Positions 1 through 64,000 of a stretch of 64,000 nucleotides of DNA are shown in pieces. Made by a program: the position numbers and the translations under genes. Under the pieces are notes generated by a model. The model was not told where the DNA came from. It ran no database searches and saw only the letters and a program-made list of their open reading frames with translations. Each line of letters opens with the position of its first letter. The first letter of the stretch is position 1. Source of the DNA: Legionellaceae bacterium (lineage in GTDB: Bacteria > Pseudomonadota > Gammaproteobacteria > Legionellales > Legionellaceae); assembly GCA_029212505.1 (NCBI GenBank), contig JARGOS010000001.1, forward strand, positions 471,930 to 535,929. Reading direction: 5' to 3'.

Positions 1-534
1 ATACCGGCAGGCGGTGGTTCAAAAGAGTTTGCGCTGCGAGCAGCCGCAGAAACGGTCGGGCGCGATATTATGCCGCGCTTGCAGCCGTATTTTGAGCAAG
101 CAGCCATGGCAACGGTCGCCGGCAGTGCTGCGGAAGCTCAGCAACGCGGCTTTTTGAAAGCAACGGATGCTTGGGTGATGCATGCAGATGAGGTTTTGTA
201 TGCAGCACTGGCTAAAATTAAATCGATGCAAGCCTTAAATTATACACCACCGATATCAGCACGCTTTAAAGTTGCTGGTCGCGCAGGTACCGCGGGGCTC
301 AAAGCGTTTGTCGCAAACATGCAAGAGGGCGGGTTTATCAGTGAGCATGATGCTTTTTTAGCGTCAGAATTAGCTTACGTCATGTGCGGTGGTGATGTGG
401 ATGCAGGAACCGAAGTTGATGAAGCGTGGGTACTGCGTTTGGAGCATGCGGCATTTATGCGGCTTGCACAAACACCGCTGACCCAAGCGCGTATTAAGCA
501 TATTTTAACCACCGGAAAACCCCTACGAAATTAG
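1..534 (+). CDS. 3-hydroxyacyl-CoA dehydrogenase/enoyl-CoA hydratase, C-terminal part (5' end outside window)
   Basis: The frame is open from base 1, so the gene begins upstream of the window; about 177 C-terminal residues are visible. The text IPAGGGSKEFALRAA, the segment around residue 120 with ISEHDAFLASELAYVMCGGDV, and the final TGKPLRN are typical of the C-terminus of FadN/YusL-type multifunctional beta-oxidation proteins, which hydrate enoyl-CoA and oxidise 3-hydroxyacyl-CoA. The thiolase gene that would complete the cycle follows 25 bp downstream with its own ribosome binding site, so the two form an operon. The dehydrogenase domain itself lies outside the window, so the overall domain order is inferred from the family. 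Confidence 0.85.
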   Translation: MPAGGGSKEFALRAAAETVGRDIMPRLQPYFEQAAMATVAGSAAEAQQRGFLKATDAWVMHADEVLYAALAKIKSMQALNYTPPISARFKVAGRAGTAGLKAFVANMQEGGFISEHDAFLASELAYVMCGGDVDAGTEVDEAWVLRLEHAAFMRLAQTPLTQARIKHILTTGKPLRN

Positions 535-559
535 GTGCAAAAAACAAGGAGAGTAACGC

Positions 560-1747
560 ATGACACAGATGTATGTGGTGGATATTTTACGTACCCCCGT
601 CGGAAAAGCGCCTCGAGGTGTGTTTAAGCACACGCTGCCGGATGATTTATTAAGTTGCACCATAAAAGCATTAAGAGCGCGTCACGAAAATATTGATTGG
701 GCGGCAATTCAAGATGTGGTGATTGGTTGCGCGATGCCAGAAGCCGAGCAAGGCATGAATGTGGCGCGTATCGCAAGTTTACTCAGCGGTTTGCCAAACT
801 CCGTGCCTGCGATGACGATTAATCGCTTTTGTTCGTCAGGGGTGCAAAGCATTGCAACGGCGGCGGCTAGCATGCCGTGCGGTGATGTGCCAGCACTTGC
901 ATTAGCCGGGGGTGTCGAGAGTATGTCGAGTGTGCCGCTCGGTGGCAATAAGTACACAACTAACCCTGCTATTTTCGAAAATGATCATGTTGCGATAGCT
1001 TACGGTATGGGCATTACGGCAGAAAAAGTGGCATCCAAATGGAATATTTCACGCGAAGCACAAGATGCCTTTGCAGTCGAAAGTCATCGTCGTGCATTAG
1101 CGGCCCAAGAACGAGGGGATTTTAAAGCCGAGATCGTACCGGTTTTAGTGAAGCAACGTCGACCTGATTTGAACACGGGTGATGTACATATTCAAGAAGC
1201 ATGGGTGAACCAAGACGAAGGTCCACGCGCAGGCACATCGTATGAAGCCCTTTCGCGTTTAAAGCCGGTGTTTGCACGTACAGGCTCGGTCACCGCCGGA
1301 AATACATCGCAAATGAGTGATGGGGCCGGGATTGCATTACTTGCCAACGAAGCAGCACTTAAAGCGTATAACTTAAAGCCTTTAGGGCGTTTATTAAGTT
1401 TTGCTGTTGCTGGTGTTCCACCGGAAGTGATGGGGATTGGCCCGATTCATGCCATTCCTTTGGCGCTAAAACAAGCCGGATTAAGTTTGGAGCAATTGGA
1501 TTGGATTGAACTTAACGAGGCGTTTGCAGCGCAAGCACTGGCTGTAATCGAAACGTTGGGTTTGCCGCGTGACAAGGTGAATCCGCTGGGTGGGGCAATT
1601 GCGCTGGGTCATCCGTTAGGGGCAACGGGTACGATTAAAGCAGCAACGCTATTACACGGCTTGCGTCGAACTGGAGGAAAATACGGCATGGTGACCATGT
1701 GCATTGGCACCGGTATGGGGGCTGCTGCAATTTTTGAAGCGATGTAA
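560..1747 (+). CDS. fadA: acetyl-CoA C-acyltransferase (thiolase, FadA type)
   Basis: A 395-residue thiolase that cleaves 3-ketoacyl-CoA to acetyl-CoA plus a shortened acyl-CoA in beta-oxidation. The nucleophilic cysteine is C91 in NRFCSSGVQS; ELNEAFAAQ, the His-containing GGAIALGHPLGATG and the second cysteine in CIGTGMGAA complete the active site. Length is normal for the family. AAGGAGAG lies 8-15 bases before the ATG. It is the second gene of an operon with the multifunctional beta-oxidation protein. Whether it prefers long chains (FadA/FadI) or acetoacetyl-CoA (biosynthetic thiolase) cannot be fixed by eye; the neighbour favours degradation. Confidence 0.9.
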   Translation: MTQMYVVDILRTPVGKAPRGVFKHTLPDDLLSCTIKALRARHENIDWAAIQDVVIGCAMPEAEQGMNVARIASLLSGLPNSVPAMTINRFCSSGVQSIATAAASMPCGDVPALALAGGVESMSSVPLGGNKYTTNPAIFENDHVAIAYGMGITAEKVASKWNISREAQDAFAVESHRRALAAQERGDFKAEIVPVLVKQRRPDLNTGDVHIQEAWVNQDEGPRAGTSYEALSRLKPVFARTGSVTAGNTSQMSDGAGIALLANEAALKAYNLKPLGRLLSFAVAGVPPEVMGIGPIHAIPLALKQAGLSLEQLDWIELNEAFAAQALAVIETLGLPRDKVNPLGGAIALGHPLGATGTIKAATLLHGLRRTGGKYGMVTMCIGTGMGAAAIFEAM

Positions 1748-1755
1748 ATATTCGG

Positions 1756-2523
1756 TTAAGGCCCATCACACAACGCACGTTCTAAAGCATTTCTTGTTGT
1801 ATTGAGAACAGATATTGACGTGATCACCATGGAGCCCCGTTCACATCCGCCTTTAAAAAAACCAAGGGGCCCGTATTGGCTATAAATCGTTTTGATGGCT
1901 TGGGTGCTTGATAAGGCTTTAGGTGCTGATTGCTGTATGGTTTTGATGGTATCAAACGGTTGTGTCAGTAGCGTTGCGCCCGTACCTGAAATGATGCCAG
2001 CGATCATCGACTTAGCATCTTCGTGTTGAACATAGGGTTTAATGTATTGCTCGAGCAGCAACGGGGCTACTAAAAAGAAGGTCGCGAACGATCCATCGCG
2101 TAGGGTTGTTGCGATTTGTCCGGTAAAAAACTTGCTTAAGCCATGCGTTCGCAGTATATCAACGGTAGATTTTTGAAAACTTTGTTGTGTGAGGCCCTGT
2201 TGAATCACGCTGTATTCAATGGGGCAGTTTACCAATGAGGCGCCTATGCCTGCTAAAAAAGCGTTACCTATTTGCTGAAATTTGTTTGATGATGCCGTAT
2301 GCGCTTGTTGTAAAAATTGATTGAGTTCAAGCTGTATGATAACGGTTATGGGATACGTAACAGCGCTTACACCCACGCCTTGATAAAGGATACGAGGGTT
2401 GAACGTTAGGGGAAGACTTTGTTGAGCTCGAACCTTCATGGACCAAATCGGATGGGTGAACATAACGCGTGTTAAGCCAGATGCATATCCAATAAAAATA
2501 CTTTTTTGTTGTTTTTTATCCAT
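1756..2523 (-). CDS. mitochondrial carrier family (MCF, SLC25-like) protein
   Basis: A 255-residue protein with the threefold repeat plan of mitochondrial carriers. The signature Px[DE]xx[KR] that closes each repeat is visible as HPIWSMK (P25, Asp replaced by Trp, K30), CPIEYSV (P101, E103, basic residue lost) and QPFDTIK (P189, D191, K194). The follow-on motifs FFTGQ...LRDG (about 132-144) and GFFKGGCERG (about 221-230) match the even-helix region of the family. Carriers of this family exchange nucleotides or metabolites across mitochondrial inner membranes and are almost absent from bacteria; Legionella LncP is the known bacterial example and is a Dot/Icm effector. Two degenerate signature motifs suggest an altered substrate or gating. 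It is convergent with the thiolase gene, 8 bp away. Confidence 0.85.
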   Translation of the reverse strand: MDKKQQKSIFIGYASGLTRVMFTHPIWSMKVRAQQSLPLTFNPRILYQGVGVSAVTYPITVIIQLELNQFLQQAHTASSNKFQQIGNAFLAGIGASLVNCPIEYSVIQQGLTQQSFQKSTVDILRTHGLSKFFTGQIATTLRDGSFATFFLVAPLLLEQYIKPYVQHEDAKSMIAGIISGTGATLLTQPFDTIKTIQQSAPKALSSTQAIKTIYSQYGPLGFFKGGCERGSMVITSISVLNTTRNALERALCDGP

Positions 2524-2614
2524 TGGGTACCTTCATTAATTAGACGTTAATCAATTAGGCTAGCAGAAAGTACGGTGCTTCGCAAACGCGATATAAATAA
2601 AAAGTAGTTTAAAT

Positions 2615-3343
2615 TCAATGTGTTACGTTTTTCATCTGGATTATACCCAAAAGGCTGCGGTTCAGGGTGTGGCGTTGCTCGGGAGACGTCACAAAATTAT
2701 GATTTACTGTTGTGTGCTGGGTGCTTATTGCGGGATGAAGGTGAGATACAACGTTTTTTTTTGAACACCAGGTGTCTTTAGTTGTATAGTACAGCGTAAT
2801 TTTTTTTAATAAGGCTGGATTGGGATTGATCTTGATCTGTTTTTTACGCCCTATGGTTTTATGTTCGTGGAACGCAAAATTTAAGCTGCTATCAATTTCT
2901 TGAACCGTCAGTTTTTGAATGTCTTGATCAAGATAACTCAGTAACTTGAGTAGTTTGAATCGACGTGTTTTAAGAAAGGCTCTTTTGTTGATTTGATGTA
3001 ATGTGGCGAGCATAAGCCTGCCTTTGATGCCTGGGGAGTGAAGAAAGGGAAATAAGAGCACGCAGTGCTCAATTTTTTCGGGGTATTTTTCTAGAAGTTT
3101 GAGCGCAACATGGCCTCCAATCGAATGCCCAATCAAATTAATTTTTGTATGATTTTTTATTTGTTCAGCATAAAAACCTTCAATTTTCTCTAAGTATTCC
3201 TGTGAACAACAGACACCATCAAACGATGGATAATAATCAATAAGCACTTGATTCTGAGTTAGAAGCTCGAGCTCTTTTCTCCATGCTTCATAAAAATAAC
3301 TGGCCGGTGGATTGCCAGGAATAATCATCATATTTAGATTCAT
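2615..3343 (-). CDS. LDAH-like alpha/beta hydrolase (lipid droplet-associated hydrolase family)
   Basis: A 242-residue alpha/beta hydrolase. It opens with IIPGNPPASYFYEAW, which resembles the oxyanion-loop region IPGNPG..FY of the LDAH (C2orf43, PF10230) family, and has the nucleophile elbow GHSIGG with S74 and the following LLFPFLHSPGIKGR. LDAH proteins are mostly eukaryotic and associated with lipid-droplet or sterol-ester turnover; the substrate here is unknown. A likely catalytic His lies in VNHNFV near the C-terminus. No signal peptide is seen. It starts 8 bp after the cupin-like gene and probably shares its transcript. A general bacterial esterase is the alternative. Confidence 0.65.
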   Translation of the reverse strand: MNLNMMIIPGNPPASYFYEAWRKELELLTQNQVLIDYYPSFDGVCCSQEYLEKIEGFYAEQIKNHTKINLIGHSIGGHVALKLLEKYPEKIEHCVLLFPFLHSPGIKGRLMLATLHQINKRAFLKTRRFKLLKLLSYLDQDIQKLTVQEIDSSLNFAFHEHKTIGRKKQIKINPNPALLKKITLYYTTKDTWCSKKNVVSHLHPAISTQHTTVNHNFVTSPEQRHTLNRSLLGIIQMKNVTH

Positions 3344-3351
3344 ATTTATAC

Positions 3352-3738
3352 TTATTTTTTAAGTTCAATCACCATGACGGTAATCGGGTGTTTTGTGATG
3401 TTTTCATCTTGATGCAGCTCATCCATAGGATCTTTTTTTAAATAATAGGCTTTATTTTTTTTAAGCTTTAAATAATGCACCTCGCCTTGATTATTCGTGA
3501 TTTTGAGTGTGCCGTTGGTTAACGCAATCAGCACGCGGTCATAACGATGACGGTGCATGCTTAAAACCTGATTTGATTTGGGATAAATCACGGTTTTCCA
3601 TACGTTTGTTTTATGATTAGAAAATTCTGCAGTACGCGCGGTGGATTGTGCGTAAGCTGTATTCAGCATGATGCATAGCAGCATCCAAACGGCAACAATA
3701 GGGTAATATTTCATTGACTGTGTGAATTTTATATTCAT
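3352..3738 (-). CDS. small exported cupin-like protein
   Basis: About 128 residues. The N-terminus has a hydrophobic stretch (YYPIVAVWMLLCIMLNTAYA) ending in AYA, a plausible signal peptide with cleavage before QST. The mature part has a cupin-like pattern: MHRHRYDRVLIAL...GTLKITN...E, with the HRHRYD cluster as possible metal ligands. It probably folds as a small beta-barrel in the periplasm. Function is unknown. I chose the ATG at 3738 over the 4-residue longer version; an ATG at 3714, just before the hydrophobic stretch, is also possible, and none has a clear ribosome binding site. It lies upstream of, and in the same direction as, the LDAH-like gene. Confidence 0.55.
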   Translation of the reverse strand: MNIKFTQSMKYYPIVAVWMLLCIMLNTAYAQSTARTAEFSNHKTNVWKTVIYPKSNQVLSMHRHRYDRVLIALTNGTLKITNNQGEVHYLKLKKNKAYYLKKDPMDELHQDENITKHPITVMVIELKK

Positions 3739-3798
3739 AATTAGCGGCACGAAAACACATGATAGGCTTATAACCTAGAAATATTATCTGGATCGTCG

Positions 3799-5262
3799 AT
3801 GAATGTATACCTGCTCTGCCTAACACTTCTTTTTTCACCGTTGATGTACGCAACGAAAGTCGCGATTATTGGCGGAGGTCTCGCGGGGCTTTCAGCCGCA
3901 AAAAAACTCCATGAAGCGCACATTGAAACCGTGGTGTTTGAGGCGTCAGATCGCTTGGGTGGTCGTGTCGGCACGCAAATTAATCCGTATGGTCAAGCGT
4001 TTTATAATACAGGTGGCGAGTTTATTGATTCCACACAAACAGAAATACGAGATTTAGCACATGCGTTGGGATTAGAGTTTAAAACCTGGTACAGGCCACG
4101 TCAAAAAAAATTGGTCGAGACAGTGCTCTATGATGGTCAGAAATTTCAGACAGAATATGAGTATCTTGAGCCATTTTTTGCGAAAAACTCGAATCAACGA
4201 AAATATTTAGAGCAACTTGCTGAAGATATAAATTTATTAAAACGTCATCCCGATGCTTCTCGCGCTTTAAGCATTCAACAACGTTCTGTAAAAGACTATT
4301 TTCTTTATGAGTTAGGTGCTCCTACAGCATTGGCTGATTATTTTTTTTCTACGATCGCAAATTATTATGCGCAAGACGTGAGTGTGATATCAGCGGGTGT
4401 TATTGAAGAAATGATGCTTGATGTGGATACACGTATGTATCAAATTAGCGGCAAGCATGATGAAAAATATCGAGTGATTGGAGGCACAGGGCAAATAACT
4501 GATGCGCTGCTTAAGGCTGCATCCACATGGCATGATGTGGTGATTCATGCCGATGATCCTGTAAAATATATTAATCAATTGAATAATAAATATATTATCA
4601 ATCATCAAGCGGACGAAGTTTTTGATTATGTAATCTCCACCTTGCCGCCTCCTATGCTAAAAAAAATCCAAGTCGATATTGATGGCTATCAAGAAGCGAT
4701 GGCCCGTGTGTTTGACGAAAAAAATTATCCTTACGGTACGGTGGCCAATGTGTATTTGTTTTTTGATCAGCGCATCTGGAAAAATACAGCTTACATCGAT
4801 GGTTTAGGTGATGATTATCAAGGGTATGATGGGGGTGTGATTTTATTGAATCATGCCAGCCTTTGGGATGAAACGAACGGACAACTCGATGCGCATGGTG
4901 CTGAAATTTCCGAAGGGATTATTCGGGCTTATTTTAGCGGAGATATTGTTCAAAATCAGTTTATGCAACACTCATCCGAGCAGGTTGATCGGTTGATTGT
5001 TCAGCCTATGCTTGAAAAACTTGAGCGTTTATGGCCAGGTTTAAAGCAGACGTACCAAGGTTTTCGCTTTAATACGCATCGGTATGCCTATGCGGGTGCG
5101 GTTCCTCCAGGCGTCAGTTATAAAACCTGGGGAAGCTATCCATTGCGTATGGGGGATTTTATTTTTGCGGGCGAGTTTTTTGATGACAGTGATGATCAGT
5201 CGTTTATGAACGGAGCGATTAAATCAGGGTATCGAGCGGCGGATATGATTAGAGGATATTGA
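3799..5262 (+). CDS. exported FAD-dependent amine oxidase
   Basis: A 487-residue flavin amine oxidase. A signal peptide (VYLLCLTLLFSPLMYA) is followed directly by the dinucleotide-binding motif VAIIGGGLAGLSAAKKL, then E50 of the FAD ribose site and DRLGGRVGT. The C-terminal FAD motif is GDFIFAGEFFDDS...SFMNGAIKSGYRAAD. The family oxidises primary amines or amino acids with release of H2O2 and ammonia. The placement of a signal peptide immediately before the Rossmann fold suggests a periplasmic or secreted enzyme, as for several L-amino-acid oxidases. The substrate cannot be read from the sequence. Its 3' end overlaps the convergent murB by 14 bp. Confidence 0.8.
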   Translation: MNVYLLCLTLLFSPLMYATKVAIIGGGLAGLSAAKKLHEAHIETVVFEASDRLGGRVGTQINPYGQAFYNTGGEFIDSTQTEIRDLAHALGLEFKTWYRPRQKKLVETVLYDGQKFQTEYEYLEPFFAKNSNQRKYLEQLAEDINLLKRHPDASRALSIQQRSVKDYFLYELGAPTALADYFFSTIANYYAQDVSVISAGVIEEMMLDVDTRMYQISGKHDEKYRVIGGTGQITDALLKAASTWHDVVIHADDPVKYINQLNNKYIINHQADEVFDYVISTLPPPMLKKIQVDIDGYQEAMARVFDEKNYPYGTVANVYLFFDQRIWKNTAYIDGLGDDYQGYDGGVILLNHASLWDETNGQLDAHGAEISEGIIRAYFSGDIVQNQFMQHSSEQVDRLIVQPMLEKLERLWPGLKQTYQGFRFNTHRYAYAGAVPPGVSYKTWGSYPLRMGDFIFAGEFFDDSDDQSFMNGAIKSGYRAADMIRGY

Positions 5263-6256
5263 CTTCTCGTTCGAGCTTGATTTCAAATGTATGATAAACA
5301 GATTCGATAATTCTTTCAGATAAATCATAAATATCACGCCCGTGCGCGCCACCGTGATTAACTAAAACCAGTGATTGATGCTCATGCACACCGTAATTAT
5401 CAAAGCGCTTGCCTTTCCAGCCACATTGCTCAATGAGCCACCCTGCGGCCAGTTTATACGATCCGTTGGGTTGAGCATAGTGGGGTGCGTTGGCATGCTT
5501 GAGTAATATTTTATTTTTATGTTCTTCTGAAATAATTGGATTTTTAAAAAAACTGCCTGAATTTCCAAGCTTTTTAGGATCAGGCAGTTTTCTAGAACGT
5601 ATATTAATCACCGCGCGACTTACGTCTTGAATGGAAGGGGATAAGATTTTCATGCATTCTAATTCTTGTTCTATATCACCGTAGGCGGTATGAATATGGG
5701 CTTGTTTTTTTAATCGAAACGTGACGGAAGTCACACAGTGCCTTCCTTTTTCGGAAGTTTTAAAAATACTGCTTCTGTAATCAAATTCACACGCTGAATT
5801 TGAAAACGTTCGGGTGACATGCTCGTATAGATCAAACACTTCAACTTCAGTGATCACATCCTTAACTTCTACGCCATAGGCGCCAATGTTTTGTATCGGG
5901 CAGGCGCCAACACTGCCAGGTATGAGCGATAAATTTTCGATACCCGCATAATGATTTTGAATGCAAAAAAGAACAAAATTATGCCATATTTCGCCAGCGC
6001 CTACTTTAATGAGTACTTCATGATCATTTTCTTCAAGAATCGAGATCCCTTTAAAATTATTTTTAATCACCAAGCCATCAAAATTTTGTGTAAATAAAAT
6101 ATTACTGCCGCCACCTAAAATCAACAGTGGCTTTTTATTCTTATGCAAAACGTTGGTAAGGTGTTCGAAGCAACCGACTTCAGTAAAAGCAATCGCAGAA
6201 ACATCGATACCAAAGGTATTGAAAGCTGTTAACGAAATATTTTGATTGATTTTCAT
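5249..6256 (-). CDS. murB: UDP-N-acetylenolpyruvoylglucosamine reductase MurB
   Basis: 335 residues. MurB reduces UDP-GlcNAc-enolpyruvate to UDP-MurNAc with NADPH in peptidoglycan synthesis. Visible are the FAD-binding LGGGSNILF, the segment LIPGSVGACPIQNIGAYG, RSSIF, and the catalytic serine in LGNSGSFFKNP; the C-terminal glutamate lies in VHEHQSLVLVN. Length and order fit the type I (E. coli-like) enzyme. I use the ATG at 6256; a TTG four codons upstream is weaker. Convergent with the amine oxidase gene and tandem with the photolyase gene upstream. Confidence 0.93.
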   Translation of the reverse strand: MKINQNISLTAFNTFGIDVSAIAFTEVGCFEHLTNVLHKNKKPLLILGGGSNILFTQNFDGLVIKNNFKGISILEENDHEVLIKVGAGEIWHNFVLFCIQNHYAGIENLSLIPGSVGACPIQNIGAYGVEVKDVITEVEVFDLYEHVTRTFSNSACEFDYRSSIFKTSEKGRHCVTSVTFRLKKQAHIHTAYGDIEQELECMKILSPSIQDVSRAVINIRSRKLPDPKKLGNSGSFFKNPIISEEHKNKILLKHANAPHYAQPNGSYKLAAGWLIEQCGWKGKRFDNYGVHEHQSLVLVNHGGAHGRDIYDLSERIIESVYHTFEIKLEREVNIL

Positions 6257-6311
6257 CGATAGCAACAAAAAATAAGCATGTATACGAAGTATAGGCTGTT
6301 TATCATAAAAA

Positions 6312-7724
6312 TTACATCATCTTGAATTTTTCAATGGCATAGGCGCGCGAGCTTTTTAAATCCACCAAAGGCTTTGGATAGTTAATAGGTGTTTTCGAGC
6401 GATGATAAGGATCATGGATTTGTTTATGATCTAAGTTTTTTAACTCAGGGCAGAATTGTTTAATAAAAACTCCCTGTGGATCAAACCGCTCGCTTTGACT
6501 GACGGGGTTAAACACGCGAAAGTAGGGGGCTGCATCGGTACCTGTGGAGGCGCTCCATTGCCATCCGCCGTTGTTGGATGCAAAATCCCAATCAACCAGT
6601 TTGGATGCAAAATAAGCTTCGCCTTCGCGCCAGTCTATCCATAAGTTTTTGGTTAAATACATGGCACTCACCATGCGTAAGCGATTATGCATCCAGCCAG
6701 ATTGGTTGAGTTGCCTCATCGCGGCATCAACAAGCGGCACACCGGTTTGACCTTGTTGCCAGGCTAATAAATGCGCTTGATTTGTAGACCATTCAAGACG
6801 GTTTGTTTTAGCTTTAAACGGTTGGTTTCGACTGATTTGAGGGAAATTAAAGCAAATCATTTTATAAAAATCACGCCAAATTAACTCACTGAGCCAAGTC
6901 ATGACGCCAGAATTTTCGCTGAGCTGAGTCAAGCATTGCGTGGGTGTTAAGTCGAGTAGGTACTGAATGCATTGCCTAGCCGAAACAATACCCAGGGCTA
7001 AATAAGGCGAGATGCACGATGTACCATCGATGCTTGGAATATCACGATCTTGGTCATAATCTTGAATTTTAGTTTTAATAAAGTGTTGCAGTGTATCTAA
7101 GCCGGCCTGATTTCCTGGTTTTAACCAGCTGATATCTTGGCTGTGTGATGGTGTATGGGTGCAATGATTAGCAGATGTGATCGATGTTTTATTTTGAGTG
7201 CAAGGCGTGTCTGTTGTTGTCAGTTGTGATGGATGGGCTTCTATATAAGCTAAGCAGGCTTTTTTGTACGGTGTAAACACCATGTAAGGTTCTGCTTGCT
7301 TATTTAAGATTTGGTCGGGTGGAATGATGCATTGATCACCAAACGTATGGACAGGAATATGGGCCGCTTTTAATTTTTTGATGACTTGATGATCGCGTGA
7401 TCGTTCATCCCATTCGTATTCTAAATTAAAATACACCTCGGTGATTTGATATTGCTTAATCAGCTCTAAAATAATTTCATACGAATTTGAAAAAAAATCC
7501 GTTTGAGCTCGAATGAGGGGGATATGGAGGGTTTCTAGTGCTTGATCTAGCGCATCTAAATTTTGGTTCAGCCAAGTTTGTTGCACGGCCGACATATGAT
7601 GACGTTGCCAGGTGGTGGGCGTTGTGATGTGTAAAGCAATCACGCCTTGTTGTGCGAGACTGGCTTGATAAAGCGCGGGATTGTCATGAATACGAAGATC
7701 GCGTCTAAACCACATGAGTTTCAT
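6312..7724 (-). CDS. phrB: deoxyribodipyrimidine photo-lyase (CPD photolyase, class I)
   Basis: 470 residues. The start MKLMWFRRDLRIHDNPAL is the classic N-terminus of the photolyase/cryptochrome family, and the C-terminal FAD domain is complete: SELIWRDFYKMI, MRQLNQSGWMHNRLRM, and DWDFASNNGGWQW followed by PYFRVFNP. The enzyme repairs cyclobutane pyrimidine dimers using light with FAD and an antenna pigment. Length matches E. coli PhrB. It is 55 bp upstream of murB in the same direction. A light-dependent enzyme implies an extracellular or aquatic phase in the life cycle. Confidence 0.92.
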   Translation of the reverse strand: MKLMWFRRDLRIHDNPALYQASLAQQGVIALHITTPTTWQRHHMSAVQQTWLNQNLDALDQALETLHIPLIRAQTDFFSNSYEIILELIKQYQITEVYFNLEYEWDERSRDHQVIKKLKAAHIPVHTFGDQCIIPPDQILNKQAEPYMVFTPYKKACLAYIEAHPSQLTTTDTPCTQNKTSITSANHCTHTPSHSQDISWLKPGNQAGLDTLQHFIKTKIQDYDQDRDIPSIDGTSCISPYLALGIVSARQCIQYLLDLTPTQCLTQLSENSGVMTWLSELIWRDFYKMICFNFPQISRNQPFKAKTNRLEWSTNQAHLLAWQQGQTGVPLVDAAMRQLNQSGWMHNRLRMVSAMYLTKNLWIDWREGEAYFASKLVDWDFASNNGGWQWSASTGTDAAPYFRVFNPVSQSERFDPQGVFIKQFCPELKNLDHKQIHDPYHRSKTPINYPKPLVDLKSSRAYAIEKFKMM

Positions 7725-7824
7725 AAGGCATGCCTAATATCATTAAATAAAGTAAGATTATTGGAACATGATACACTTAATCAACTTTTTGATCATGATT
7801 GATTTTAGATTAAAGTTTGGTTTG

Positions 7825-7911
7825 TAATATAAGGACCTTAAAAGAAGGACCGTATTTTATGGACCATCAAGATTCAATTGCTCTTTTCCCGTTATCAATC
7901 GCTTCGGGCGA
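7825..7911 (+). pseudogene. truncated copy of the promoter/start region of the ATPase gene
   Basis: These 87 bases match 8781-8867 with about 6 differences. The copied part contains the leader (including the palindrome TAAGGACCTTA at 7830-7840), the ribosome binding region and the first 17 or so codons of the ATPase. After 7911 the similarity stops; the frame beginning with ATG at 7859 ends after about 22 codons. This is a remnant of a duplicated ATPase gene, or a duplicated 5' segment. The rest of 7725-8118 has no gene I can support. Confidence 0.75.
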
Positions 7912-8118
7912 TTCAAAGAAGCAACGGGGGGCTTGAGGTCCAGCAGTGCGGAAGCGTACGCTAACAAACTTTTTTCTCAATTTTATTGGAAGAGGTTAAG
8001 GGATGACGGTGCTACTACACTGCAACACTCCGCATTGACAAAGATAAGTCATTGTGATATATTTTGAACCAGCCAATGGTTGCGCGATAGCCGTGCTTTA
8101 ATCAAAGGAGCTGTTACG

Positions 8119-8703
8119 ATGTTTTTTATGAAAAAAGCGAGTTCAACTCAGAAATCCGATAAAAACTTTGTTATTAAAGCAGTGTCTCGCCCAGGCGTCG
8201 TTACACAAAGAGAATATAAACCAAACCCCGCTTACAATCCTCTAGCATCAAGGCAATATTATCGTGAACAGAACGAGAGAGCTTATTTGGGGCTCCCAGC
8301 CAATGGTAGTTCTGTTGATGAATTAAGACTTAGCCCATGCTTTGAAGTTACAACAAAACACTATGAGCTTGAGTATGTAAGCCGCGAATTTCAAGATGAC
8401 AAAGACGTTGTGCTTGCTGCACTAAAATACGATGTGGGTGCCATTCGTTTCGCTTCACCAAGGCTCCAAAATGATCCCGACGTGATTTATGCAGGACAAC
8501 CTTCAAATTTACCATTAAACGCCTTCTTCGGCTGTATCTTAGCCAGTGTCGTCTTCGTAGCTCTCATCACTGTTTCACCACTCTTTCTAATCGGGGTATT
8601 TGCTGGTTTAGTTGCATCTATACTTTGCTTATTGATTGATGATAAACCCACACCACCCGATATGACGGAAGAGTTTTCTAGTCTAGCAAGTACTCCCAAG
8701 TAA
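8119..8703 (+). CDS. DUF4116-like protein with C-terminal membrane hairpin (candidate effector)
   Basis: 194 residues from the ATG at 8119, chosen because AAAGGAG stands 8 bases before it; a TTG start at 8080 is possible but has no such site. The centre (about residues 98-135) reads FQDDKDVVLAALKYDVGAIRF followed by ASPRLQNDPDVIYAG, the pattern of one DUF4116 repeat, found in proteins of intracellular bacteria and protists. Two hydrophobic stretches (about 146-182) would form a membrane hairpin, followed by an acidic tail (DMTEEFSS). Function unknown. It lies between the duplicated ATPase 5' fragment and the intact ATPase gene, so it may have arrived with a rearrangement. Confidence 0.6.
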   Translation: MFFMKKASSTQKSDKNFVIKAVSRPGVVTQREYKPNPAYNPLASRQYYREQNERAYLGLPANGSSVDELRLSPCFEVTTKHYELEYVSREFQDDKDVVLAALKYDVGAIRFASPRLQNDPDVIYAGQPSNLPLNAFFGCILASVVFVALITVSPLFLIGVFAGLVASILCLLIDDKPTPPDMTEEFSSLASTPK

Positions 8704-8721
8704 TGGGGAGTACTTGCTAGA
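8682..8721. repeat. perfect 16-bp inverted repeat across a stop codon
   Basis: TCTAGCAAGTACTCCC (8682-8697) is mirrored exactly by GGGAGTACTTGCTAGA (8706-8721) with an 8-base loop. The left arm codes for the last residues of the DUF4116 protein and its stop codon is in the loop. No T-run follows on either side, so it is not a standard intrinsic terminator, though it could still act as a transcript-end or mRNA-stability hairpin. Confidence 0.7.
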
Positions 8722-8780
8722 TAAATCGAGCGCAAAATTCATTGGTTTTTGTAGTTTGTATTAATTTGAAAGTGAGTTCA

Positions 8781-8867
8781 TAATATAAGGACCTTAAAAG
8801 AAGGACCACATTTTATGGACCAACAAGATTCCATTGATCTTTTCCCGTTATCAATCGCTTCAGGCGA
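8781..8867 (+). repeat. leader and start of the ATPase gene, parent copy of 7825-7911
   Basis: This is the intact counterpart of the 87-bp truncated copy upstream. It includes the palindrome TAAGGACCTTA (8786-8796), two GGACC words, an AGAAGG ribosome binding site and the first codons of the ATPase. Conservation of the untranslated part in both copies suggests a recent duplication rather than selection. Confidence 0.75.
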
Positions 8868-9954
8868 AGCCTTTTGTAATCGAGTGGATGAAACTTCGCG
8901 CCTTGTGCATTGTATTGAGCACCGACGCCCTGTGCTGCTCGTGTCACCACGACGCTATGGCAAAACAAGTCTCGCGCTGCATGCGATTAAAAAAAGCAAG
9001 CTCCCATACGCGCATATTGATTTCTTTTCAGCCGTCGATGAACTGGATATTCAGCGGGCAATCTTGAATGGCGTGAGCAAATTAATCGCTTCGATGGAAA
9101 GTTTTCCTAAAAAAGCGCTAGCACTAGCCACAGATATTTTTGAAGGTTCACGTGTTCGCGCGGTTGTTAGTAAACTTGGTTTTTCGCTTGAAATTGATAG
9201 CAAAGTAGAAAAGCCATCTCAACATATCTTAGATGTATTGGAGCGTTTAGAAGATCTCGCCGTCAAAACAAATAAAAAACTCGTGTTGTTTTTTGATGAA
9301 TTTCAATGCATTGGGGAGCTTGCTCCAGACCAAGCGATGGAAGGGGTATTACGTCAAGTTGCACAACTTACGAAATCAATTTCATTTATTTTTTCAGGAA
9401 GCAATCGACATTTATTAAATCAATTATTTGATGATAGAAAACGGCCGTTTTACAAACTATGTGAACGCATTTCTTTGGATAGAATCCATCAGGAAGACTA
9501 TCAAATTCATATCGAAAATTCAGCAAAAATGACATGGGGAAGCTCGATGGAAATCGACGCGTTAGAAAGAATATTTTCTATTACGGAAAGGCACCCATAT
9601 TACTTGAATTTATTGTGCTCAAGACTCATGTATGAAAAGAAAAAACCAACGATAAATACGATTGAATCTATGTGGATTAAATATGTAAGTGAAGAACGAT
9701 CACATGTAGCATCTGAACTGGATCTATTAAGTAAAAATCAGAAAAAATTACTCACGATCTTAGCTCGATCTAATGGAACTTCAGCGCCTTTAGGTAAAGA
9801 CTTCATACACTTATCTAAGATGTCCAAAACAACGATTGACCAATCCATGACATTTCTTGAGCGTCATGATTATGTTAAAAAAAATGATGGGTTAACGACA
9901 GTACTTGATCCGTTAATTAAATCAGCATTATCAGGTAATTATATTTTGACATGA
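8815..9954 (+). CDS. AAA-type ATPase (archaeal ATPase/PF01637-like)
   Basis: 379 residues. Walker A is SPRRYGKTSLAL (GK at 49-50) and Walker B is KLVLFFDEFQ (about 158-167); IFSGSNRHLL follows as sensor-1-like text, and the C-terminal 80 residues look like a winged helix (SKNQKKLLTILARSNG, SKTTIDQSMTFLERHDYV). This order fits the single-domain P-loop ATPases of the archaeal ATPase family, often orphan or linked to mobile elements or defence, with unknown clients. Its stop overlaps the start of the epimerase gene by 4 bp (ATGA), implying translational coupling. The leader is partly duplicated upstream. Confidence 0.7.
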   Translation: MDQQDSIDLFPLSIASGEAFCNRVDETSRLVHCIEHRRPVLLVSPRRYGKTSLALHAIKKSKLPYAHIDFFSAVDELDIQRAILNGVSKLIASMESFPKKALALATDIFEGSRVRAVVSKLGFSLEIDSKVEKPSQHILDVLERLEDLAVKTNKKLVLFFDEFQCIGELAPDQAMEGVLRQVAQLTKSISFIFSGSNRHLLNQLFDDRKRPFYKLCERISLDRIHQEDYQIHIENSAKMTWGSSMEIDALERIFSITERHPYYLNLLCSRLMYEKKKPTINTIESMWIKYVSEERSHVASELDLLSKNQKKLLTILARSNGTSAPLGKDFIHLSKMSKTTIDQSMTFLERHDYVKKNDGLTTVLDPLIKSALSGNYILT

Positions 9955-10790
9955 AAATTTTAATTTTAGGTTATGGCTACGGCGGTTATTATTGCGCTAA
10001 ACAATTATTAGCTGCTGGGCATCAGGTGGTTGCTGTATCGCGGACTTATTCAGAGGATTATAGATTAGAGCACTTGAAGCATGTATGCCGTGATATTCGC
10101 TGCTTGAATCTTGATGTTGATGATAAACCTGATGCGATTTTGTATTGTGCTCCACCTTTGCCTGAAGGCGCGTGTGATACGCTGTTAGGTGAGGTTTTAG
10201 ATGGATTGATACGTAAAAATCTGGTGGCCAAGATTGTTTATTGGGGCTCAAGTGGTGTGTATGGCGATCACGCCGGGGAATGGGTGGATGAAGAAAGTAC
10301 CTGTCATATTAACTCGGATATTCAGCGTCGGCGCTTGGATGCTGAAGCTAAGATACAATTATTTGCACAAACCAACCAATTTGCCTGGTCTATTATGCGT
10401 GTTGCGGGGATGTTTGGTCCAGGGCGTATGCCGAGTACACATCAACCCGTGATTTATCTAGACGAAGCCCCGTACAGTAATTTAGTTTATATCGAAGATG
10501 TGGCGCAGGTTGCGATGCAGGCTGTTTTACATCCCACAGGGCTGGGTCTTGTGAATGTATCTGATGGCTTTCCAAAAAAAATGGGCACGCTACAACGCCT
10601 GGTGGCGGCGCATCAAGGTGAAACGGTGATAGAGCAGCACTATGCGGATGTGATGGCAACGGCAAGCCCGATGAAGCGTCATTTTCTTGTGGCATCGAAG
10701 CGGTTATCGAATAAAAAAATTCATCGATTATTGCCGAATATTAATTTTTCTGACTTCGAACTTAAGGTTAAAGCATGCTTGAAAAAATAG
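9951..10790 (+). CDS. NAD(P)-dependent epimerase/dehydratase-like protein (YeeZ type)
   Basis: 279 residues with an N-terminal dinucleotide-binding fold (ILILGYGYGGYYCAKQLL) and the extended-SDR feature YWGSSGVYGDHAGEWVDE, followed by SNLVYIEDVAQVA. This resembles the SDR family of nucleoside-diphosphate-sugar epimerase-like proteins exemplified by E. coli YeeZ, whose substrate is not known. It overlaps the ATPase gene by 4 bp and the following FAD gene by 16 bp, so the three genes are transcribed together. Confidence 0.7.
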   Translation: MKILILGYGYGGYYCAKQLLAAGHQVVAVSRTYSEDYRLEHLKHVCRDIRCLNLDVDDKPDAILYCAPPLPEGACDTLLGEVLDGLIRKNLVAKIVYWGSSGVYGDHAGEWVDEESTCHINSDIQRRRLDAEAKIQLFAQTNQFAWSIMRVAGMFGPGRMPSTHQPVIYLDEAPYSNLVYIEDVAQVAMQAVLHPTGLGLVNVSDGFPKKMGTLQRLVAAHQGETVIEQHYADVMATASPMKRHFLVASKRLSNKKIHRLLPNINFSDFELKVKACLKK

Positions 10791-11743
10791 CGATTATTGG
10801 GGCGGGTGTGAGTGGTGCTTTGTTAGCGCATCGTATACAACATCATTATGATGTCACCGTGTTAGATAAAGCTCGAGGGGCGGGTGGGCGTATATCTCGT
10901 CTCAAGAAAAATGACTTTTGTTTTGATAAAGGTGCACAAGATTTTTTGCTTCAAGATGAGCAGGCGATGGGTGTGATTCAACCCGCGATAAATTTAGGCA
11001 TGATTTCGCCATGGGCTCCACGTTTTATGATGCTAGATGGCTCAACTAAGCAATGGATAGATACGCAGCAAAAGCCATATTTTTGTGGTCACGGAAATTT
11101 AAATCAAGTGGTTAAATGGTGGCTGGAGGGGGTGCGTGTTCATTATTCGACGTGTGTCACCGAACTTCAACAACGTGGGCAGCAATGGTTTTTAATCACC
11201 GATAAGCACGAACGTTTAGGACCGTTTGACCGTGTGGTGATGACGCAACCGGTACCGCAAGTTTTACCACTTGCACCTGAATTTGAAACCGCGCTTGGCG
11301 ATGTGGCTTACAGCAGTTGCATGATGCTTTATCTCGGGCTTGAAAAGCCTCTGCCTTCTACCATGGCTGATGTGATTTTGAGTCATCAGACGGAGGCGCG
11401 TTGGATCATTCAAAATCATCGCAAACCAGGCATGCCGTCGTCTGAGTCTTTAACGATTCAATCCAAATCGCATGCTTATGATGAATTGAAACAAGCTTCA
11501 GATGCATTCAGTGTGCAGATGATTCAAGACGTTGAAAATATACTAGGTCAAACGTTAAATTTTGTATTGAAAGAGCAGCATATTTGGCGTTATGCAAAAT
11601 GTCTGAATGCACAAAACAAAGGGAGTTTGTGGGACTCAGAACGCAAGCTTGGGGTGATTGGCGATGCCTTAGGGCCAGCTACCTCTTCAGGCATTGAGTC
11701 GGCTATCTTAAGTGCGCTTGATGGGTGTGAACGGTTGATGTGA
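10775..11743 (+). CDS. FAD-dependent oxidoreductase, bacterial renalase-like
   Basis: 322 residues. IAIIGAGVSGALLAHRI is an FAD Rossmann motif, followed by DKARGAGGRISR (glycine-rich loop) and FDKGAQDF; the C-terminal FAD contact reads LGVIGDALGPATSSGIESAILSA. This layout is that of the short NAD(P)/FAD amine-oxidase relatives including bacterial renalases, which oxidise aberrant 2- or 6-dihydro-NAD(P)H. It has no signal peptide. Its start lies 16 bp inside the epimerase gene. The renalase role is a family inference. Confidence 0.68.
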   Translation: MLEKIAIIGAGVSGALLAHRIQHHYDVTVLDKARGAGGRISRLKKNDFCFDKGAQDFLLQDEQAMGVIQPAINLGMISPWAPRFMMLDGSTKQWIDTQQKPYFCGHGNLNQVVKWWLEGVRVHYSTCVTELQQRGQQWFLITDKHERLGPFDRVVMTQPVPQVLPLAPEFETALGDVAYSSCMMLYLGLEKPLPSTMADVILSHQTEARWIIQNHRKPGMPSSESLTIQSKSHAYDELKQASDAFSVQMIQDVENILGQTLNFVLKEQHIWRYAKCLNAQNKGSLWDSERKLGVIGDALGPATSSGIESAILSALDGCERLM

Positions 11744-11801
11744 TGATATTAGATCCTATAATATTTTGACAAAAGTCACACATTGTTCTATTGTTAGGCT
11801 T

Positions 11802-12098
11802 ATGAAGCTTAAAAAATTACAATATGATTTTTCACCTGAAAAAAATCAGGTGTTAATTGAAGAGCGCGGTGTTTGCTTTGAAGATATCGTGTCAGCATTA
11901 CATCATGGTCATTTATTGGATGTTATCGCTCATCCTAATGAGTCAAAATATCCTAATCAAAAAATATACATTGTTAATTTAAGTGGATATGTTTATTTAG
12001 TACCATTTGTTGTAAAAGACAAGCAAACAATTTTTCTTAAGACTATTTTTCCTAGCCGCAAGCTGACTAAAAAATATTTGGTTCATGGAGGTGTATGA
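11802..12098 (+). CDS. BrnT-family ribonuclease toxin
   Basis: 98 residues from the ATG at 11802. The text YDFSPEKNQVLIEERGVCFEDIVSAL, KIYIVNLSGYVYLVPFV and FLKTIFPSRKLTKKYL follows the BrnT-like toxin pattern (F-x-W/D-x-x-K-N near the N-terminus, a central beta-sheet and a basic C-terminal stretch). BrnT toxins cleave RNA and are neutralised by the downstream antitoxin. An upstream TTG would add 12 residues without a better ribosome binding site. It overlaps the antitoxin gene by 4 bp. Confidence 0.72.
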   Translation: MKLKKLQYDFSPEKNQVLIEERGVCFEDIVSALHHGHLLDVIAHPNESKYPNQKIYIVNLSGYVYLVPFVVKDKQTIFLKTIFPSRKLTKKYLVHGGV

Positions 12099-12394
12099 TG
12101 AAAAAGAAACGCGATAAATTTGATGTTAAACTCGATCAAGATGAGCGTGAACTGCTAGAATCTGTCGAGCGAGGGGAGTGGAATACCGTAAGCGATGTGG
12201 AGGAAGAGACGGTGCTTGCTAGAGAGGCTGCGGAAAATTTCTTACGTAAAGATGAACGTATTACGTTACGTATTTCAAGTGGCGATTTAGAACGTTTAAA
12301 ACAAAAGGCTGCTTATAAAGGGCTCCCTTATCAAACATTTATAGCCAGTGTTTTGCATGAATACGCAGCTGGGCACTTTAAAGACGTTGCCTAA
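12095..12394 (+). CDS. BrnA/CopG-type antitoxin
   Basis: 99 residues, the partner of the BrnT-like toxin. The C-terminal half (ERITLRISSGDLERLKQKA...GLPYQTFIASVLHEY) is a ribbon-helix-helix DNA-binding domain; the acidic N-terminal half (KLDQDERELLESVERGEW) is the likely toxin-binding part. Such antitoxins normally repress their own promoter, which would lie before 11802. The reversed order (toxin first, 4-bp overlap) is standard for brnTA. Confidence 0.75.
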   Translation: MMKKKRDKFDVKLDQDERELLESVERGEWNTVSDVEEETVLAREAAENFLRKDERITLRISSGDLERLKQKAAYKGLPYQTFIASVLHEYAAGHFKDVA

Positions 12395-12404
12395 AAGCAG
12401 TATT

Positions 12405-12440
12405 ATAAAAAAAGAAGGTGGGTTTTCACCCGACCTTCTT
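12405..12440 (-). terminator. intrinsic terminator of fis
   Basis: AAGAAGGT-GGGT (12412-12423) pairs with ACCC-g-ACCTTCTT (12428-12440), a 12-bp stem with one bulged base and a TTTC loop. On the minus strand the stem is followed by a run of seven T (the A-run 12407-12413), the classic form for ending fis transcription. On the plus strand there is no T-run, so brnTA would be served less well. Confidence 0.75.
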
Positions 12441-12470
12441 GTATAAAGTATTTATTTGGATAGGTATGGA

Positions 12471-12770
12471 TTATTCATCTGTAAGACGAAAATATTTGGT
12501 TCCAAAATAACGTTGTAATTTTTTGCGGATGGTTCCACGGCTAATGCCGAGAATTTTAGCAGCTTGCAGTTGGTTCCCACGACGACGTTCCATCACGGCT
12601 TGTAACAGCGGTGGCTCAACTTCGGCAAGAATCATATCATACAGATCATTGACAGGTTTGTTTTTATTTTCAGCCAAAAAACGATTGACGAGTTGGTAGA
12701 CCAAATCTTGCAAACCTTGCTCTTGTTTGATCGCGTCAATTGTAGCTGTGGGTTCAGTAACATTCATCAT
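12471..12770 (-). CDS. fis: Fis-family nucleoid-associated DNA-binding protein
   Basis: 99 residues. The C-terminal helix-turn-helix GNQLQAAKILGISRGTIRKKLQRY is diagnostic of Fis, preceded by the dimerisation helices (VEPPLLQAVMERRRG). Fis bends DNA and regulates rRNA, recombination and, in Legionella-like bacteria, growth-phase genes. Length matches E. coli Fis (98). It is not next to dusB, its usual partner in enterics, and appears to be transcribed alone with a strong terminator downstream. Confidence 0.9.
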   Translation of the reverse strand: MMNVTEPTATIDAIKQEQGLQDLVYQLVNRFLAENKNKPVNDLYDMILAEVEPPLLQAVMERRRGNQLQAAKILGISRGTIRKKLQRYFGTKYFRLTDE

Positions 12771-12865
12771 AACTTCCTTATTTCTTGATTAAATCAACGC
12801 ATTGTTCAAGCGTCATAACGGGTGTATCACATATAAAACGCTCAATAATTCTACCTGAAGCTAAA

Positions 12866-14065
12866 TTAAGAAGCTACCCCTTTTTCTAATTTTTGGGTAC
12901 TTTTTTTTCGGTCAAGTAAGCGCACAACCAATTCGGGGAGTGAGCAGTCGGCCTGCTCTTCTGAAAGGCTTTGATTGAGGGCTTTCAGCTCACGTTGAAT
13001 TTTACGCGTGAGCTTTTTTTTATCTGAATTTAAAAGTTCAGACAGTACTTGAGTGAGTTCGTCATGATTAAAATCATATTGTAAAAGCTCTGGAACAATC
13101 ATACGGTTGGTGAGCAAGTTGCATAAACCGATGTATTGTACGCGAAGAAAAATAGATGCTGCTAAATAAGCAATCAAACCAGTTTTGTAAATAATGCACA
13201 TGGGTTTTTCGAGCAGGGCGCATTCAAGCGATGCTGTACCTGAAGCAACCACAACCACATCACTGCACGTGATGACATGAGCCGCACGGCCCTCAATGAA
13301 GCTGCAGGGGACGTTGGTGGCATGCCAGTGCTTTTGTATCGTTTTGAGACTCAGTGTTTTTGCAATCGGAAGCACAACGTGTAAATCAGGAAAGTGTGCA
13401 CACAAGGTTTCAGCGACACGCGAGAGCACGGGCAAATGCCGCTCAATTTCATGGCTACGACTGCCAGGTAAGATAGCAAGCAGCTGCTTGTTTTCTGGCA
13501 AGCCTAAAGCTTGGCGCGTAGGGGCTTGCTCACGGCATGCGGCCAAGCTTTTAATCAAGGGGTGGCCGACAAACGACACGGGCACGGCGGCATCTTCATA
13601 GATTTTTTTTTCAAACGGAAAAATCACCGCCATGTGATCAACCGACGCCTTAATGGTATGAATGCGCCCAGGTTTCCATGCCCATAATTGAGGGCTGACG
13701 TAATATAAAATTTGAATGCCGAGTTTTTGTTTGGCAAATTTGGCAAGACGTAAATTAAACCCCGGGTAATCCACTAAAATAAGCAGATCCGGCTTGGTTT
13801 TTTCGAGATGCGCGCATATGGCACGAAAAGCTTGTTTGATGGTTTTAAAATGCCGCAGAACTTCGGTGATGCCGGTCACACCAAAACGCGCTAAATCGCT
13901 GATAAGATCAATGCCTTCGGCTTCTAAATGCTTACCACCAATACCGGTATACACCCAAGATGGATGGATTTGCTTCAGCTGCCTGACCAACGCTGCGGCG
14001 TGTTGGTCACCGGACTCTTCTCCGGCAACCAGCACGATATGTTTAGGCTTCTGCTGGTTCGGCAT
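12866..14065 (-). CDS. lpxB: lipid-A-disaccharide synthase LpxB
   Basis: 399 residues. LpxB condenses UDP-2,3-diacylglucosamine with lipid X to form the lipid A disaccharide at the inner membrane. Visible family features are VLVAGEESGDQHAAALV, YTGIGGKHLEAEGIDLI, DYPGFNLRLAKFAK, ILYYVSPQLWAWKPGRI, ILPGSRSHEI and ASGTASLECALLEKPMCIIYK. Length is slightly above E. coli LpxB (382), with a basic C-terminal tail. It overlaps the upstream oxidoreductase gene by 23 bp, so the two form an operon as in other gammaproteobacteria with this pair. Confidence 0.94.
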   Translation of the reverse strand: MPNQQKPKHIVLVAGEESGDQHAAALVRQLKQIHPSWVYTGIGGKHLEAEGIDLISDLARFGVTGITEVLRHFKTIKQAFRAICAHLEKTKPDLLILVDYPGFNLRLAKFAKQKLGIQILYYVSPQLWAWKPGRIHTIKASVDHMAVIFPFEKKIYEDAAVPVSFVGHPLIKSLAACREQAPTRQALGLPENKQLLAILPGSRSHEIERHLPVLSRVAETLCAHFPDLHVVLPIAKTLSLKTIQKHWHATNVPCSFIEGRAAHVITCSDVVVVASGTASLECALLEKPMCIIYKTGLIAYLAASIFLRVQYIGLCNLLTNRMIVPELLQYDFNHDELTQVLSELLNSDKKKLTRKIQRELKALNQSLSEEQADCSLPELVVRLLDRKKSTQKLEKGVAS

Positions 14066-15014
14066 GGTTGGTTGTTAAATTAAGTTGAATCATGTCAGAA
14101 ATTTGAGCCGCTGTTGAGAGCGCTTCGCGACCTTCTTCACCGGTGACTAATGGGGTTGTATCATTCATGATACAGTGCAAAAAGGCTTTGATCTCTTCGA
14201 GCAGCGCATCGCCTTTATCAAAAACGGATTGATGACGCGTGACATCAGGAATGCCGGGGAACATCTCGCCTTCGCCTTTGGTAAATACAGCCAGCTGCTT
14301 GTGATGATAATCGATCGAGATGTAGCTGTTACGCTGAAAAATGCGCGTTTTACGTTCGGTTTTAAAGCTCACACGACTTGCCGTTACGTTCGCAATGCAA
14401 TTGTTTTCGAAGGTAATGCGTGCATTCGCAATATCAATCGACGGCGAAAGTACAGGCGCGCCGTGTGCATCCAATGATTTGATGGGTGATCGCACCATGG
14501 TTTGAATGAGGTCAATATCATGAATCATAAGATCAAGCACCACGTTGACATCGGTGCCACGGGGATTAAACGGCGCTAATCGATTGGATTCAATAAACAA
14601 AGGCTTTTCTAAGTACTCATCGAGCGCTAAGCGTGCCGCGTTAAAGCGCTCCATATGACCTACTTGTAATTTAACTTGATGTTTTTTTGCAAGTGCAATC
14701 AGCGCTTCTGCTTGTTGTACCGTTTCGGTGATGGGTTTTTCTATCAGGACGTGAATACCGGCTTCGAGGCAATCTTTTGCAATAGCAAAGTGCGCATTCG
14801 TTGTTGCAGCAATGCAAACCGCATCCACAAGTCCAAATAAGTCACGATGATCACGATAACCGGGGACTTCAAACTCGTTAGATGCTGCTTCACAAATAGC
14901 GGCATGACGGTCGCAGACGGCGACGAGTTTTGCGTGTTTTAAAACTTGGATTTTTTGAGCATGAAAACGACCCAAGTACCCAACGCCGATGACGGCACAT
15001 CTTATAGGATTCAT
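14043..15014 (-). CDS. Gfo/Idh/MocA family oxidoreductase
   Basis: 323 residues from the ATG at 15014, placed directly before the NAD-binding motif CAVIGVGYLGRFHAQK. The family lysine sits in HVLIEKPITETVQQA, and VVLDLMIHDIDLI carries the catalytic-site His/Asp. Such proteins reduce or oxidise sugar derivatives. The position directly upstream of lpxB, with a 23-bp overlap, suggests a role near the cell envelope or lipid A, but the substrate is unknown. An upstream in-frame extension of 39 codons overlaps the divergent dnaB leader and is probably not translated. Confidence 0.8.
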   Translation of the reverse strand: MNPIRCAVIGVGYLGRFHAQKIQVLKHAKLVAVCDRHAAICEAASNEFEVPGYRDHRDLFGLVDAVCIAATTNAHFAIAKDCLEAGIHVLIEKPITETVQQAEALIALAKKHQVKLQVGHMERFNAARLALDEYLEKPLFIESNRLAPFNPRGTDVNVVLDLMIHDIDLIQTMVRSPIKSLDAHGAPVLSPSIDIANARITFENNCIANVTASRVSFKTERKTRIFQRNSYISIDYHHKQLAVFTKGEGEMFPGIPDVTRHQSVFDKGDALLEEIKAFLHCIMNDTTPLVTGEEGREALSTAAQISDMIQLNLTTNHAEPAEA

Positions 15015-15129
15015 AAAAAAAGCGGCATGATTTAATGTTGACGAATTATTACACCTTATGATGTTTATATCAATTGCATTTCTAGTTACACTATATAACA
15101 GTCCAAATAAAAACAAACGAAGTAAACTC

Positions 15130-16527
15130 ATGGTAGAAACTGAATCACGTATGCAGAAAAAAACAACGGATATATTAAAACGCCCACCTCATTCGGTCGA
15201 AGCAGAGCAGGCGATTATCGGTGGGTTAATGCTCGATAACGAAACGTGGGATAAAATAGGTCATATACTATGTGAAGAGGATTTTTATCGTACTGAAAAT
15301 CGCGTCTTATTTCGTGTGATTGCGCATTTGGTTGCAAAAGAGCAACCGTTTGATGTGGTGACGGTGATGGATAGCTTAAAATCCAGTGATGATGAACATG
15401 TTGTCGGTGGTGAAGCGTATTTGTTTGATCTTGCGAAGAACACACCCAGTGTTGCGAACGTGGTGGCGTATGCAAAAATCGTTCGTGAAAAATCGGTGCA
15501 ACGTCAGTTGATTGCAGCCTCGGGGGAGATTGCCGATGCGGCGTATCATCCCGGTGAACGCGAAGTGTCGGACTTGCTTGATTTTGCAGAAACACGCGTT
15601 TTTTCTATTGCAGAGCAAACGGCTAAAGAAGGCGGCCCTGAAGGCATGCAGTCGATTGTGGTGCGTGCAGTTGAAAAAATTGATGCATTATTTCATCAAG
15701 GCAGTGCGATCACCGGTGTTCCTACGGGATTGACCGATTTGGATGAAATGACCTCGGGACTCCAAGAATCAGATTTGGTGATTGTCGCGGGTCGGCCATC
15801 GATGGGTAAAACCAGTTTGGTGATGAATATTGCGGAACATGTGGCGATTGAGGCTAAAAAACCCGTGCTTGTGTTTTCGATGGAGATGCCATCCGACTCC
15901 CTTGCGATGCGTATGATGTCTTCACTTGGGCGAATTGATCAAAATAATATTCGAACGGGTAAATTAAACGATGATGATTGGTCGCGGGTCACATCAACCG
16001 TGCATATGCTTTCAGAAGCGCCTATTTTTGTGGATGACTCACCGTCCTTGAGTCCGGCTGATTTGCGTGCACGTGCAAGGCGTTTGGTTAAAGAACACGG
16101 TTCTTTGGGCCTGATAGTGATCGATTATTTGCAGCTGATGAAAGTTCCTGGGTTTCGTGCTGATAATCGCGCCGCTGAGATCTCAGAGATTTCACGTGGT
16201 TTAAAAGGCCTGGCGAAAGAATTAAAAGTGCCTGTGATTGCTTTATCTCAGCTCAACCGAAGCCTTGAGCAGCGCCAGGATAAGCGTCCGGTGATGTCAG
16301 ATTTACGTGAATCGGGTGCGATTGAGCAAGATGCGGATTTAATTTGTTTTATTTATCGTGATGAAGTCTATAACGAAGACAGCCCCGACAAAGGCACGGC
16401 TGAAATTATTATTGCCAAACAACGAAACGGTCCTATCGGTCGTGCCAGAGTTGCTTTTTTAGGGCAATTTACACGTTTTGAAGATTTAGCATTCCAAGGG
16501 TATCAGGGCCAAAATCAGGGAGAGTAA
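15130..16527 (+). CDS. dnaB: replicative DNA helicase DnaB
   Basis: 465 residues from the ATG at 15130. DnaB is the hexameric helicase that unwinds DNA at the fork and loads DnaG. The N-terminal domain begins PPHSVEAEQAIIGGLMLDN, the RecA-like domain has Walker A GRPSMGKTSLV, the box VFSMEMPSDSLAMRM, Walker B LIVIDYLQLM, and the terminal DADLICFIYRDEVYN. A 24-codon upstream extension is unlikely because homologues start close to MVETES/MQKKT. It is followed 3 bp later by alr, a common gammaproteobacterial pair. Confidence 0.95.
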   Translation: MVETESRMQKKTTDILKRPPHSVEAEQAIIGGLMLDNETWDKIGHILCEEDFYRTENRVLFRVIAHLVAKEQPFDVVTVMDSLKSSDDEHVVGGEAYLFDLAKNTPSVANVVAYAKIVREKSVQRQLIAASGEIADAAYHPGEREVSDLLDFAETRVFSIAEQTAKEGGPEGMQSIVVRAVEKIDALFHQGSAITGVPTGLTDLDEMTSGLQESDLVIVAGRPSMGKTSLVMNIAEHVAIEAKKPVLVFSMEMPSDSLAMRMMSSLGRIDQNNIRTGKLNDDDWSRVTSTVHMLSEAPIFVDDSPSLSPADLRARARRLVKEHGSLGLIVIDYLQLMKVPGFRADNRAAEISEISRGLKGLAKELKVPVIALSQLNRSLEQRQDKRPVMSDLRESGAIEQDADLICFIYRDEVYNEDSPDKGTAEIIIAKQRNGPIGRARVAFLGQFTRFEDLAFQGYQGQNQGE

Positions 16528-16530
16528 TGC

Positions 16531-17622
16531 ATGGCGAGACCGACTCGGATTGAAGTGGATGTTGATGCGTTGCGGCATAATTGCACGCGTGTTACATCGT
16601 GCGCACCGGGGAGGAAAATGATCGCGATGGTTAAGGCCAATGCGTACGGGTGTGGGGTATCGGCTGTGGTTCCGGCACTCGATGCCCATGTGGATGCGTT
16701 TGGTGTGGCATGCTTTGAAGAGGCGCGTGCGCTTCGAAAATTTACCTCTCGCACCTGCGTTCTTATGCAGGGTGTGTTTCAACAGCATGAATTATTTGAT
16801 TTAGCTGATGCGGGTTGTGAACCGGTGGTGCATCAGCTAGAGCAGCTTGCTTGGATTCTAGAAACGCCTTTACCTCAAGCCATTCGTGTGTGGGTTAAAG
16901 TGGACACGGGCATGCACCGGCTTGGGTTTGATGTCCCTACGGCACAAACCGTGATTGCAGCGCTTAAAGCTTGCCCCTGGGTGCAAGACAATCTTGGTGT
17001 CATGACGCATCTTGCCTCGGCAGATGAGCCGAGCCATGCTCAGAATCAAGCGCAATTAGCTTTATTTAATCAGCTTGATTTAAGCCAGGGTGTGTTTGAA
17101 CGCAGCATCAGTAATTCAGCAGCAATTTTATCGTGTCCTGAAGCCTTGGCCGACGTGGTGCGTCCTGGCATTATGCTCTACGGTGTTTCACCTTTTGCAG
17201 ATCAAACAGCCGCTTCACTTGATTTAAAGCCGGTGATGCGATTTATTTCAGAAATAACTGCGATACATACGTATACCGCAGGTGAGCGTGTGGGTTATGG
17301 TGGTACGTGGAAAGCACAGCGAACATCAAGAATAGGTGTGGTGGCTGCAGGCTATGGCGATGGTTATCCACGGCATGTAGCGCCTGATACACCGGTGTAT
17401 ATTAACGGTCAGTACGTACCGGTTGTTGGACGCGTATCGATGGATATGCTTACGGTCGACTTAACTGATTTTGAAGCGTCTAATATTGCGTTGGGTACGC
17501 GGGTTGAATTATGGGGTGCGCACCTTCCTGTGGAACGTATTGCGCGTGCAGCAGAAACGATTGGGTACGAGCTTATTTGCCAAATTTCTCCAAGAGTGCG
17601 TGCCAAGGCCGTGATTATATAA
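16531..17622 (+). CDS. alr: alanine racemase
   Basis: 363 residues. Interconverts L- and D-alanine for peptidoglycan. The PLP lysine is in MVKANAYGCG, the substrate-handling region is VKVDTGMHRLGF, HLASADEP is present, the C-terminal catalytic tyrosine is in RVGYGGTW, and VGRVSMDMLTVDL follows. GGGAG precedes the ATG by about 8 bases. Start spacing after dnaB (3 bp) indicates co-transcription. Confidence 0.95.
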   Translation: MARPTRIEVDVDALRHNCTRVTSCAPGRKMIAMVKANAYGCGVSAVVPALDAHVDAFGVACFEEARALRKFTSRTCVLMQGVFQQHELFDLADAGCEPVVHQLEQLAWILETPLPQAIRVWVKVDTGMHRLGFDVPTAQTVIAALKACPWVQDNLGVMTHLASADEPSHAQNQAQLALFNQLDLSQGVFERSISNSAAILSCPEALADVVRPGIMLYGVSPFADQTAASLDLKPVMRFISEITAIHTYTAGERVGYGGTWKAQRTSRIGVVAAGYGDGYPRHVAPDTPVYINGQYVPVVGRVSMDMLTVDLTDFEASNIALGTRVELWGAHLPVERIARAAETIGYELICQISPRVRAKAVII

Positions 17623-17652
17623 ATGCTGGGATTATATAGGGATATAAATATC

Positions 17653-18102
17653 ATGAAAAAAAAAGCATGGTGTGTGGTGTGGGTTGCACTGAGTGTGGTT
17701 GGCTGTACCGAGGTCAATCAGGAAGGCGTGGGTAGTGTTGCCGGCGGCGTTGCGGGCGGTATTTTAGGAAACCAAATCGGCGGTGGCTCAGGAAACGTGG
17801 TCGCAACGGTGGTGGGTGCGGTCGCTGGCACGATTTTGGGTGGAAAAATTGGTGCATACATGGATCGCCAAGATAAAATAAACATGGAGCGCGCATTAGA
17901 AACCGCGCCTACGGGTAAAAAAACAAGTTGGAAAAATCCTGATTCCGGTCATCAATACAGTGTCACGCCGACACGTACGTATTACCGTAACGAACAACCG
18001 TGCCGTGAATACACAACGTATGCCAATATTGGCGGCAAACAAGAGCAAATTTACGGCAAAGCGTGTCGCCAAGCCGATGGTTCATGGCGCGTGATGAATT
18101 AG
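17653..18102 (+). CDS. outer-membrane lipoprotein with glycine zipper
   Basis: 149 residues from the ATG at 17653, just before MKKKAWCVVWVALSVVGC, a lipoprotein signal with lipobox VVGC. The mature part has a glycine-zipper membrane hairpin (VAGGVAGGILGNQIGGGSGN...VGAVAGTILGGKIGAYMD) as in the 17-kDa antigen/SlyB-like family, then a C-terminal domain with CREYTTYANIGGK...YGKACRQADGSW. These proteins are thought to stabilise the envelope. Ten upstream codons in frame would break the signal peptide, so the later start is preferred. Confidence 0.82.
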   Translation: MKKKAWCVVWVALSVVGCTEVNQEGVGSVAGGVAGGILGNQIGGGSGNVVATVVGAVAGTILGGKIGAYMDRQDKINMERALETAPTGKKTSWKNPDSGHQYSVTPTRTYYRNEQPCREYTTYANIGGKQEQIYGKACRQADGSWRVMN

Positions 18103-18196
18103 TTCGCTGGATTACCCATGTGGGTTGACGTCTTTTGGCTAACTCTGGCAAGATGTTTTTTTCGTGTGACAAATGTTCATTAAGGGACGAGTATTC

Positions 18197-18955
18197 ATGA
18201 AAGTGTTGGTTGCAGTGAAGCGTGTGGTGGATCCTTATGTAAAAATACGGATCAAACCCGATCATCAAGGGGTTGAAACGGAGCATGTGAAACATGCGAT
18301 GAATCCTTTCGACGAGATTGCGATAGAAGAAGCCTTGCGCTTGGTTGAAAAAAATCAAGCCAACGAAGTGGTTGCGGTGAGTATTGGTTCAGATGCATGT
18401 CTTGAAACTTTACGACATGCCTTAGCCTTAGGTGCGCATCGTGCGATACATATTAAGACATCTGAAGCGCTTGAGAGTTTAAATATTGCTAAATTATTGC
18501 ATGCAATTACTCAAAAAGAATCGCCTGATTTGGTGCTTTTAGGTAAGCAAGCGATTGATGGTGATAATAACCAAACACCTCAAATGCTCGCAGCTTTGTT
18601 GGATTGGCCTCAAGCCACGTTTGCCTCAGCTTTGGTGATGGATGCTGATTCTAAAAAGCTTACGGTAACGCGAGAAGTGGACGCAGGTCTTGAAACCATC
18701 AGCCTAGATTTGCCTGCGGTGGTGAGTACGGATTTGCGACTCAACGAGCCTCGTTACGCAAGTTTACCGAATATTATGAAAGCGAAGCAAAAGCCACTCG
18801 ATGTGGTGATTGCATCTGATCTTGGTGTTGATCTTAAGCGCCATACCGAAATCTTATCGGTTAAGCCGCCTCACGTTCGCCAAGCCGGTGTTAAGGTTGC
18901 ATCGGTGGATGAGCTTTTAGACAAATTACGGCATGAAGCTAAAGTACTAGGATAA
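18197..18955 (+). CDS. etfB: electron transfer flavoprotein beta subunit
   Basis: 252 residues from the ATG at 18197 (AAGGGACGAG upstream). The start MKVLVAVKRVVDPYVKIRI, MNPFDEIAIEEALRL, and LLGKQAIDGDNNQTPQMLA are the standard EtfB landmarks; the last binds AMP/adenine nucleotide. With EtfA it carries electrons from acyl-CoA dehydrogenases to ETF-quinone oxidoreductase, which links to the beta-oxidation genes at the start of the window. etfA follows 16 bp later. Confidence 0.94.
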   Translation: MKVLVAVKRVVDPYVKIRIKPDHQGVETEHVKHAMNPFDEIAIEEALRLVEKNQANEVVAVSIGSDACLETLRHALALGAHRAIHIKTSEALESLNIAKLLHAITQKESPDLVLLGKQAIDGDNNQTPQMLAALLDWPQATFASALVMDADSKKLTVTREVDAGLETISLDLPAVVSTDLRLNEPRYASLPNIMKAKQKPLDVVIASDLGVDLKRHTEILSVKPPHVRQAGVKVASVDELLDKLRHEAKVLG

Positions 18956-18971
18956 GGGAAAGGGGTAGATA

Positions 18972-19907
18972 ATGCGCGTTTTAGTTCTGGTTGAGCATGA
19001 CCATGCTCATATACATCCTTCAACAGCTCATGTACTTAAAGCAGCACAGGCGTTAGGGGATGAAATTATTTTGTTGGTTGCTGGTGCTGGATGCAGTGCG
19101 GTTGCAGAACAGGCCGCGAAACTTGCAGGTGCCACACAAGTGATGCTGGCTGATGATGTCGCATATACCCATTTTTTTGCTGATAATTTAAGTGAACTGG
19201 TGATGGCATGTTCAGAGAGTTTTGACGCGATTCTTGCACCAGCCACGACGTTTGGGAAAGATATTTTACCACGTGTTGCAGCTAAGCTTGATGTGACGCA
19301 AATCTCAGATGTGACACAAATTATTGATGAAAATACGTTTGAACATCCTATTTATGCAGGTAATGCGATTGAAACCGTGCGTGTTTTAGATGCGGTTAAA
19401 TTATTAACCATTCGAACCACGGCTTTTGATGCGGTGGTGGATGAGCAAGCACCCTGCGCGATTGAGGTGATGAATAGGCCTGCAGTTGCTTCGAATATGA
19501 CGTTTGTTGATGCATCGTCGAGTGCTTCGGAGCGTCCCGATTTATCGAGCGCGAAGCGTGTGGTTTCGGGAGGACGCGGTTTACAAAGTGCCGAGCAATT
19601 TAAGTTAATCGAAGATTTAGCAGATGCTTTGGGCGCTGCCGTGGGCGCTTCGCGCGCCGCAGTGGATGCAGGATTTATTTCAAACGATCATCAAGTGGGT
19701 CAAACAGGAAAAATTGTGGCCCCCAGCTTATACATCGCCGTGGGTATTTCAGGGGCGATACAGCATTTGGCCGGCATTAAAGATTCGAAAACCATTGTCG
19801 CTATTAATAAAGACGAAGAGGCACCTATTTTTCAAGTGGCTGATTATGCTTTGGTCGGGGATTTATTTACGGTGGTGCCCGAATTAATTGAAAAGCTTAA
19901 GGCTTAA
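18972..19907 (+). CDS. etfA: electron transfer flavoprotein alpha subunit
   Basis: 311 residues. The FAD-binding C-terminal domain is complete: [57 protein letters not shown] and [21 protein letters not shown]. The N-terminal domain pairs with EtfB. AGGGAAAGGGG lies before the ATG. Forms an operon with etfB, and ald may be read through from it (29 bp gap). Confidence 0.95.
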
Positions 19908-19936
19908 AAATAATCATAAAAATTGGAGTGAAACCT

Positions 19937-21055
19937 ATGTTAGTTGGTGTGCCAAAAGAAATTAAAGCGCAAGAAATGCGCGTGGGTCTTGTTCCTGGCA
20001 GTGTGCGAGAAATTATTCGTTCAGGTGGCCGTGTGATTGTTGAAAAAAATGCGGGCCTTGGTATTGGTATTTCGGACGAAGCGTATGAGCATGCCGGGGC
20101 TGAAATTGTAGAAACTGCGGATGATATTTTTGATCGCGCTGATTTAATTATTAAAGTTAAAGAGCCGCAGCCGATTGAATGCCGAAGATTGCGTGAAGGC
20201 CAAATTTTGTTTACGTATTTGCATCTTGCGCCCGATCCGATGCAAACACGTTTACTGAAAGAATCAGGTGTGACCGCGATTGCTTATGAAACCGTCACGG
20301 AGCCTGGGGGCGGCTTACCGCTGTTAACGCCAATGTCACAAGTGGCTGGACGCATGTCAATTCAAGCCGGTGCGCATTGCCTCGAAATGACCCAAGGCGG
20401 CGCCGGAATCTTATTGGGTGGCGTACCCGGTGTGGCGCCTGCCAATGTTGTGGTAATTGGAGGTGGTGTGGTCGGCACCAATGCAGCACGTATGGCTATG
20501 GGGATGGAAGCACAGGTCACGGTACTGGATCGTTCGTTGGCACGTCTTCGTGTGCTTGATTTCCAGTTTGGTTCAAAAATCAATGCAATCTATTCAACAG
20601 AAGAAGCATTGGAGCATTATGTTACTCATGCCGATTTAGTGATTGGCGCTGTACTCGTGCCGGGTGCAGCAGCACCTCGTTTGGTGAGCAATGCGATGTT
20701 GGAAGCCATGCGTCCGGGTTCGGTTATGGTTGATGTTGCGATTGATCAAGGCGGGTGTTTTGAAAGCAGTCGTCCAACGACGCATCATGAACCCACGTAT
20801 ATGGTCGATGGCGTGGTGCACTATTGTGTGACGAATATGCCAGGTGCTGTGCCAAGAACGTCAACGTTTGCACTGAATAATGCAACCTTGCCGTTTATTT
20901 TGAGTTTGGTCACCAAGGGGCTTAAAAACGCTTTGTTGAGCGATCCTCATTTGGCTGAAGGCTTGAACGTACATCAAGGACAAATCACGTGCGAAGCGGT
21001 CGCTCGTGACTTAGGTTATGATTATGTGTCGGCTCGAGATGCGCTCTCGGATTAA
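19937..21055 (+). CDS. ald: alanine dehydrogenase
   Basis: 372 residues from the ATG at 19937, which has TTGGAG 8 bases upstream; a GTG three codons earlier overlaps that site and is less likely. Oxidises L-alanine to pyruvate and ammonia with NAD+. It opens VGVPKEIKAQEMRVGLVPGSV, has the substrate-binding KVKEPQ, the catalytic His in YLHLAPD, and the NAD-binding VVVIGGGVVGTNAARMA. Length is exactly typical. Amino-acid use as carbon source is usual in Legionella-like bacteria. Confidence 0.93.
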   Translation: MLVGVPKEIKAQEMRVGLVPGSVREIIRSGGRVIVEKNAGLGIGISDEAYEHAGAEIVETADDIFDRADLIIKVKEPQPIECRRLREGQILFTYLHLAPDPMQTRLLKESGVTAIAYETVTEPGGGLPLLTPMSQVAGRMSIQAGAHCLEMTQGGAGILLGGVPGVAPANVVVIGGGVVGTNAARMAMGMEAQVTVLDRSLARLRVLDFQFGSKINAIYSTEEALEHYVTHADLVIGAVLVPGAAAPRLVSNAMLEAMRPGSVMVDVAIDQGGCFESSRPTTHHEPTYMVDGVVHYCVTNMPGAVPRTSTFALNNATLPFILSLVTKGLKNALLSDPHLAEGLNVHQGQITCEAVARDLGYDYVSARDALSD

Positions 21056-21077
21056 ATAAATAATTAATTATTTATTT
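21054..21077. repeat. 24-bp perfect AT-only palindrome between convergent genes
   Basis: AAATAAATAATT (21054-21065) is followed immediately by its exact reverse complement (21066-21077). It spans the stop codons of ald on the plus strand and of the 21072-21545 gene on the minus strand. With no GC it would make a weak hairpin; function as a terminator is doubtful. Confidence 0.6.
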
Positions 21078-21545
21078 ACGCTTTAAAATACTTTGTATGA
21101 TAGGGATGAGGCCAGCTAGACCGAAGGCCTCGCCACTAAAAATCGACGATACATCATTGGTGAAAGTTTTGACTGATTTACCCATGTGTATCACATCATC
21201 TGCGGCAAGTTTGATGTCGTGGCTCACTTCTGCTTTCGCAAAATCTCGAATGTCTCGAAGTGCTTCAACTTCTTGTTGATGTTTTTTCTTCTTAGCAAAC
21301 ACAACACATATCAAACCGAGTACAACATGACTGCCCGCTAGAATAAACGCCGTCATATGCGTTGGAAAATACTGTTGCAGAGTAAAAAACAGGGCAATAT
21401 CCAACAGGATGAATGCTGTTAAGAATGCAATCAAACCCAGGCTCCCAAAAACTAATTGACGTAATTGGTCACGCACAAAAACATCCAGCATGGCGCGTTC
21501 ACTGCGCAAGTATAAACTCAGTTTTTTCTCAAAATTTCTGTGCAT
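21072..21545 (-). CDS. membrane protein of the phage-holin/YqjE-like (DUF1469-like) group
   Basis: 157 residues. An amphipathic N-terminus (FEKKLSLYLRSERAMLDVFVRDQLRQL) precedes two membrane helices (about 33-55 and 64-85), a KKKKHQQEVEAL stretch, and a C-terminal amphipathic region. This resembles YqjE-like proteins found with YqjD/ElaB-like partners. The neighbour that ends at its first base is just such a partner, so they form a two-gene operon (1-bp overlap). These proteins associate with the inner membrane and ribosomes in stationary phase in E. coli; that role is only inferred here. Confidence 0.55.
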   Translation of the reverse strand: MHRNFEKKLSLYLRSERAMLDVFVRDQLRQLVFGSLGLIAFLTAFILLDIALFFTLQQYFPTHMTAFILAGSHVVLGLICVVFAKKKKHQQEVEALRDIRDFAKAEVSHDIKLAADDVIHMGKSVKTFTNDVSSIFSGEAFGLAGLIPIIQSILKRK

Positions 21546-21826
21546 TAACGCTCTCCTTTGTTGCGTGTGAGCACACGACCAAATAAGGCGCCTAAAGCAA
21601 ATAAAGCGAGCGCTGTTGCCGGTGAAAGGTTTTCATAGTCTTTTTTCGCTTGCTCTAAAAAATCGGTTAACGCTTTTTTTGCGTCCTGATCAAGATGAAG
21701 CGCGAGCTTTTCTGTTGGATGGGGCTTTGCGTCGGGCAGGGGCTCGTGCTGTGACTTGGCTGCTTGCAGGCGCTTAACTTCTTGACGTAAGGCCTCGACT
21801 TCATGCTCCAGCGCTGATTTTTTCAT
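21545..21826 (-). CDS. ElaB/YqjD-like (DUF883-like) tail-anchored protein
   Basis: 93 residues. A charged, coiled-coil N-terminus (ALEHEVEALRQEVKRLQAA) is followed by a helical middle and a C-terminal hydrophobic segment with glycine (ATALALFALGALFGRVLTR), the arrangement of YqjD/ElaB proteins, which anchor at the inner membrane by the C-terminus. Overlaps the downstream YqjE-like gene by 1 bp. Confidence 0.55.
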   Translation of the reverse strand: MKKSALEHEVEALRQEVKRLQAAKSQHEPLPDAKPHPTEKLALHLDQDAKKALTDFLEQAKKDYENLSPATALALFALGALFGRVLTRNKGER

Positions 21827-21998
21827 ATGCCTCTCTATAGTTTAGTCATGCATTCATCCATAAGCAGTTATCTAACAGTATAGTTTTAGCCTTAAGAATT
21901 CGCCAGTAATAAAAATATGTGCTCAATATATGTACACAAGTGTGATTCCGTGTTAATATAAAGAACATTTTTTATTAAATAAATATAAGAGGCTTACT

Positions 21999-24503
21999 AT
22001 GGCTGATGACGTGAAAGTAGTGGTTTTTTTAGGAACCGATACAATAAAAACGGTTGATAACTATGTAAGAACGCAACGCGGAGAGCTCTTCAGTTACGTT
22101 TCAGATCGTATACCTAAGCCAAGCTCTGAGCAACATGAGACTGATTATATGATGCAGTCTGTTGAAAGTCATGAAGACTGGAGTCGAGTAGATGCAACAG
22201 CGATTGAACGTGATAGTTCAGAAAAAGAGCTGGTTCATGTTTATGATGGACCAAAAACGTTTGGAGCAGACTTTTATCATATTATGGCGCAAGGTGTGTC
22301 CGATCTTCTGCCAGCTATCGCTGGTGGTCAAACCGTTCTTAACATCATCGGTCATAGTCGAGGGGCGGTTGAGTCTATTATTGCATCGCATGAACTGGAC
22401 AGAATTCAAAAAATATTGGGAGCGACGGATCAAAATGCGATTAATTCTCCAGAAGCTTTGCTTGAATTGCTTTGCGATAGTGAGCACAAAGAAACGAAGC
22501 AATATTTGAATACAAAATTAGAACCATATATCAATGAGTTATTTGATAACTTATCAGAATTAATAACCAATATGGCTAAGGTTAAAGTCAATCTCTTTTT
22601 GCTTGATCCTGTACCGGGTGGTAGTGTTTTGTGTATGACAGGAGCTAAAATTACGGATGCACGTTATTTTAAAATACCCACCATTGTGAACGATTGTCAG
22701 GAAATTCTGCTTGAAAATGAGCGTACGCGTGGCTTTAAGGCCATTGTGCCACACGTAGTTGATCCTAAAATAACAACGTTTACGTTGATTAATTTACCTG
22801 GTCATCATGGGACAGCCAGCGGTAATCCTTATGATCAGCAGCTTAAGAATCGCCCCAAAGATTCGGAACTTAAAACGAAAGAAGTCCATGATATTAGTTT
22901 ATATATGTTATACGATTTTCTCGATAAGCATGGTGTTGCGTTTGATTCGCAATCTAATGCCTCTCGTACTAATCTATTGATAAGTAATGATCTTGATCAG
23001 TTATTTGAAAACTATCGTGCTGCAAGCAGCGCAGAAAAAAGTGAAATCAAGCTAGCAGCGTATAACATAATTTTAGAAAATAAATCGGCATATGAGGCTT
23101 TTAATCAAACAACATATTTCCCGGATTGGCTTTTTTTTGGGCATGAAGGGAGTATACAGGCTTATCTATCGGCTGGAGCTTTGTCTTTAAATCATGATCG
23201 TATCATACATGTTGGTGGTCCAGGAGATACCTTTCTCAAAGGTATTGTCTCGTTTCAAAGTGATGCGTTTGTCAATGCTGCTCATGCTCGCTTATTTTTA
23301 AGAAATGAGCTTAAGATCACAGACGATCAAACGCCTGTCGAAAGTCTTTTAGCGATTCTAGATAATTTTGATCAAAAAGTGCATGACATTCATCATATTT
23401 TTGAACAGGATAGCAAGGGCGAATTAACCCAAGCAATCAAAAGCAGTTTACAAATGATGTTTTCTGGTTTGATGCAAACGTATTTGAGAAATAATCTTTC
23501 TGCTAAAGCACAAGGCGCTATTTTAGAAGTAATTGAGCGTACGATTAATATAAAGCTTAGCTCTGATAATAGTACGGAGGCATTAGTAAATCTTGTTCAA
23601 GACTTGAAGCTTTATTTAGTTGAGAATTTATCTAAAGATTTGCATGCATTGACCGTTTCACATCAACAGGATGTTTTTAATTTACTTAATAGTGATGAGC
23701 TCAGTATTGCAATGTTACAAGATAAAACTTCTCAACTTAAACAGTTTGAAGTGCATTTACAGGTTTTGACGAAGTATTTTGCGGCATTTGAATGTGTACA
23801 ACCGCAGTTAAAAGCTAGTCAAAATGTATTAAATGATAGTCTAGATCTTTTGACTTCATGTCGTGCTACGCTTACGAAGCATAAGCATCAGCTTTTAATT
23901 TTGTCTAGTTTTCATGATAGAGCATTAAGTGGCCTGCAAGCAAGCATGCAGGAAGAAAACGAACAACTGCAAGCTAGAATAGAGATTATTCGACAAGAAA
24001 ATACGGAAATTCATGCAGAGCTTCAAGAGCAACAGCGTGCACATGAAGCATTGCAAGCTGAAAAAGCTAGGGTAGATGCGGCGCTTGCAGCCCAAATTAC
24101 AGATAATCACGCATTGTCGGGTGAACATGACACGTTAAGAACCGAACGCGATAATTTGATACGTGAACGTGATACTCAAGCTGAGCGAATAGCTGAGCTT
24201 GAAAGGCGACCCAATGTGCCAGCTGAGCGAATAAACGATCTTGATGGGCTGCTTGCAAGACCTGTTTCGGATGGTCTATTTCATGGGGTAAGTTTAGAGA
24301 TTTTGGGTACGTTTGCGTTGGTTTTAGGTAGTGCGGTGGTTGCTTTGTCACTTGTGGCACTGATGCTGACGCCCGTGGCACCTATTGTGCCGCTAGGCAT
24401 AGCCCTGGCGGGAGCAGGGCTTGCAACGGCTGGCTTCTTTGGTATGAAACAAGGTGTAGAAGAGCTGCACCAGGAAGCGCTTTATCAAAGCTCTTTAAAT
24501 TAA
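21999..24503 (+). CDS. 834-aa putative effector: alpha/beta-hydrolase-like N-terminus, coiled coil, C-terminal membrane hairpin
   Basis: No named family recognised. The first 320 residues look like a serine hydrolase: nucleophile elbow NIIGHSRGAVES (S120), a strand ending in LFLLDPVPGG (D203) and INLPGHHGTASGNP (H269 or H270), a plausible Ser-Asp-His triad in the right order. Residues about 640-755 are a long coiled coil (EENEQLQARIEIIRQE, AELQEQQRAHEALQAE). Near the end are two hydrophobic helices (about 765-815) and a Glu-containing tail (GVEELHQEALYQ), which resembles the E-block of Dot/Icm substrates. There is no signal peptide. AAGAGG lies 7 bases before the start. Its 3' end overlaps the convergent mrcA by 4 bp. 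A secreted lipase or esterase acting on host membranes is the working idea, not proven. Confidence 0.6.
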   Translation: MADDVKVVVFLGTDTIKTVDNYVRTQRGELFSYVSDRIPKPSSEQHETDYMMQSVESHEDWSRVDATAIERDSSEKELVHVYDGPKTFGADFYHIMAQGVSDLLPAIAGGQTVLNIIGHSRGAVESIIASHELDRIQKILGATDQNAINSPEALLELLCDSEHKETKQYLNTKLEPYINELFDNLSELITNMAKVKVNLFLLDPVPGGSVLCMTGAKITDARYFKIPTIVNDCQEILLENERTRGFKAIVPHVVDPKITTFTLINLPGHHGTASGNPYDQQLKNRPKDSELKTKEVHDISLYMLYDFLDKHGVAFDSQSNASRTNLLISNDLDQLFENYRAASSAEKSEIKLAAYNIILENKSAYEAFNQTTYFPDWLFFGHEGSIQAYLSAGALSLNHDRIIHVGGPGDTFLKGIVSFQSDAFVNAAHARLFLRNELKITDDQTPVESLLAILDNFDQKVHDIHHIFEQDSKGELTQAIKSSLQMMFSGLMQTYLRNNLSAKAQGAILEVIERTINIKLSSDNSTEALVNLVQDLKLYLVENLSKDLHALTVSHQQDVFNLLNSDELSIAMLQDKTSQLKQFEVHLQVLTKYFAAFECVQPQLKASQNVLNDSLDLLTSCRATLTKHKHQLLILSSFHDRALSGLQASMQEENEQLQARIEIIRQENTEIHAELQEQQRAHEALQAEKARVDAALAAQITDNHALSGEHDTLRTERDNLIRERDTQAERIAELERRPNVPAERINDLDGLLARPVSDGLFHGVSLEILGTFALVLGSAVVALSLVALMLTPVAPIVPLGIALAGAGLATAGFFGMKQGVEELHQEALYQSSLN

Positions 24504-26896
24504 AACAAATAATCGTGTTGCAATTGTTTGTCCTGACGTGTGGGTGCGCTTGTGTCTTCAGATGAGGTGGCGTGAGACGAACCTTCGTCGGGAACGGAAT
24601 CTTCACGAAAATACTCTTGAATGCTCGATCCGCTGTTGCTGGTGTCGAGCAAGCCGGTTTTAGGATTGATTTGCTTACTTACAATTTGCTCGGGTATTTT
24701 AAGTTCTTGCTCGGGCTTGTCTTTGAGTGCTGTGCGCATAAAATCAACCCAAAGCGGTAGGCTGAGTCGTGATGCGTATTCATGCAGGGGACTTGGGTTA
24801 TCAAATCCGACCCAGGTGGTGACCACAAGATCGGGATTATAGCCCGCAAACCATGCATCCAATTGATTATTGGTGGTGCCTGTCTTGCCTGCAATGTCTT
24901 GTCGGTTGAGCACTTGTGCACCACGCGCCGTACCACCTTGAACAACGCCACGTAGCGCTGTATTCATGAGAAATGCGACTTCTTCGGAGATGACGCGAGG
25001 CGCTTCCATTTGCGTTGATTCAATAATACCACCGTCATCAGGTGGGACCTGTGTGGGGGTGGCTTGCAATAAAACGCTGCCATCAGAATCTGTAATTTTG
25101 TCGATAAGATACGGTTCAACTTTATAGCCATTGTTAGCAAACACCGCGTACGCTGATGCTAAATCCAGCGGACTTGTGGTGAGTGTACCCAGGACCAGTG
25201 ATAACGTATGCGGTAAGTTTTCTTTATGAAAACCAAAGCGGCTTGCAAAATCAACGGCATAATCAATGCCAATATCATCCAAAATACGAATGGATACAAG
25301 ATTACGTGAACCGGTGAGGGCGGCTTTAAAACGCGTGGGGCCGTTGAACGTGTGATTGGCATTATGTGGGCGCCACAAGCCTTCTTGGCTGGGGTCGTCC
25401 ATGGCAATCGGGGCGTCGTTGATGAGGGTTGCCAGTGTGTAGCCTTTGGCCAGTGCGCCTGCGTAAATAAACGGCTTAAAGCTTGAGCCGGGTTGACGGT
25501 CGGCTTGCGTTGCTCGGTTAAATTTACTGCGTTGAAAATTAAACCCGCCCACCAAGGTTTCGATAGCACCGTTCGATGGATTGATGGCGACGAGTGCGGC
25601 TTCTGCTTCTGGAACCTGCGTCAGCTCCCAGGTATTGTTTTTATTATTTTGCGTGATATACACCACATCACCTTTTGAAACCACTTGGGCTGCGCGTTCG
25701 GGTAATTTACCGACCCAACCGTGTTTTTTGAGCGAAGGTCGTGCCCAAGACAAGCCTGACCAAGGGAGGGTGATGGTTTCACCTGCAGGTGTGAGCGCGG
25801 TTGCTTCACGTTCTTCAACCGATAAAATAACGGCCGGTATGAGGGCGTTCACCACAGGGTAATGTTTGAGCGTGGTGTGCAGGGTTTTAAGTGGATAATC
25901 AGCAAGAGGAACCAGTTTGGTCACAGGACCGCGATAACCGTGGCGATGGTCGTAGTCCATCAGATGTTTTTGCACCAAACGATTGGCTTGCTCTTGTAAA
26001 TCAGCATGAATCGTTGTGTACACTTTGTAGCCACGCGTATAAGCATCCGGTCCAAAATGGTCGTAGAGTGATTGGCGAATCATTTCAGCCACGTAAGGTG
26101 CCTCAGCTTCGGTTTCTACGCCATGATAACGTGCGGTGATGGGTTCTTCGATGGCTTTTTGATACGCCTCTTGTGTAACGTACTCGGTTTCGAGCAAACG
26201 CTCGAGAACGTGATTTCGGCGTTTTTTAGCGGCTGTTGGGTTTGCAATAGGGTTTTGTGATGACGGGGCTTGGGGTAAACCTGCTATCATCGCCAATTGT
26301 GCCAAACTCAGCTCTTTGAGTTCTTTTCCGTAATACACTTGTGCTGCGGCGCCCACCCCGTAGGCACGGTTACCTAAATAAATTTTATTTAAGTACAGTT
26401 CTAAAATCTTTTCTTTCGAGAGCTCACGGTCAATTTTGATGGCCAGTAAAATTTCGTTGAATTTACGCAAAAAGGTTTTTTTGCGGTTGAGAAAAAAGTT
26501 TCGTGCGACCTGCATGGTAATGGTACTACCGCCTTGAGATTTGGTACCGGTTTGAATCATCCGCACCGCAGCCCGGCCAAGGCCCATCACATCAACCCCT
26601 GGGTGTTCAAAAAAACGTTGATCTTCAGTCGCGACCAAGGCATGCACAAGCGCTTGAGGGATCTCATCATACGTTACGGGAATACGTTTTTTTTCACCGT
26701 ACTCTTGAATTAATCGTCCCTCTTGACTGTAAATTTGTAACGGGACTTGCAGTTGAATATTTTTTAATGAATCAACATCGGGTAGTTGGCTCTCGGCATA
26801 AATATAAAAACTTCCGAAGCAAATAAGTAATAAAAACGAAAGGCTCATGAGTGCCCATAAGCCTTTTCGCCAAAATATAGAGAGATGTTTTTTCAT
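24500..26896 (-). CDS. mrcA: penicillin-binding protein 1A (bifunctional transglycosylase/transpeptidase)
   Basis: 798 residues. A cytoplasmic basic N-terminus and one membrane helix (WALMSLSFLLLICFGSFYIY) precede the glycosyltransferase domain with its catalytic glutamate in VATEDQRFFEHPGVD and GGSTITMQVARNFFL. The transpeptidase has SxxK in QPGSSFKPF, SxN in TGSRNLVS, and KTGTTNNQLDAWF. An OB-like insert lies between. It polymerises and cross-links peptidoglycan at the inner membrane. It lies near aroKB as in many gammaproteobacteria, but the usual pilMNOPQ genes are not between them. Confidence 0.95.
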   Translation of the reverse strand: MKKHLSIFWRKGLWALMSLSFLLLICFGSFYIYAESQLPDVDSLKNIQLQVPLQIYSQEGRLIQEYGEKKRIPVTYDEIPQALVHALVATEDQRFFEHPGVDVMGLGRAAVRMIQTGTKSQGGSTITMQVARNFFLNRKKTFLRKFNEILLAIKIDRELSKEKILELYLNKIYLGNRAYGVGAAAQVYYGKELKELSLAQLAMIAGLPQAPSSQNPIANPTAAKKRRNHVLERLLETEYVTQEAYQKAIEEPITARYHGVETEAEAPYVAEMIRQSLYDHFGPDAYTRGYKVYTTIHADLQEQANRLVQKHLMDYDHRHGYRGPVTKLVPLADYPLKTLHTTLKHYPVVNALIPAVILSVEEREATALTPAGETITLPWSGLSWARPSLKKHGWVGKLPERAAQVVSKGDVVYITQNNKNNTWELTQVPEAEAALVAINPSNGAIETLVGGFNFQRSKFNRATQADRQPGSSFKPFIYAGALAKGYTLATLINDAPIAMDDPSQEGLWRPHNANHTFNGPTRFKAALTGSRNLVSIRILDDIGIDYAVDFASRFGFHKENLPHTLSLVLGTLTTSPLDLASAYAVFANNGYKVEPYLIDKITDSDGSVLLQATPTQVPPDDGGIIESTQMEAPRVISEEVAFLMNTALRGVVQGGTARGAQVLNRQDIAGKTGTTNNQLDAWFAGYNPDLVVTTWVGFDNPSPLHEYASRLSLPLWVDFMRTALKDKPEQELKIPEQIVSKQINPKTGLLDTSNSGSSIQEYFREDSVPDEGSSHATSSEDTSAPTRQDKQLQHDYLF

Positions 26897-26933
26897 AGAA
26901 TATTTGTATCACTAGGGTTGTGTAAATTTAAGG

Positions 26934-28049
26934 TTAGTTGATCTTATTAGATTTATCTAGGCTAGGATCAGGTCCAGTCTTGTGCGTATTGATACCGCAG
27001 TTATAGGGGGCTGGGGAAAATAAGAAATTGGTCAATAGGCCTGTTCGTGTGATTGCGCGCCGATTTCGCGTGGTTGGATGACTACTGTCGGCAGCAGCAG
27101 TGCGTGTGGCTACAGTTTCAGCTTTGGGTTGTCTTGTTACGACATGAGGATAAGCAGATGTCGCCGATTTTTGATTACATGTACCAGGTGTTGGTCTACT
27201 CGTTTGCCTAGTCGTAGGCTTACCACGATGTGATAATCCATTCAAAAGTGCTCTAAGCACGTGAGAGCGCTCTTCTAGTTCTTCATAACGTTTTTGAAGT
27301 TTTTCATTTTTTTCGAGAAGGTGCTGTACTTTTTCGTCTTCAGAATTAAAGCCAACCATTTCCCAGTGATGGGCTTCTATTTCTGCGGGTGCTTTTTTTT
27401 CATCGACCTGCGCTTCGGTGTTACTCGTTTTAGTATCTATTTCTTGTTCAAGCGCTTGAATGGTCTGTTTTATCGAGTGGAGTTTGGCTTTGAGTTCAGC
27501 ATTTTCCTCTAATAACACATGATATTTTTTGGCAAAAAAAAGTTCGCCAACATGTTTTTCAACGATGGCTGCTGGGCTCTCCGGTGAAAGTCCAAGGGTT
27601 ATGAGTAGCTCGTGTGTTAGTTGATAAGCTTTAGATGAAGGAGTATTTAAGTAGTATATCGAAAGACTAGGGAGGTTGTTTGTTTCATCGGCAGGGACCA
27701 CGAATGTACTGCCAGTAAACATATTGAGGTAAGGGCCTTTAAAAAGTTGCTGAATGTTTTGAAAAAATTGTATAAATTGAGGTTTGAGCGCTTCTATTTC
27801 ATCTGAGTTTTCTGAGAAGTGTGCTCGTTCACACAGTTGAATGCCTCTGAGCATGTATTCGAGCAGTGTGCGACGAGAACTTTGGCTGTTACTTCCTGTA
27901 GTGGCTTCGGCTATTTTCTCATTGAGGATGTGCACGAACGTATCAAGTGGAGCATTAAGATCGACTGAAACAAGCGATGTTGCGGTTTTGTCTGCATGAT
28001 AGCTATTAATCACATCAGCGATGGCCCAAGATAAATTTTTAAATTCCAT
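26934..28049 (-). CDS. coiled-coil orphan protein with disordered C-terminus
   Basis: 371 residues with no recognised domain. Residues about 1-170 are mixed alpha-helical; about 175-210 and 235-270 form coiled coils (LLEENAELKAKLHSIKQTI, LLEKNEKLQKRYEELEERS). The last 90 residues are rich in Thr, Arg, Pro and Ala (TTRQTSRPTPGTCNQKS) and likely disordered. No signal peptide or membrane helix. It stands between mrcA and aroK, the usual site of pilMNOPQ, and is 37 bp upstream of mrcA on the same strand. The mix of coiled coil and disordered tail is common among effectors of intracellular bacteria. Confidence 0.5.
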   Translation of the reverse strand: MEFKNLSWAIADVINSYHADKTATSLVSVDLNAPLDTFVHILNEKIAEATTGSNSQSSRRTLLEYMLRGIQLCERAHFSENSDEIEALKPQFIQFFQNIQQLFKGPYLNMFTGSTFVVPADETNNLPSLSIYYLNTPSSKAYQLTHELLITLGLSPESPAAIVEKHVGELFFAKKYHVLLEENAELKAKLHSIKQTIQALEQEIDTKTSNTEAQVDEKKAPAEIEAHHWEMVGFNSEDEKVQHLLEKNEKLQKRYEELEERSHVLRALLNGLSHRGKPTTRQTSRPTPGTCNQKSATSAYPHVVTRQPKAETVATRTAAADSSHPTTRNRRAITRTGLLTNFLFSPAPYNCGINTHKTGPDPSLDKSNKIN

Positions 28050-28345
28050 TTCGAACTCCTAACAACACTTAAGATAGACAAAGTTAAAAAGAATAAAACG
28101 CATCAAAATTAACACAGGCATTAAAAAAATACTATCATGAGATGCTGAAGAAGAATTCCAATTTTCAAGAAGTTACGTTACTATTCGAGCGTGAAGCAAG
28201 GATTACGTGATGATAAGGGTGCGATAAGGAATAACGCGTGCTAGAATTGCCCAGTTATTTTTATTTAAACAAGCATAAGCACGGCACTCAATGCGGTTTA
28301 TTTTGGTTGGACTGGTTGGACGTTGAGAGGGGTATGTAAGTAGAC

Positions 28346-28873
28346 ATGAGCATCGTTAAGGTACGAAATATCTTTCTGATTGGGCCTATGGGGGCAGGTA
28401 AGAGCACAATTGGCCGTACATTGGCTCGTGAGCTTAAACTGGGTTTCTATGACTCCGATGAAGTGATTGAAGAACGCGCAGGAGCCGATCTCTCCTGGAT
28501 CTTTGACGTGGAAGGTGATGAAGGCTTTCGCCGTCGTGAACAAAAAGTTATTGATGAATTAACACAAAAAACAAATATTGTTTTAGCTACCGGTGGTGGT
28601 GTTGTGATTACACCTGAAAATCGTAATGCTTTGGCAGCTCGCGGAACGGTGATTTATTTAAGAACATCGCTTCAGCAACAATTTGAGCGAACCAAACGTG
28701 ACACCAAGCGCCCGTTGCTGCAAACCGATGACTTAACCGGTCGGCTTGAGAGTTTACGTGATGAACGTGAGCCATTTTATGAAGAATTGGCTGATGTGAG
28801 TTTTGAAACCGATAAACTGACGGTTAAAGCTGTAACCAATAATATTGTTAAATATATTTATGGGGAAGCCTGA
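28346..28873 (+). CDS. aroK: shikimate kinase
   Basis: 175 residues. Phosphorylates shikimate at O3 with ATP. P-loop [15 protein letters not shown], the shikimate-binding [11 protein letters not shown] with a conserved Asp, [19 protein letters not shown], and [13 protein letters not shown] are all present. Aromatic biosynthesis through aroKB leads to prephenate and 4-hydroxyphenylpyruvate, the entry substrate for the hydroxyphenylglycine genes later in the window. The 296 bp upstream hold no gene I can support; the purine-rich GAGAGGGG before the start is rather far (about 13 bases). Confidence 0.94.
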
Positions 28874-29957
28874 GGTTTTACAGGAAGTTGATGTTAAGCT
28901 TCCTCACCAGCGCTACACCATCTTTATTGGCCGGCATCTGTTACACGATGCCGCGCTTTTAAAAGCCGCTATTCCTGGAACACAAGCTTTAATTGTTACT
29001 AATCAAACCTTAGCACCGCTTTATTTAGATAACGTGCGCCAGGCGATACAGCAACATGATATTCAATGCCACGTGGTGATTTTACCCGACGGTGAAATGC
29101 ATAAAACCCAAGCCAGTGTGAGCATGATTCATGAGGTATTAATTCAACATCAACATCATCGTGATACGGTTTTGATTGCACTCGGTGGTGGTGTGATTGG
29201 CGATATGACAGGTTTTGCTGCCTCCACCTATCATCGAGGTGTGGCATGCATTCAAATTCCAACCACATTACTTGCTCAGGTGGATTCTGCCGTAGGTGGC
29301 AAAACAGCGATTAATTACCCCGGTGCAAAAAACGCGGTGGGCAGCTTTCACCAACCGTCGGCTGTTATTATTGATTTAAATACGCTGGATACGCTTCCAG
29401 AACGTGAGTTTCGAGCGGGTTTGGCTGAGGTGATTAAGTACGGGCTGCTAGTGGGCGGCGAATTCTTAAATCATTTAAAGCACGATTTATTGAATCAACA
29501 AGCATTACCCAAGCTTATTGCTACTTGCTGTCAGATTAAAGCAGATTTTATACGGCTTGATGAGCGTGAAGTCACAGGTCAGCGCGCTTTATTGAATTTG
29601 GGGCATACATTTGCACATGCGCTGGAAGCGGTGACAAACTATGAGCGTTGGTTGCACGGTGAGGCGGTCGCTATTGGGTTATATTGTGCGGCACGGCTTT
29701 CTTATCAATTAGGTTATTTAAGCCAAGCTGATGTAAAGCAAGTCGATGAGTTATTAGAGTATGCCGGTCTGCCTCGCCGTATTCCGGCAGATATAGCGTT
29801 ATCTGCTGTCTATGAACGGATGTATCATGATAAAAAAGTACAAAATAATCGATTACGATTTATTTTAATTAAAAAATTGGGTGATTGTTTTGTGGATGCA
29901 TCGGTGACAGCGCACGATGTCAAGCAGGTGCTTGCTGATGTGGTTGGTTTTGCATAA
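28860..29957 (+). CDS. aroB: 3-dehydroquinate synthase
   Basis: 365 residues. Converts DAHP to 3-dehydroquinate, using NAD+ and a metal. [66 protein letters not shown] and [11 protein letters not shown], with the metal ligands in the last two and in [10 protein letters not shown], are standard. I use the ATG at 28860, which overlaps the aroK end by 14 bp; a TTG five codons earlier is also in frame. Co-transcribed with aroK. Confidence 0.94.
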
Positions 29958-30017
29958 GATAGAGCCACCTAAACTATTTTAATTAATTTTATAAATTAAA
30001 CACCAAGGGAGACAGGT

Positions 30018-30452
30018 ATGTACAAAAAAGTATTATTTGCAACGGATTTTGATGAAATTAGTGTTAACGCAGCTCATAAAGCAAAAAAAATTGCAGATGA
30101 GAACGGCGCTGATTTATTATTGGTTCATGTGGTTGAACCTATTCCTGCGTACGCCTACCCGGGATTTGCAGGTTTTGCTGAAGTGGAAGTATCGATTCGT
30201 GATCAAGCAGAAAAAGAATTGAATGCCTTGGCCGGTCAGTTAGGTGTTGACGAAAATCATCGTTTGCTTGAGTTTGGTTCGATTAAAAACGAAGTGTTAC
30301 GTCTTGCCGAAGAGCATAAAATCGATTTGATTGTGACCGGAAGCCACGGTAAACATGGTTTAGGTTTGCTTTTGGGGTCAACAGCTAACGCGATTTTACA
30401 TGCATCGCATTGCGACATGTTGATTGTTCAGCCTCAACCCAAAGCAGCATGA
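30018..30452 (+). CDS. universal stress protein (UspA family)
   Basis: 144 residues. One Usp domain: YKKVLFATDFDEISVNAAHKA at the start, LLLVHVVEPI, and the ATP-binding loop VTGSHGKHGLGLLLGSTANAI in the G-2x-G-9x-G(S/T) form. The ATP loop suggests a nucleotide-binding UspFG-type member rather than UspA itself. AAGGGAGA precedes the ATG. Members help survival in stationary phase or stress; multiple copies are usual in Legionella relatives. Confidence 0.88.
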   Translation: MYKKVLFATDFDEISVNAAHKAKKIADENGADLLLVHVVEPIPAYAYPGFAGFAEVEVSIRDQAEKELNALAGQLGVDENHRLLEFGSIKNEVLRLAEEHKIDLIVTGSHGKHGLGLLLGSTANAILHASHCDMLIVQPQPKAA

Positions 30453-30482
30453 TAAAAATGCAGTTTTAAAAGTAGCTTTTAT

Positions 30483-31430
30483 ATGAAGTTGTTACGATCT
30501 TCAACTGGAGCCAGCATGCCGGAGCAGGGCACGGTGGCTACCCTAGGTAATTTTGATGGGGTGCACCGTGGGCACCAGGCTTTGCTGCACGCATTAAAAG
30601 CTGAAGGACGACGGTTAAACCTGCCAACCTTGGTCATTTTGTTTGAGCCCCAGCCGCTGGAGTTTTTTAATCCCGAGCGCGCTTCTGCTCGACTGACCAA
30701 TTTTAAAGAAAAATGGCGTCAATTATCTCGTCTTGGGATTGATTATGTCGGTTGCTTGGGGTTTAACCGTGCGTTGGCGTGCATGCCTGCTGAGGTGTTT
30801 GCGCAAACATTTATTTTTTCAAAATTTAAGGCGCAATGCTTGCTTGTAGGTGAAGATTTTCGCTTTGGTCACGGCCGAAAGGGCGATGTGGCGCTGTTGC
30901 AGCGAATAGCTCATCATGATGGTTGTGACGTGAAGATATACTCTGACATGGTGTTGGCATCGGCACGGGTGAGCTCAACACGCATTCGTGGTTTGCTGGA
31001 TGCCGGTCAGATGCATGAGGCTGCCGAGCTTTTAGGCCGGCCTTACAGTATGTATGGACGCGTGGTTCGTGGTGATGGTATTGGCCGAACCTGGGGCGTG
31101 CCCACGGCAAATATTCAGTTGAAGCGTTTGAACTTGCCGTTAACCGGTGTTTTTTGTGTTCATGTGCGTCGCGAAAATGGGCAGGTTTACCAAGGTGTTG
31201 CGAATATTGGACGGCGACCGACCATCGACGGGGTAACCAATCGCCTGGAAGTGCATCTGTTTGATTTTGATGGTTCGCTATATCACGAACATCTAGAAGT
31301 ATATTTTTTACATCAATTGCGGGGTGAGGTAAAATTCAACTCGTTGGATGCTTTAATTAGCCAAATAAAAACCGATATTCTGGATGCTAAAACAATTTTA
31401 TTGCGTCTTGAAGCCCCCAATTTTTCTTAG
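30483..31430 (+). CDS. ribF: bifunctional riboflavin kinase/FAD synthetase
   Basis: 315 residues. The FMN adenylyltransferase half has ATLGNFDGVHRGHQALL and VGEDFRFGHGRKGD with VSSTRIRGLL; the kinase half has GRVVRGDGIGRTWGVPTANI and GVANIGRRPTIDG with LEVHLFDFDG. It makes FMN and FAD from riboflavin. Followed by ileS (22 bp) and lspA, the conserved gammaproteobacterial ribF-ileS-lspA operon. Confidence 0.95.
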   Translation: MKLLRSSTGASMPEQGTVATLGNFDGVHRGHQALLHALKAEGRRLNLPTLVILFEPQPLEFFNPERASARLTNFKEKWRQLSRLGIDYVGCLGFNRALACMPAEVFAQTFIFSKFKAQCLLVGEDFRFGHGRKGDVALLQRIAHHDGCDVKIYSDMVLASARVSSTRIRGLLDAGQMHEAAELLGRPYSMYGRVVRGDGIGRTWGVPTANIQLKRLNLPLTGVFCVHVRRENGQVYQGVANIGRRPTIDGVTNRLEVHLFDFDGSLYHEHLEVYFLHQLRGEVKFNSLDALISQIKTDILDAKTILLRLEAPNFS

Positions 31431-31452
31431 CATGTTTTCTTAGAGTGATGTC

Positions 31453-34254
31453 ATGACTGAATATAAAGCTACATTAAATTTACCGCACACAAGCTTTCCC
31501 ATGAAAGCAAATCTTGCTGGACGTGAACCGACGCGTTTAGCCGCTTGGAAAGCCGAGCATGTGTATTCAAAAATTCGTGTGGCACGCGCAGGAAAACCGA
31601 CGTTTATTTTGCATGATGGCCCTCCGTATGCCAACGGGCACCTGCATTGCGGGCATGCGCTTAATAAAATTCTTAAAGATATTATTGTAAAATCTAAAAC
31701 CATGAGCGGGTTTGATGCACCGTTTGTTCCGGGTTGGGATTGCCATGGTTTACCGATTGAACTCAATGTTGAGAAAAAAGTAGGTAAAGCCGGTGTTAAA
31801 GTCGACGCCAAAACGTTTCGTGAGCATTGCCGTAAGTATGCGGCCGGGCAATTGGATATTCAGCGCAATGAATTTGAGCGTTTGGGTGTTTTAGGTGATT
31901 GGCAAAATCCTTATGTGACCATGGATTTCAAATACGAAGCCAATGTTGTGCGTGCACTGGCTGATATTTTAGCCGGCGGGCATCTTCAGCAGGGTTTTAA
32001 GCCGGTGCACTGGTGTTTGGATTGCCGCTCTGCCTTAGCTGAAGCCGAAGTTGAGTATGAAAACAAGCAATCGGCCTCAATCGATGTCGCATTTTATGCG
32101 GTTGATCCCAAGCAAGTTTTAAGCTGTTTTGGTGATGATTTACAACCTAAACCTGTATTACTGCCCATATGGACAACCACACCCTGGACTTTGCCAGCTA
32201 ACGAAGCCGTGTCGGTTCACCCGGAGTTAACTTATGTCTTAGTGGATACAGGTACTGAGTACCTTGTGCTTGCTGAAGATTTGTGCGAATCCGCGTTAAA
32301 TCGTTATGGTTTTGAAGCCGCTGTACGGGGCAAAGCCTTGGGTCAAGTTTTAAATCAAGCCGAATTAAAGCACCCTCTGTTTGAACGAACCGTTCCTGTG
32401 GTTTTAAGTACCCATGTGACGACCGAATCGGGTACGGGGTGTGTGCACACAGCGCCGGCTCATGGGCCGGATGATTACTGGATTGGGGTGCATAATCAAT
32501 TGCCGTGCGTTAATCCCGTGCTTGCCAACGGCTGTTATTCAGAAGAAACACCGTTGTTTGCAGGGCTCAACGTACGACGTGCAGATGAGCCTGTTTTGGA
32601 TGCTTTGCGAGAACGGAGTGTCTTATTGCATGCCTCACGCATTGAACATAGCTACCCACATTGCTGGCGTCATAAAACACCGCTTATTTTTAGAGCAACT
32701 CCGCAGTGGTTTATCGGCATGGATGCTCATGGCTTACGCGAGGCTTTACTTGAGCAAATTAATACGGTTCAGTGGATCCCGGGCTGGGGTAAGGCACGTA
32801 TTCATAGTATGGTTGAAGGCCGGCCTGATTGGTGTATCTCACGGCAACGTGCTTGGGGTATTCCTATTCCATTTTTTATGCATCGCACAACCGGTGCCTT
32901 GCATCCTGAGACGCCAGCGCTGATGGAAGCGGTGGCTAAGCGTATAGAGCAGACAGGTATTGAAGCCTGGTTTGAATTAGACGCGGCTGAGCTCTTAGGT
33001 GACGAACATGCTGAGTACGAAAAATCGATGGATGTGCTCGATGTATGGTTTGACTCGGGTGTTTCACATCGTGCGGTGCTTAATCCTGAAGGCGGCGCAA
33101 ACACAATCGCTGATTTGTATCTCGAAGGTTCGGATCAACATCGTGGTTGGTTTAATTCATCGATTACAACCGCAGTTGCGATGCAGGGTTCGCCGCCTTT
33201 TAAATCAGTCCTCACGCATGGGTATGTGGTGGACGCTGAAGGCAAGAAATTCTCGAAATCTAAAGGCAATTATATTGCTTTAGAAACCCTGGTGAAGCAA
33301 CACGGGGCGGATATTTTGCGGCTGTGGGTGGCTTCAACAGATTATAAAAACGAAGTGAGTATTTCTGAAGAAATTATGAAACGTACAGCCGATGTGTATC
33401 GTCGACTTCGTAATACATCTCGCTTTTTATTATCAAATTTATTTGATTTTGATATTAAACAGCATGCGTTGCCATCGGAGCAATGGGTGGAACTTGACCG
33501 CTGGGTGATAGGGCGTGCTAAAGCGCTGCAAGCTGAAATTATGGAAGCGTATGAAAGCTATCAGTTTCATGTGATTTATCAAAAAATCCATCACTTTTGC
33601 TCGATTGAATTAGGTGGGTTTTATCTTGATATTATTAAAGATCGGCAATACACCACTGCGGTAGATAGCCCTGCACGACGCTCGTGTCAAAATGCAATGT
33701 ATCATTTGGTCCAAGCTCTGGTACGTTGGTTGGCACCTATTTTATCGTTTACGGCTGAAGAAATTTGGGAAGCGATTCCAGAATGTTCTGGCCAATCTAT
33801 TTTTCTAGAAACATGGTATGAAGCGTGGCCCGATATCGAACCTGTGGATGATATTCGCTGGGAGCGGGTGTATGCAATTCGTGAAGAGGTCAATCAGGCT
33901 TTAGAAGCTGCACGTAAGGCCGGTAGCATTGGCTCATCGTTAGCGGCTCACGTGACGTTATATGTGAACGAATCAGCTGAGTTATTATTAAAGCCGTTGG
34001 GTGATGAATTGCGCTTTATCTTGATTACTTCGGGCGCGACGTTAGTACCCATGAATACTAAACCTGAACATGTCGTTCTCAACGAAGCGTTGGGGCTTGG
34101 GATTGAAGTAACTTCAGTGGATGCAGAAAAATGCGTTCGCTGTTGGCACCGCGTGCCTGATGTCGGGCAAGTCGCCGAGCACCCTGAGTTATGCACGCGT
34201 TGCGTGACGAACCTACCGAACTCGGGAGCGGGTGAAGTGAGGCAGTGGGCATGA
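31453..34254 (+). CDS. ileS: isoleucyl-tRNA synthetase
   Basis: 933 residues. The HIGH signature is in [20 protein letters not shown]; the KMSKS signature is [12 protein letters not shown] (KFSKS variant). The CP1 editing domain ([32 protein letters not shown]) and the C-terminal zinc site ([10 protein letters not shown]...CTRC) are intact. The length fits the E. coli-type enzyme, the mupirocin-sensitive class. It ends inside lspA with ATGA overlap. Confidence 0.96.
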
Positions 34255-34721
34255 AAAAAGCGCTCATATTTTGTGTAAGTGTGGTGGTGGTATTTTTAGA
34301 TCAACTTACAAAATATTGGGCGCTCGGCTTTTTAACGCCTTACGATAGTAAGCCTGTGTTTTCTATGCTTTCTTGGACGCTTGCGTTTAACTCGGGGTCG
34401 GCGTTTAGTTTTTTAGCGAACTCAGGTCGCTGGCATATGTGGTTTTTTTCAGGCTTTAGTACACTCATCAGCATGATTTTGCTGGTTTGGATTGTACGCT
34501 TGAATCAAGCGCGTTTGTATAAGCAAGCGTTTGCTTTGGCTTTAATCTTGGGGGGGGCGATAGGAAATTTAATTGATCGCGTACGCATCGGCTACGTGGT
34601 GGATTTTATCGACGTGTTTTATCAATCTTATCATTGGCCTGTATTTAATCTAGCTGACAGCGCGATATGCGTGGGCGCTGTTTTATTGGCTATCGAGTGG
34701 ATTCGAGAAAAATCCACTTAA
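34251..34721 (+). CDS. lspA: lipoprotein signal peptidase (signal peptidase II)
   Basis: 156 residues from the ATG at 34251, which overlaps the ileS stop codon (ATGA). Four membrane helices; the aspartyl protease dyad is D118 in GYVVDFIDV and D136 in FNLADSAI, with NLIDRV between the helices. It cleaves lipoprotein signal peptides such as that of the glycine-zipper lipoprotein in this window. Third gene of ribF-ileS-lspA. Confidence 0.95.
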
Positions 34722-35191
34722 CTTAAAGATGGCGGCTCATGGTCGGGCTCTGGGGCATGATCAGTTGTCTTTGTGTTAGCATTAGACTTTATTTCATCAG
34801 AGTCAAGAATGGCAGACTCAAGTTCATCACGGCTTGATGTACGTGGTTTACTCGTTATAGTGTTTGCTGCTGCCTTACCGGAAGACTCGAGAATCGCGGA
34901 CTCAAGATCATCAGACATAAGGCTCTTAGCAACAGTGGTTATTTGAGGTAAAGCAACTTCGGTAGCTAGAGCCACTGCGGATTTACCTGTGGTGTAAGTA
35001 TTAATGAGATTAGTTCCTAGGGTCATGATGGGCGCAGCTATTGGTAGAGCCAGCCCACCTGTCATGGCCAACGTTGCTATGCCGCCCGCTATGATAGCCA
35101 CGCCCACCGCTAACATGGGCTTTTCCCATGAAGAATCATTGCTCTTGTCCACGTTTTGGTTATTCATGATGTTTTCCTCAAAATTACTCAT
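34718..35191 (-). CDS. orphan membrane protein with LESAIL repeats
   Basis: 157 residues, no family recognised. After a polar N-terminus come hydrophobic Gly/Ala-rich stretches (about 27-65: VGVAIIAGGIATLAMTGGLA), then two copies of a motif DDLESAILES / DELESAILDSDE about 27 residues apart, and an acidic, proline-rich tail. A second ATG eight codons in is also usable. Overlaps the convergent lspA by 4 bp. The pattern resembles small membrane-anchored effector candidates; nothing proves secretion. Confidence 0.5.
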   Translation of the reverse strand: MSNFEENIMNNQNVDKSNDSSWEKPMLAVGVAIIAGGIATLAMTGGLALPIAAPIMTLGTNLINTYTTGKSAVALATEVALPQITTVAKSLMSDDLESAILESSGKAAANTITSKPRTSSRDELESAILDSDEIKSNANTKTTDHAPEPDHEPPSLS

Positions 35192-35210
35192 GCCTTGTAA
35201 TAATTATAGT

Positions 35211-35684
35211 CTATTTTATGAATGTTTCTTGATTTAAAAGGCATGCGTCCAATCGTGTTGTATCAGGCAGATGTGCTTCCGGCCATAATTCAAGTAACGG
35301 TATGAGCATAAAATCACGTACGTGAAGTCTTGGGTGAGGTATGGTTAGATCGGGCGTTTGAATGCTATGCTGTGCATAGAGCAAGATATCAATATCCAGC
35401 GTTCGAGAACCCCAGCGTTTTTTTCGAACACGGCCATGAGCGGCTTCAATTTTTTGACAGTATTTTAAGAGCGTGTGCGCCGGGAGGCGTGTGTTAATAT
35501 GAACCACGGCATTGCAATAGTCAGGCTGGCCGACCACACCTGCGGGCTTGCTTTGATATAACGACGAGATGTTTACAACATGCGTTTGAGGGAGTGCTTT
35601 AAGCGCTTGGCATGCTAAGCGAAGATTTCGCTTAGGTGAGTTTAGATTACTGCCAAGCCCTAAATAGCAGGATACTCCCGTCAT
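35211..35684 (-). CDS. folK: 2-amino-4-hydroxy-6-hydroxymethyldihydropteridine pyrophosphokinase
   Basis: 157 residues. Transfers pyrophosphate from ATP to the pterin in folate synthesis. CYLGLGSNLNSPKRNL, RKKRWGSRTLDIDILLYA (metal-binding Asp pair) and IPHPRLHVRDFMLIPLLE are the three family signatures. Its start overlaps the end of pcnB by 4 bp, the conserved pcnB-folK arrangement. Confidence 0.95.
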   Translation of the reverse strand: MTGVSCYLGLGSNLNSPKRNLRLACQALKALPQTHVVNISSLYQSKPAGVVGQPDYCNAVVHINTRLPAHTLLKYCQKIEAAHGRVRKKRWGSRTLDIDILLYAQHSIQTPDLTIPHPRLHVRDFMLIPLLELWPEAHLPDTTRLDACLLNQETFIK

Positions 35685-37087
35685 GATTCGGGTGTTTCTT
35701 TAGGCTTTTTTCGTGTTCTCCGGCGTTTGGTACCTTTCTTTTTTTGATCCGCCATCATTTTATTTTGGATATTAAAATCGGCATCTTGAAACTGAGTCCA
35801 CCAGTCAGCGAGTTCCATGGATTCATCGCCTGCGAGTGCACGTAAAGCTAAGAAATCATACGCTGCACGAAAGCGAGGGTGCTCGAGCAGTTGTTGAGGG
35901 CGCTTTCCTGTACGTTTTTGAAGGCGGTATTGAAACAGCCAGATTTCACGAATGATTTGTGTGTGACGCTTAGGGATCGTGGTTATTTTGCATTGCTCGC
36001 GAAGCACATGATTCATGCTTTTTTCTAAGGCCACGAGTGGCTCAAGTTCTTCATGCTCTTCATCAACGTTTGTTGTTGATGCGGCTGTTTTGGCCTGCTG
36101 CTCGAGCTGTGTTTTATGGGTAATAAAAGGAAACCAAAGCAGCACGGCAAATAAAAATGCAGGAATCACCGGCTTATCTTCTTGAATGCGTCGGTCGGTG
36201 TTTTTGAGCGCAAGCACAAGCAGCGAATTAACCGGATGTTTTGAATTTAAGAGCGCATCGGTTTGTGGAAAAAGTTGCCCGAAGAGCTCATGGTGCACGA
36301 GAAGCTTTTGTACGGCTTCGGCTGCGCCGCATTGATAAATCTTAGCCACTTCTTCAAATAAACGTGATCCGGCCACAGGTGCGAGCAAATGCTTTGATGT
36401 GGGTATGGCGGCGGCCGTTTCTTGCTCAATACTAAAATTAAGTTTTGCTGCAAAACGAACAGCACGTAGCATACGTACCGGATCTTCTTGGTAGCGTGTG
36501 GTTGGGTCGCCTATCATACGTACTTGTTTGCGCTCAATGTCTTGAAAGCCACCGGTATAATCAATAATCGATGAATCACGAATGTCGTAATACAGCGAAT
36601 TAATTGTAAAATCGCGGCGCCAGGCGTCTTGTTCGAGCGTACCGTAGACGTTATCTCGTACCAACATGCCTTGCTCGTTGGTGCGTTGATTGACGTCATT
36701 ATTTTCTTGGTTATTTTCTTGTCCACGAAAGGTGGCGACTTCGATGATGTCGCGATGAAATAAAATATGCGCAAGCTTAAATCGTCGGCCGATAATGCGT
36801 GCATTGCGAAATAGTCGTCGAATTTGAGGGGGCGTTGCATTGGTTGTGATATCAAAATCTTTGGGGCTTTTTCGGAGTAATAAATCACGTACGCCTCCAC
36901 CGACAAGATACGATTCAAAGTTAGCACCGTTCAGGCGATTGAGTACCGTTAAGGCATTCGCGCTGATTTCTGTTTTAGATACATGATGCTGGTTACGCGG
37001 TATGATATAGTCAGGGCTGATAGAAGGCCGTTTAGCTTTTTTATGGCGTAACATTTTTTTGATAAATTTAATGATGCTGGTGCTCAC
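35681..37087 (-). CDS. pcnB: poly(A) polymerase I
   Basis: 468 residues. The nucleotidyltransferase core has YLVGGGVRDLLLRKSPKDFDITTNATP with the DxD pair, and RRLFRNARIIGRRFKLAHI, EQDAWRRDFTINSLYYD, DPVRMLRAVRFAAKLNFSI. The C-terminus is strongly basic (KKKGTKRRRTRKKPK), as in PcnB. It adds poly(A) tails that mark RNA for decay. PcnB and CCA-adding enzymes are similar; the length, basic tail and folK neighbour favour PcnB. Confidence 0.92.
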   Translation of the reverse strand: MSTSIIKFIKKMLRHKKAKRPSISPDYIIPRNQHHVSKTEISANALTVLNRLNGANFESYLVGGGVRDLLLRKSPKDFDITTNATPPQIRRLFRNARIIGRRFKLAHILFHRDIIEVATFRGQENNQENNDVNQRTNEQGMLVRDNVYGTLEQDAWRRDFTINSLYYDIRDSSIIDYTGGFQDIERKQVRMIGDPTTRYQEDPVRMLRAVRFAAKLNFSIEQETAAAIPTSKHLLAPVAGSRLFEEVAKIYQCGAAEAVQKLLVHHELFGQLFPQTDALLNSKHPVNSLLVLALKNTDRRIQEDKPVIPAFLFAVLLWFPFITHKTQLEQQAKTAASTTNVDEEHEELEPLVALEKSMNHVLREQCKITTIPKRHTQIIREIWLFQYRLQKRTGKRPQQLLEHPRFRAAYDFLALRALAGDESMELADWWTQFQDADFNIQNKMMADQKKKGTKRRRTRKKPKETPES

Positions 37088-37175
37088 TTTATATTGATAG
37101 CTGTCCTAGCGCGCTATTATAGCAGAGACTTTATATGAAAGTGAATTGGTTGAAATCATCTGGGGTAATAATACG

Positions 37176-37895
37176 ATGGAATGGTTAGATTTGCTGTCTG
37201 GTTTACTCGCATTAATTATTTTAGAGGTGGTGCTGGGCATCGATAACCTCGTATTTTTAGCTATTTTGACCGAACGGCTTCCGAGGGAATCACGCAAGCG
37301 CGCGCGCCAATGGGGGCTTACGTTTGCGTGGGTCACGCGCCTTATGTTGCTTGCTTCTGCGGTGTGGCTTGTGCGTTTAACCTCGCCGCTGATAAGCTTT
37401 GCTGAGCTTAGTTTTTCTGCACGCGATCTTTTTCTTTTAGGCGGGGGCGCTTTTTTAATCGCAAAGGCAACGCAAGAAATTCATCAAGAAGTTGAGCCCA
37501 ATCAAGAGAGTAAGCAATCAAGCTCCAAAAAAACACAGGTTGCTACGGCAAGTTTTCGCAGTGTTGTGATTCAAATTGGCTTGATGGATATTATTTTTTC
37601 GCTCGATAGTGTTTTAACCGCCGTAGGGCTCACGCCCCATTTTTGGGTGATGGCGCTCGCCATCAGTGTAGCCATTGTTATCATGATTTGGGCGAGTGAG
37701 CCTGTAAGCCTATTTATTGAAAAGCACCCAACCATTAAAATGCTGGCGCTTAGCTTTTTGATTCTAATTGGTATGGTTTTGGTTGCCGACGGCTTTCAGT
37801 TTCATGTGCCGCGAGGTTATATCTATTTTGCCATGGGTTTTTCGCTTTCGGTCGAAGCATTAAATTTTTGGAAGCGTGCGCGTAATAAACAATAA
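37176..37895 (+). CDS. terC: TerC-family integral membrane protein
   Basis: 239 residues from the ATG at 37176. Family features: LLALIILEVVLGIDNLVFLAIL (membrane helix with the conserved acidic residues), IQIGLMDIIFSLDSVLTAVGL, and six or more further membrane helices. TerC/YoaE proteins are linked to manganese export or metalation of exported proteins, and to tellurite resistance in some operons. Ten upstream in-frame codons are unlikely to be translated. hemJ follows 14 bp later. Confidence 0.88.
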   Translation: MEWLDLLSGLLALIILEVVLGIDNLVFLAILTERLPRESRKRARQWGLTFAWVTRLMLLASAVWLVRLTSPLISFAELSFSARDLFLLGGGAFLIAKATQEIHQEVEPNQESKQSSSKKTQVATASFRSVVIQIGLMDIIFSLDSVLTAVGLTPHFWVMALAISVAIVIMIWASEPVSLFIEKHPTIKMLALSFLILIGMVLVADGFQFHVPRGYIYFAMGFSLSVEALNFWKRARNKQ

Positions 37896-37909
37896 AGCAG
37901 GGGGATGAC

Positions 37910-38338
37910 ATGTTATGGGTTAGGGCGTTTCATATTATAGCGATGGTGGCATGGTTCGCAGGCTTATTTTATTTACCACGGTTGTTTGTATACCATGCAG
38001 ATGCAGAAGATACCGTGAGTTTAGAGCGATTTAAAATCATGGAACGGCGTTTGTATTATGGGATAACCTGGCCTGCAGGCATCATAACCACGGTGCTTGG
38101 GTTATGGTTACTGACGTTTATGTTGCCTTATTATCAACAAGCGGCATGGATGCATGCAAAGCTTGGGTTTGTGGTTGTTTTGTGGGGGTATCATCTGATG
38201 TGCGGGCATTATGTTAAGCGTTTTAAACATAATCATAATACCCATTCGAGTCGTTTTTATCGCGTATTTAACGAAGTTCCAACAGGGCTTCTGATAGCCA
38301 TTATTTTACTCGTTGTTGTTAAGCCAAGCTTGAATTAA
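37910..38338 (+). CDS. hemJ: HemJ-type protoporphyrinogen IX oxidase
   Basis: 142 residues, four membrane helices. [27 protein letters not shown] has the conserved histidine of HemJ (UPF0093), and [17 protein letters not shown] the second. HemJ oxidises protoporphyrinogen IX in haem synthesis in bacteria that lack HemG or HemY. GCAGGGGGA precedes the ATG. Its end overlaps the convergent rubredoxin gene by 4 bp. Confidence 0.88.
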
Positions 38339-38517
38339 TCCATTTCGATCATTTCGAAATCGAGCTTGCTTGCGCCACAGTCTGGGCAGAACCAGTTTTC
38401 TGGAACGTCTGCCCAGCGTGTACCGGGTTCGATACCGTCTTCTTCCCATCCTTCTGCTTCATCGTAAATTAAACCGCAGATGACACAAATGTATTTTTTG
38501 TACGGAGGATTGCTCAT
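38335..38517 (-). CDS. rubredoxin
   Basis: 60 residues. Four iron-binding cysteines in the rubredoxin spacing: [16 protein letters not shown] near the start and [14 protein letters not shown] near the end, with [12 protein letters not shown] between. A one-electron carrier with a single FeS4 centre. The likely partner (alkane hydroxylase, rubredoxin reductase) is not adjacent, though in Legionella relatives a lone rubredoxin near hemJ/terC is plausible. Confidence 0.95.
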
Positions 38518-38585
38518 GATTATTATTTACCCTTTATGTTTATGATGGAGGGTAATTTAGCAATTAAAGAACGACATGTAAACCC

Positions 38586-39248
38586 TTACATTTCAGGTGC
38601 GTTGTTTGGGTCTTCCTCGTTTTGCGTCGTATTATCTGTGCTTTTCTGTGAACTTACGGTGTCTCGTAACTCTTCAATAGCCGCTTTTAATTCATTTTGC
38701 GCTGTGCTGTTTATGGGTTGTTTTGGTGCATCCATTTCATGACCTGGGAAGGCTGCCGGTACCGGTGCAGCCGCAAGGCAAGCCATCATGGTGGCAACCG
38801 GTGGTTTACCATCATTGATAAGCGCAAAGCCAAGGTCCATCGCAATCCCAACGGGAAAGGTATAGAGGTAAAAAGCGCCCAATGTAGCGGCACATGCCCC
38901 GGCCCAGGCGATACAAGCCACCGCTTTGGTGGCGTTATAAAGCGCATGAGTGATAGGATTATCTGACGTGCTTGATGATTTGTTTGCCGAAGGTGGCGGC
39001 TCTAATAAAGCAGTTAAAGCCGCTTCTTTTTCTTTGAGCGTTATATTTTTGTCTGAAATTAAAAGGACGTTTTCAACAATACGAGTAAGATCTCCTGGGA
39101 AATTCTCTTCTTTTTGAGCTTGATTGAGCGCCGTGGCTAAGGTTCTAAGTGCGTCTTTTAAAGGCTTTTCCATCGGGTTTTTACTGGATAAACTATCATA
39201 TAATGTATTGTATTTTTTTTTATATTCAGGTGGAATTATTTGTTTCAT
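38586..39248 (-). CDS. orphan protein with membrane hairpin and acidic tail
   Basis: 220 residues, no family recognised. The N-terminal 90 residues are helical and charged (YKKKYNTLYDSLSSKNPMEK); about residues 105-165 hold two hydrophobic Ala/Gly-rich segments (AVACIAWAGACAATLGAFYL), and the C-terminal 50 residues are acidic and polar, ending QNEEDPNNAPEM. No signal peptide. The build (soluble N-terminus, late hairpin, acidic end) is shared with other orphan proteins here (8119-8703, 34718-35191). Confidence 0.5.
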   Translation of the reverse strand: MKQIIPPEYKKKYNTLYDSLSSKNPMEKPLKDALRTLATALNQAQKEENFPGDLTRIVENVLLISDKNITLKEKEAALTALLEPPPSANKSSSTSDNPITHALYNATKAVACIAWAGACAATLGAFYLYTFPVGIAMDLGFALINDGKPPVATMMACLAAAPVPAAFPGHEMDAPKQPINSTAQNELKAAIEELRDTVSSQKSTDNTTQNEEDPNNAPEM

Positions 39249-39388
39249 GATGAACCCTCGTTATAATTTTCAATTCTATTGATTATTTAATGTATAGACT
39301 AATATGCGTGAAAATTCACCTAAATAGATATTTTATTGTCTTAACTACGTGTAGAGGTTAGGCATTAGGCACCCGATATTAAATTAGA

Positions 39389-40756
39389 TTATTTTAATTT
39401 AACATGATCTAAATAAGCCGGTATAACACAATGCCATCCAAGCTCAGACTCGATGTAGGATTTAAGAGCACTTGACGAAGCAGGGGTACCGTGGGTGATA
39501 AACACGGTTTTAGGTGGGGTTTGTATATGCTTGAGCCAGCTTAGAATTTCTTCATAATCAGCATGAGCAGATAAATGACTGAGTGCAATAACTTCAGCGT
39601 TGATAGGGATTAATTCTCCGTAAATTTTAATATTTTTTTCTTGATTTAGAATGCTGTCGCCCCGTGTTCCTGGTGCCTGAAAACCGGTAAGAAGCAGAGA
39701 ATTTCTTGAATCAGGCGCAAGATGTTTTAAATGATGGAGTACACGACCTCCGGTGAGCATGCCGCTGGCTGAGATAATAATTTTGGGAGCCTGGTCTTCC
39801 GTCAAGGCTATAGATTCGTCTGGTGTTTGTATGTATTGCGCAATTTGACATACCTGTTTGCATAGGTCTGGAGTTAAACGTTGCTCGTGTTGATGATGGA
39901 GCATGGCTTGTGTTGCATCAATGGCCATGGGGCTATCTAAAAACACAGGCACATCGGGTATACGCTGCGCTTGTTTAAGCTGTTGGATATAATACAACAT
40001 GTGTTGTGAACGTCCGACGGCGAAAGCTGGAATAAGCACCGTGCCACCGCGATGGATGGTGTTGTTCACCAGGGTTTCAATGGCATCGTTTGGATCGCTA
40101 GGATCGTGCAGGCGATTACCGTAAGTGGATTCTAAAATTAAATAATCAGCATGCTTTAAATTATCTTTAGGTTTCATAAGCACATCGTTTGTGCGCCCTA
40201 AATCTCCGCTAAAACAGATGACACGATTTTGATGTTTGATTTTAATAAATGCTGCACCAAGAATATGTCCGGCGCGATGCCAGCTGAATTCTATTTGGGG
40301 CAATAAGGCATGTGGCGTATGATAATCCAGTGATTTAAATTGCTTGAGGCATTGAAGTGCGTCTTCACGGGTATAGAGGGGGCGTGCAGGGTGGTGCCGG
40401 CTGTAGCCATATTTATTCGCGCGTTTGGCTTCTTCTTCTTGCAAATAACCGCTGTCTGGGAGCAAAATAGAGCATAGTTCAGCGGTGGCCTGAGTGCAGT
40501 AGATGGGGCCTGTAAAGCCATTTTTTACGAGAAGAGGCAGGTAACCCGAGTGATCAATATGAGCGTGGGTGAGTACAACCAAATCGAGCGTTTCAGGTTT
40601 AATCGGTAGGGGATTCCAGTTGCGACGTCGAAGTTCACGTACACCTTGAAATAATCCACAATCAATGAGAACCTTCTTCTTATCAATTTCAAGAAGGTAT
40701 TTTGATCCCGTTACCGTGCCTACAGCACCTAAAAACGTAAGTTTCATAAAATTCAT
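39389..40756 (-). CDS. MBL-fold/beta-CASP RNase-like metallohydrolase
   Basis: 455 residues. The zinc signature is LTHAHIDHSGYLP (H64, H66, D68, H69); then SGDLGR, the beta-CASP part with SPMAIDATQ, IIISASGMLTGGRVLHHL and the C-terminal ITHGTPASS. This is the YSH1/CPSF73-like bacterial family (RMMBL C-terminus), whose members cleave RNA. A second ATG three codons in (40747) is an equally good start. Function in gammaproteobacteria is poorly defined. Confidence 0.85.
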   Translation of the reverse strand: MNFMKLTFLGAVGTVTGSKYLLEIDKKKVLIDCGLFQGVRELRRRNWNPLPIKPETLDLVVLTHAHIDHSGYLPLLVKNGFTGPIYCTQATAELCSILLPDSGYLQEEEAKRANKYGYSRHHPARPLYTREDALQCLKQFKSLDYHTPHALLPQIEFSWHRAGHILGAAFIKIKHQNRVICFSGDLGRTNDVLMKPKDNLKHADYLILESTYGNRLHDPSDPNDAIETLVNNTIHRGGTVLIPAFAVGRSQHMLYYIQQLKQAQRIPDVPVFLDSPMAIDATQAMLHHQHEQRLTPDLCKQVCQIAQYIQTPDESIALTEDQAPKIIISASGMLTGGRVLHHLKHLAPDSRNSLLLTGFQAPGTRGDSILNQEKNIKIYGELIPINAEVIALSHLSAHADYEEILSWLKHIQTPPKTVFITHGTPASSSALKSYIESELGWHCVIPAYLDHVKLK

Positions 40757-40830
40757 AAATCCATGATTGTGAGTAGCGCTTAAGCTTAAGTATGGATTAG
40801 TTTTAATTTAATTCAAGTTGGAGTTTTTGT

Positions 40831-41631
40831 ATGCGGCGCATGGATAATAAAATTGTTTTAGTCACTGGAGCAAGTCGAGGTATTGGTGCCGAAACCGCGC
40901 GGCTTTTGGCGAAAGAAGGTGCTCAGGTGATTCTTACCGATATTCGTGATCAAGAAGGCCAAGTACTGGCTGATACGCTGGGTGCGCATTATGAACATCT
41001 GGATGTGGCATCAGAAGCTGAATGGCGCGCACTGACCGATAAAATCACACAAAAATACGGCCGATTGGATGCGTTGTTCAATAATGCAGGTATTATTGGG
41101 CTGGATGAAGCGTCTGGGCCTCAAGATCCCGAACATGCAAGCCTCAAAAGTTGGCACCATGTGCATGCGATAAATTTAGATGGCGTATTTTTAGGGTGTA
41201 AATACGGTATTGCGCTGATGAAGGCGCAAGGTGGTTCGATTATTAATATGTCGTCACGTTCTGGTATGGTGGGTATTCCTGCGGCTGCAGCCTATGCCTC
41301 CAGTAAAGCGGCTGTTCGAAACCATACCAAAACCGTAGCACTCTATTGTGCTGAGAATAACTATAATATTCGCTGTAACTCACTGCATCCTGGGGCTATT
41401 CTTACCCCCTTGTGGGACGCGATGCTTGGCGATGATCCGGTGATACGCGATAAGATGATGAAGCAAATTTCAGCAGGCGTGCCGTTAGGTCATATGGGTG
41501 AGCCAAAAGATGTGGCTTACGCGGTATTATATTTAGCATCCGACGAGTCAAAATATATCACAGGGACTGAGCTAACGCTTGATGGCGGTATTTTGGCAGG
41601 GAGTGCTGCAGCACCCCATCAAGATGATTAA
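40831..41631 (+). CDS. short-chain dehydrogenase/reductase (SDR)
   Basis: 266 residues. Classical SDR: VLVTGASRGIGAETARLL (cofactor binding), LDALFNNAGIIG, the catalytic Ser in IINMSSRSGMVG, and Y-x-x-x-K in AAYASSKAAVRNH; a C-terminal YITGTELTLDGGILAG. Resembles cyclopentanol or 3-oxoacyl-type dehydrogenases. GTTGGAG lies upstream. The substrate is unknown. It is transcribed alone. Confidence 0.85.
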   Translation: MRRMDNKIVLVTGASRGIGAETARLLAKEGAQVILTDIRDQEGQVLADTLGAHYEHLDVASEAEWRALTDKITQKYGRLDALFNNAGIIGLDEASGPQDPEHASLKSWHHVHAINLDGVFLGCKYGIALMKAQGGSIINMSSRSGMVGIPAAAAYASSKAAVRNHTKTVALYCAENNYNIRCNSLHPGAILTPLWDAMLGDDPVIRDKMMKQISAGVPLGHMGEPKDVAYAVLYLASDESKYITGTELTLDGGILAGSAAAPHQDD

Positions 41632-41769
41632 ATCTGGATATATCGCTGGGAAATTATTCTTATTTGATTATTAAACGTCATGAAGCAGAACCGATTCAGC
41701 TAGATGAACCGATTATGCCCCCTGAGTCTGCAGTGATTGCATGATATTTATAAATTTGGAGATGTTGTT

Positions 41770-42306
41770 ATGAACAGAAATAGACCTCAATTTTTTGAAC
41801 CTAAACCTAAAAGACCTAAACCGGTTATGAATTTACAGCTAAAAGCGATGGTTGAAAACCAATATTGGACGGTACTCAATAGTCATTTACTGGCTGAAGT
41901 CATCGGTAAAAAACCTCAAGGCGATATGAAAATTCTCGTTGATAAGGCAAATACTGTAAAGCACCAACTGCAAACACACGGTCCTATTCTTCGAGATCAC
42001 GGTGTTGATTTTCGACAGAATAAAGGTAAAGCTGCGGGAGAAATTTTTCATAGTAATATGAAGGCCGGTAAAACAATGTATGTCATGGAATGGACGGTAA
42101 TTAATGAAGAGAAGCGCATCATCGCTTTGCTTGGATTTGGCGCGCATGAGAATTATGACTATGCGCAAAATCCTTTAACAGAAGAGCAAAAAAGTAAAAT
42201 CTTGAATGAGCCACGTAATGAAGAGATTATTAAAAACGTTAAGAAGAAAATAGCTGAAGCGAAAGAGTTTACCGTTGAAGAAAGCGCGCTAAATATGACA
42301 ATTTAA
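41770..42306 (+). CDS. orphan basic protein, function unknown
   Basis: 178 residues from the ATG at 41770, which follows TTGGAGATG; an in-frame ATG at 41737 overlaps that site and is less likely. Not recognised. It starts with a basic, proline-rich run (QFFEPKPKRPKPVM), has a central region with YVMEWTVINEEKRIIALLGFG that could be a small beta-sheet, and ends in a charged helix with VEESALNMTI, an acidic-then-hydrophobic tail. No signal peptide or membrane helix. Confidence 0.5.
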   Translation: MNRNRPQFFEPKPKRPKPVMNLQLKAMVENQYWTVLNSHLLAEVIGKKPQGDMKILVDKANTVKHQLQTHGPILRDHGVDFRQNKGKAAGEIFHSNMKAGKTMYVMEWTVINEEKRIIALLGFGAHENYDYAQNPLTEEQKSKILNEPRNEEIIKNVKKKIAEAKEFTVEESALNMTI

Positions 42307-42325
42307 ACAGGTGTAAAGTATGTTT

Positions 42326-42358
42326 ATGTGCCCGCGAGGGTGAAGATAGCGGGTACAT
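42326..42358. terminator. GC-rich hairpin between an orphan gene and the sbnA promoter
   Basis: ATGTGCCCGC (42326-42335) pairs with GCGGGTACAT (42349-42358), one G-T wobble, loop of 13. No T-run follows, so an intrinsic terminator is doubtful, but the position at the left end of the biosynthetic cluster fits a transcript boundary. Confidence 0.35.
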
Positions 42359-42411
42359 GAATCATGACGATCGGGCGGGTGAGTGTAGTGAATTAATGGG
42401 TTTTTAATATA

Positions 42412-42439
42412 TTGACACGGTCATTGAGCTTGTTACACT
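42412..42439 (+). promoter_or_regulatory. sigma-70 type promoter for sbnA
   Basis: A perfect -35 TTGACA (42412-42417) is separated by 16 bp from TACACT (42434-42439), which has the extended -10 dinucleotide TG one base upstream. It stands about 31 bp before the ATG of sbnA. Seen directly; activity is inferred. Confidence 0.65.
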
Positions 42440-42470
42440 CAGTTTATATTTTTTTTGCTAAGTAGCATCG

Positions 42471-43466
42471 ATGATTTATCAAGCTATTGAAGACATTATT
42501 CTTGATGATATTTTTTTTAAAGCTTCATCTTATTGCCATAAAATTGATATTCATATCAAGCTAGAAGGTTTCAATATTCCGGGTTCCATCAAATTAAAAC
42601 CTGCAAAGTTTATGATTGAACATGCAGAAAAAGAAAATATTTTAACACCACAGTCCAAAATTATTGAATCATCATCCGGTAATTTAGGTGTTGCGCTAAG
42701 CCACATTTGTGCAAGCAAAAATTACCCTTTTACCTGTGTGACGGATGTTAAAGCGACGGATCAAAATATCCAAATAATGAAAGCGCTCGGCGCAAATGTC
42801 GTTATTATTGACGAACTTGATGAAAACCTGGGGTATGTTGGGAGTCGATTGAAATACATTCAACAACAATTAGAGCTTGATAAAAATTTAGTATGGTTAA
42901 ATCAATATAATAACATTCAAAATGTTGAGAGCCATTATCAACTTACAGCAAAAGCCATCTTGAAGGAATTTGATAGCGTTGATTTTCTTTTTGTTGGAGC
43001 TGGAACTTCCGGTACTTTAATGGGGTGCATTAAGCGCTTCAAAGAAAAATCTCCCCATACAAGAATCATCGCTGTGGATACGACCGGTTCACTCAATTTC
43101 TCAGAAACACCCGCTAAACGTTACTTACCTGGTTTGGGATCAAGTTCTTATCCTGAAATTTTAGATCTCGGATTAATTGATGAGTTTATTTTAATCGATG
43201 AAATCGATGCAATTAAACATTGCAAATACTTAACTCAACGATATGGCATCCTAGCCGGCGCATCCACCGGTTCAGTTTTAGCGGCCATTGAACACTACGC
43301 CCCTTACATCAACCCGGCAAACACCGTTGTAACCTTATGTTCTGATTGGGGAAGAAGTTACTTAGACACCGTTTATAATGAAACGTGGGTCACGCATACC
43401 TTCCCCCAGAGTAAACGCATGAGCCATCAAAAAAAATCATTGATGCAGGTTACATCCTCACGTTGA
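42471..43466 (+). CDS. sbnA: SbnA-like N-(2-amino-2-carboxyethyl)-L-glutamate synthase (Dap biosynthesis)
   Basis: 331 residues, fold type II PLP enzyme. The lysine motif is NIPGSIKLKPAKF (K41), followed by the long matches to staphyloferrin SbnA: EHAEKENILTPQSKIIESSSGNLGVAL, WLNQYNN, GAGTSGTLMG and AGASTGSVLAAIEHY. SbnA joins O-phospho-L-serine and L-glutamate to N-(1-amino-1-carboxyl-2-ethyl)-glutamate, the precursor of L-2,3-diaminopropionate. It differs from cysteine synthase in the PGSIK region. Its partner SbnB is convergent with a 40-bp overlap at the 3' ends, instead of in one operon. It has its own promoter at 42412-42439. Likely supplies Dap to the NRPS. Confidence 0.85.
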   Translation: MIYQAIEDIILDDIFFKASSYCHKIDIHIKLEGFNIPGSIKLKPAKFMIEHAEKENILTPQSKIIESSSGNLGVALSHICASKNYPFTCVTDVKATDQNIQIMKALGANVVIIDELDENLGYVGSRLKYIQQQLELDKNLVWLNQYNNIQNVESHYQLTAKAILKEFDSVDFLFVGAGTSGTLMGCIKRFKEKSPHTRIIAVDTTGSLNFSETPAKRYLPGLGSSSYPEILDLGLIDEFILIDEIDAIKHCKYLTQRYGILAGASTGSVLAAIEHYAPYINPANTVVTLCSDWGRSYLDTVYNETWVTHTFPQSKRMSHQKKSLMQVTSSR

Positions 43467-44416
43467 TAATAATACTGAAATACTAAATTGGCTAAAGCAA
43501 TATCAAGTATTCCCATGCCCATAGGTGAAAAAATTTTAAGCTTGTTTTTTTCAAGCATCACTTTTTTAGCAATTGCATCCGAAATTGTTCCATGAATAAA
43601 ATCTTTGTGCCCACAGGCTAAGAAGGTTAAATGCGGTGAGGTTTCTGCTTGCAACACATGCTCAACGTCATCAACTAAATTGAACGCATTTAACATCACT
43701 TCAGGGCTTATATCTCGTAATGATAGATTTAATAGCGTTGCATTTTTCTGAAAAATTTTGGGGTCAAAAAGATAAGGCTCTTTAGCTGTTGTTGTTAATA
43801 GTAAAACATTTGATTCTGATGTCACTTCTTCAAGGCTGGAACAAAGCTTAACTTGGCATTTTTGTTGTTCGGCAAATGTCATGGCTCGTTCTTGACTGAT
43901 ATCATAGAGATTAAGCTTATTAATTTTCCAACCCAATGCATCCAAGCAACGCATGAAATGTCCTGATATCGTGCCACAACCAATAATTCCTAAGTTTTCA
44001 ATCACGCGATTTTCATGCAAAAATTCAAGCGCTATTAATGCTGAAATAACCGTTCTCAAGGCACTAATCAAGGCACCTTCTAATACGGCCATAGGAAAAC
44101 CCGTATTATAATCATTGAGTAAAATTAGAGAGGAAGCTCTTGGTAATTTATTTTGAATATTTTTAGGGCAGCTTGATATCCATTTAATACCCACTGCATG
44201 ACGTTCATTTTGTTTCATATAGGCGGGTAAGGCAATGATACGAGCATTATTTTTTTTATCGTAATGCAAAAAAGAACTCGGGGGATTCATTGTTTTCTGA
44301 TTATTGTGATTTAAGTAGGCTTGTTTTATTGCTTGAACGGCCTGTTCAAGATGCGTTAAAAAATAGAAAGATATTTCTTGTCGTTTCAAAAATAATAGAT
44401 CGTTCGTTACTCTCAT
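43427..44416 (-). CDS. sbnB: SbnB-like 2,3-diaminopropionate-forming dehydrogenase (ornithine cyclodeaminase family)
   Basis: 329 residues from the ATG at 44416, preceded by AGGG at a 5-base distance; an in-frame extension of 69 codons would overlap the upstream aminotransferase gene by 116 bp and lacks similarity to the family. The NAD-binding IGCGTISGHFMR, the substrate region GIKWISSCPKN...RASSLILLND, FPMAVLEGALISALRT and the final SPMGMGILDIALANLVF follow SbnB and the ornithine cyclodeaminase/mu-crystallin family. SbnB oxidatively splits the SbnA product to Dap, 2-oxoglutarate and NADH. Last gene of the hmo-hmaS-hpgT-sbnB transcript, so Dap and Hpg supply are co-regulated. Confidence 0.85.
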   Translation of the reverse strand: MRVTNDLLFLKRQEISFYFLTHLEQAVQAIKQAYLNHNNQKTMNPPSSFLHYDKKNNARIIALPAYMKQNERHAVGIKWISSCPKNIQNKLPRASSLILLNDYNTGFPMAVLEGALISALRTVISALIALEFLHENRVIENLGIIGCGTISGHFMRCLDALGWKINKLNLYDISQERAMTFAEQQKCQVKLCSSLEEVTSESNVLLLTTTAKEPYLFDPKIFQKNATLLNLSLRDISPEVMLNAFNLVDDVEHVLQAETSPHLTFLACGHKDFIHGTISDAIAKKVMLEKNKLKIFSPMGMGILDIALANLVFQYYYQREDVTCINDFF

Positions 44417-44507
44417 GATATCCCTATGTGTTTTAAATAGCTCTTTTATACGCCTAGTATGTTCATTTTCTCTAATAAAAGTGTTCAATTCAATTAGACC
44501 AGAACAA

Positions 44508-45683
44508 TCATAAGATGGCGAGTCGTTTGATACCTTCATTAATTTTATCGGTGCTGATGTTCGAAAAATTAAAACGAATACCGTTGTAGATATTGATGTT
44601 TTTTTTTGCCCAAAAAGATTCACTGGGAATAAAAATAACGTGATTTTTGATGGCCTGTTCTAGCAAAAGGGTTGTATGAACGTCATGTTTAAAGCTAGCC
44701 CATAAAAAAATACCTGAGGATGGAATATGAAACGTTAAATTATCAAAGTAACGTGTTAATGCCGTAGCTAAAGCATCACGTCGCTTTTTGTAGGTTTGGC
44801 GTAGGTGAGTTAAATGTGTATTTAAGCCATGGGTTTGTAAAATATGTTGGACAATATGTTGTGTCAACGTTGACGTATTAATATCACTGCACTCTTTTAA
44901 AGAGGCAAGCTTGGGGATTAAGTATTCTGGTGCGATAAGCCAACCGACACGTAAATTGGGTGCTAATATTTTTGAAAAAGAGCCAATATAAAACGTTGTG
45001 TTATGTGCATGTTTTTTTATTGGAGAAAGGGGTGTTTCATAATTTAAAAAACCATAGGGATCATCTTCAATGATGGGCATGTTGTAGTGTTCTGATAACT
45101 TGGCGAGGTGCGCTCGTTTTTCTTGGCTCACACTCACCCCATGAGGGTTACCCCCGTCTGTTACAAGGTATAAAAATGCAGGCTTCACGTGATGTTTAAG
45201 AATTTTTTCGACAGATTCGACACAAATGCCTGTTTTAGGATGTGTTGGGACGGTTAATATTTGGGGCGAGAAAGGCGCTAAAGCTTGGAGCATGCCTGGG
45301 TAAGCCAGTTCTTCGATAATAATAGTACTGCCATGACTTAACAGTAATCGAGTTAATAAACTAATGCCTTGTTGTGCTCCGGTTGTGAGCAGGATTTGAT
45401 TGGGCGTGCACGTTACACCACGTAAAGACATGAGCTTGACGATTTCTAATTTGAGCTCTTCGCTTGGCGGAGCGTATTGAAATAACTGGGGATGGGCTTG
45501 AAGTATTTTGTGGGTTGCTTCTTGGATGTATTGAGTTGGGAACAATTCGGGAGCAGGTAGACCTAAGGCAAAAGAAATAAAGGTTGGATCGGTTGCATAC
45601 TGAAGTGAGTTTTCCATGGCAGATGGCTTTGTGTTTTGAACCCATTTAGGAAGCACGCATTGATTAGACTGTGGCAGGCTCAT
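44508..45683 (-). CDS. hpgT: fold type I aminotransferase, HpgT-like (4-hydroxyphenylglycine formation)
   Basis: 391 residues. PLP lysine K238 in YIGSFSKILAPNLRVGW, with the phosphate-binding TTGAQQGISLL, and YLVTDGGNPHG and IIEDDPYGFLNY contacts. It belongs to the MocR/2-aminoadipate-type aminotransferase group (no DNA-binding domain). In Hpg pathways HpgT transaminates 4-hydroxybenzoylformate to L-4-hydroxyphenylglycine. The gene overlaps hmaS by 20 bp and follows it in one operon; that context is the main reason for the HpgT call. Another amino-group transfer for the same peptide remains possible. Confidence 0.72.
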   Translation of the reverse strand: MSLPQSNQCVLPKWVQNTKPSAMENSLQYATDPTFISFALGLPAPELFPTQYIQEATHKILQAHPQLFQYAPPSEELKLEIVKLMSLRGVTCTPNQILLTTGAQQGISLLTRLLLSHGSTIIIEELAYPGMLQALAPFSPQILTVPTHPKTGICVESVEKILKHHVKPAFLYLVTDGGNPHGVSVSQEKRAHLAKLSEHYNMPIIEDDPYGFLNYETPLSPIKKHAHNTTFYIGSFSKILAPNLRVGWLIAPEYLIPKLASLKECSDINTSTLTQHIVQHILQTHGLNTHLTHLRQTYKKRRDALATALTRYFDNLTFHIPSSGIFLWASFKHDVHTTLLLEQAIKNHVIFIPSESFWAKKNINIYNGIRFNFSNISTDKINEGIKRLAIL

Positions 45684-46722
45684 GTTTTAATTCTTCCCGT
45701 TCAATAGCTTGAAAAAGTGTTTTTATATTGTTACTTCCAAAGCCCGCGCACCCTGCACGTTCGATGATTTCAAAAAATAAAGTGGCTCTTTGACTGATGG
45801 GTTTAGAAAAGATCTGATAGAGAAAACCATCGTTGGTTTTATCCATTAAAATCGCATATTTTTGAAGCAATTCGAAATCGTACGTGCATTCTATAAATTT
45901 ATTTTTTTGGAGCTTATAATAAGTTTTTGGAATAGGTAAAAAATCAAGCTCAGTCTCATGTAATGCATGAACAGCCGATACAATATGTTGAGTTAAAAAA
46001 GCGATATGCTGAATGCCTGGACCCTGAAATGCGTTGAGAAAGGTTGTAATTTGTGATGGCTGAGTTGCATGAATAGGCGTAACAAAAACAAGTTTGATAC
46101 GTTTGTTTTTTGAGATCAACGCACATGAATTCATACCACTTTTGGGAGTCATCAAGTATTCTTGATGTAATATATCAAACTGATAGGCGTCTTGGTAATA
46201 ACGAATCCAAGAAGAAAAATCTTTCGAATAAACACAGATGGCAAGGTGATCTATCTGCGTGAAGGTAGCGTGTGTCGTCATGGGTTGATGGTGCATAGGA
46301 ATAAAGTGAGGAAGTTTTTGGCTGTGTGTGGATGCTCGTTGGATAAACGTATGTGTCATATCACCAAAGACGCCGATGGTTGCTGTTATAATTTGCTCAG
46401 AGCCTTCCCCGTGCGTGCTTAAATTTGAAATGACATGATTGCCGTTTTGAATAGCAGATGCGAGGCATGATTTTATGTCGTGTGTGAGAAAGGCTATATC
46501 TTTTACGCCATCGCCATGAGTATGAATAAAGTTTGATATACGGCTGTTTGGATCGCTCGAGGTGGTTAATACGAATCGAATAGAACCGTGCTGGATAAGT
46601 ATGGATGAGCGATCTTCGTGGTTTAAATAAGCTATCGGCGTGAAATTAAACGTGGTTTTATAAAAATGAACCGTTTCAGCAAGGTCGCCAACGTAAAATT
46701 CGATATAGTCTATATCTTCCAT
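45664..46722 (-). CDS. hmaS: 4-hydroxymandelate synthase HmaS (HPPD-related dioxygenase)
   Basis: 352 residues, two vicinal-oxygen-chelate halves. Fe(II) ligands are H159 (TQIDHLAICV), H239 (GPGIQHIAFL) and E318 (TLFFEIIERAG). It matches glycopeptide-pathway HmaS in HTHGDGVKDIAF and TATIGVFGDMTHTFIQ. The residue after GFGSNN is Ile (I333); hydroxyphenylpyruvate dioxygenases have Phe there, and that change is known to favour hydroxymandelate formation. HmaS converts 4-hydroxyphenylpyruvate to 4-hydroxymandelate. Start is 4 bp after hmo on the same strand. Tyrosine-catabolic hpd is the main alternative, made unlikely by the neighbour genes. Confidence 0.82.
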   Translation of the reverse strand: MEDIDYIEFYVGDLAETVHFYKTTFNFTPIAYLNHEDRSSILIQHGSIRFVLTTSSDPNSRISNFIHTHGDGVKDIAFLTHDIKSCLASAIQNGNHVISNLSTHGEGSEQIITATIGVFGDMTHTFIQRASTHSQKLPHFIPMHHQPMTTHATFTQIDHLAICVYSKDFSSWIRYYQDAYQFDILHQEYLMTPKSGMNSCALISKNKRIKLVFVTPIHATQPSQITTFLNAFQGPGIQHIAFLTQHIVSAVHALHETELDFLPIPKTYYKLQKNKFIECTYDFELLQKYAILMDKTNDGFLYQIFSKPISQRATLFFEIIERAGCAGFGSNNIKTLFQAIEREELKHEPATV

Positions 46723-46726
46723 ATGA

Positions 46727-47815
46727 TTAATAATTCCTGCTTAATAAGGTACGACCATGGGTCCTAATGTCTTCTATTGTGTTGCATCCACATAAAATCA
46801 TGGTTTCTTTCAGTTCATCTTGATAAATTTCAAAAAGACGTTTAACACCTTCAACGCCATGAGCAGCTAAAGCCCAAAGTATAGGTCGACCCATCATAAT
46901 GCAATCAGCGCCCAGTGCGAGAGCCTTAAAAACATCAGAGCCACGCCTGAATCCACCGTCAATTAAAATAGGCATTTTACGCTGGATAGTGTCGGCAATA
47001 TCAGGAAGTACATCAATGGTTGCGGGCATGGTATCTAATTGCCTCCCCCCATGATTTGAGATGATAATACCGGACGCCCCATGTTTTAAAGCAAGCATTG
47101 CATCATCTGCACGCATAATACCTTTAATAATAATAGGAAGCGTTGTAAGTGATTTAATCCAGCCTATATCATCCCATGTCAGAGTTGCGTCAAAAAGAGC
47201 GTCTGCGTGATTTTTAATACTTGAACCCTGGGCTTGGTTGGCGTGGGTGTTGAAATAATTATCGGGAAGGTTTTGTGCAGAAACGCCTTCAGGCAATTTA
47301 AATTGATGCCGAATGTCTTGTTCACGTTTTCCCATGATGGGTACATCGACGGTTAAAACCAAGGCATTAAAGCCTGATTTTTCTGCACGCTGAATTAAAT
47401 TTTGTGTGAGGCTTCTGTCTTTATGAATATATAATTGAAACCATAGCGGTGTGTTTGCTCTTGCGGCAATCTCTTCTAAAGAAACCGAGCTCATGGTACT
47501 TAAGGTCATGCCAAGTTTGAGTTCATTGAGTGCGGAGATGGTTGCTTTTTCACCTGATGGGTGGGCAAGGCAGTGCAAAGCTGTAGGTGCTGTAAATAAA
47601 GGGTATGGCAAGGCGTGGTTTAGGAGTGAAATATCAGTTTGTGTTTGCGTGCTGCCCCGAAGAACTCTGGGTGTGATGTAAATTTTTTTGAAGGCATCTT
47701 TATTGTTAGATAACGTTTCTTCATCATATGCGCCGGAAGCTATGTAATCATAGATGGAAGAAGGTAATATACGTTTTGCTTCATGCTCAAAATCGTGAGT
47801 ATTAGTAAAATTCAT
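46727..47815 (-). CDS. hmo: FMN-dependent 4-hydroxymandelate oxidase (Hmo)
   Basis: 362 residues, alpha-hydroxy-acid oxidase family. FMN and catalytic positions: K231 in IIIKGIMRADDA, H255 and R258 in ISNHGGRQLDTMPATID, and ILIDGGFRRGSDVFKALALGAD. Hmo oxidises 4-hydroxymandelate to 4-hydroxybenzoylformate. First gene of the transcript, with hmaS 4 bp downstream; the divergent outer-membrane protein gene is 115 bp away. Lactate or glycolate oxidation would be the default call without hmaS. Confidence 0.8.
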   Translation of the reverse strand: MNFTNTHDFEHEAKRILPSSIYDYIASGAYDEETLSNNKDAFKKIYITPRVLRGSTQTQTDISLLNHALPYPLFTAPTALHCLAHPSGEKATISALNELKLGMTLSTMSSVSLEEIAARANTPLWFQLYIHKDRSLTQNLIQRAEKSGFNALVLTVDVPIMGKREQDIRHQFKLPEGVSAQNLPDNYFNTHANQAQGSSIKNHADALFDATLTWDDIGWIKSLTTLPIIIKGIMRADDAMLALKHGASGIIISNHGGRQLDTMPATIDVLPDIADTIQRKMPILIDGGFRRGSDVFKALALGADCIMMGRPILWALAAHGVEGVKRLFEIYQDELKETMILCGCNTIEDIRTHGRTLLSRNY

Positions 47816-47930
47816 ATGCAGCCTATACAGTAGTAGAATAGCTCTTGCAAAAATAGAAACTATATGGCATTTTCTTAGTGCGTCTCCACACTTTTATGTA
47901 TTTTGCATTATTAAATTAAGGATAATTTAA

Positions 47931-48653
47931 TTGAATATACTCAGAAATACCAGAGCAGTTATATCAACCGTAGCCTTTCTTTCTTTGTCGATTGCCCATG
48001 CAGGCGATATGGGGAGCAAGCCAGCCCCCGTATCTATGCCCTATATTGGTGGTGAAGTTTCTTATAATTGGATGCAACGAGATAACCCCAATATTAATGG
48101 TTTTTCTCCTCGTTCATCGATACAGCATTGGGGCGGCCGTGTTTCTGCCGGGATGCTTAAATTTTACAATGAAAAACTACGTTTTACAGGAGAGATAGGC
48201 GGCGGATTTTACGGTAACGAATCGACCAAGATACCCCAACTTTCTGTGAAAGAAAAACAATCGGTGGATGGATATGATGTTTTAGTGGGAGCATTATATA
48301 AGCTTGAAAAAGTTGATGTGTTTGGACAAGTTGGCTTTATGGTTCAGAATTTGCGAATGAGTTTAAATCAAGCGAATTTAAGCGAGGTAAGTCAAGGCAC
48401 GTTTCTTACGGGTACTTCTTACCAGCGTGATAATAAAGCGGCCGTGCTTCCAGAGCTTCGAGTCGGCGGCATTTATAATCTACGAGAAGATCTCGGTATA
48501 ACATTAACGTACATGCATGCCTTTGGCTCAACATTGTCTAATACGTTCAGTATGGTCGCCGCTCCAGGAAATATTCATGCAACACAAGTTGCGAAGATGC
48601 AGAACCCATCCCTTGATTCTATTCTTTTAGGCCTTAGATACTACATTGTATAA
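47931..48653 (+). CDS. outer-membrane beta-barrel protein
   Basis: 240 residues, TTG start at 47931 with AAGGA 8 bases upstream. A signal peptide (AVISTVAFLSLSIAHA) is followed by a repeated aromatic/glycine beta-strand pattern (PYIGGEVSYNWM, FTGEIGGGFYG, GLRYYIV at the end), typical of an eight- or ten-strand barrel of the opacity/OmpA-like class. It lies between the Hpg/Dap genes and the NRPS. A terminator follows. Cell-surface function is unknown; a link to product export is only positional. Confidence 0.7.
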   Translation: MNILRNTRAVISTVAFLSLSIAHAGDMGSKPAPVSMPYIGGEVSYNWMQRDNPNINGFSPRSSIQHWGGRVSAGMLKFYNEKLRFTGEIGGGFYGNESTKIPQLSVKEKQSVDGYDVLVGALYKLEKVDVFGQVGFMVQNLRMSLNQANLSEVSQGTFLTGTSYQRDNKAAVLPELRVGGIYNLREDLGITLTYMHAFGSTLSNTFSMVAAPGNIHATQVAKMQNPSLDSILLGLRYYIV

Positions 48654-48665
48654 AATTTAATATTG

Positions 48666-48703
48666 AACAGCTTTGTTTTATGCGTTTTAACAAGGCTGTT
48701 TTT
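48666..48703 (+). terminator. intrinsic terminator after the outer-membrane protein gene
   Basis: AACAGCTTTGTT (48666-48677) pairs with AACAAGGCTGTT (48689-48700; one G-T wobble), loop of 11, followed by TTTTT. This separates the barrel gene from the NRPS transcript. Confidence 0.75.
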
Positions 48704-48800
48704 GACTTTGCATTGTTAAGCTTCCCCGTAAGCTAAAACGTATTAAAGGTTTTACTGTAATCTATCGTGTTGTTACATGAAGTAGTACCACAGTTTTGAG

Positions 48801-48824
48801 TGTTATGATTTAATCGCGCAGGGA
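48801..48824 (+). promoter_or_regulatory. extended -10 promoter and ribosome binding site for the NRPS gene
   Basis: TGTTATGAT (48801-48809) is an extended -10 element with no good -35; AGGGA (48820-48824) lies 7 bases before the ATG at 48832. The transcription start would be only a few bases before the ribosome binding site. The ribosome binding site is convincing, the promoter less so. Confidence 0.4.
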
Positions 48825-48831
48825 TGATGTT

Positions 48832-49956
48832 ATGAAAGTTTTACGTGTGTTGCTTGTTTCCCCAAGCGATAGATTGAATGTGATGTTGGTTAAGTACTTA
48901 ATTGATGCCGGGCATTGTGTCGATCTTATTGAAAATGAAGATGCACCCCAGTGGTTGGACCTATTTAATTTTAATCTTCAAATTATTCCAAAAGCGACAC
49001 TTGATACTGCTCTATATGATGTTTTAATTGACATGGATGATGTGCTTGGGGCTATCAAGATTCCTCGTTTATGCTTTGAACTGACCCAAACTAAATGCTC
49101 GTATTTTCTTCGTGTGGTTTTATTCGATACGGTTTGCCTTGAGTTATCATCCGGTGATGTATCAGATGTATCAGATGTATTAGATAAATTGTTTGAGGAA
49201 ATCACAGAATTATTTATTGATGCGGTGGTGATGTTGATTCGCGGGGATGCGCCCGTTATCGAACATCAAGCAAACCAAGCTATATCCAACACGCTGTTTT
49301 TAAAGTATGTACATTATGATAGGGGGCTGCAAGCGCTTCACGGTGTTTATCAATCCTTCGAGCAGCACGACCTCATATTTAAGTTGCCTGTTTGCTTAGA
49401 TGCAGATGATGTTTATCAAGAATGCAAGCTCGATGGGTTTGTGTGGAGCCATGACCGTTTAGAGTTATTTGTTCTTTATCTTTTGATGCTATACAACGCT
49501 CGAGAAGGTGCTTTGTATGCGTTTGATGTTGAGGTGAATCAAAAAAGCATCACAAAATATATCGAGGTAAAGCCCGAGCATACGTATAAAAAAATAATAA
49601 CCGAACTGAACCATCAAGCTTATGCGTTAATCCATCATTCACTTTATTCGTGCGCTGCGAGCAATCACAAAAAGACCTCGATATTATTAAGTTTTGGGTG
49701 TGCCTATCAGTATCAAGATGCTTATCTTCTTCAGTTGGGCGTTGATGTTGAGCAAGAATATTTTTATATACGTTATCCTAAAGCATGGACTTTTTTTTCA
49801 AATATTAACCGGTTGCTACCGGAATTTTGCAAAAAACTGGGTGCTTTTTCAAAACAAAATCAGCCTATATATCACCTCCTTTGTCAGGATAAATCTTTTT
49901 ATCAAAAGCAGCTTTATGATTGGAATGCAACAGATAAGGCTTACTCGAACCATAAA
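48832..49956 (+). other. NRPS N-terminal region, unusual (formyltransferase-like start? degenerate C-like end)
   Basis: Residues 1-375 before the first A domain. The start (VLRVLLVSPSDRLNVMLVKYL, IDAGHCVDLIEN) has the look of a small Rossmann-like or formyltransferase-N-like fold. The later part (ELFVLYLLMLYNA, then YPKAWTFFSNINRLLPEFCKKL) resembles the C-terminal half of a condensation domain, but the HHxxxDG motif is absent. It may be a decayed starter C domain or a docking or initiation domain. Function not assigned. Confidence 0.4.
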
Positions 49957-52900
49957 ACCATCCATGAGCTTTTCGACGAACAAGCAGCGAGTACACCGAA
50001 TGCTATTGCCGTGGTTTATGAAGACACCCAGATCACCTATCAAGAACTTAACCAAGCCTCCAATCAGCTAGCTCATCTGATACGCAAGCAATATCAAGCA
50101 CTCAAACCTGATACGTTGATAGCCCTGTGTGTTGAGCGTTCATTGGAGATGATCATAGGGATTTTAGGGGTGCTTAAAGCGGGTGGTGCGTATGTGCCGA
50201 TAGACCCAAGCTACCCGTTAGCTCGCATACAATTTATGCTGGAAGATACCCAAAGCGAACTGCTTTTAACGCAAACCAAATTTTTAAGCTTACTCAATGA
50301 CATGCCGTGTCAGTTGCTTGTCTTAGATCAAAAGCCTTATCAATCAGAAGGCATTTCGGCACTTGAACCCATCAGTGGCCCAAAAAATTTAGCGTATGTG
50401 ATTTATACTTCAGGAACGACAGGACAGCCTAAAGGGGTGATGGTTGAACATCATAACTTACTGAATTTGGTTTTTAGTCAAGCAAGTTACATTCAAGCAA
50501 CTGAAGTAGGCGTAATATTGCAATATGCTTCCTATGTGTTTGATGTCTCTATTTCAGAGATATTTAGTGCTTTAAGTGTGGGGGGGGTATTATGTATTCT
50601 TCCCGATATATATCGACACAATACTGATAAGTTGCTTGCTTATTTAGACTCACAGAGCGTAACGGTAGTACGTACTACGCCTGCTTTATTAAAGAAAATT
50701 AAAGTTCAGGCGTTGCCTAAACTACGTGTATTAATTGTTGGTGGAGAAAGGTGTGATACGTCTACGTTGGAAATATGGAGTAAAGGACGAGCCCTGTATA
50801 ATGAATATGGACCAACTGAATGCACCGTTGCGAGTACGACGTTTAAGTATAGCTCGGGAAGTTTAAATACAATCATTGGTAAACCATTAAATAATACCCG
50901 AATGTATGTGTTGGATGCTCACTTAACCCCTGTTCCCATTGGTGTTACAGGCGAGCTTTACATTGGCGGCGCAGGAGTTGCCCGAGGCTACTTAAACCAG
51001 CCCAAACTGACCCAAGCACGCTTTATTCCCAATCCTTTCGGTGAAGGCAGGCTCTATAAAACGGGCGATCTCGCGCGTTACTTACCTGACGGTAATTTAG
51101 AGTATATAGGCCGTAATGACTTTCAGGTGAAAATCAGAGGCTTTAGAATTGAACTAGGCGAAGTTGAAGCAGCGCTCTTAACCTATCCTGAAATACAACA
51201 AAGCACCGTGCTGGCCAAAACCAAAAACGATAGCCAGTATTTAGTTGCTTACTATGTTTCGGCTGCGTTTATTAATCATGATGTTCTCGAAACACATCTA
51301 GCTAACCAACTTCCTGAACATATGATACCCCGTGCTTATATCCATCTTGATGCACTTCCGCTGACCATCAATGGTAAGTTAGATCGTAGAGCATTGCCCG
51401 AGCCTGATTTTAATCCAAGCGAACATGCATACGTTGCACCTCGCAATGAGCTTGAAGTGAAGCTTTGTTCGATATGGGGCTCTGTGTTAAAACTTGAGCG
51501 TGTGGGCATATGCGATGATTTCTTTAGACTGGGTGGCAACAGTATTGTAGGAATGCAGCTGGTTAGCCAGATAAATTTTATACTTGATTGTCGTATTGAT
51601 GTATCTGTTATTTTTAAGCATAGAACAATACAGGCTATCGTTTCTTATATACAATTAGAAATAGACCATATTCATGGATTTGTATTTAATCCTTATGTGA
51701 TTCAATCAAGCGATACGGCGAGGTTGTATGAACCGTTTGAATTGAATAATACACAGCAAGCTTATTACCTGGGTCGATTAAACGTGTTTGACTTGGGGAA
51801 TGTTTCAACCCATGTATATTATGAATTTTCATTTAAATATTTAGATACGGCAAGGCTTGAGCTCGCGTTTAACATCTTAATTCAACGGCATCCAGAGTTA
51901 CGAACGGTTTTTGCTCATGGTCAACAGCAATATTTAGAAAAATCACCTTACTACGTTATTGCTCAGGAGAGCTTGAGTGAAACTGAATTTTTAGCGGTAC
52001 GTGCACGTCTTGCTCATAAAATATATCAACCCGATGTTTTTCCTTTATTTGATCTATGCGTTAGCCATGGTTGTTTTCTAGAGCAAGAAGACGTGTATAT
52101 TTTGCATCTTAGTTTTGATGCTTTGCTTATGGATATTAATAGTTGGCGGATATTTGAAGACGAGTTAACGCAACTGTATGAAAATCCAAATGTTGCATTA
52201 CCTCCATTGAATATTACTTTTCGTGATTATATGCAGCAAGTCAGTTGTATTCGAGCGAGTGATTTGTTTGAGGTCGATAAGCATTATTGGCTCGACAAGT
52301 TAAAAGATTATAATTTTAATATGAATTTGCCTTTGCGCTGTTCGGTTGCATCGATTGATAAACCCCATTTTGCACGTGTTACAAAAACAATCAAGAAAAA
52401 TATATGGGAAAAAATACAACAAAAGGCATTAAATCATCATCTTAGTACAACGGCTGTGATTATGGTTGTTTTTGGAAAAGTATTAAGTCATTGGAGTAAT
52501 CAAGATTGTGTATGTATTAATTTAACTTTATTTAATCGTTTACCCCTGCATTCGCACGTGAATCATCTTTTGGGTGATTTCACGATATTGGAATTATTTA
52601 ATTATAAGCATCAACCATCACGGCATATTATTCATGAGATAAGCGAAAATCATGAGCATCTCTGGTCTGATATTGCCCATCATTTGTTTGATGGTATTGA
52701 TGTTCAGCGTTTGGTTCGTGAAGAGCTGGGTTTGACAAGTAATCAATTGCTAGCGCCGGTTGTACTAACCAGTGCCTTAGGTATGGAGATGAGGCATAAC
52801 ACGGATGATTTTTTAGATGCATCTTATCTTGGGAGCCGGTATTCGATTACGCAAACATCTCAAGCATGGTTGGATAACAAAGCGTATGAAACGCCCGATG

Positions 52901-55900
52901 GTTTTGTGGCTGAATGGGAATACGTTGAGCAGTTGTTTGATCCAGAGATCATGCGTCAAATGCATGAGGCGTATTGCTTATTAATAGAGTATTTGGCTGA
53001 AGCCGATTGGGATGAGGATCTTTTTCCCCCCATAAGTTTAGCCTCACAAGATTTAGCGGTTATTCAAGCGGCCAATGATGATGTGATGTCTGTGAGTGAG
53101 CATACGCTGTTTAGTTATTACGAAGCAAACATGGTAGCACAAGGTGTACTAGAACATACCGCAATCATTGATCATCATGCGGTTGATGCGAGTGATTACA
53201 CATACAAAAGGCTTTTAGATGACACGCACATGGTTGCTCAATATTTGGTTTGTTTTTTATCTAAGCAAGCCGGTCATCCAGAGCTTGTTGCTGTGTTATG
53301 TGAAAAAAGTTATCACCAAGTGTTGGCATTGCTTGGTATTATGAAAAGTGGCAGTGGGTATTTACCCCTGAGTTTAGATTGGCCGATTGAACGATTGGAC
53401 GAAGCCTTATCTTCCGTGGATGTTGATGTGATTTTGATGTCTGCATTGCAGGCAAAACAGTTCGAAACGTGCCCTTGGTTTTTAGCAAAGTACCGTTGCT
53501 TGGTGATCGAGGATTTAGTTGCCCAGCTAAAGTTTGATGATGCATTAAACTATGCACTTCAAGATATTTTATTACCTTGCGTTCAACCAGACGCAATTGC
53601 TTATGTTATTTTTACATCAGGCTCGACCGGTACACCTAAAGGCGTGACAATATCGCATCGCAATGCTTTAAACACCTTACGTTCGGTGAATCAGAAATAC
53701 CATGTGAACGCTGAAGATAAGATCTTAGCTTTATCTGAACTAAGTTTTGATTTATCGGTTTATGATATTTTTGGCATGCTCGCCGTGGGTGGTTGTCTTA
53801 TTTTTCCTGATCAAGCACGAACAAAAGAGCCGGCTTATTGGCTTGAATTAATTCAATTATACAAGATTACATTATGGAATTCTGTTCCTCAGCTCGCTCA
53901 ATTATTAGTTGACGAAAGTTTAAGGCAGGCGACGCCCACTTCGCTCAGGTTGTTTTTATTGAGTGGTGATTATGTTCCATCCGTATTGGCTCGCACGATT
54001 CACCAAAGGCAACCCAAGGCTGTTGTGGTGAGTTTAGGTGGTGCAACTGAGGGTAGCATTTGGTCGATCTGGCATGAGATAAAAAAGTTTGATGCTGTGA
54101 ATATTCCTTATGGAACGGCAATGCCGAATCAACAGATGTATATTTTAAGCCATCAATTGACACATTGCCCTGTCGGCGTCGTAGGTGAAATTCATATCGG
54201 CGGATGCGGGGTTGCGTTAAATTATTATCATGACGTACAAAAAACACAGGCACGTTTTATTGAGCACGAAAGCTTGGGGCGCTTATATAAAACAGGTGAT
54301 TTAGGACGATGGCATGCGGAAGGTTATATTGAATTTGTTGGTCGGGTTGATAATCAGGTCAAACTTCATGGTTACCGTGTTGAGCTTGATGAGATCACAT
54401 CAAAAATTAAAGCGTTACCCGAAATAAAAAATGCACTAACCGTGATGTTTACACAAGACGGTCAGAAATATCCTATTAGTTACATCTTGCTTTTAAAGCC
54501 CATGCTTGATTTAAAGTTCTACTTAGATACGCAGTTAAGTAAAACTTTACCAGAATATATGTTGCCTTATGCATACATCGTTTTAGATACTCTGCCTTTG
54601 ACCATCAATGGTAAAGTTAATTTGAAAGCATTGCCTTCTCCGCCGATGAAAGCATTATCTCAAGATTATGTTGCCCCAAGGGATAAAGTTGAAACACAGC
54701 TTTGTCAGCTTTTTTCTAATATTTTAAATATAAAACGTGTTGGTATTCGAGATGACTTTTTCAGGTTAGGCGGAAATTCATTATTAGCCATGCAGCTGAT
54801 GGGGTTACTAACGCAACACTTTAAAACCAAGATAACCTTGAAACGTATATATCAATGCAAAACAGTTTTGGCCTTATCCCAGCATGTGACAAGGGATAAG
54901 GTATTAAAAACATCTAGCCCGCATAGTATTTACAAAAAAATAGATCTTCAAACGGGGAGTCATACATTATCAGCCATCCAAAAAGGTATTTATTTACACA
55001 ATAAATTAACACCTAAATTACCGACATATAATGTTCCCATTTGGGTGCGATTATTTGATGCGAATCTGGATCGTTTAGAACAAGCACTCAAAGCGACGTT
55101 AAAAAGGTATGCCATTTTGCGTATGGTTGTTGTTCCAGATTTTGGCTATCGCATGATTCCCTTGGAAGATGTAAGCATCGTGCATACGCTTTTGGATGAG
55201 GTAGATTTAGATGAATATGTGAGGCAACAATCCAATATTGCTTTTGTATTAGATGAACGCTTGTTGATTCAGCTTGAAATAATCAGTTTTGCTGATTCCT
55301 CAGATTTGATTTTAAATTTAACAGCTCATCATATGTTGATTGATGGTTATTCTGTGAATTTAATTTTATCAGAGATTATGGACATTTATGCTTCGATTAA
55401 ATCGTGTGTAACAACCGTCATTTCTGAAGATACAATGTATTTTGATTACGCTGCATTTCAAGCACATGAGCTTGCATCACCTCAATATCAACATGCCATA
55501 CAATCGTTGATCACGAAGCTATCCAATGCCTCACCGATTGGTTTAAAAAAAATTAATCATGATGCAGGTGATGATGCTGCCGAACACTTTGATGTCAGAT
55601 TAAATCAAAACGTGTTGGGTGCTTTGGAGTATCTAAGTGTTACACATGATGTGAGTTTATTTTCTATTTTAGCTTCGTGTTTATATCATGTATTGAGTGT
55701 TTTTAATCAAAGTGAAGGTCAATTTCCATTAGGCTTAACGGTTTCAACGAGGCCGTATGGACTAGATAACGTCGTAGGTCCCTTTATTAATACCTTGCCA
55801 CTGCTTTTTGATTATCAAGCAAGCGATTCTTTTTTATCTAACTTTAAGCGATCACATGAACAGGTATTGCATCTCAATGAATATCATCATATGAATTTAA

Positions 55901-58900
55901 GCCTTTTAGCACCGCATTTAGATAGGGGTGCTTCAGGTATAGCTGATTTGATGCATGTCATGTTTACCATGCATAATTTTCGAGAAAAAAATCTGGCTCA
56001 TCCTGCATGGCTCAAACATCAAAAAATACATGTGAAAGATGCATATGAAAAATTTGGTTTGTCCGTTATTGGTCAGCCTGAATCAGATGGTATGGTCTTT
56101 GGTGTGAGTTTTGTACGTGATTGTTATGATCTTTCGTATATAAAACACATAGCGGATAGTTTTATTAGGTTATTAATCCATATTTCAAAAGAAGATTTCA
56201 ATCTTCATGCACCTATGGGTCACACAAGCCTTCTTACCTTGCCTGAATACCAACAAATTATTTATGACTGGAATGCAACCGATAAGGCTTATGCTAAAAA
56301 CAAAACCATTCATCAGATTTTCGAAGAACAAGCAACTAGAACGCCGCATGCTATTGCGGTGGTTTATGAAGACACCCAGCTAACCTATCAAGAACTTGAT
56401 GAAGCGTCTAATCAGCTAGCCCATCTGATACGAAAGCAGTATCAAGCACTCAAGCCTGATACGTTGATAGCGCTGTGTGTTGAGCGTTCATTGGATATGG
56501 TCATTGGAATTTTAGGGGTGCTTAAAGCGGGTGGTGCTTATGTGCCGATTGACCCAAGCTATCCGATAGCTCGCATAAAATTTATGCTGCAAGATACCCA
56601 AAGCGAACTTCTTTTAACGCAAACCAAGTTTTTAAATTTACTAAGCGATATGGCGTGCGAGCTACTCGCTTTAGACTCAAAGCCTTATTTAGCAGAAAGT
56701 ATTTCGGCACTTCAACCTATCAGCGGTCCAAAAGATTTGGTGTATGTGATGTATACCTCAGGCACCACAGGGCAGCCGAAAGGGGTGATGCTCCAACATT
56801 CAGGCCTTGTTAATCGGATTGAATGGATGCAAGAAGAATATCAACTTACACCAGAAGATATTATTTTGCATAAAACGCCTTATGTGTTTGATATTTCTGT
56901 TTGGGAGATGTTCTGGGCAAGCTTATCTGGTGCAAAAGTGGTGTTTGCTCGTCACGATGGGCAAAAGGATTATGTTTATTTAGCCCAGTTGATGGCTGGT
57001 AATCGGGTGAGTGTGGCTCATTTTGTTCCGAGTGCGCTTATGGAATTTAAGCAGCATGTAGACCAACGCGTGTCATTAAATTTACGATATTTATTTTGCA
57101 GTGGCGAAGCGTTATTACCCCAACATCTTCTAGGGCTAGATAGTTTAAGTGCTGTTCAAACCGAGGTTCATAATCTCTACGGTCCAACTGAAGCGTCCAT
57201 TGAGGTCACACACTTCTTCTGTAAGCCAGGTTTAGAGAAGGTTTGTATAGGTCGACCGATTCAGAATACTCAGATCTATGTCTTAGATACGCATTTAACT
57301 CCTGTTCCCACCGGTGTGATAGGCGAGCTGTATATTGGCGGCGCAGGCCTTGCCCGAGGTTACTTAAACCAACCTGAACTGACTCAAGCACGTTTTATTT
57401 CAAATCCTTTCGGTGAGGGCAGACTCTATAAAACGGGCGATCTCGCGCGTTACTTACCTGACGGTAATTTAGAGTATATAGGCCGTAATGACTTTCAGGT
57501 GAAAATCAGAGGCTTTAGAATTGAACTAGGCGAAGTTGAAGCAGCGCTCTTAACCTATCCTGAAATACAACAAAGCACCGTGCTGGCCAAAACCAAAAAC
57601 GATAGCCAGTATTTAGTTGCTTACTATGTTTCTGATGCGTTTATTAATCAGGATATTCTCGAAACACATCTAGCCAACCAACTTCCTGAACATATGATAC
57701 CCCGTGCTTATATCCATCTTGATGCACTGCCGCTGACCATCAACGGCAAATTAGACCGCGCCGCCTTACCCGAGCCTGATTTTAATCCAGATGCACAGAC
57801 CTACGTTGCACCTCGTAATGAGCTTGAAGTTAAGCTTTGTTCGATATGGGTCTCGCTGTTAAAACTTGAGCGCGTCGGTATACGGGATGATTTTTTTAAA
57901 TTGGGCGGTCATTCCATTTTAGCAATTCAGTTAGCACATCGCATGTCTGAGGTATTGAATGAAGCCATTCATGTTGCAGATATTTTTAAATACAAAACGA
58001 TAGCAGGGCTCTTAATTCACCTTAACTCAAATGACATTCAAATTAAGATAGAGCCCACATCTGACATAGTCTCTCCCTTGTCTTTTGCACAAGAGCGGCT
58101 ATGGTTCATTGAGCGGTATGAGCAGGGGACAGATGCGTATCATATTCCGTTTGGTTTTGAGCTTGATTCAAGCATGGATGTACCTAGGCTCACCAACGCG
58201 CTACAAGTCTTGGTTGAGCGCCATGAAATTCTTCGGACGGTGTTTATCCAAGATGAAGCGGGCGTTGATTATCAATCGATTCTGGATGCTCCGCTTACTA
58301 TTTCGATACAAAATATTACGTCATCGGATGTATCCGATGCATTGCATGAGGCCAGTCATGCTTTATTTGATTTAGAAAAATCTTATCCAATCAAAGCTTG
58401 GCTTTATGAAGTTACGGATATGGATAAACACATCTTATTTTTAAGTGTTCATCACGTAGCGTTTGATGGTTGGTCGATGGGTGTATTTTCTCGAGATCTC
58501 CAAGCCTTATATGAAGGCGTAGCACTCGAACCTTTAGCGATTCAATACAAAGATTTTGCTTTGTGGCAGCGGGCGTATTTGAGCGACGCGTTTTTAGAAA
58601 AGCAACTCACCTATTGGCAGTCACGTCTGTTAGGTCACGAGCCCTTAAATCTTCCAACAGATTACCCAAGGCCTAAAGCGGTTGATTACACCGGCGCGAG
58701 CCATAGGTTTGAATTATCCGAAGAGCTATCGCAAGCACTGCAAGTCTTAGCTAAGCAAGAAGGCGTGACACTTTACACGCTCTTGCTGATGGGGTTTTAT
58801 TTATTATTATCGCGTTACACAGGCCAAACGGATATTTTAGTTGGAACCGTGACCTCGAACCGTCATTATCCCGGTGTTGAAAACTTGCTCGGATTTTTTG

Positions 58901-61900
58901 TGAATACGTTGGCACTTCGTTTCTTGGTGGACCCAGAGATGACGGGAGAAGGTTTAATCCATGCATTAAGTGCTATATTGATTGAGGCTCAAGCTCACCA
59001 AGATATGCCGTTTGAGAAGCTTTTATCTTCACTTGAGATGGAGCGCGATAGCTCACGTCATCCACTGGTTCAGGTGCTCTTTGACGTCATCTACGCTTCT
59101 GATGAATCTTCATTGCTAACGCCTGTGAGTATGTCTGAGCAGTACGAAATTGCCAAGTTTGATTTAAGCCTTAATTTTTGGATTGATTCAGATTCGATAT
59201 CAGGAAAAATCACGTATGCGACATCGCTTTATAAACTTGAAACGATCAGGCAATTAACTCAGCATTACGAAACGCTTTTAGGTGAATTGGTTCGTGACAC
59301 AAAAGCGCCTATTCAAAGCTATGCTTTGCTTTCACCCTCCGAGTACCAACGTATTATCTATGACTGGAATGCAAGCGAACAAGTTTATCCCGAAAACAAA
59401 ACCATCCATGAGCTTTTCGACGAACAAGCAGCGAGTACACCGCATGCTATTGCCTTGGTTTATGAGAATACACAGCTAACCTATCAAGAGCTTAGTCAAG
59501 CCTCCAATCAGTTGGCCCATCTGATACGAAAACAGTATAGGTCACTCAAGCCGGATACGTTGATAGCGCTCTGTTTAGAGCATTCGCTAGACATGATAAT
59601 TGGAATTTTAGGGGTGCTTAAAGCGGGTGGTGCTTATGTTCCGATTGACCCAAATTATCAAAGAGCTCGTATTCAGTTTGTGCTTGAAGACACCCAAACT
59701 AAGCTGATTTTAACGCAAACCAAGTTTTTAAATTTACTCAATGACATGCCGTGTCAGTTGCTTGTCTTAGATAAAAAGCCTTATTTATCAGAACGCAAAT
59801 CAGCACTTAAACCTCTTAGTAGCCCACACGATTTAGCGTATGTTATTTATACTTCAGGGACCACAGGACAGCCGAAAGGGGTGATGGTTCAGCATAAAAA
59901 TATACATGCTCTTTTAGTTTTAACACATACCTTGTACGATTTTACATCAAAAGATGTTTGGGTGCTTTACCATGCCTATGCATTTGATTTTTCTGTCTGG
60001 GAGATGTGGGGTTCACTTTCTGTAGGCGGGAAGCTGATCATTCCAACAGAGCATGAGCGAAACAACAAAGATGTATTTTATAAGTTGTGTTTTAAACATG
60101 GCGTGACAGTACTCAATTATACGCCCAGTGCTTTTCGCGTGTTTAGCGAGCTCTTTCTTTCTAACGCCGAAGCACACTTGCCTTTGCGTTACATCATCAT
60201 TGGAGGTGAAGCATTAACACTTCGCCATATTAAACAGTACCAAGCTCACTGTAAAACCATGAATTTTCGTATGGTTAATATGTACGGACTAACTGAAGCC
60301 ACGGTAGTTTCTACATGTTATGAGTTATTGCTTCATGAAAGCAGCTCTTGCCTTATCGGAAGACCTATTCCCGGGGTGGTAGCCTATGTTTTAGATCATG
60401 ACCTCACACCTCTTCCCATCGGTGTGGTAGGCGAACTTTATATTGGTGGCGTAGGTCTCGCTCGTGGGTATCTTAATCAGCCTGAACTCACAGCCGAGCG
60501 GTTTATTCCCAATCCTTTCGGTGAAGGCAGGCTCTATAAAACGGGCGATCTCGTGCGTTACTTACCTGACGGTAACTTAGAGTATATGGGACGTAATGAC
60601 TTTCAGGTGAAAATCAGAGGCTTTAGAATTGAACTAGGCGAAGTTGAAGCAGCGCTCTTAACCTATCCCGAAATAAAACAAAGTACGGTTTTGGCCAAAA
60701 CCAAAAACGACAGCCAGTATTTAGTTGCTTACTATGTTTCTGATACGCTTATTAATCATGATGTTCTTGAAACGCATCTAGCTAACCAACTGCCTGGACA
60801 TATGATACCCCGTGCTTATATCCATCTTGATGCATTGCCTTTGACTATCAACGGTAAGCTGGACTGTGCGGCACTTCCTGGACCTGATTTTAATCCCGCT
60901 GTGGATAGCTATATTGCACCTCGTAATGAGCTTGAAGTGAAGCTTTGTTCGCTATGGGTCTCGCTGTTAAAACTTGAGCGCGTCGGTATACGGGATGATT
61001 TTTTTAAATTGGGCGGTCATTCCATTTTAGCAATTCAGTTAGCCCATCGTATGTCTGGGGTTTTAAACAAAACACTTCATGTTGCCGATGTTTTTAAATA
61101 TAAAACCATCGCAGGGTTATTAAGTCATCTAAGCGCTATTGATTCAGATGGCGCTCAGGTGAGCATCGAGCCAACAACCGATTTAATTGCACCTTTATCG
61201 TTTGCACAAGAGCGGCTATGGTTCATTGAGCGGTATGAGCAAGGGACGGATGCGTATCATATTCCGTTTGGGTTTGAGTTGGACTCAACCATTGATGTAC
61301 CTAGGCTCACAAAAGCTTTACAAGCCTTGGTTGAGCGCCATGAAATTCTTCGAACGTTATTTATTCAAGATGAAGCAGGTGTTGATTATCAATCGATTCA
61401 GGATGCCCCGCTGGCGATTACGACACAAAGCCTTACGTCATTGGATGTGCCTCATGCATTGCATCAAGCCAGTCATGCTTTATTTGATTTAGAAACATCC
61501 TATCCGATTAAAGCCTGGCTTTATGATGTCACAGATACGAATACGCATATCTTATTCTTGAGCATTCATCATGTGGCGTTTGATGGTTGGTCGATGGGTG
61601 TATTTTCTCGAGATCTCCAAGCCTTATATGAAGGCGTAGCACTCGAACCTTTAGCGATTCAATACAAAGATTTTGCTTTGTGGCAGCGGGCGTATTTGAG
61701 CGACGCGTTTTTAGAAAAGCAACTCACCTATTGGCAGTCACGTCTGTTAGGTCACGAGCCCTTAAATCTTCCAACAGATTACCCAAGGCCTAAAGCGGTT
61801 GATTACACCGGCGCGAGCCATAGGTTTGAATTATCCGAAGAGCTATCGCAAGCACTGCAAGTCTTAGCTAAGCAAGAAGGCGTGACACTTTACACGCTCT

Positions 61901-64000
61901 TGCTGATGGGGTTTTATTTATTATTATCGCGTTACACAGGCCAAACGGATATTTTAGTTGGAACCGTGACCTCGAACCGTCATTATCCCGGTGTTGAAAA
62001 CTTGCTCGGATTTTTTGTGAATACGTTGGCACTTCGTTTCTTGGTGGACCCAGAGATGACGGGAGAAGGTTTAATCCATGCATTAAGTGCTATATTGATT
62101 GAGGCTCAAGCTCACCAAGATATGCCGTTTGAGAAGCTTTTATCTTCACTTGAGATGGAGCGCGATAGCTCACGTCATCCACTGGTTCAGGTGCTCTTTG
62201 ACGTCATATACGCCTCTGATGAATCTTCATTGCTAACGTCTGTGAGTATGTCTGAGCAGTACGAAATTGCAAAGTTTGACTTAAGTCTTGATCTTTGGGT
62301 TGATTCAGATTCGATATCAGGAAAAATCACGTATGCGACGTCACTTTACAAGCCTGAAACCATCGCGCAGCTAGCCGGGCATTATGAAACGCTTTTAGGT
62401 GAATTGGTGCGTGACACAAAAGCGCCTATTCAAAGCTATGCTTTGCTTTCACCGGCTGAATATCAGCAAATGATTGTTGATTGGAATAGAACAGAGAAGG
62501 CTTATCCAAAAAATAAAACTATCTATCAGCTTTTTGAAGAGCAAGCGGCTAGAACACCGAATCACATTGCCGTGGTCTATGAAGGTACAGAATTAAGCTA
62601 CCAAGCGCTTCATCAACGTATGTTATGCGCGGCAAGTGCTTTACTCAGACAGGGGGTTATGTCAGGACAAACGCTTGTATTTTTACTGGATCGTGATATT
62701 GAATATTTGGTGAGCATGCTCGCCGTCTGGCGGATTGGATGCGCATTTGCGCCACTCAACCTGACCTCTCCTGATGAAAAAAACCGTACTTTATTGGCTG
62801 AGATTGCAGAAGGCTGGGTATTAACGACTGAAACTCATGTCAAGCGGTTTTCAGGGGTGCTTCCAGTTCTGGTCTTAGAAAATATCATGCTTCAAACAAA
62901 GGCCGATGTTATGCCATTGTATGGCAGTCCAGGTGATTTAGCGTACATCATGTTTACCTCAGGGAGCACGGGGATCCCCAAGGGGGTTATGATTCAACAG
63001 GATGGGATGTTGAATCATGTCTGGGCTAAGCTTCAGGATTTTCAAATCACCACCGAAGATAATATTGCCCAAACAGCAACACACGTGTTTGATGTGAGTA
63101 TTTGGCAGTTGATTACGGGGTTATTGGTCGGAGCTCGTACCACAATTTTAACGGGAGATGATGCCTGGGTTAGCGCGCGATTATTAGGCCATATCGAGGC
63201 GCATGAGATCACGATTTTTGAGAGCGTGCCCTCGCATCTTAAAGTACTTTTAGATGATCTCGAGACGGATGATCATAAGCCATCCTTGCCTTCATTACGC
63301 TACCTTATAATGAATGGCGAGGGGTTATCTCCCCTGGATTGTGCGCGTTGGCAAGCGCTCTACCCTGAACATGTCTTAGCGAATGTTTATGGCCCCACGG
63401 AATGTTCAGATGACATCACGCACTTTATTTTTCAAGAAATAAAGCCTTCATGGGGTACGTATGTTCCCATCGGTAAGCCTGTCCAAAACATGAAGTTGTA
63501 TGTACTCGATGCGAACTTGAACCCTGTTCCCATTCAGGTGGTAGGTGAGCTTTATGCCTCGGGTATTGGCCTTGCACGCGGTTATTTAAATCAGCTGGAA
63601 CTTACCCAAGCAAGTTTTATACCCAACCCATTTGGGGAAGGCAAATTATATAAAACAGGTGATTTGGTGCGTTGGCTACCGGACGGTCATTTAGAATACA
63701 TGGGTCGCCGAGACTTTCAAGTCAAATTACGTGGGCAACGTATTGAACTGGGTGAAATTGAAGCTGCACTCTTAACTTATCCTGAAATAAAACAAAGCAC
63801 GGTTCTAGCTAAAGCCAAAGGTGAGCATCAGTATTTGGTTGCCTATTATGTTTCTGATACGTTTATTAATCAGGATGTTCTTGAAACGCATGTATCCAAT
63901 CAACTCCCTGAACATATGATACCCCGTGCTTATATCCATCTTGACGCATTGCCGCTGACCATCAACGGCAAATTAGACCGTGCAGCACTGCCTGAGCCTA
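48832..64000 (+). CDS. giant nonribosomal peptide synthetase (open at the window end)
   Basis: One uninterrupted frame of at least 5056 codons. Order by residue: unusual N-terminal region 1-375; A1 376-863, T1 (S904); Cy 963-1400, A2 1424-1937, T2 (S1983); C 2042-2460, A3 2494-2984, T3 (S3028); C 3080-3500, A4 3523-4020, T4 (S4064); C 4120-4540, A5 4562 to the end. Codes read by eye: A1 DVSRIGEVAK (unassigned), A2 DLYNLSLIWK (Cys), A3 DIWHFSLIEK (Ser-like), A4 DFWNIGMVVK (Thr-like), A5 DVWEINVDDK (acidic pocket, likely basic substrate). No epimerase, methyltransferase, oxidase or thioesterase is visible. The Dap and Hpg genes at 42471-47815 give the precursors. Near-identical tracts in modules 1, 3, 4 and 5 show recent recombination. 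Elongation continues beyond 64000. Confidence 0.95.
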   Translation, partial: MKVLRVLLVSPSDRLNVMLVKYLIDAGHCVDLIENEDAPQWLDLFNFNLQIIPKATLDTALYDVLIDMDDVLGAIKIPRLCFELTQTKCSYFLRVVLFDTVCLELSSGDVSDVSDVLDKLFEEITELFIDAVVMLIRGDAPVIEHQANQAISNTLFLKYVHYDRGLQALHGVYQSFEQHDLIFKLPVCLDADDVYQECKLDGFVWSHDRLELFVLYLLMLYNAREGALYAFDVEVNQKSITKYIEVKPEHTYKKIITELNHQAYALIHHSLYSCAASNHKKTSILLSFGCAYQYQDAYLLQLGVDVEQEYFYIRYPKAWTFFSNINRLLPEFCKKLGAFSKQNQPIYHLLCQDKSFYQKQLYDWNATDKAYSNHKTIHELFDEQAASTPNAIAVVYEDTQITYQELNQASNQLAHLIRKQYQALKPDTLIALCVERSLEMIIGILGVLKAGGAYVPIDPSYPLARIQFMLEDTQSELLLTQTKFLSLLNDMPCQLLVLDQKPYQSEGISALEPISGPKNLAYVIYTSGTTGQPKGVMVEHHNLLNLVFSQASYIQATEVGVILQYASYVFDVSISEIFSALSVGGVLCILPDIYRHNTDKLLAYLDSQSVTVVRTTPALLKKIKVQALPKLRVLIVGGERCDTSTLEIWSKGRALYNEYGPTECTVASTTFKYSSGSLNTIIGKPLNNTRMYVLDAHLTPVPIGVTGELYIGGAGVARGYLNQPKLTQARFIPNPFGEGRLYKTGDLARYLPDGNLEYIGRNDFQVKIRGFRIELGEVEAALLTYPEIQQSTVLAKTKNDSQYLVAYYVSAAFINHDVLETHLANQLPEHMIPRAYIHLDALPLTINGKLDRRALPEPDFNPSEHAYVAPRNELEVKLCSIWGSVLKLERVGICDDFFRLGGNSIVGMQLVSQINFILDCRIDVSVIFKHRTIQAIVSYIQLEIDHIHGFVFNPYVIQSSDTARLYEPFELNNTQQAYYLGRLNVFDLGNVSTHVYYEFSFKYLDTARLELAFNILIQRHPELRTVFAHGQQQYLEKSPYYVIAQESLSETEFLAVRARLAHKIYQPDVFPLFDLCVSHGCFLEQEDVYILHLSFDALLMDINSWRIFEDELTQLYENPNVALPPLNITFRDYMQQVSCIRASDLFEVDKHYWLDKLKDYNFNMNLPLRCSVASIDKPHFARVTKTIKKNIWEKIQQKALNHHLSTTAVIMVVFGKVLSHWSNQDCVCINLTLFNRLPLHSHVNHLLGDFTILELFNYKHQPSRHIIHEISENHEHLWSDIAHHLFDGIDVQRLVREELGLTSNQLLAPVVLTSALGMEMRHNTDDFLDASYLGSRYSITQTSQAWLDNKAYETPDGFVAEWEYVEQLFDPEIMRQMHEAYCLLIEYLAEADWDEDLFPPISLASQDLAVIQAANDDVMSVSEHTLFSYYEANMVAQGVLEHTAIIDHHAVDASDYTYKRLLDDTHMVAQYLVCFLSKQAGHPELVAVLCEKSYHQVLALLGIMKSGSGYLPLSLDWPIERLDEALSSVDVDVILMSALQAKQFETCPWFLAKYRCLVIEDLVAQLKFDDALNYALQDILLPCVQPDAIAYVIFTSGSTGTPKGVTISHRNALNTLRSVNQKYHVNAEDKILALSELSFDLSVYDIFGMLAVGGCLIFPDQARTKEPAYWLELIQLYKITLWNSVPQLAQLLVDESLRQATPTSLRLFLLSGDYVPSVLARTIHQRQPKAVVVSLGGATEGSIWSIWHEIKKFDAVNIPYGTAMPNQQMYILSHQLTHCPVGVVGEIHIGGCGVALNYYHDVQKTQARFIEHESLGRLYKTGDLGRWHAEGYIEFVGRVDNQVKLHGYRVELDEITSKIKALPEIKNALTVMFTQDGQKYPISYILLLKPMLDLKFYLDTQLSKTLPEYMLPYAYIVLDTLPLTINGKVNLKALPSPPMKALSQDYVAPRDKVETQLCQLFSNILNIKRVGIRDDFFRLGGNSLLAMQLMGLLTQHFKTKITLKRIYQCKTVLALSQHVTRDKVLKTSSPHSIYKKIDLQTGSHTLSAIQKGIYLHNKLTPKLPTYNVPIWVRLFDANLDRLEQALKATLKRYAILRMVVVPDFGYRMIPLEDVSIVHTLLDEVDLDEYVRQQSNIAFVLDERLLIQLEIISFADSSDLILNLTAHHMLIDGYSVNLILSEIMDIYASIKSCVTTVISEDTMYFDYAAFQAHELASPQYQHAIQSLITKLSNASPIGLKKINHDAGDDAAEHFDVRLNQNVLGALEYLSVTHDVSLFSILASCLYHVLSVFNQSEGQFPLGLTVSTRPYGLDNVVGPFINTLPLLFDYQASDSFLSNFKRSHEQVLHLNEYHHMNLSLLAPHLDRGASGIADLMHVMFTMHNFREKNLAHPAWLKHQKIHVKDAYEKFGLSVIGQPESDGMVFGVSFVRDCYDLSYIKHIADSFIRLLIHISKEDFNLHAPMGHTSLLTLPEYQQIIYDWNATDKAYAKNKTIHQIFEEQATRTPHAIAVVYEDTQLTYQELDEASNQLAHLIRKQYQALKPDTLIALCVERSLDMVIGILGVLKAGGAYVPIDPSYPIARIKFMLQDTQSELLLTQTKFLNLLSDMACELLALDSKPYLAESISALQPISGPKDLVYVMYTSGTTGQPKGVMLQHSGLVNRIEWMQEEYQLTPEDIILHKTPYVFDISVWEMFWASLSGAKVVFARHDGQKDYVYLAQLMAGNRVSVAHFVPSALMEFKQHVDQRVSLNLRYLFCSGEALLPQHLLGLDSLSAVQTEVHNLYGPTEASIEVTHFFCKPGLEKVCIGRPIQNTQIYVLDTHLTPVPTGVIGELYIGGAGLARGYLNQPELTQARFISNPFGEGRLYKTGDLARYLPDGNLEYIGRNDFQVKIRGFRIELGEVEAALLTYPEIQQSTVLAKTKNDSQYLVAYYVSDAFINQDILETHLANQLPEHMIPRAYIHLDALPLTINGKLDRAALPEPDFNPDAQTYVAPRNELEVKLCSIWVSLLKLERVGIRDDFFKLGGHSILAIQLAHRMSEVLNEAIHVADIFKYKTIAGLLIHLNSNDIQIKIEPTSDIVSPLSFAQERLWFIERYEQGTDAYHIPFGFELDSSMDVPRLTNALQVLVERHEILRTVFIQDEAGVDYQSILDAPLTISIQNITSSDVSDALHEASHALFDLEKSYPIKAWLYEVTDMDKHILFLSVHHVAFDGWSMGVFSRDLQALYEGVALEPLAIQYKDFALWQRAYLSDAFLEKQLTYWQSRLLGHEPLNLPTDYPRPKAVDYTGASHRFELSEELSQALQVLAKQEGVTLYTLLLMGFYLLLSRYTGQTDILVGTVTSNRHYPGVENLLGFFVNTLALRFLVDPEMTGEGLIHALSAILIEAQAHQDMPFEKLLSSLEMERDSSRHPLVQVLFDVIYASDESSLLTPVSMSEQYEIAKFDLSLNFWIDSDSISGKITYATSLYKLETIRQLTQHYETLLGELVRDTKAPIQSYALLSPSEYQRIIYDWNASEQVYPENKTIHELFDEQAASTPHAIALVYENTQLTYQELSQASNQLAHLIRKQYRSLKPDTLIALCLEHSLDMIIGILGVLKAGGAYVPIDPNYQRARIQFVLEDTQTKLILTQTKFLNLLNDMPCQLLVLDKKPYLSERKSALKPLSSPHDLAYVIYTSGTTGQPKGVMVQHKNIHALLVLTHTLYDFTSKDVWVLYHAYAFDFSVWEMWGSLSVGGKLIIPTEHERNNKDVFYKLCFKHGVTVLNYTPSAFRVFSELFLSNAEAHLPLRYIIIGGEALTLRHIKQYQAHCKTMNFRMVNMYGLTEATVVSTCYELLLHESSSCLIGRPIPGVVAYVLDHDLTPLPIGVVGELYIGGVGLARGYLNQPELTAERFIPNPFGEGRLYKTGDLVRYLPDGNLEYMGRNDFQVKIRGFRIELGEVEAALLTYPEIKQSTVLAKTKNDSQYLVAYYVSDTLINHDVLETHLANQLPGHMIPRAYIHLDALPLTINGKLDCAALPGPDFNPAVDSYIAPRNELEVKLCSLWVSLLKLERVGIRDDFFKLGGHSILAIQLAHRMSGVLNKTLHVADVFKYKTIAGLLSHLSAIDSDGAQVSIEPTTDLIAPLSFAQERLWFIERYEQGTDAYHIPFGFELDSTIDVPRLTKALQALVERHEILRTLFIQDEAGVDYQSIQDAPLAITTQSLTSLDVPHALHQASHALFDLETSYPIKAWLYDVTDTNTHILFLSIHHVAFDGWSMGVFSRDLQALYEGVALEPLAIQYKDFALWQRAYLSDAFLEKQLTYWQSRLLGHEPLNLPTDYPRPKAVDYTGASHRFELSEELSQALQVLAKQEGVTLYTLLLMGFYLLLSRYTGQTDILVGTVTSNRHYPGVENLLGFFVNTLALRFLVDPEMTGEGLIHALSAILIEAQAHQDMPFEKLLSSLEMERDSSRHPLVQVLFDVIYASDESSLLTSVSMSEQYEIAKFDLSLDLWVDSDSISGKITYATSLYKPETIAQLAGHYETLLGELVRDTKAPIQSYALLSPAEYQQMIVDWNRTEKAYPKNKTIYQLFEEQAARTPNHIAVVYEGTELSYQALHQRMLCAASALLRQGVMSGQTLVFLLDRDIEYLVSMLAVWRIGCAFAPLNLTSPDEKNRTLLAEIAEGWVLTTETHVKRFSGVLPVLVLENIMLQTKADVMPLYGSPGDLAYIMFTSGSTGIPKGVMIQQDGMLNHVWAKLQDFQITTEDNIAQTATHVFDVSIWQLITGLLVGARTTILTGDDAWVSARLLGHIEAHEITIFESVPSHLKVLLDDLETDDHKPSLPSLRYLIMNGEGLSPLDCARWQALYPEHVLANVYGPTECSDDITHFIFQEIKPSWGTYVPIGKPVQNMKLYVLDANLNPVPIQVVGELYASGIGLARGYLNQLELTQASFIPNPFGEGKLYKTGDLVRWLPDGHLEYMGRRDFQVKLRGQRIELGEIEAALLTYPEIKQSTVLAKAKGEHQYLVAYYVSDTFINQDVLETHVSNQLPEHMIPRAYIHLDALPLTINGKLDRAALPEP
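49957..51660 (+). other. NRPS module 1: A1-T1
   Basis: Initiation module without a true C domain. A-domain motifs: YTSGTTGQPKG (A3), NEYGPTE (A5), TGDLARYLPDG (A7), NGKLDR (A10). Specificity positions give DVSRIGEVAK; Arg at the position of 278 and Glu at 322 are notable, and I cannot assign the substrate. The T domain serine is S904 in LGGNSIVG. Confidence 0.85.
51052..51260 (+). repeat. 209-bp identical tract, copy 1 (C-terminal A1)
   Basis: Identical by reading to 57424-57632 in A3 (offset 6372 bp, 2124 codons) and nearly so to the same region of A4. Covers A7-A8 motifs (TGDLARYLPDG to the linker before A10). Confidence 0.85.
51700..54890 (+). other. NRPS module 2: heterocyclization domain, cysteine A2, T2
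   Basis: The condensation-type domain carries the cyclization motif DxxxxDxxS (DALLMDINS, D1096-S1104 at 52117-52143) in place of HHxxxDG, and the Cy-type opening TQQAYYLGRLNVFDLGNVSTH. A2 has FDLSVYDIFG, LWNSVP and GGATEGSIW, giving DLYNLSLIWK, the standard Cys code. T2 serine S1983 in LGGNSLLA. Predicted product: thiazoline. No oxidase insert is seen in A2. Confidence 0.88.
54955..58020 (+). other. NRPS module 3: C-A3-T3, serine-like pocket
   Basis: C domain with HHMLIDG (55327-55347), divergent from the C domains of modules 4 and 5. A3 has VFDISVWEMFW, AHFVPSAL, FCSGEAL and LYGPTEASIE, code DIWHFSLIEK, one step from Ser codes (DVWHFSLVDK) but with Glu in place of Asp at 331. Ser or 2,3-diaminopropionate is possible. 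T3 serine S3028 in LGGHSILA. Confidence 0.8.
57424..57632 (+). repeat. 209-bp identical tract, copy 2 (C-terminal A3)
   Basis: Partner of 51052-51260. Shows that A-domain C-terminal subdomains of modules 1, 3 and 4 have been exchanged or homogenised while the substrate-binding N-terminal parts stayed different. Confidence 0.85.
58065..61145 (+). other. NRPS module 4: C-A4-T4, threonine-like pocket
   Basis: C domain with HHVAFDG (58450-58470). A4 has AFDFSVWEMWG, LNYTPSAF, IIGGEAL and MYGLTEATVV, code DFWNIGMVVK, which differs from the common Thr code (DFWNIGMVHK) only at 331. T4 serine S4064 in LGGHSILA. Confidence 0.82.
58459..59090 (+). repeat. 632-bp identical tract, copy 1 (C domain of module 4)
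   Basis: Identical by reading to 61576-62207, at an offset of 3117 bp (1039 codons). Flanks diverge at once on both sides (synonymous and non-synonymous changes). It covers the C-terminal two-thirds of the C domain, starting inside HHVAFDG. No terminal repeats, so not a mobile element; gene conversion or unequal crossing-over is likely. Confidence 0.9.
61188..64000 (+). other. NRPS module 5: C-A5 (cut by window end), acidic pocket
   Basis: C domain with HHVAFDG (61567-61587). A5 has VFDVSIWQLI, FESVPSHL, IMNGEGL and VYGPTECSDD, code DVWEINVDDK. Glu at 278 and two Asp at 330-331 suggest a positively charged side chain such as Dap, Dab or Orn. A domain complete to NGKLDRAALP; the T domain lies past the end. 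Confidence 0.75.
61576..62207 (+). repeat. 632-bp identical tract, copy 2 (C domain of module 5)
   Basis: Partner of 58459-59090. The frame is preserved because the offset is a multiple of three. Confidence 0.9.

What the first reader, a model, noticed from the sequence alone, without database searches (positions are those of the whole stretch)
42471..64000. NRPS cluster with dedicated Dap and Hpg supply in a Legionellales-like genome
SbnA/SbnB homologues (Dap) and HmaS/Hmo/HpgT-like genes (Hpg) flank one NRPS gene of more than 15 kb. Hpg pathways are known mainly from actinomycete glycopeptide and related antibiotics; Dap from siderophores and a few antibiotics. I do not recognise a described product that joins both with a Cys-derived thiazoline. 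The recipe is seen in the sequence; the product is an inference.
Basis: partly seen in the sequence, partly recalled or inferred. Interest (0 to 1): 0.95.

Follow-up and report, generated by a model that had tools for sequence, protein, structure and literature searches.

The report
Althiomycin-style cluster with rare amino acids
A bacterium of the Legionella family carries a giant peptide-building enzyme beside gene sets predicted to supply two rare amino acids, and together with a predicted oxygenase gene placed at the cluster's other end they likely build a small modified peptide whose first steps would resemble those of the antibiotic althiomycin.

Summary
SbnA and SbnB pass curated cut-offs; the HmaS-like protein is of the hydroxymandelate-synthase type. 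Both sets lie left of one NRPS that runs off the contig end at 64000. Synteny with a same-genus genome lacking the cluster puts contig C4 next; it starts with an apparent epimerization-domain tail, a thioesterase and an AurF-like N-oxygenase. The held NRPS is Nn-A1-PCP-Cy-A2-PCP-C-A3-PCP-C-A4-PCP-C-A5; A2-A4 read Cys, Ser, Thr. A5's code (DVWEINVDD) has relatives in 4 of 5 Legionellaceae genomes with SbnA over its cut-off and was returned from none of 138 others, so A5 is read as the Dap domain. No A domain has the recalled Hpg code; A1, in a Tyr-type clade, is the candidate by elimination. The N-terminal domain always co-occurs with the AurF-like gene (8 of 8), and relatives show an althiomycin-type starter. 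Best model: Hpg(oxime)-thiazoline-Ser-Thr-D-Dap. Shown: genes, domains, co-occurrences, synteny. Inferred: Hpg at A1, oxime, D-Dap, product. An unsequenced gap could hide modules. A new variant of a known kind.

The parts
42471..43466 (+). sbnA-like, 2,3-diaminopropionate (Dap) synthesis, PLP enzyme
   Evidence: TIGR03945 373.0 bits against cut-off 349.95
43427..44398 (-). sbnB-like, Dap synthesis; convergent with sbnA and overlapping its 3' end; the listed ORF extends to 44623 but the family model starts at residue 76 (true start not determined)
   Evidence: TIGR03944 339.2 bits against cut-off 326.9, residues 76-397
44508..45683 (-). hpgT-like class I/II aminotransferase
   Evidence: PF00155; third gene of the set in 4 of 4 genomes with HmaS of 48% identity or more; also in the more distant sets
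45664..46722 (-). hmaS-like 4-hydroxymandelate synthase, motif FGSNNI (HPPDs have FGxxNF)
   Evidence: best PDB match 2r5v PCZA361.1; motif; a second HPPD-family homologue at C19:450459-451412, 32% identical
46727..47815 (-). hmo-like FMN 2-hydroxyacid oxidase
   Evidence: PF01070 440.9 bits; 4-hydroxymandelate oxidase 5zzp is matched (283 bits) but hydroxyacid and glycolate oxidases match better (332 and 330 bits); its name rests on the conserved set
47931..48653 (+). small ORF of unknown function between hmo and the NRPS; role in the cluster not shown
   Evidence: no Pfam or NCBIfam match
48832..49911 (+). N-terminal domain 'Nn' of the NRPS (residues 1-360)
   Evidence: no Pfam match; related N-termini in 8 of 143 genomes, all 8 with the AurF-like gene
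49915..51381 (+). A1, code DVSRIGEVA; candidate Hpg domain
51415..51642 (+). PCP1
51697..53073 (+). Cy, heterocyclization domain, FDALLMDINS
53077..54618 (+). A2, code DLYNLSLIW (Cys), no inserted oxidase
54652..54879 (+). PCP2
54967..56253 (+). C domain, HHMLIDG
56260..57753 (+). A3, code DIWHFSLIE (Ser clade)
57787..58014 (+). PCP3
58078..59349 (+). C domain, HHVAFDG
59356..60861 (+). A4, code DFWNIGMVV (Thr clade)
60895..61122 (+). PCP4
61195..62466 (+). C domain, HHVAFDG
62473..63975 (+). A5, code DVWEINVDD, assigned to Dap by co-occurrence with sbnA; the contig ends just after it

Best explanation
This stretch is the left part of a non-ribosomal peptide cluster that likely makes a pentapeptide Hpg-Cys(thiazoline)-Ser-Thr-D-Dap, with Dap predicted to come from SbnA/SbnB and Hpg from the HmaS-Hmo-HpgT set, and with an AurF-like enzyme, likely encoded at the cluster's far end, that would turn the amine of the first residue into an oxime, as proposed for althiomycin. 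Proposed course: HmaS would convert 4-hydroxyphenylpyruvate to 4-hydroxymandelate, Hmo would oxidise it to 4-hydroxybenzoylformate and HpgT would aminate it to Hpg. A1 would load Hpg, Cy would condense it with Cys and close a thiazoline; no oxidase domain is inserted, so the ring would stay a thiazoline. Ser, Thr and Dap would follow. A terminal E domain, seen only by its apparent tail on contig C4, would invert Dap before the thioesterase releases the chain. Shown here: genes, domain order, codes, the synteny that places C4 beside the window, and two co-occurrences (A5-type code with sbnA; Nn with the AurF-like gene). Inferred: Hpg at A1, Dap at A5, the oxime, D-configuration, chain length and every chemical step.
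For: Dap supply: both SbnA and SbnB pass curated cut-offs. A5 as Dap domain: SbnA is over its cut-off in 5 of 143 genomes of the order (G000, G003, G015, G046, G134); codes DVWE[IMV]N[VT]DD occur in 4 of those 5 (window, G003, G015, G134), form one clade (support 0.998) that groups with the Ser domains (0.92), and the A5 search at E <= 1e-90 returned only one other genome, G041, whose domain has a Ser code; Fisher p = 3e-7, not corrected for relatedness. Hpg supply: HmaS-type match, Ile in place of the HPPD Phe, a second HPPD-family homologue elsewhere in the genome, and the three genes as one set in 4 of 4 genomes with HmaS of 48% identity or more. A1: lies in a clade of 15 domains (support 0.81) in which 9 of the other 14 have DASTVAAVC (recalled as Tyr) or a code within two positions of it, and the other four A domains are accounted for. 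Althiomycin-type starter: Nn in 8 of 143 genomes, all 8 with the AurF-like gene; of 9 genomes with that gene near full length at 54% identity or more only G046 lacks Nn. In 5 of the 6 relatives whose surroundings were fetched the AurF-like gene lies directly before the Nn synthetase (G002, G003, G022) or one methyltransferase gene away (G054, G058). The seven positions recalled as AurF's iron ligands are kept. G054 has AurF-like, methyltransferase, Nn-A(Gly)-PCP-Cy-A(Cys)-oxidase-like insert-PCP and a second synthetase with Ser, Cys, KS and TE, like alb1-6 in PMC3445576 (passages and section 13 read). C4 continues the cluster: in same-genus genome G032, which lacks it, homologues of the window's left flank and of C4's right flank are neighbours; G+C is 36.8% in C4's first 1862 bases and 43.3% from there to 18000.
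Against: No A domain of the genome has the recalled Hpg code, whereas in G107 the Hpg set sits near an NRPS with DIFHAGLIL, close to it. A1's own code shares only three of nine positions with DASTVAAVC, and its nearest neighbour in the tree is a domain of G032, a genome without an HmaS-type gene. G046 has sbnA, the Hpg set and an AurF-like gene 81-82% identical, but none of its 17 NRPS-type A domains has the A5-type code and no Nn was found there. A5's code differs from what is said of the poly-Dap synthetase, which has Phe at the second position (PMC10522769, passages). The gap between C19 and C4 has unknown length. Hmo matches glycolate-type oxidases better than 4-hydroxymandelate oxidase. 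No transporter or resistance gene was recognised among the held cluster genes. Dap-type modules in G015 and G134 are not followed by an E domain; only G003's is. The last gene before the insertion point on the C4 side is only a 34% homologue in G032; the next clear one (88%) is 4.4 kb from the left flank.
Confidence: 0.5

Rival explanations
1. The Hpg-loading module lies in the unsequenced gap between C19 and C4; A1 loads another (aromatic) amino acid such as Tyr, and the peptide has six or more residues.
For: A1's code is not Hpg-like; 9 of its 14 clade mates have DASTVAAVC, recalled as a Tyr code, or one within two positions of it. Internal repeats of up to 2.2 kb at 88% identity could break an assembly and lose a module; the PF00668 search found no E-domain body, so at least one piece is missing.
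Against: The missing PCP plus E body fits about 1.5 kb (my estimate), below the smallest of the 22 contigs (2153 and 2169 bases, with C4 and C19). The same repeats were passed between modules 3, 4 and 5. The only further NRPS A domain found in the assembly is the Gly-type one on C20.
Confidence: 0.27
2. The HmaS-like gene is a duplicated HPPD for tyrosine breakdown or pigment, and the oxidase and aminotransferase beside it are ordinary enzymes; the NRPS does not use Hpg.
For: The HmaS-like protein passes the 4HPPD model TIGR01263 (333.0 against 277); the oxidase matches glycolate oxidases better than 4-hydroxymandelate oxidase.
Against: Closest solved structure is PCZA361.1, recalled as a hydroxymandelate synthase; FGSNNI motif; a second HPPD-family homologue in the genome (its motif was not read, but 22 of 22 such copies read in relatives, L035-L056, have the Phe form); in the 80 named loci kept of 488 the Ile form has an HpgT-like gene in the fetched stretch in 8 of 11 and the Phe form in 0 of 69; the set recurs.
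Confidence: 0.06
3. A sulfazecin-like monobactam: the terminal Dap is closed to a beta-lactam by the thioesterase.
For: Dap assigned to the last A domain held, with a thioesterase on C4.
Against: The thioesterase has GWSFG with serine, whereas the passages on SulM ask for a Gln-Cys-Asn motif and a sulfotransferase (PMC11298585); no sulfotransferase family was among the matches to the cluster genes examined; an E domain would stand before the TE.
Confidence: 0.04
4. The product is a metal-binding compound (siderophore-like), the oxime, thiazoline and Dap amine being ligands. This concerns use and could be true together with the best model.
For: Dap supply genes and thiazolines are common in siderophores (recalled); sbnA/sbnB-like genes occur in the clusters of the iron-chelating chitinopeptins (PMC9248904, passages).
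Against: No receptor, ferric reductase or export gene was recognised among the neighbouring genes that were run against Pfam; most genes of C4 were not run.
Confidence: 0.13

Closest known systems
Althiomycin synthetase (alb1-6 of Serratia marcescens Db10, alm of Myxococcus xanthus)
   Same: AurF-like N-oxygenase gene; first two modules A-PCP-Cy-A(Cys)-PCP; third residue Ser; thioesterase release (PMC3445576 passages and section 13; here)
   Different: A1 is not Gly-type, no oxidase insert in A2, Thr and Dap in place of Cys and Gly, no KS domain and no methyltransferase in what is held; Hpg and Dap gene sets added
Althiomycin-type cluster of G054, matched to Legionella cincinnatiensis (Nn 100% identical)
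   Same: Related Nn domain (24% identical), AurF-like gene (53-55%), Cys A domain in one clade with A2 (support 0.959), Ser as third residue
   Different: Gly starter, oxidase-like insert, second Cys, KS and TE, ABC and MFS genes
4-Hydroxyphenylglycine sets of actinomycete antibiotics (vancomycin-type, nocardicin, CDA; recalled)
   Same: HmaS, Hmo and HpgT-like genes as one set; PCZA361.1, recalled as HmaS of Amycolatopsis orientalis, is the closest solved structure
   Different: Gram-negative host; no A domain with the recalled Hpg code
SbnA/SbnB Dap sets (staphyloferrin B, recalled; sulfazecin; chitinopeptins)
   Same: Both enzymes over curated cut-offs
   Different: Dap goes, by inference, to an A5 with code DVWEINVDD; no such code was seen in the passages I read on Dap domains
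Bacitracin synthetase starter (A-PCP-Cy-A(Cys); recalled)
   Same: Aminoacyl-thiazoline from the first two residues
   Different: No N-oxygenase there and Ile as first residue (recalled)

Membership tests
Althiomycin-type cluster | AurF-like N-oxygenase with conserved diiron ligand positions | tested here: met
   PF11583 49.3 bits against 29.6; 3chh E 1.8e-4; seven positions invariant in 7 of 7 aligned, recalled as ligands; activity not tested
Althiomycin-type cluster | Starter A-PCP-Cy-A(Cys)-PCP | tested here: met
   A2 code DLYNLSLIW
Althiomycin-type cluster | Gly-specific first A domain | tested here: not met
   A1 code DVSRIGEVA; relatives G054 and G058 have DILQLGVIW, recalled as Gly
Althiomycin-type cluster | Thiazoline oxidase in module 2 | tested here: not met
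   A2 spans 1416-1929 without an insert; G054 has about 300 extra residues there
Althiomycin-type cluster | Terminal polyketide module and O-methyltransferase | tested here: inconclusive
   none in the held parts; the gap is not sequenced
Hpg biosynthesis set | HmaS rather than HPPD | tested here: met
   2r5v best; FGSNNI; Ile355 is among the residues of the substrate-pocket gate of Streptomyces coelicolor Hms (PMC3720870, passages); activity not tested
Hpg biosynthesis set | FMN 4-hydroxymandelate oxidase and HpgT aminotransferase next to hmaS | tested here: inconclusive
   families and position fit, but Hmo matches glycolate oxidases better and no reference HpgT was compared
Hpg biosynthesis set | An A domain with the recalled Hpg code in the same NRPS | tested here: not met
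   six NRPS A domains of the genome read, none DIFHLGLLC-like
SbnA/SbnB Dap synthesis | Both proteins over NCBIfam cut-offs, adjacent | tested here: met
SbnA/SbnB Dap synthesis | Dap made and used | not testable with these tools
   co-occurrence of the A5-type code with SbnA, 4 of 5 against 0 of 138 returned, is indirect
Sulfazecin-type monobactam synthetase | TE with catalytic Cys in a Gln-Cys-Asn motif | tested here: not met
   GWSFG; criterion from PMC11298585 passages
Sulfazecin-type monobactam synthetase | Sulfotransferase gene in the cluster | tested here: not met
   none among matches to the held cluster genes; the whole genome was not searched for one

The most novel reading that the evidence does not exclude
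One assembly line fuses three known recipes: althiomycin's N-oxygenase-coupled thiazoline starter, the Hpg supply of nocardicin and glycopeptides, and staphyloferrin's Dap supply, to give an (oximino)(4-hydroxyphenyl)-thiazolinyl-Ser-Thr-D-Dap, an oxime of Hpg that is made by a diiron enzyme on the carrier protein; A5 and its three relatives define a Dap code, DVWE[IMV]N[VT]DD.
Probability: 0.4. Interest if true: 0.76.

Novelty: new variant of a known kind. Interest (0 to 1): 0.62.

Why it matters
It would add a peptide family to a bacterial family studied mostly for virulence, show that Hpg pathways recur outside actinomycetes, and show a starter unit that is diversified by changing one A domain together with its precursor genes. 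The A5 code, if confirmed, lets Dap be called from sequence in this order. My searches for hydroxyphenylglycine with Legionella, and for althiomycin with Legionella, listed 1 and 3 papers, none of which looked relevant from the listing; none of the four was opened. The search for diaminopropion-, hydroxyphenylglycine and nonribosomal listed 4, none opened; hydroxyphenylglycine with hydroxymandelate, Gram-negative and nonribosomal listed none. The library holds open-licence papers only.

Tried and rejected
Closing the gap by homologues: a search with A5's region (residues 4480-5056) gave 1118 proteins (only those sharing most words were scored), the best 120 listed at 33-42% identity, no near copy of this synthetase. 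Homologues of the N-terminal domain from the window's own sequence: none among 863 candidates; starting from G054's copy, 5 proteins, the three with a named organism all from Legionella. Profile of six N-terminal domains against solved structures: one hit at E 0.39, taken as chance. Predicted structure of the N-terminal domain: mean pLDDT 45, not used for any fold search. First idea that G003's contig C107 continues the A1 of C108: rejected, the overlap is 78.6% identical. Plain HPPD reading of HmaS set low. Monobactam reading set low. A first thought that Hpg sets are peculiar to this genome was dropped.

Full report
What is there. The window is C19:471930-535929 of a 1.95-Mb assembly in 22 contigs (98% complete), and C19 ends exactly at the window's last base. 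At 42471-47815 lie sbnA, sbnB, an hpgT-like aminotransferase, hmaS and hmo; at 48832 starts an NRPS that is still open at 64000 with 5056 residues. SbnA and SbnB pass the curated cut-offs of their NCBIfam models. G+C is 37.2% in sbnA, 38.5% across sbnB to hmo and 41.1% in the NRPS, against 43.8% for positions 1-42470.

HmaS or HPPD. The protein passes the HPPD model (333.0 against 277), as hydroxymandelate synthases of the same superfamily may. These results separate it. Its best solved structure is PCZA361.1 (2r5v, 207 bits), ahead of 3zgj (180) and HPPD 1t47 (176.5); that 2r5v is the hydroxymandelate synthase of Amycolatopsis orientalis, and 3zgj a variant of the S. coelicolor one, is recalled (the listing names 3zgj an HPPD). 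It has FGSNNI where HPPDs have FGxxNF; passages of PMC3720870 list Ile355 of S. coelicolor Hms among the residues at the gate of the substrate pocket. The scan with the four Legionellaceae proteins found 488 relatives, of which 80 were kept; 11 of the 80 have Ile and 69 Phe, and an HpgT-like gene lies in the fetched stretch of 8 of the 11 and of 0 of the 69 (stretches differ in length). The genome has a second homologue at C19:450459-451412, 32% identical; I did not read its motif, but 22 of 22 copies of that kind read in relatives (L035-L056) have the Phe form.

How common the Hpg set is. Among 143 genomes of the order, 4 have an HmaS of 48% identity or more to the window's (G000 itself, G046, G048, G107), and all 4 have hmo, hmaS and hpgT as neighbours. 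Four more (G066, G124, G125, G133) have a more distant set, 30-31% identical in HmaS, with Ile; in G066 a further ORF stands between hmaS and hpgT, and in the three of these that I fetched further, two NRPS genes begin within about 7-14 kb. Motifs were read for only 29 of the order's fetched loci, so 8 is a lower bound. In G107 the set is followed by a gene pair with CarA_N and Asn_synthase matches, a crotonase-family gene, and an NRPS C-A-PCP-reductase whose A code, DIFHAGLIL, resembles the recalled Hpg code DIFHLGLLC. Hmo matches hydroxyacid and glycolate oxidases (332 and 330 bits) better than 4-hydroxymandelate oxidase (283 bits), so its name rests on the set.

Where the cluster ends. A thioesterase search found a hit at the very start of contig C4. 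C4's first frame is open to the left and reads HCATQLNEGVKQYTPSDL, then a thioesterase, then an AurF-like gene. A TPSD string after the E-type match, with GWF in it, occurs in four synthetases of three relatives (G002, G003 twice, G015; my E profile was built from the G002 one, whose sequence is), while the two E-type domains of G054's second synthetase lack TPSD; I read the start of C4 as the tail of an E domain. In G032, a same-genus genome without the cluster, the homologue of window gene 41737-42306 (82%) lies 1.5 kb from a 34% homologue of C4's gene 1962-3203 and 4.4 kb from an 88% homologue of the next one, with many colinear genes on both sides; one other ORF stands between. So C4 follows C19, and the cluster is an insertion between conserved flanks. 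The missing stretch must hold at least PCP5 and most of an E domain; no E body was found elsewhere in the assembly. The smallest of the 22 contigs have 2153 and 2169 bases, so a 1.5-kb piece could have been dropped. Its true length is unknown.

Domains and codes. Own profiles give Nn-A1-PCP-Cy-A2-PCP-C-A3-PCP-C-A4-PCP-C-A5; Pfam, on the first 4999 residues, agrees on five AMP-binding, four condensation and four PCP stretches. Codes by alignment: A1 DVSRIGEVA, A2 DLYNLSLIW, A3 DIWHFSLIE, A4 DFWNIGMVV, A5 DVWEINVDD. A2, A3 and A4 fall among domains with the codes recalled for Cys, Ser and Thr. The only other NRPS gene found in the genome, on C20, is a free-standing A-PCP-C with a code recalled for Gly.

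A5 and Dap. SbnA is over its cut-off in 5 of 143 genomes: G000, G003, G015, G046, G134. A search with A5 returned 5 genomes at E <= 1e-90: G000, G003, G015, G134 and G041. The G003, G015 and G134 domains read DVWEINVDD, DVWEMNVDD and DVWEVNTDD; G041's reads as Ser. The four form a clade (0.998) that joins the Ser domains (0.92). So 4 of 5 SbnA genomes have the code and it was returned from none of the 138 others (Fisher p 3e-7). Limits: at most 12 candidates per genome were scored and weaker matches were cut off, genomes are related, and G046 is an exception, since none of its 17 NRPS-type A domains has the code. Passages of PMC10522769 say that the poly-Dap synthetase has Phe at the second position, unlike A5, and that diamino-acid domains can carry the acidic residue at different positions, with Glu at the fourth in a bacitracin Orn domain, as in A5.

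A1 and Hpg. A1 lies in a clade of 15 domains (support 0.81) inside one of 17 (0.936); 9 of the other 14 in the smaller clade have DASTVAAVC, recalled as a Tyr code, or a code within two positions of it. A1's own code shares three of nine positions with it, and its nearest neighbour is a G032 domain with DAFFVGGAF. By elimination A1 is the one held domain left for Hpg. This is the weakest link.

AurF and the starter. The AurF-like protein aligns with p-aminobenzoate N-oxygenase 3chh (E 1.8e-4), and E107, E142, H145, E201, H228, E232 and H235 are invariant in 7 of 7 relatives aligned; the alignment sets them against the positions recalled as AurF's ligands. The N-terminal domain Nn has no Pfam match. 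It was found in 8 of 143 genomes, all of which have the AurF-like gene. In one search, 13 of 143 genomes match that gene: 9 near full length at 54-100% identity, G059 with a fragment (82 residues, 59%), and G004, G066 and G096 at 27-31%; of the 9 only G046 lacks Nn. In 3 of 6 relatives whose surroundings I fetched the gene is directly before the Nn synthetase, in 2 one methyltransferase gene away, and in G046 no NRPS is near. In G054, matched to Legionella cincinnatiensis by a 100% identical Nn, the order is AurF-like, methyltransferase, Nn-A(Gly)-PCP-Cy-A(Cys) with an oxidase-like insert, then a synthetase with Ser, Cys, KS and TE, an ABC protein and an MFS pump. That resembles the althiomycin recipe of PMC3445576 (Gly, Cys, Ser, Cys, Gly, malonyl; Alb2 AurF-like, Alb3 methyltransferase, Alb1 MFS; passages and section 13), where deletion of alb2 abolished the product and the oxime step was proposed for Alb2. 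I therefore read the window's cluster as a relative of this line with the starter changed and the second half replaced.

Verdict. Real, complete but for a gap, and a new combination of known parts. Not a member of the althiomycin family by the tests made (no Gly code, no oxidase), though its start works like it by inference. The product, the oxime and the use of Hpg are unproven. One PPTase match, in a 251-residue frame, was found in the genome, in line with the single Sfp-like PPTase reported for the Legionella genomes of PMC5126622 (passages).

Noticed in passing
L058:7435-20000 and L059:1-390 (G107:C1, Hpg set at 2962435-2965797): An Hpg set followed by two consecutive ORFs with CarA_N/glutamine amidotransferase and Asn_synthase matches, a crotonase-family gene (CarB is one, recalled), a POT transporter and an NRPS C-A-PCP-reductase with code DIFHAGLIL: an Hpg plus carbapenam-like gene neighbourhood in a Legionellaceae genome.
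   Followed up: partly
L193:3914-13130 and L302:2261-19926 (G054): Althiomycin-type cluster in a genome matched to Legionella cincinnatiensis, with an ABC protein (two ABC_tran stretches and ABC_tran_Xtn) and an MFS pump; related first domains in L. sainthelensi (84%) and L. gratiana (75%).
   Followed up: partly
L309-L314 (G124, G066, G133) and L034 (G125): A second, more distant hmo-hmaS-hpgT set; in the three genomes fetched further an ORF that looks by eye like a flavin oxygenase and two NRPS genes (codes DSFLLGATF or DSTLMGATF, and DIWTSVMVY or DIWTGVLVY) lie nearby.
   Followed up: partly
L087 (Ktedonobacteria bacterium brp13, AP024096.1): SbnA-like, SbnB-like, Ile-type HmaS, HpgT-like genes and an NRPS A domain within 21 kb: the Dap plus Hpg pairing perhaps also outside Legionellaceae.
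   Followed up: no
window 44455-44506: 52 bases, 96% identical to C20:1364-1415 at the edge of transposase-like ORFs, between hpgT and sbnB; perhaps an insertion-sequence remnant at the seam of the Hpg and Dap sets.
   Followed up: no
window 47931-48653: 240-aa ORF with a signal-like start (by eye) between hmo and the NRPS, no family match; about 100 bases around its start resemble a stretch of C22 (79%).
   Followed up: no
window 48832-49911: Orphan N-terminal domain with no Pfam or structure match, found only in 8 genomes of the order, all with the AurF-like partner; predicted model too poor to use.
   Followed up: partly
L016:6372-9611 (C20): Free-standing A-PCP-C synthetase with a code recalled for Gly; a passage of PMC5126622 mentions a single A, T, C module not limited to one Legionella clade.
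   Followed up: no
L305:9942-11144 (G032:C16): At the site without the cluster G032 carries a different 400-aa ORF, by eye a SAM methyltransferase: a possible hot spot for gene exchange.
   Followed up: no
G046, G048, G003, G002, G015: NRPS-rich small genomes of Legionellaceae: 11 to 19 matches to the A-domain model at E <= 1e-40 per genome, a few of them acyl-CoA-ligase-like ones below the cut-off.
   Followed up: no
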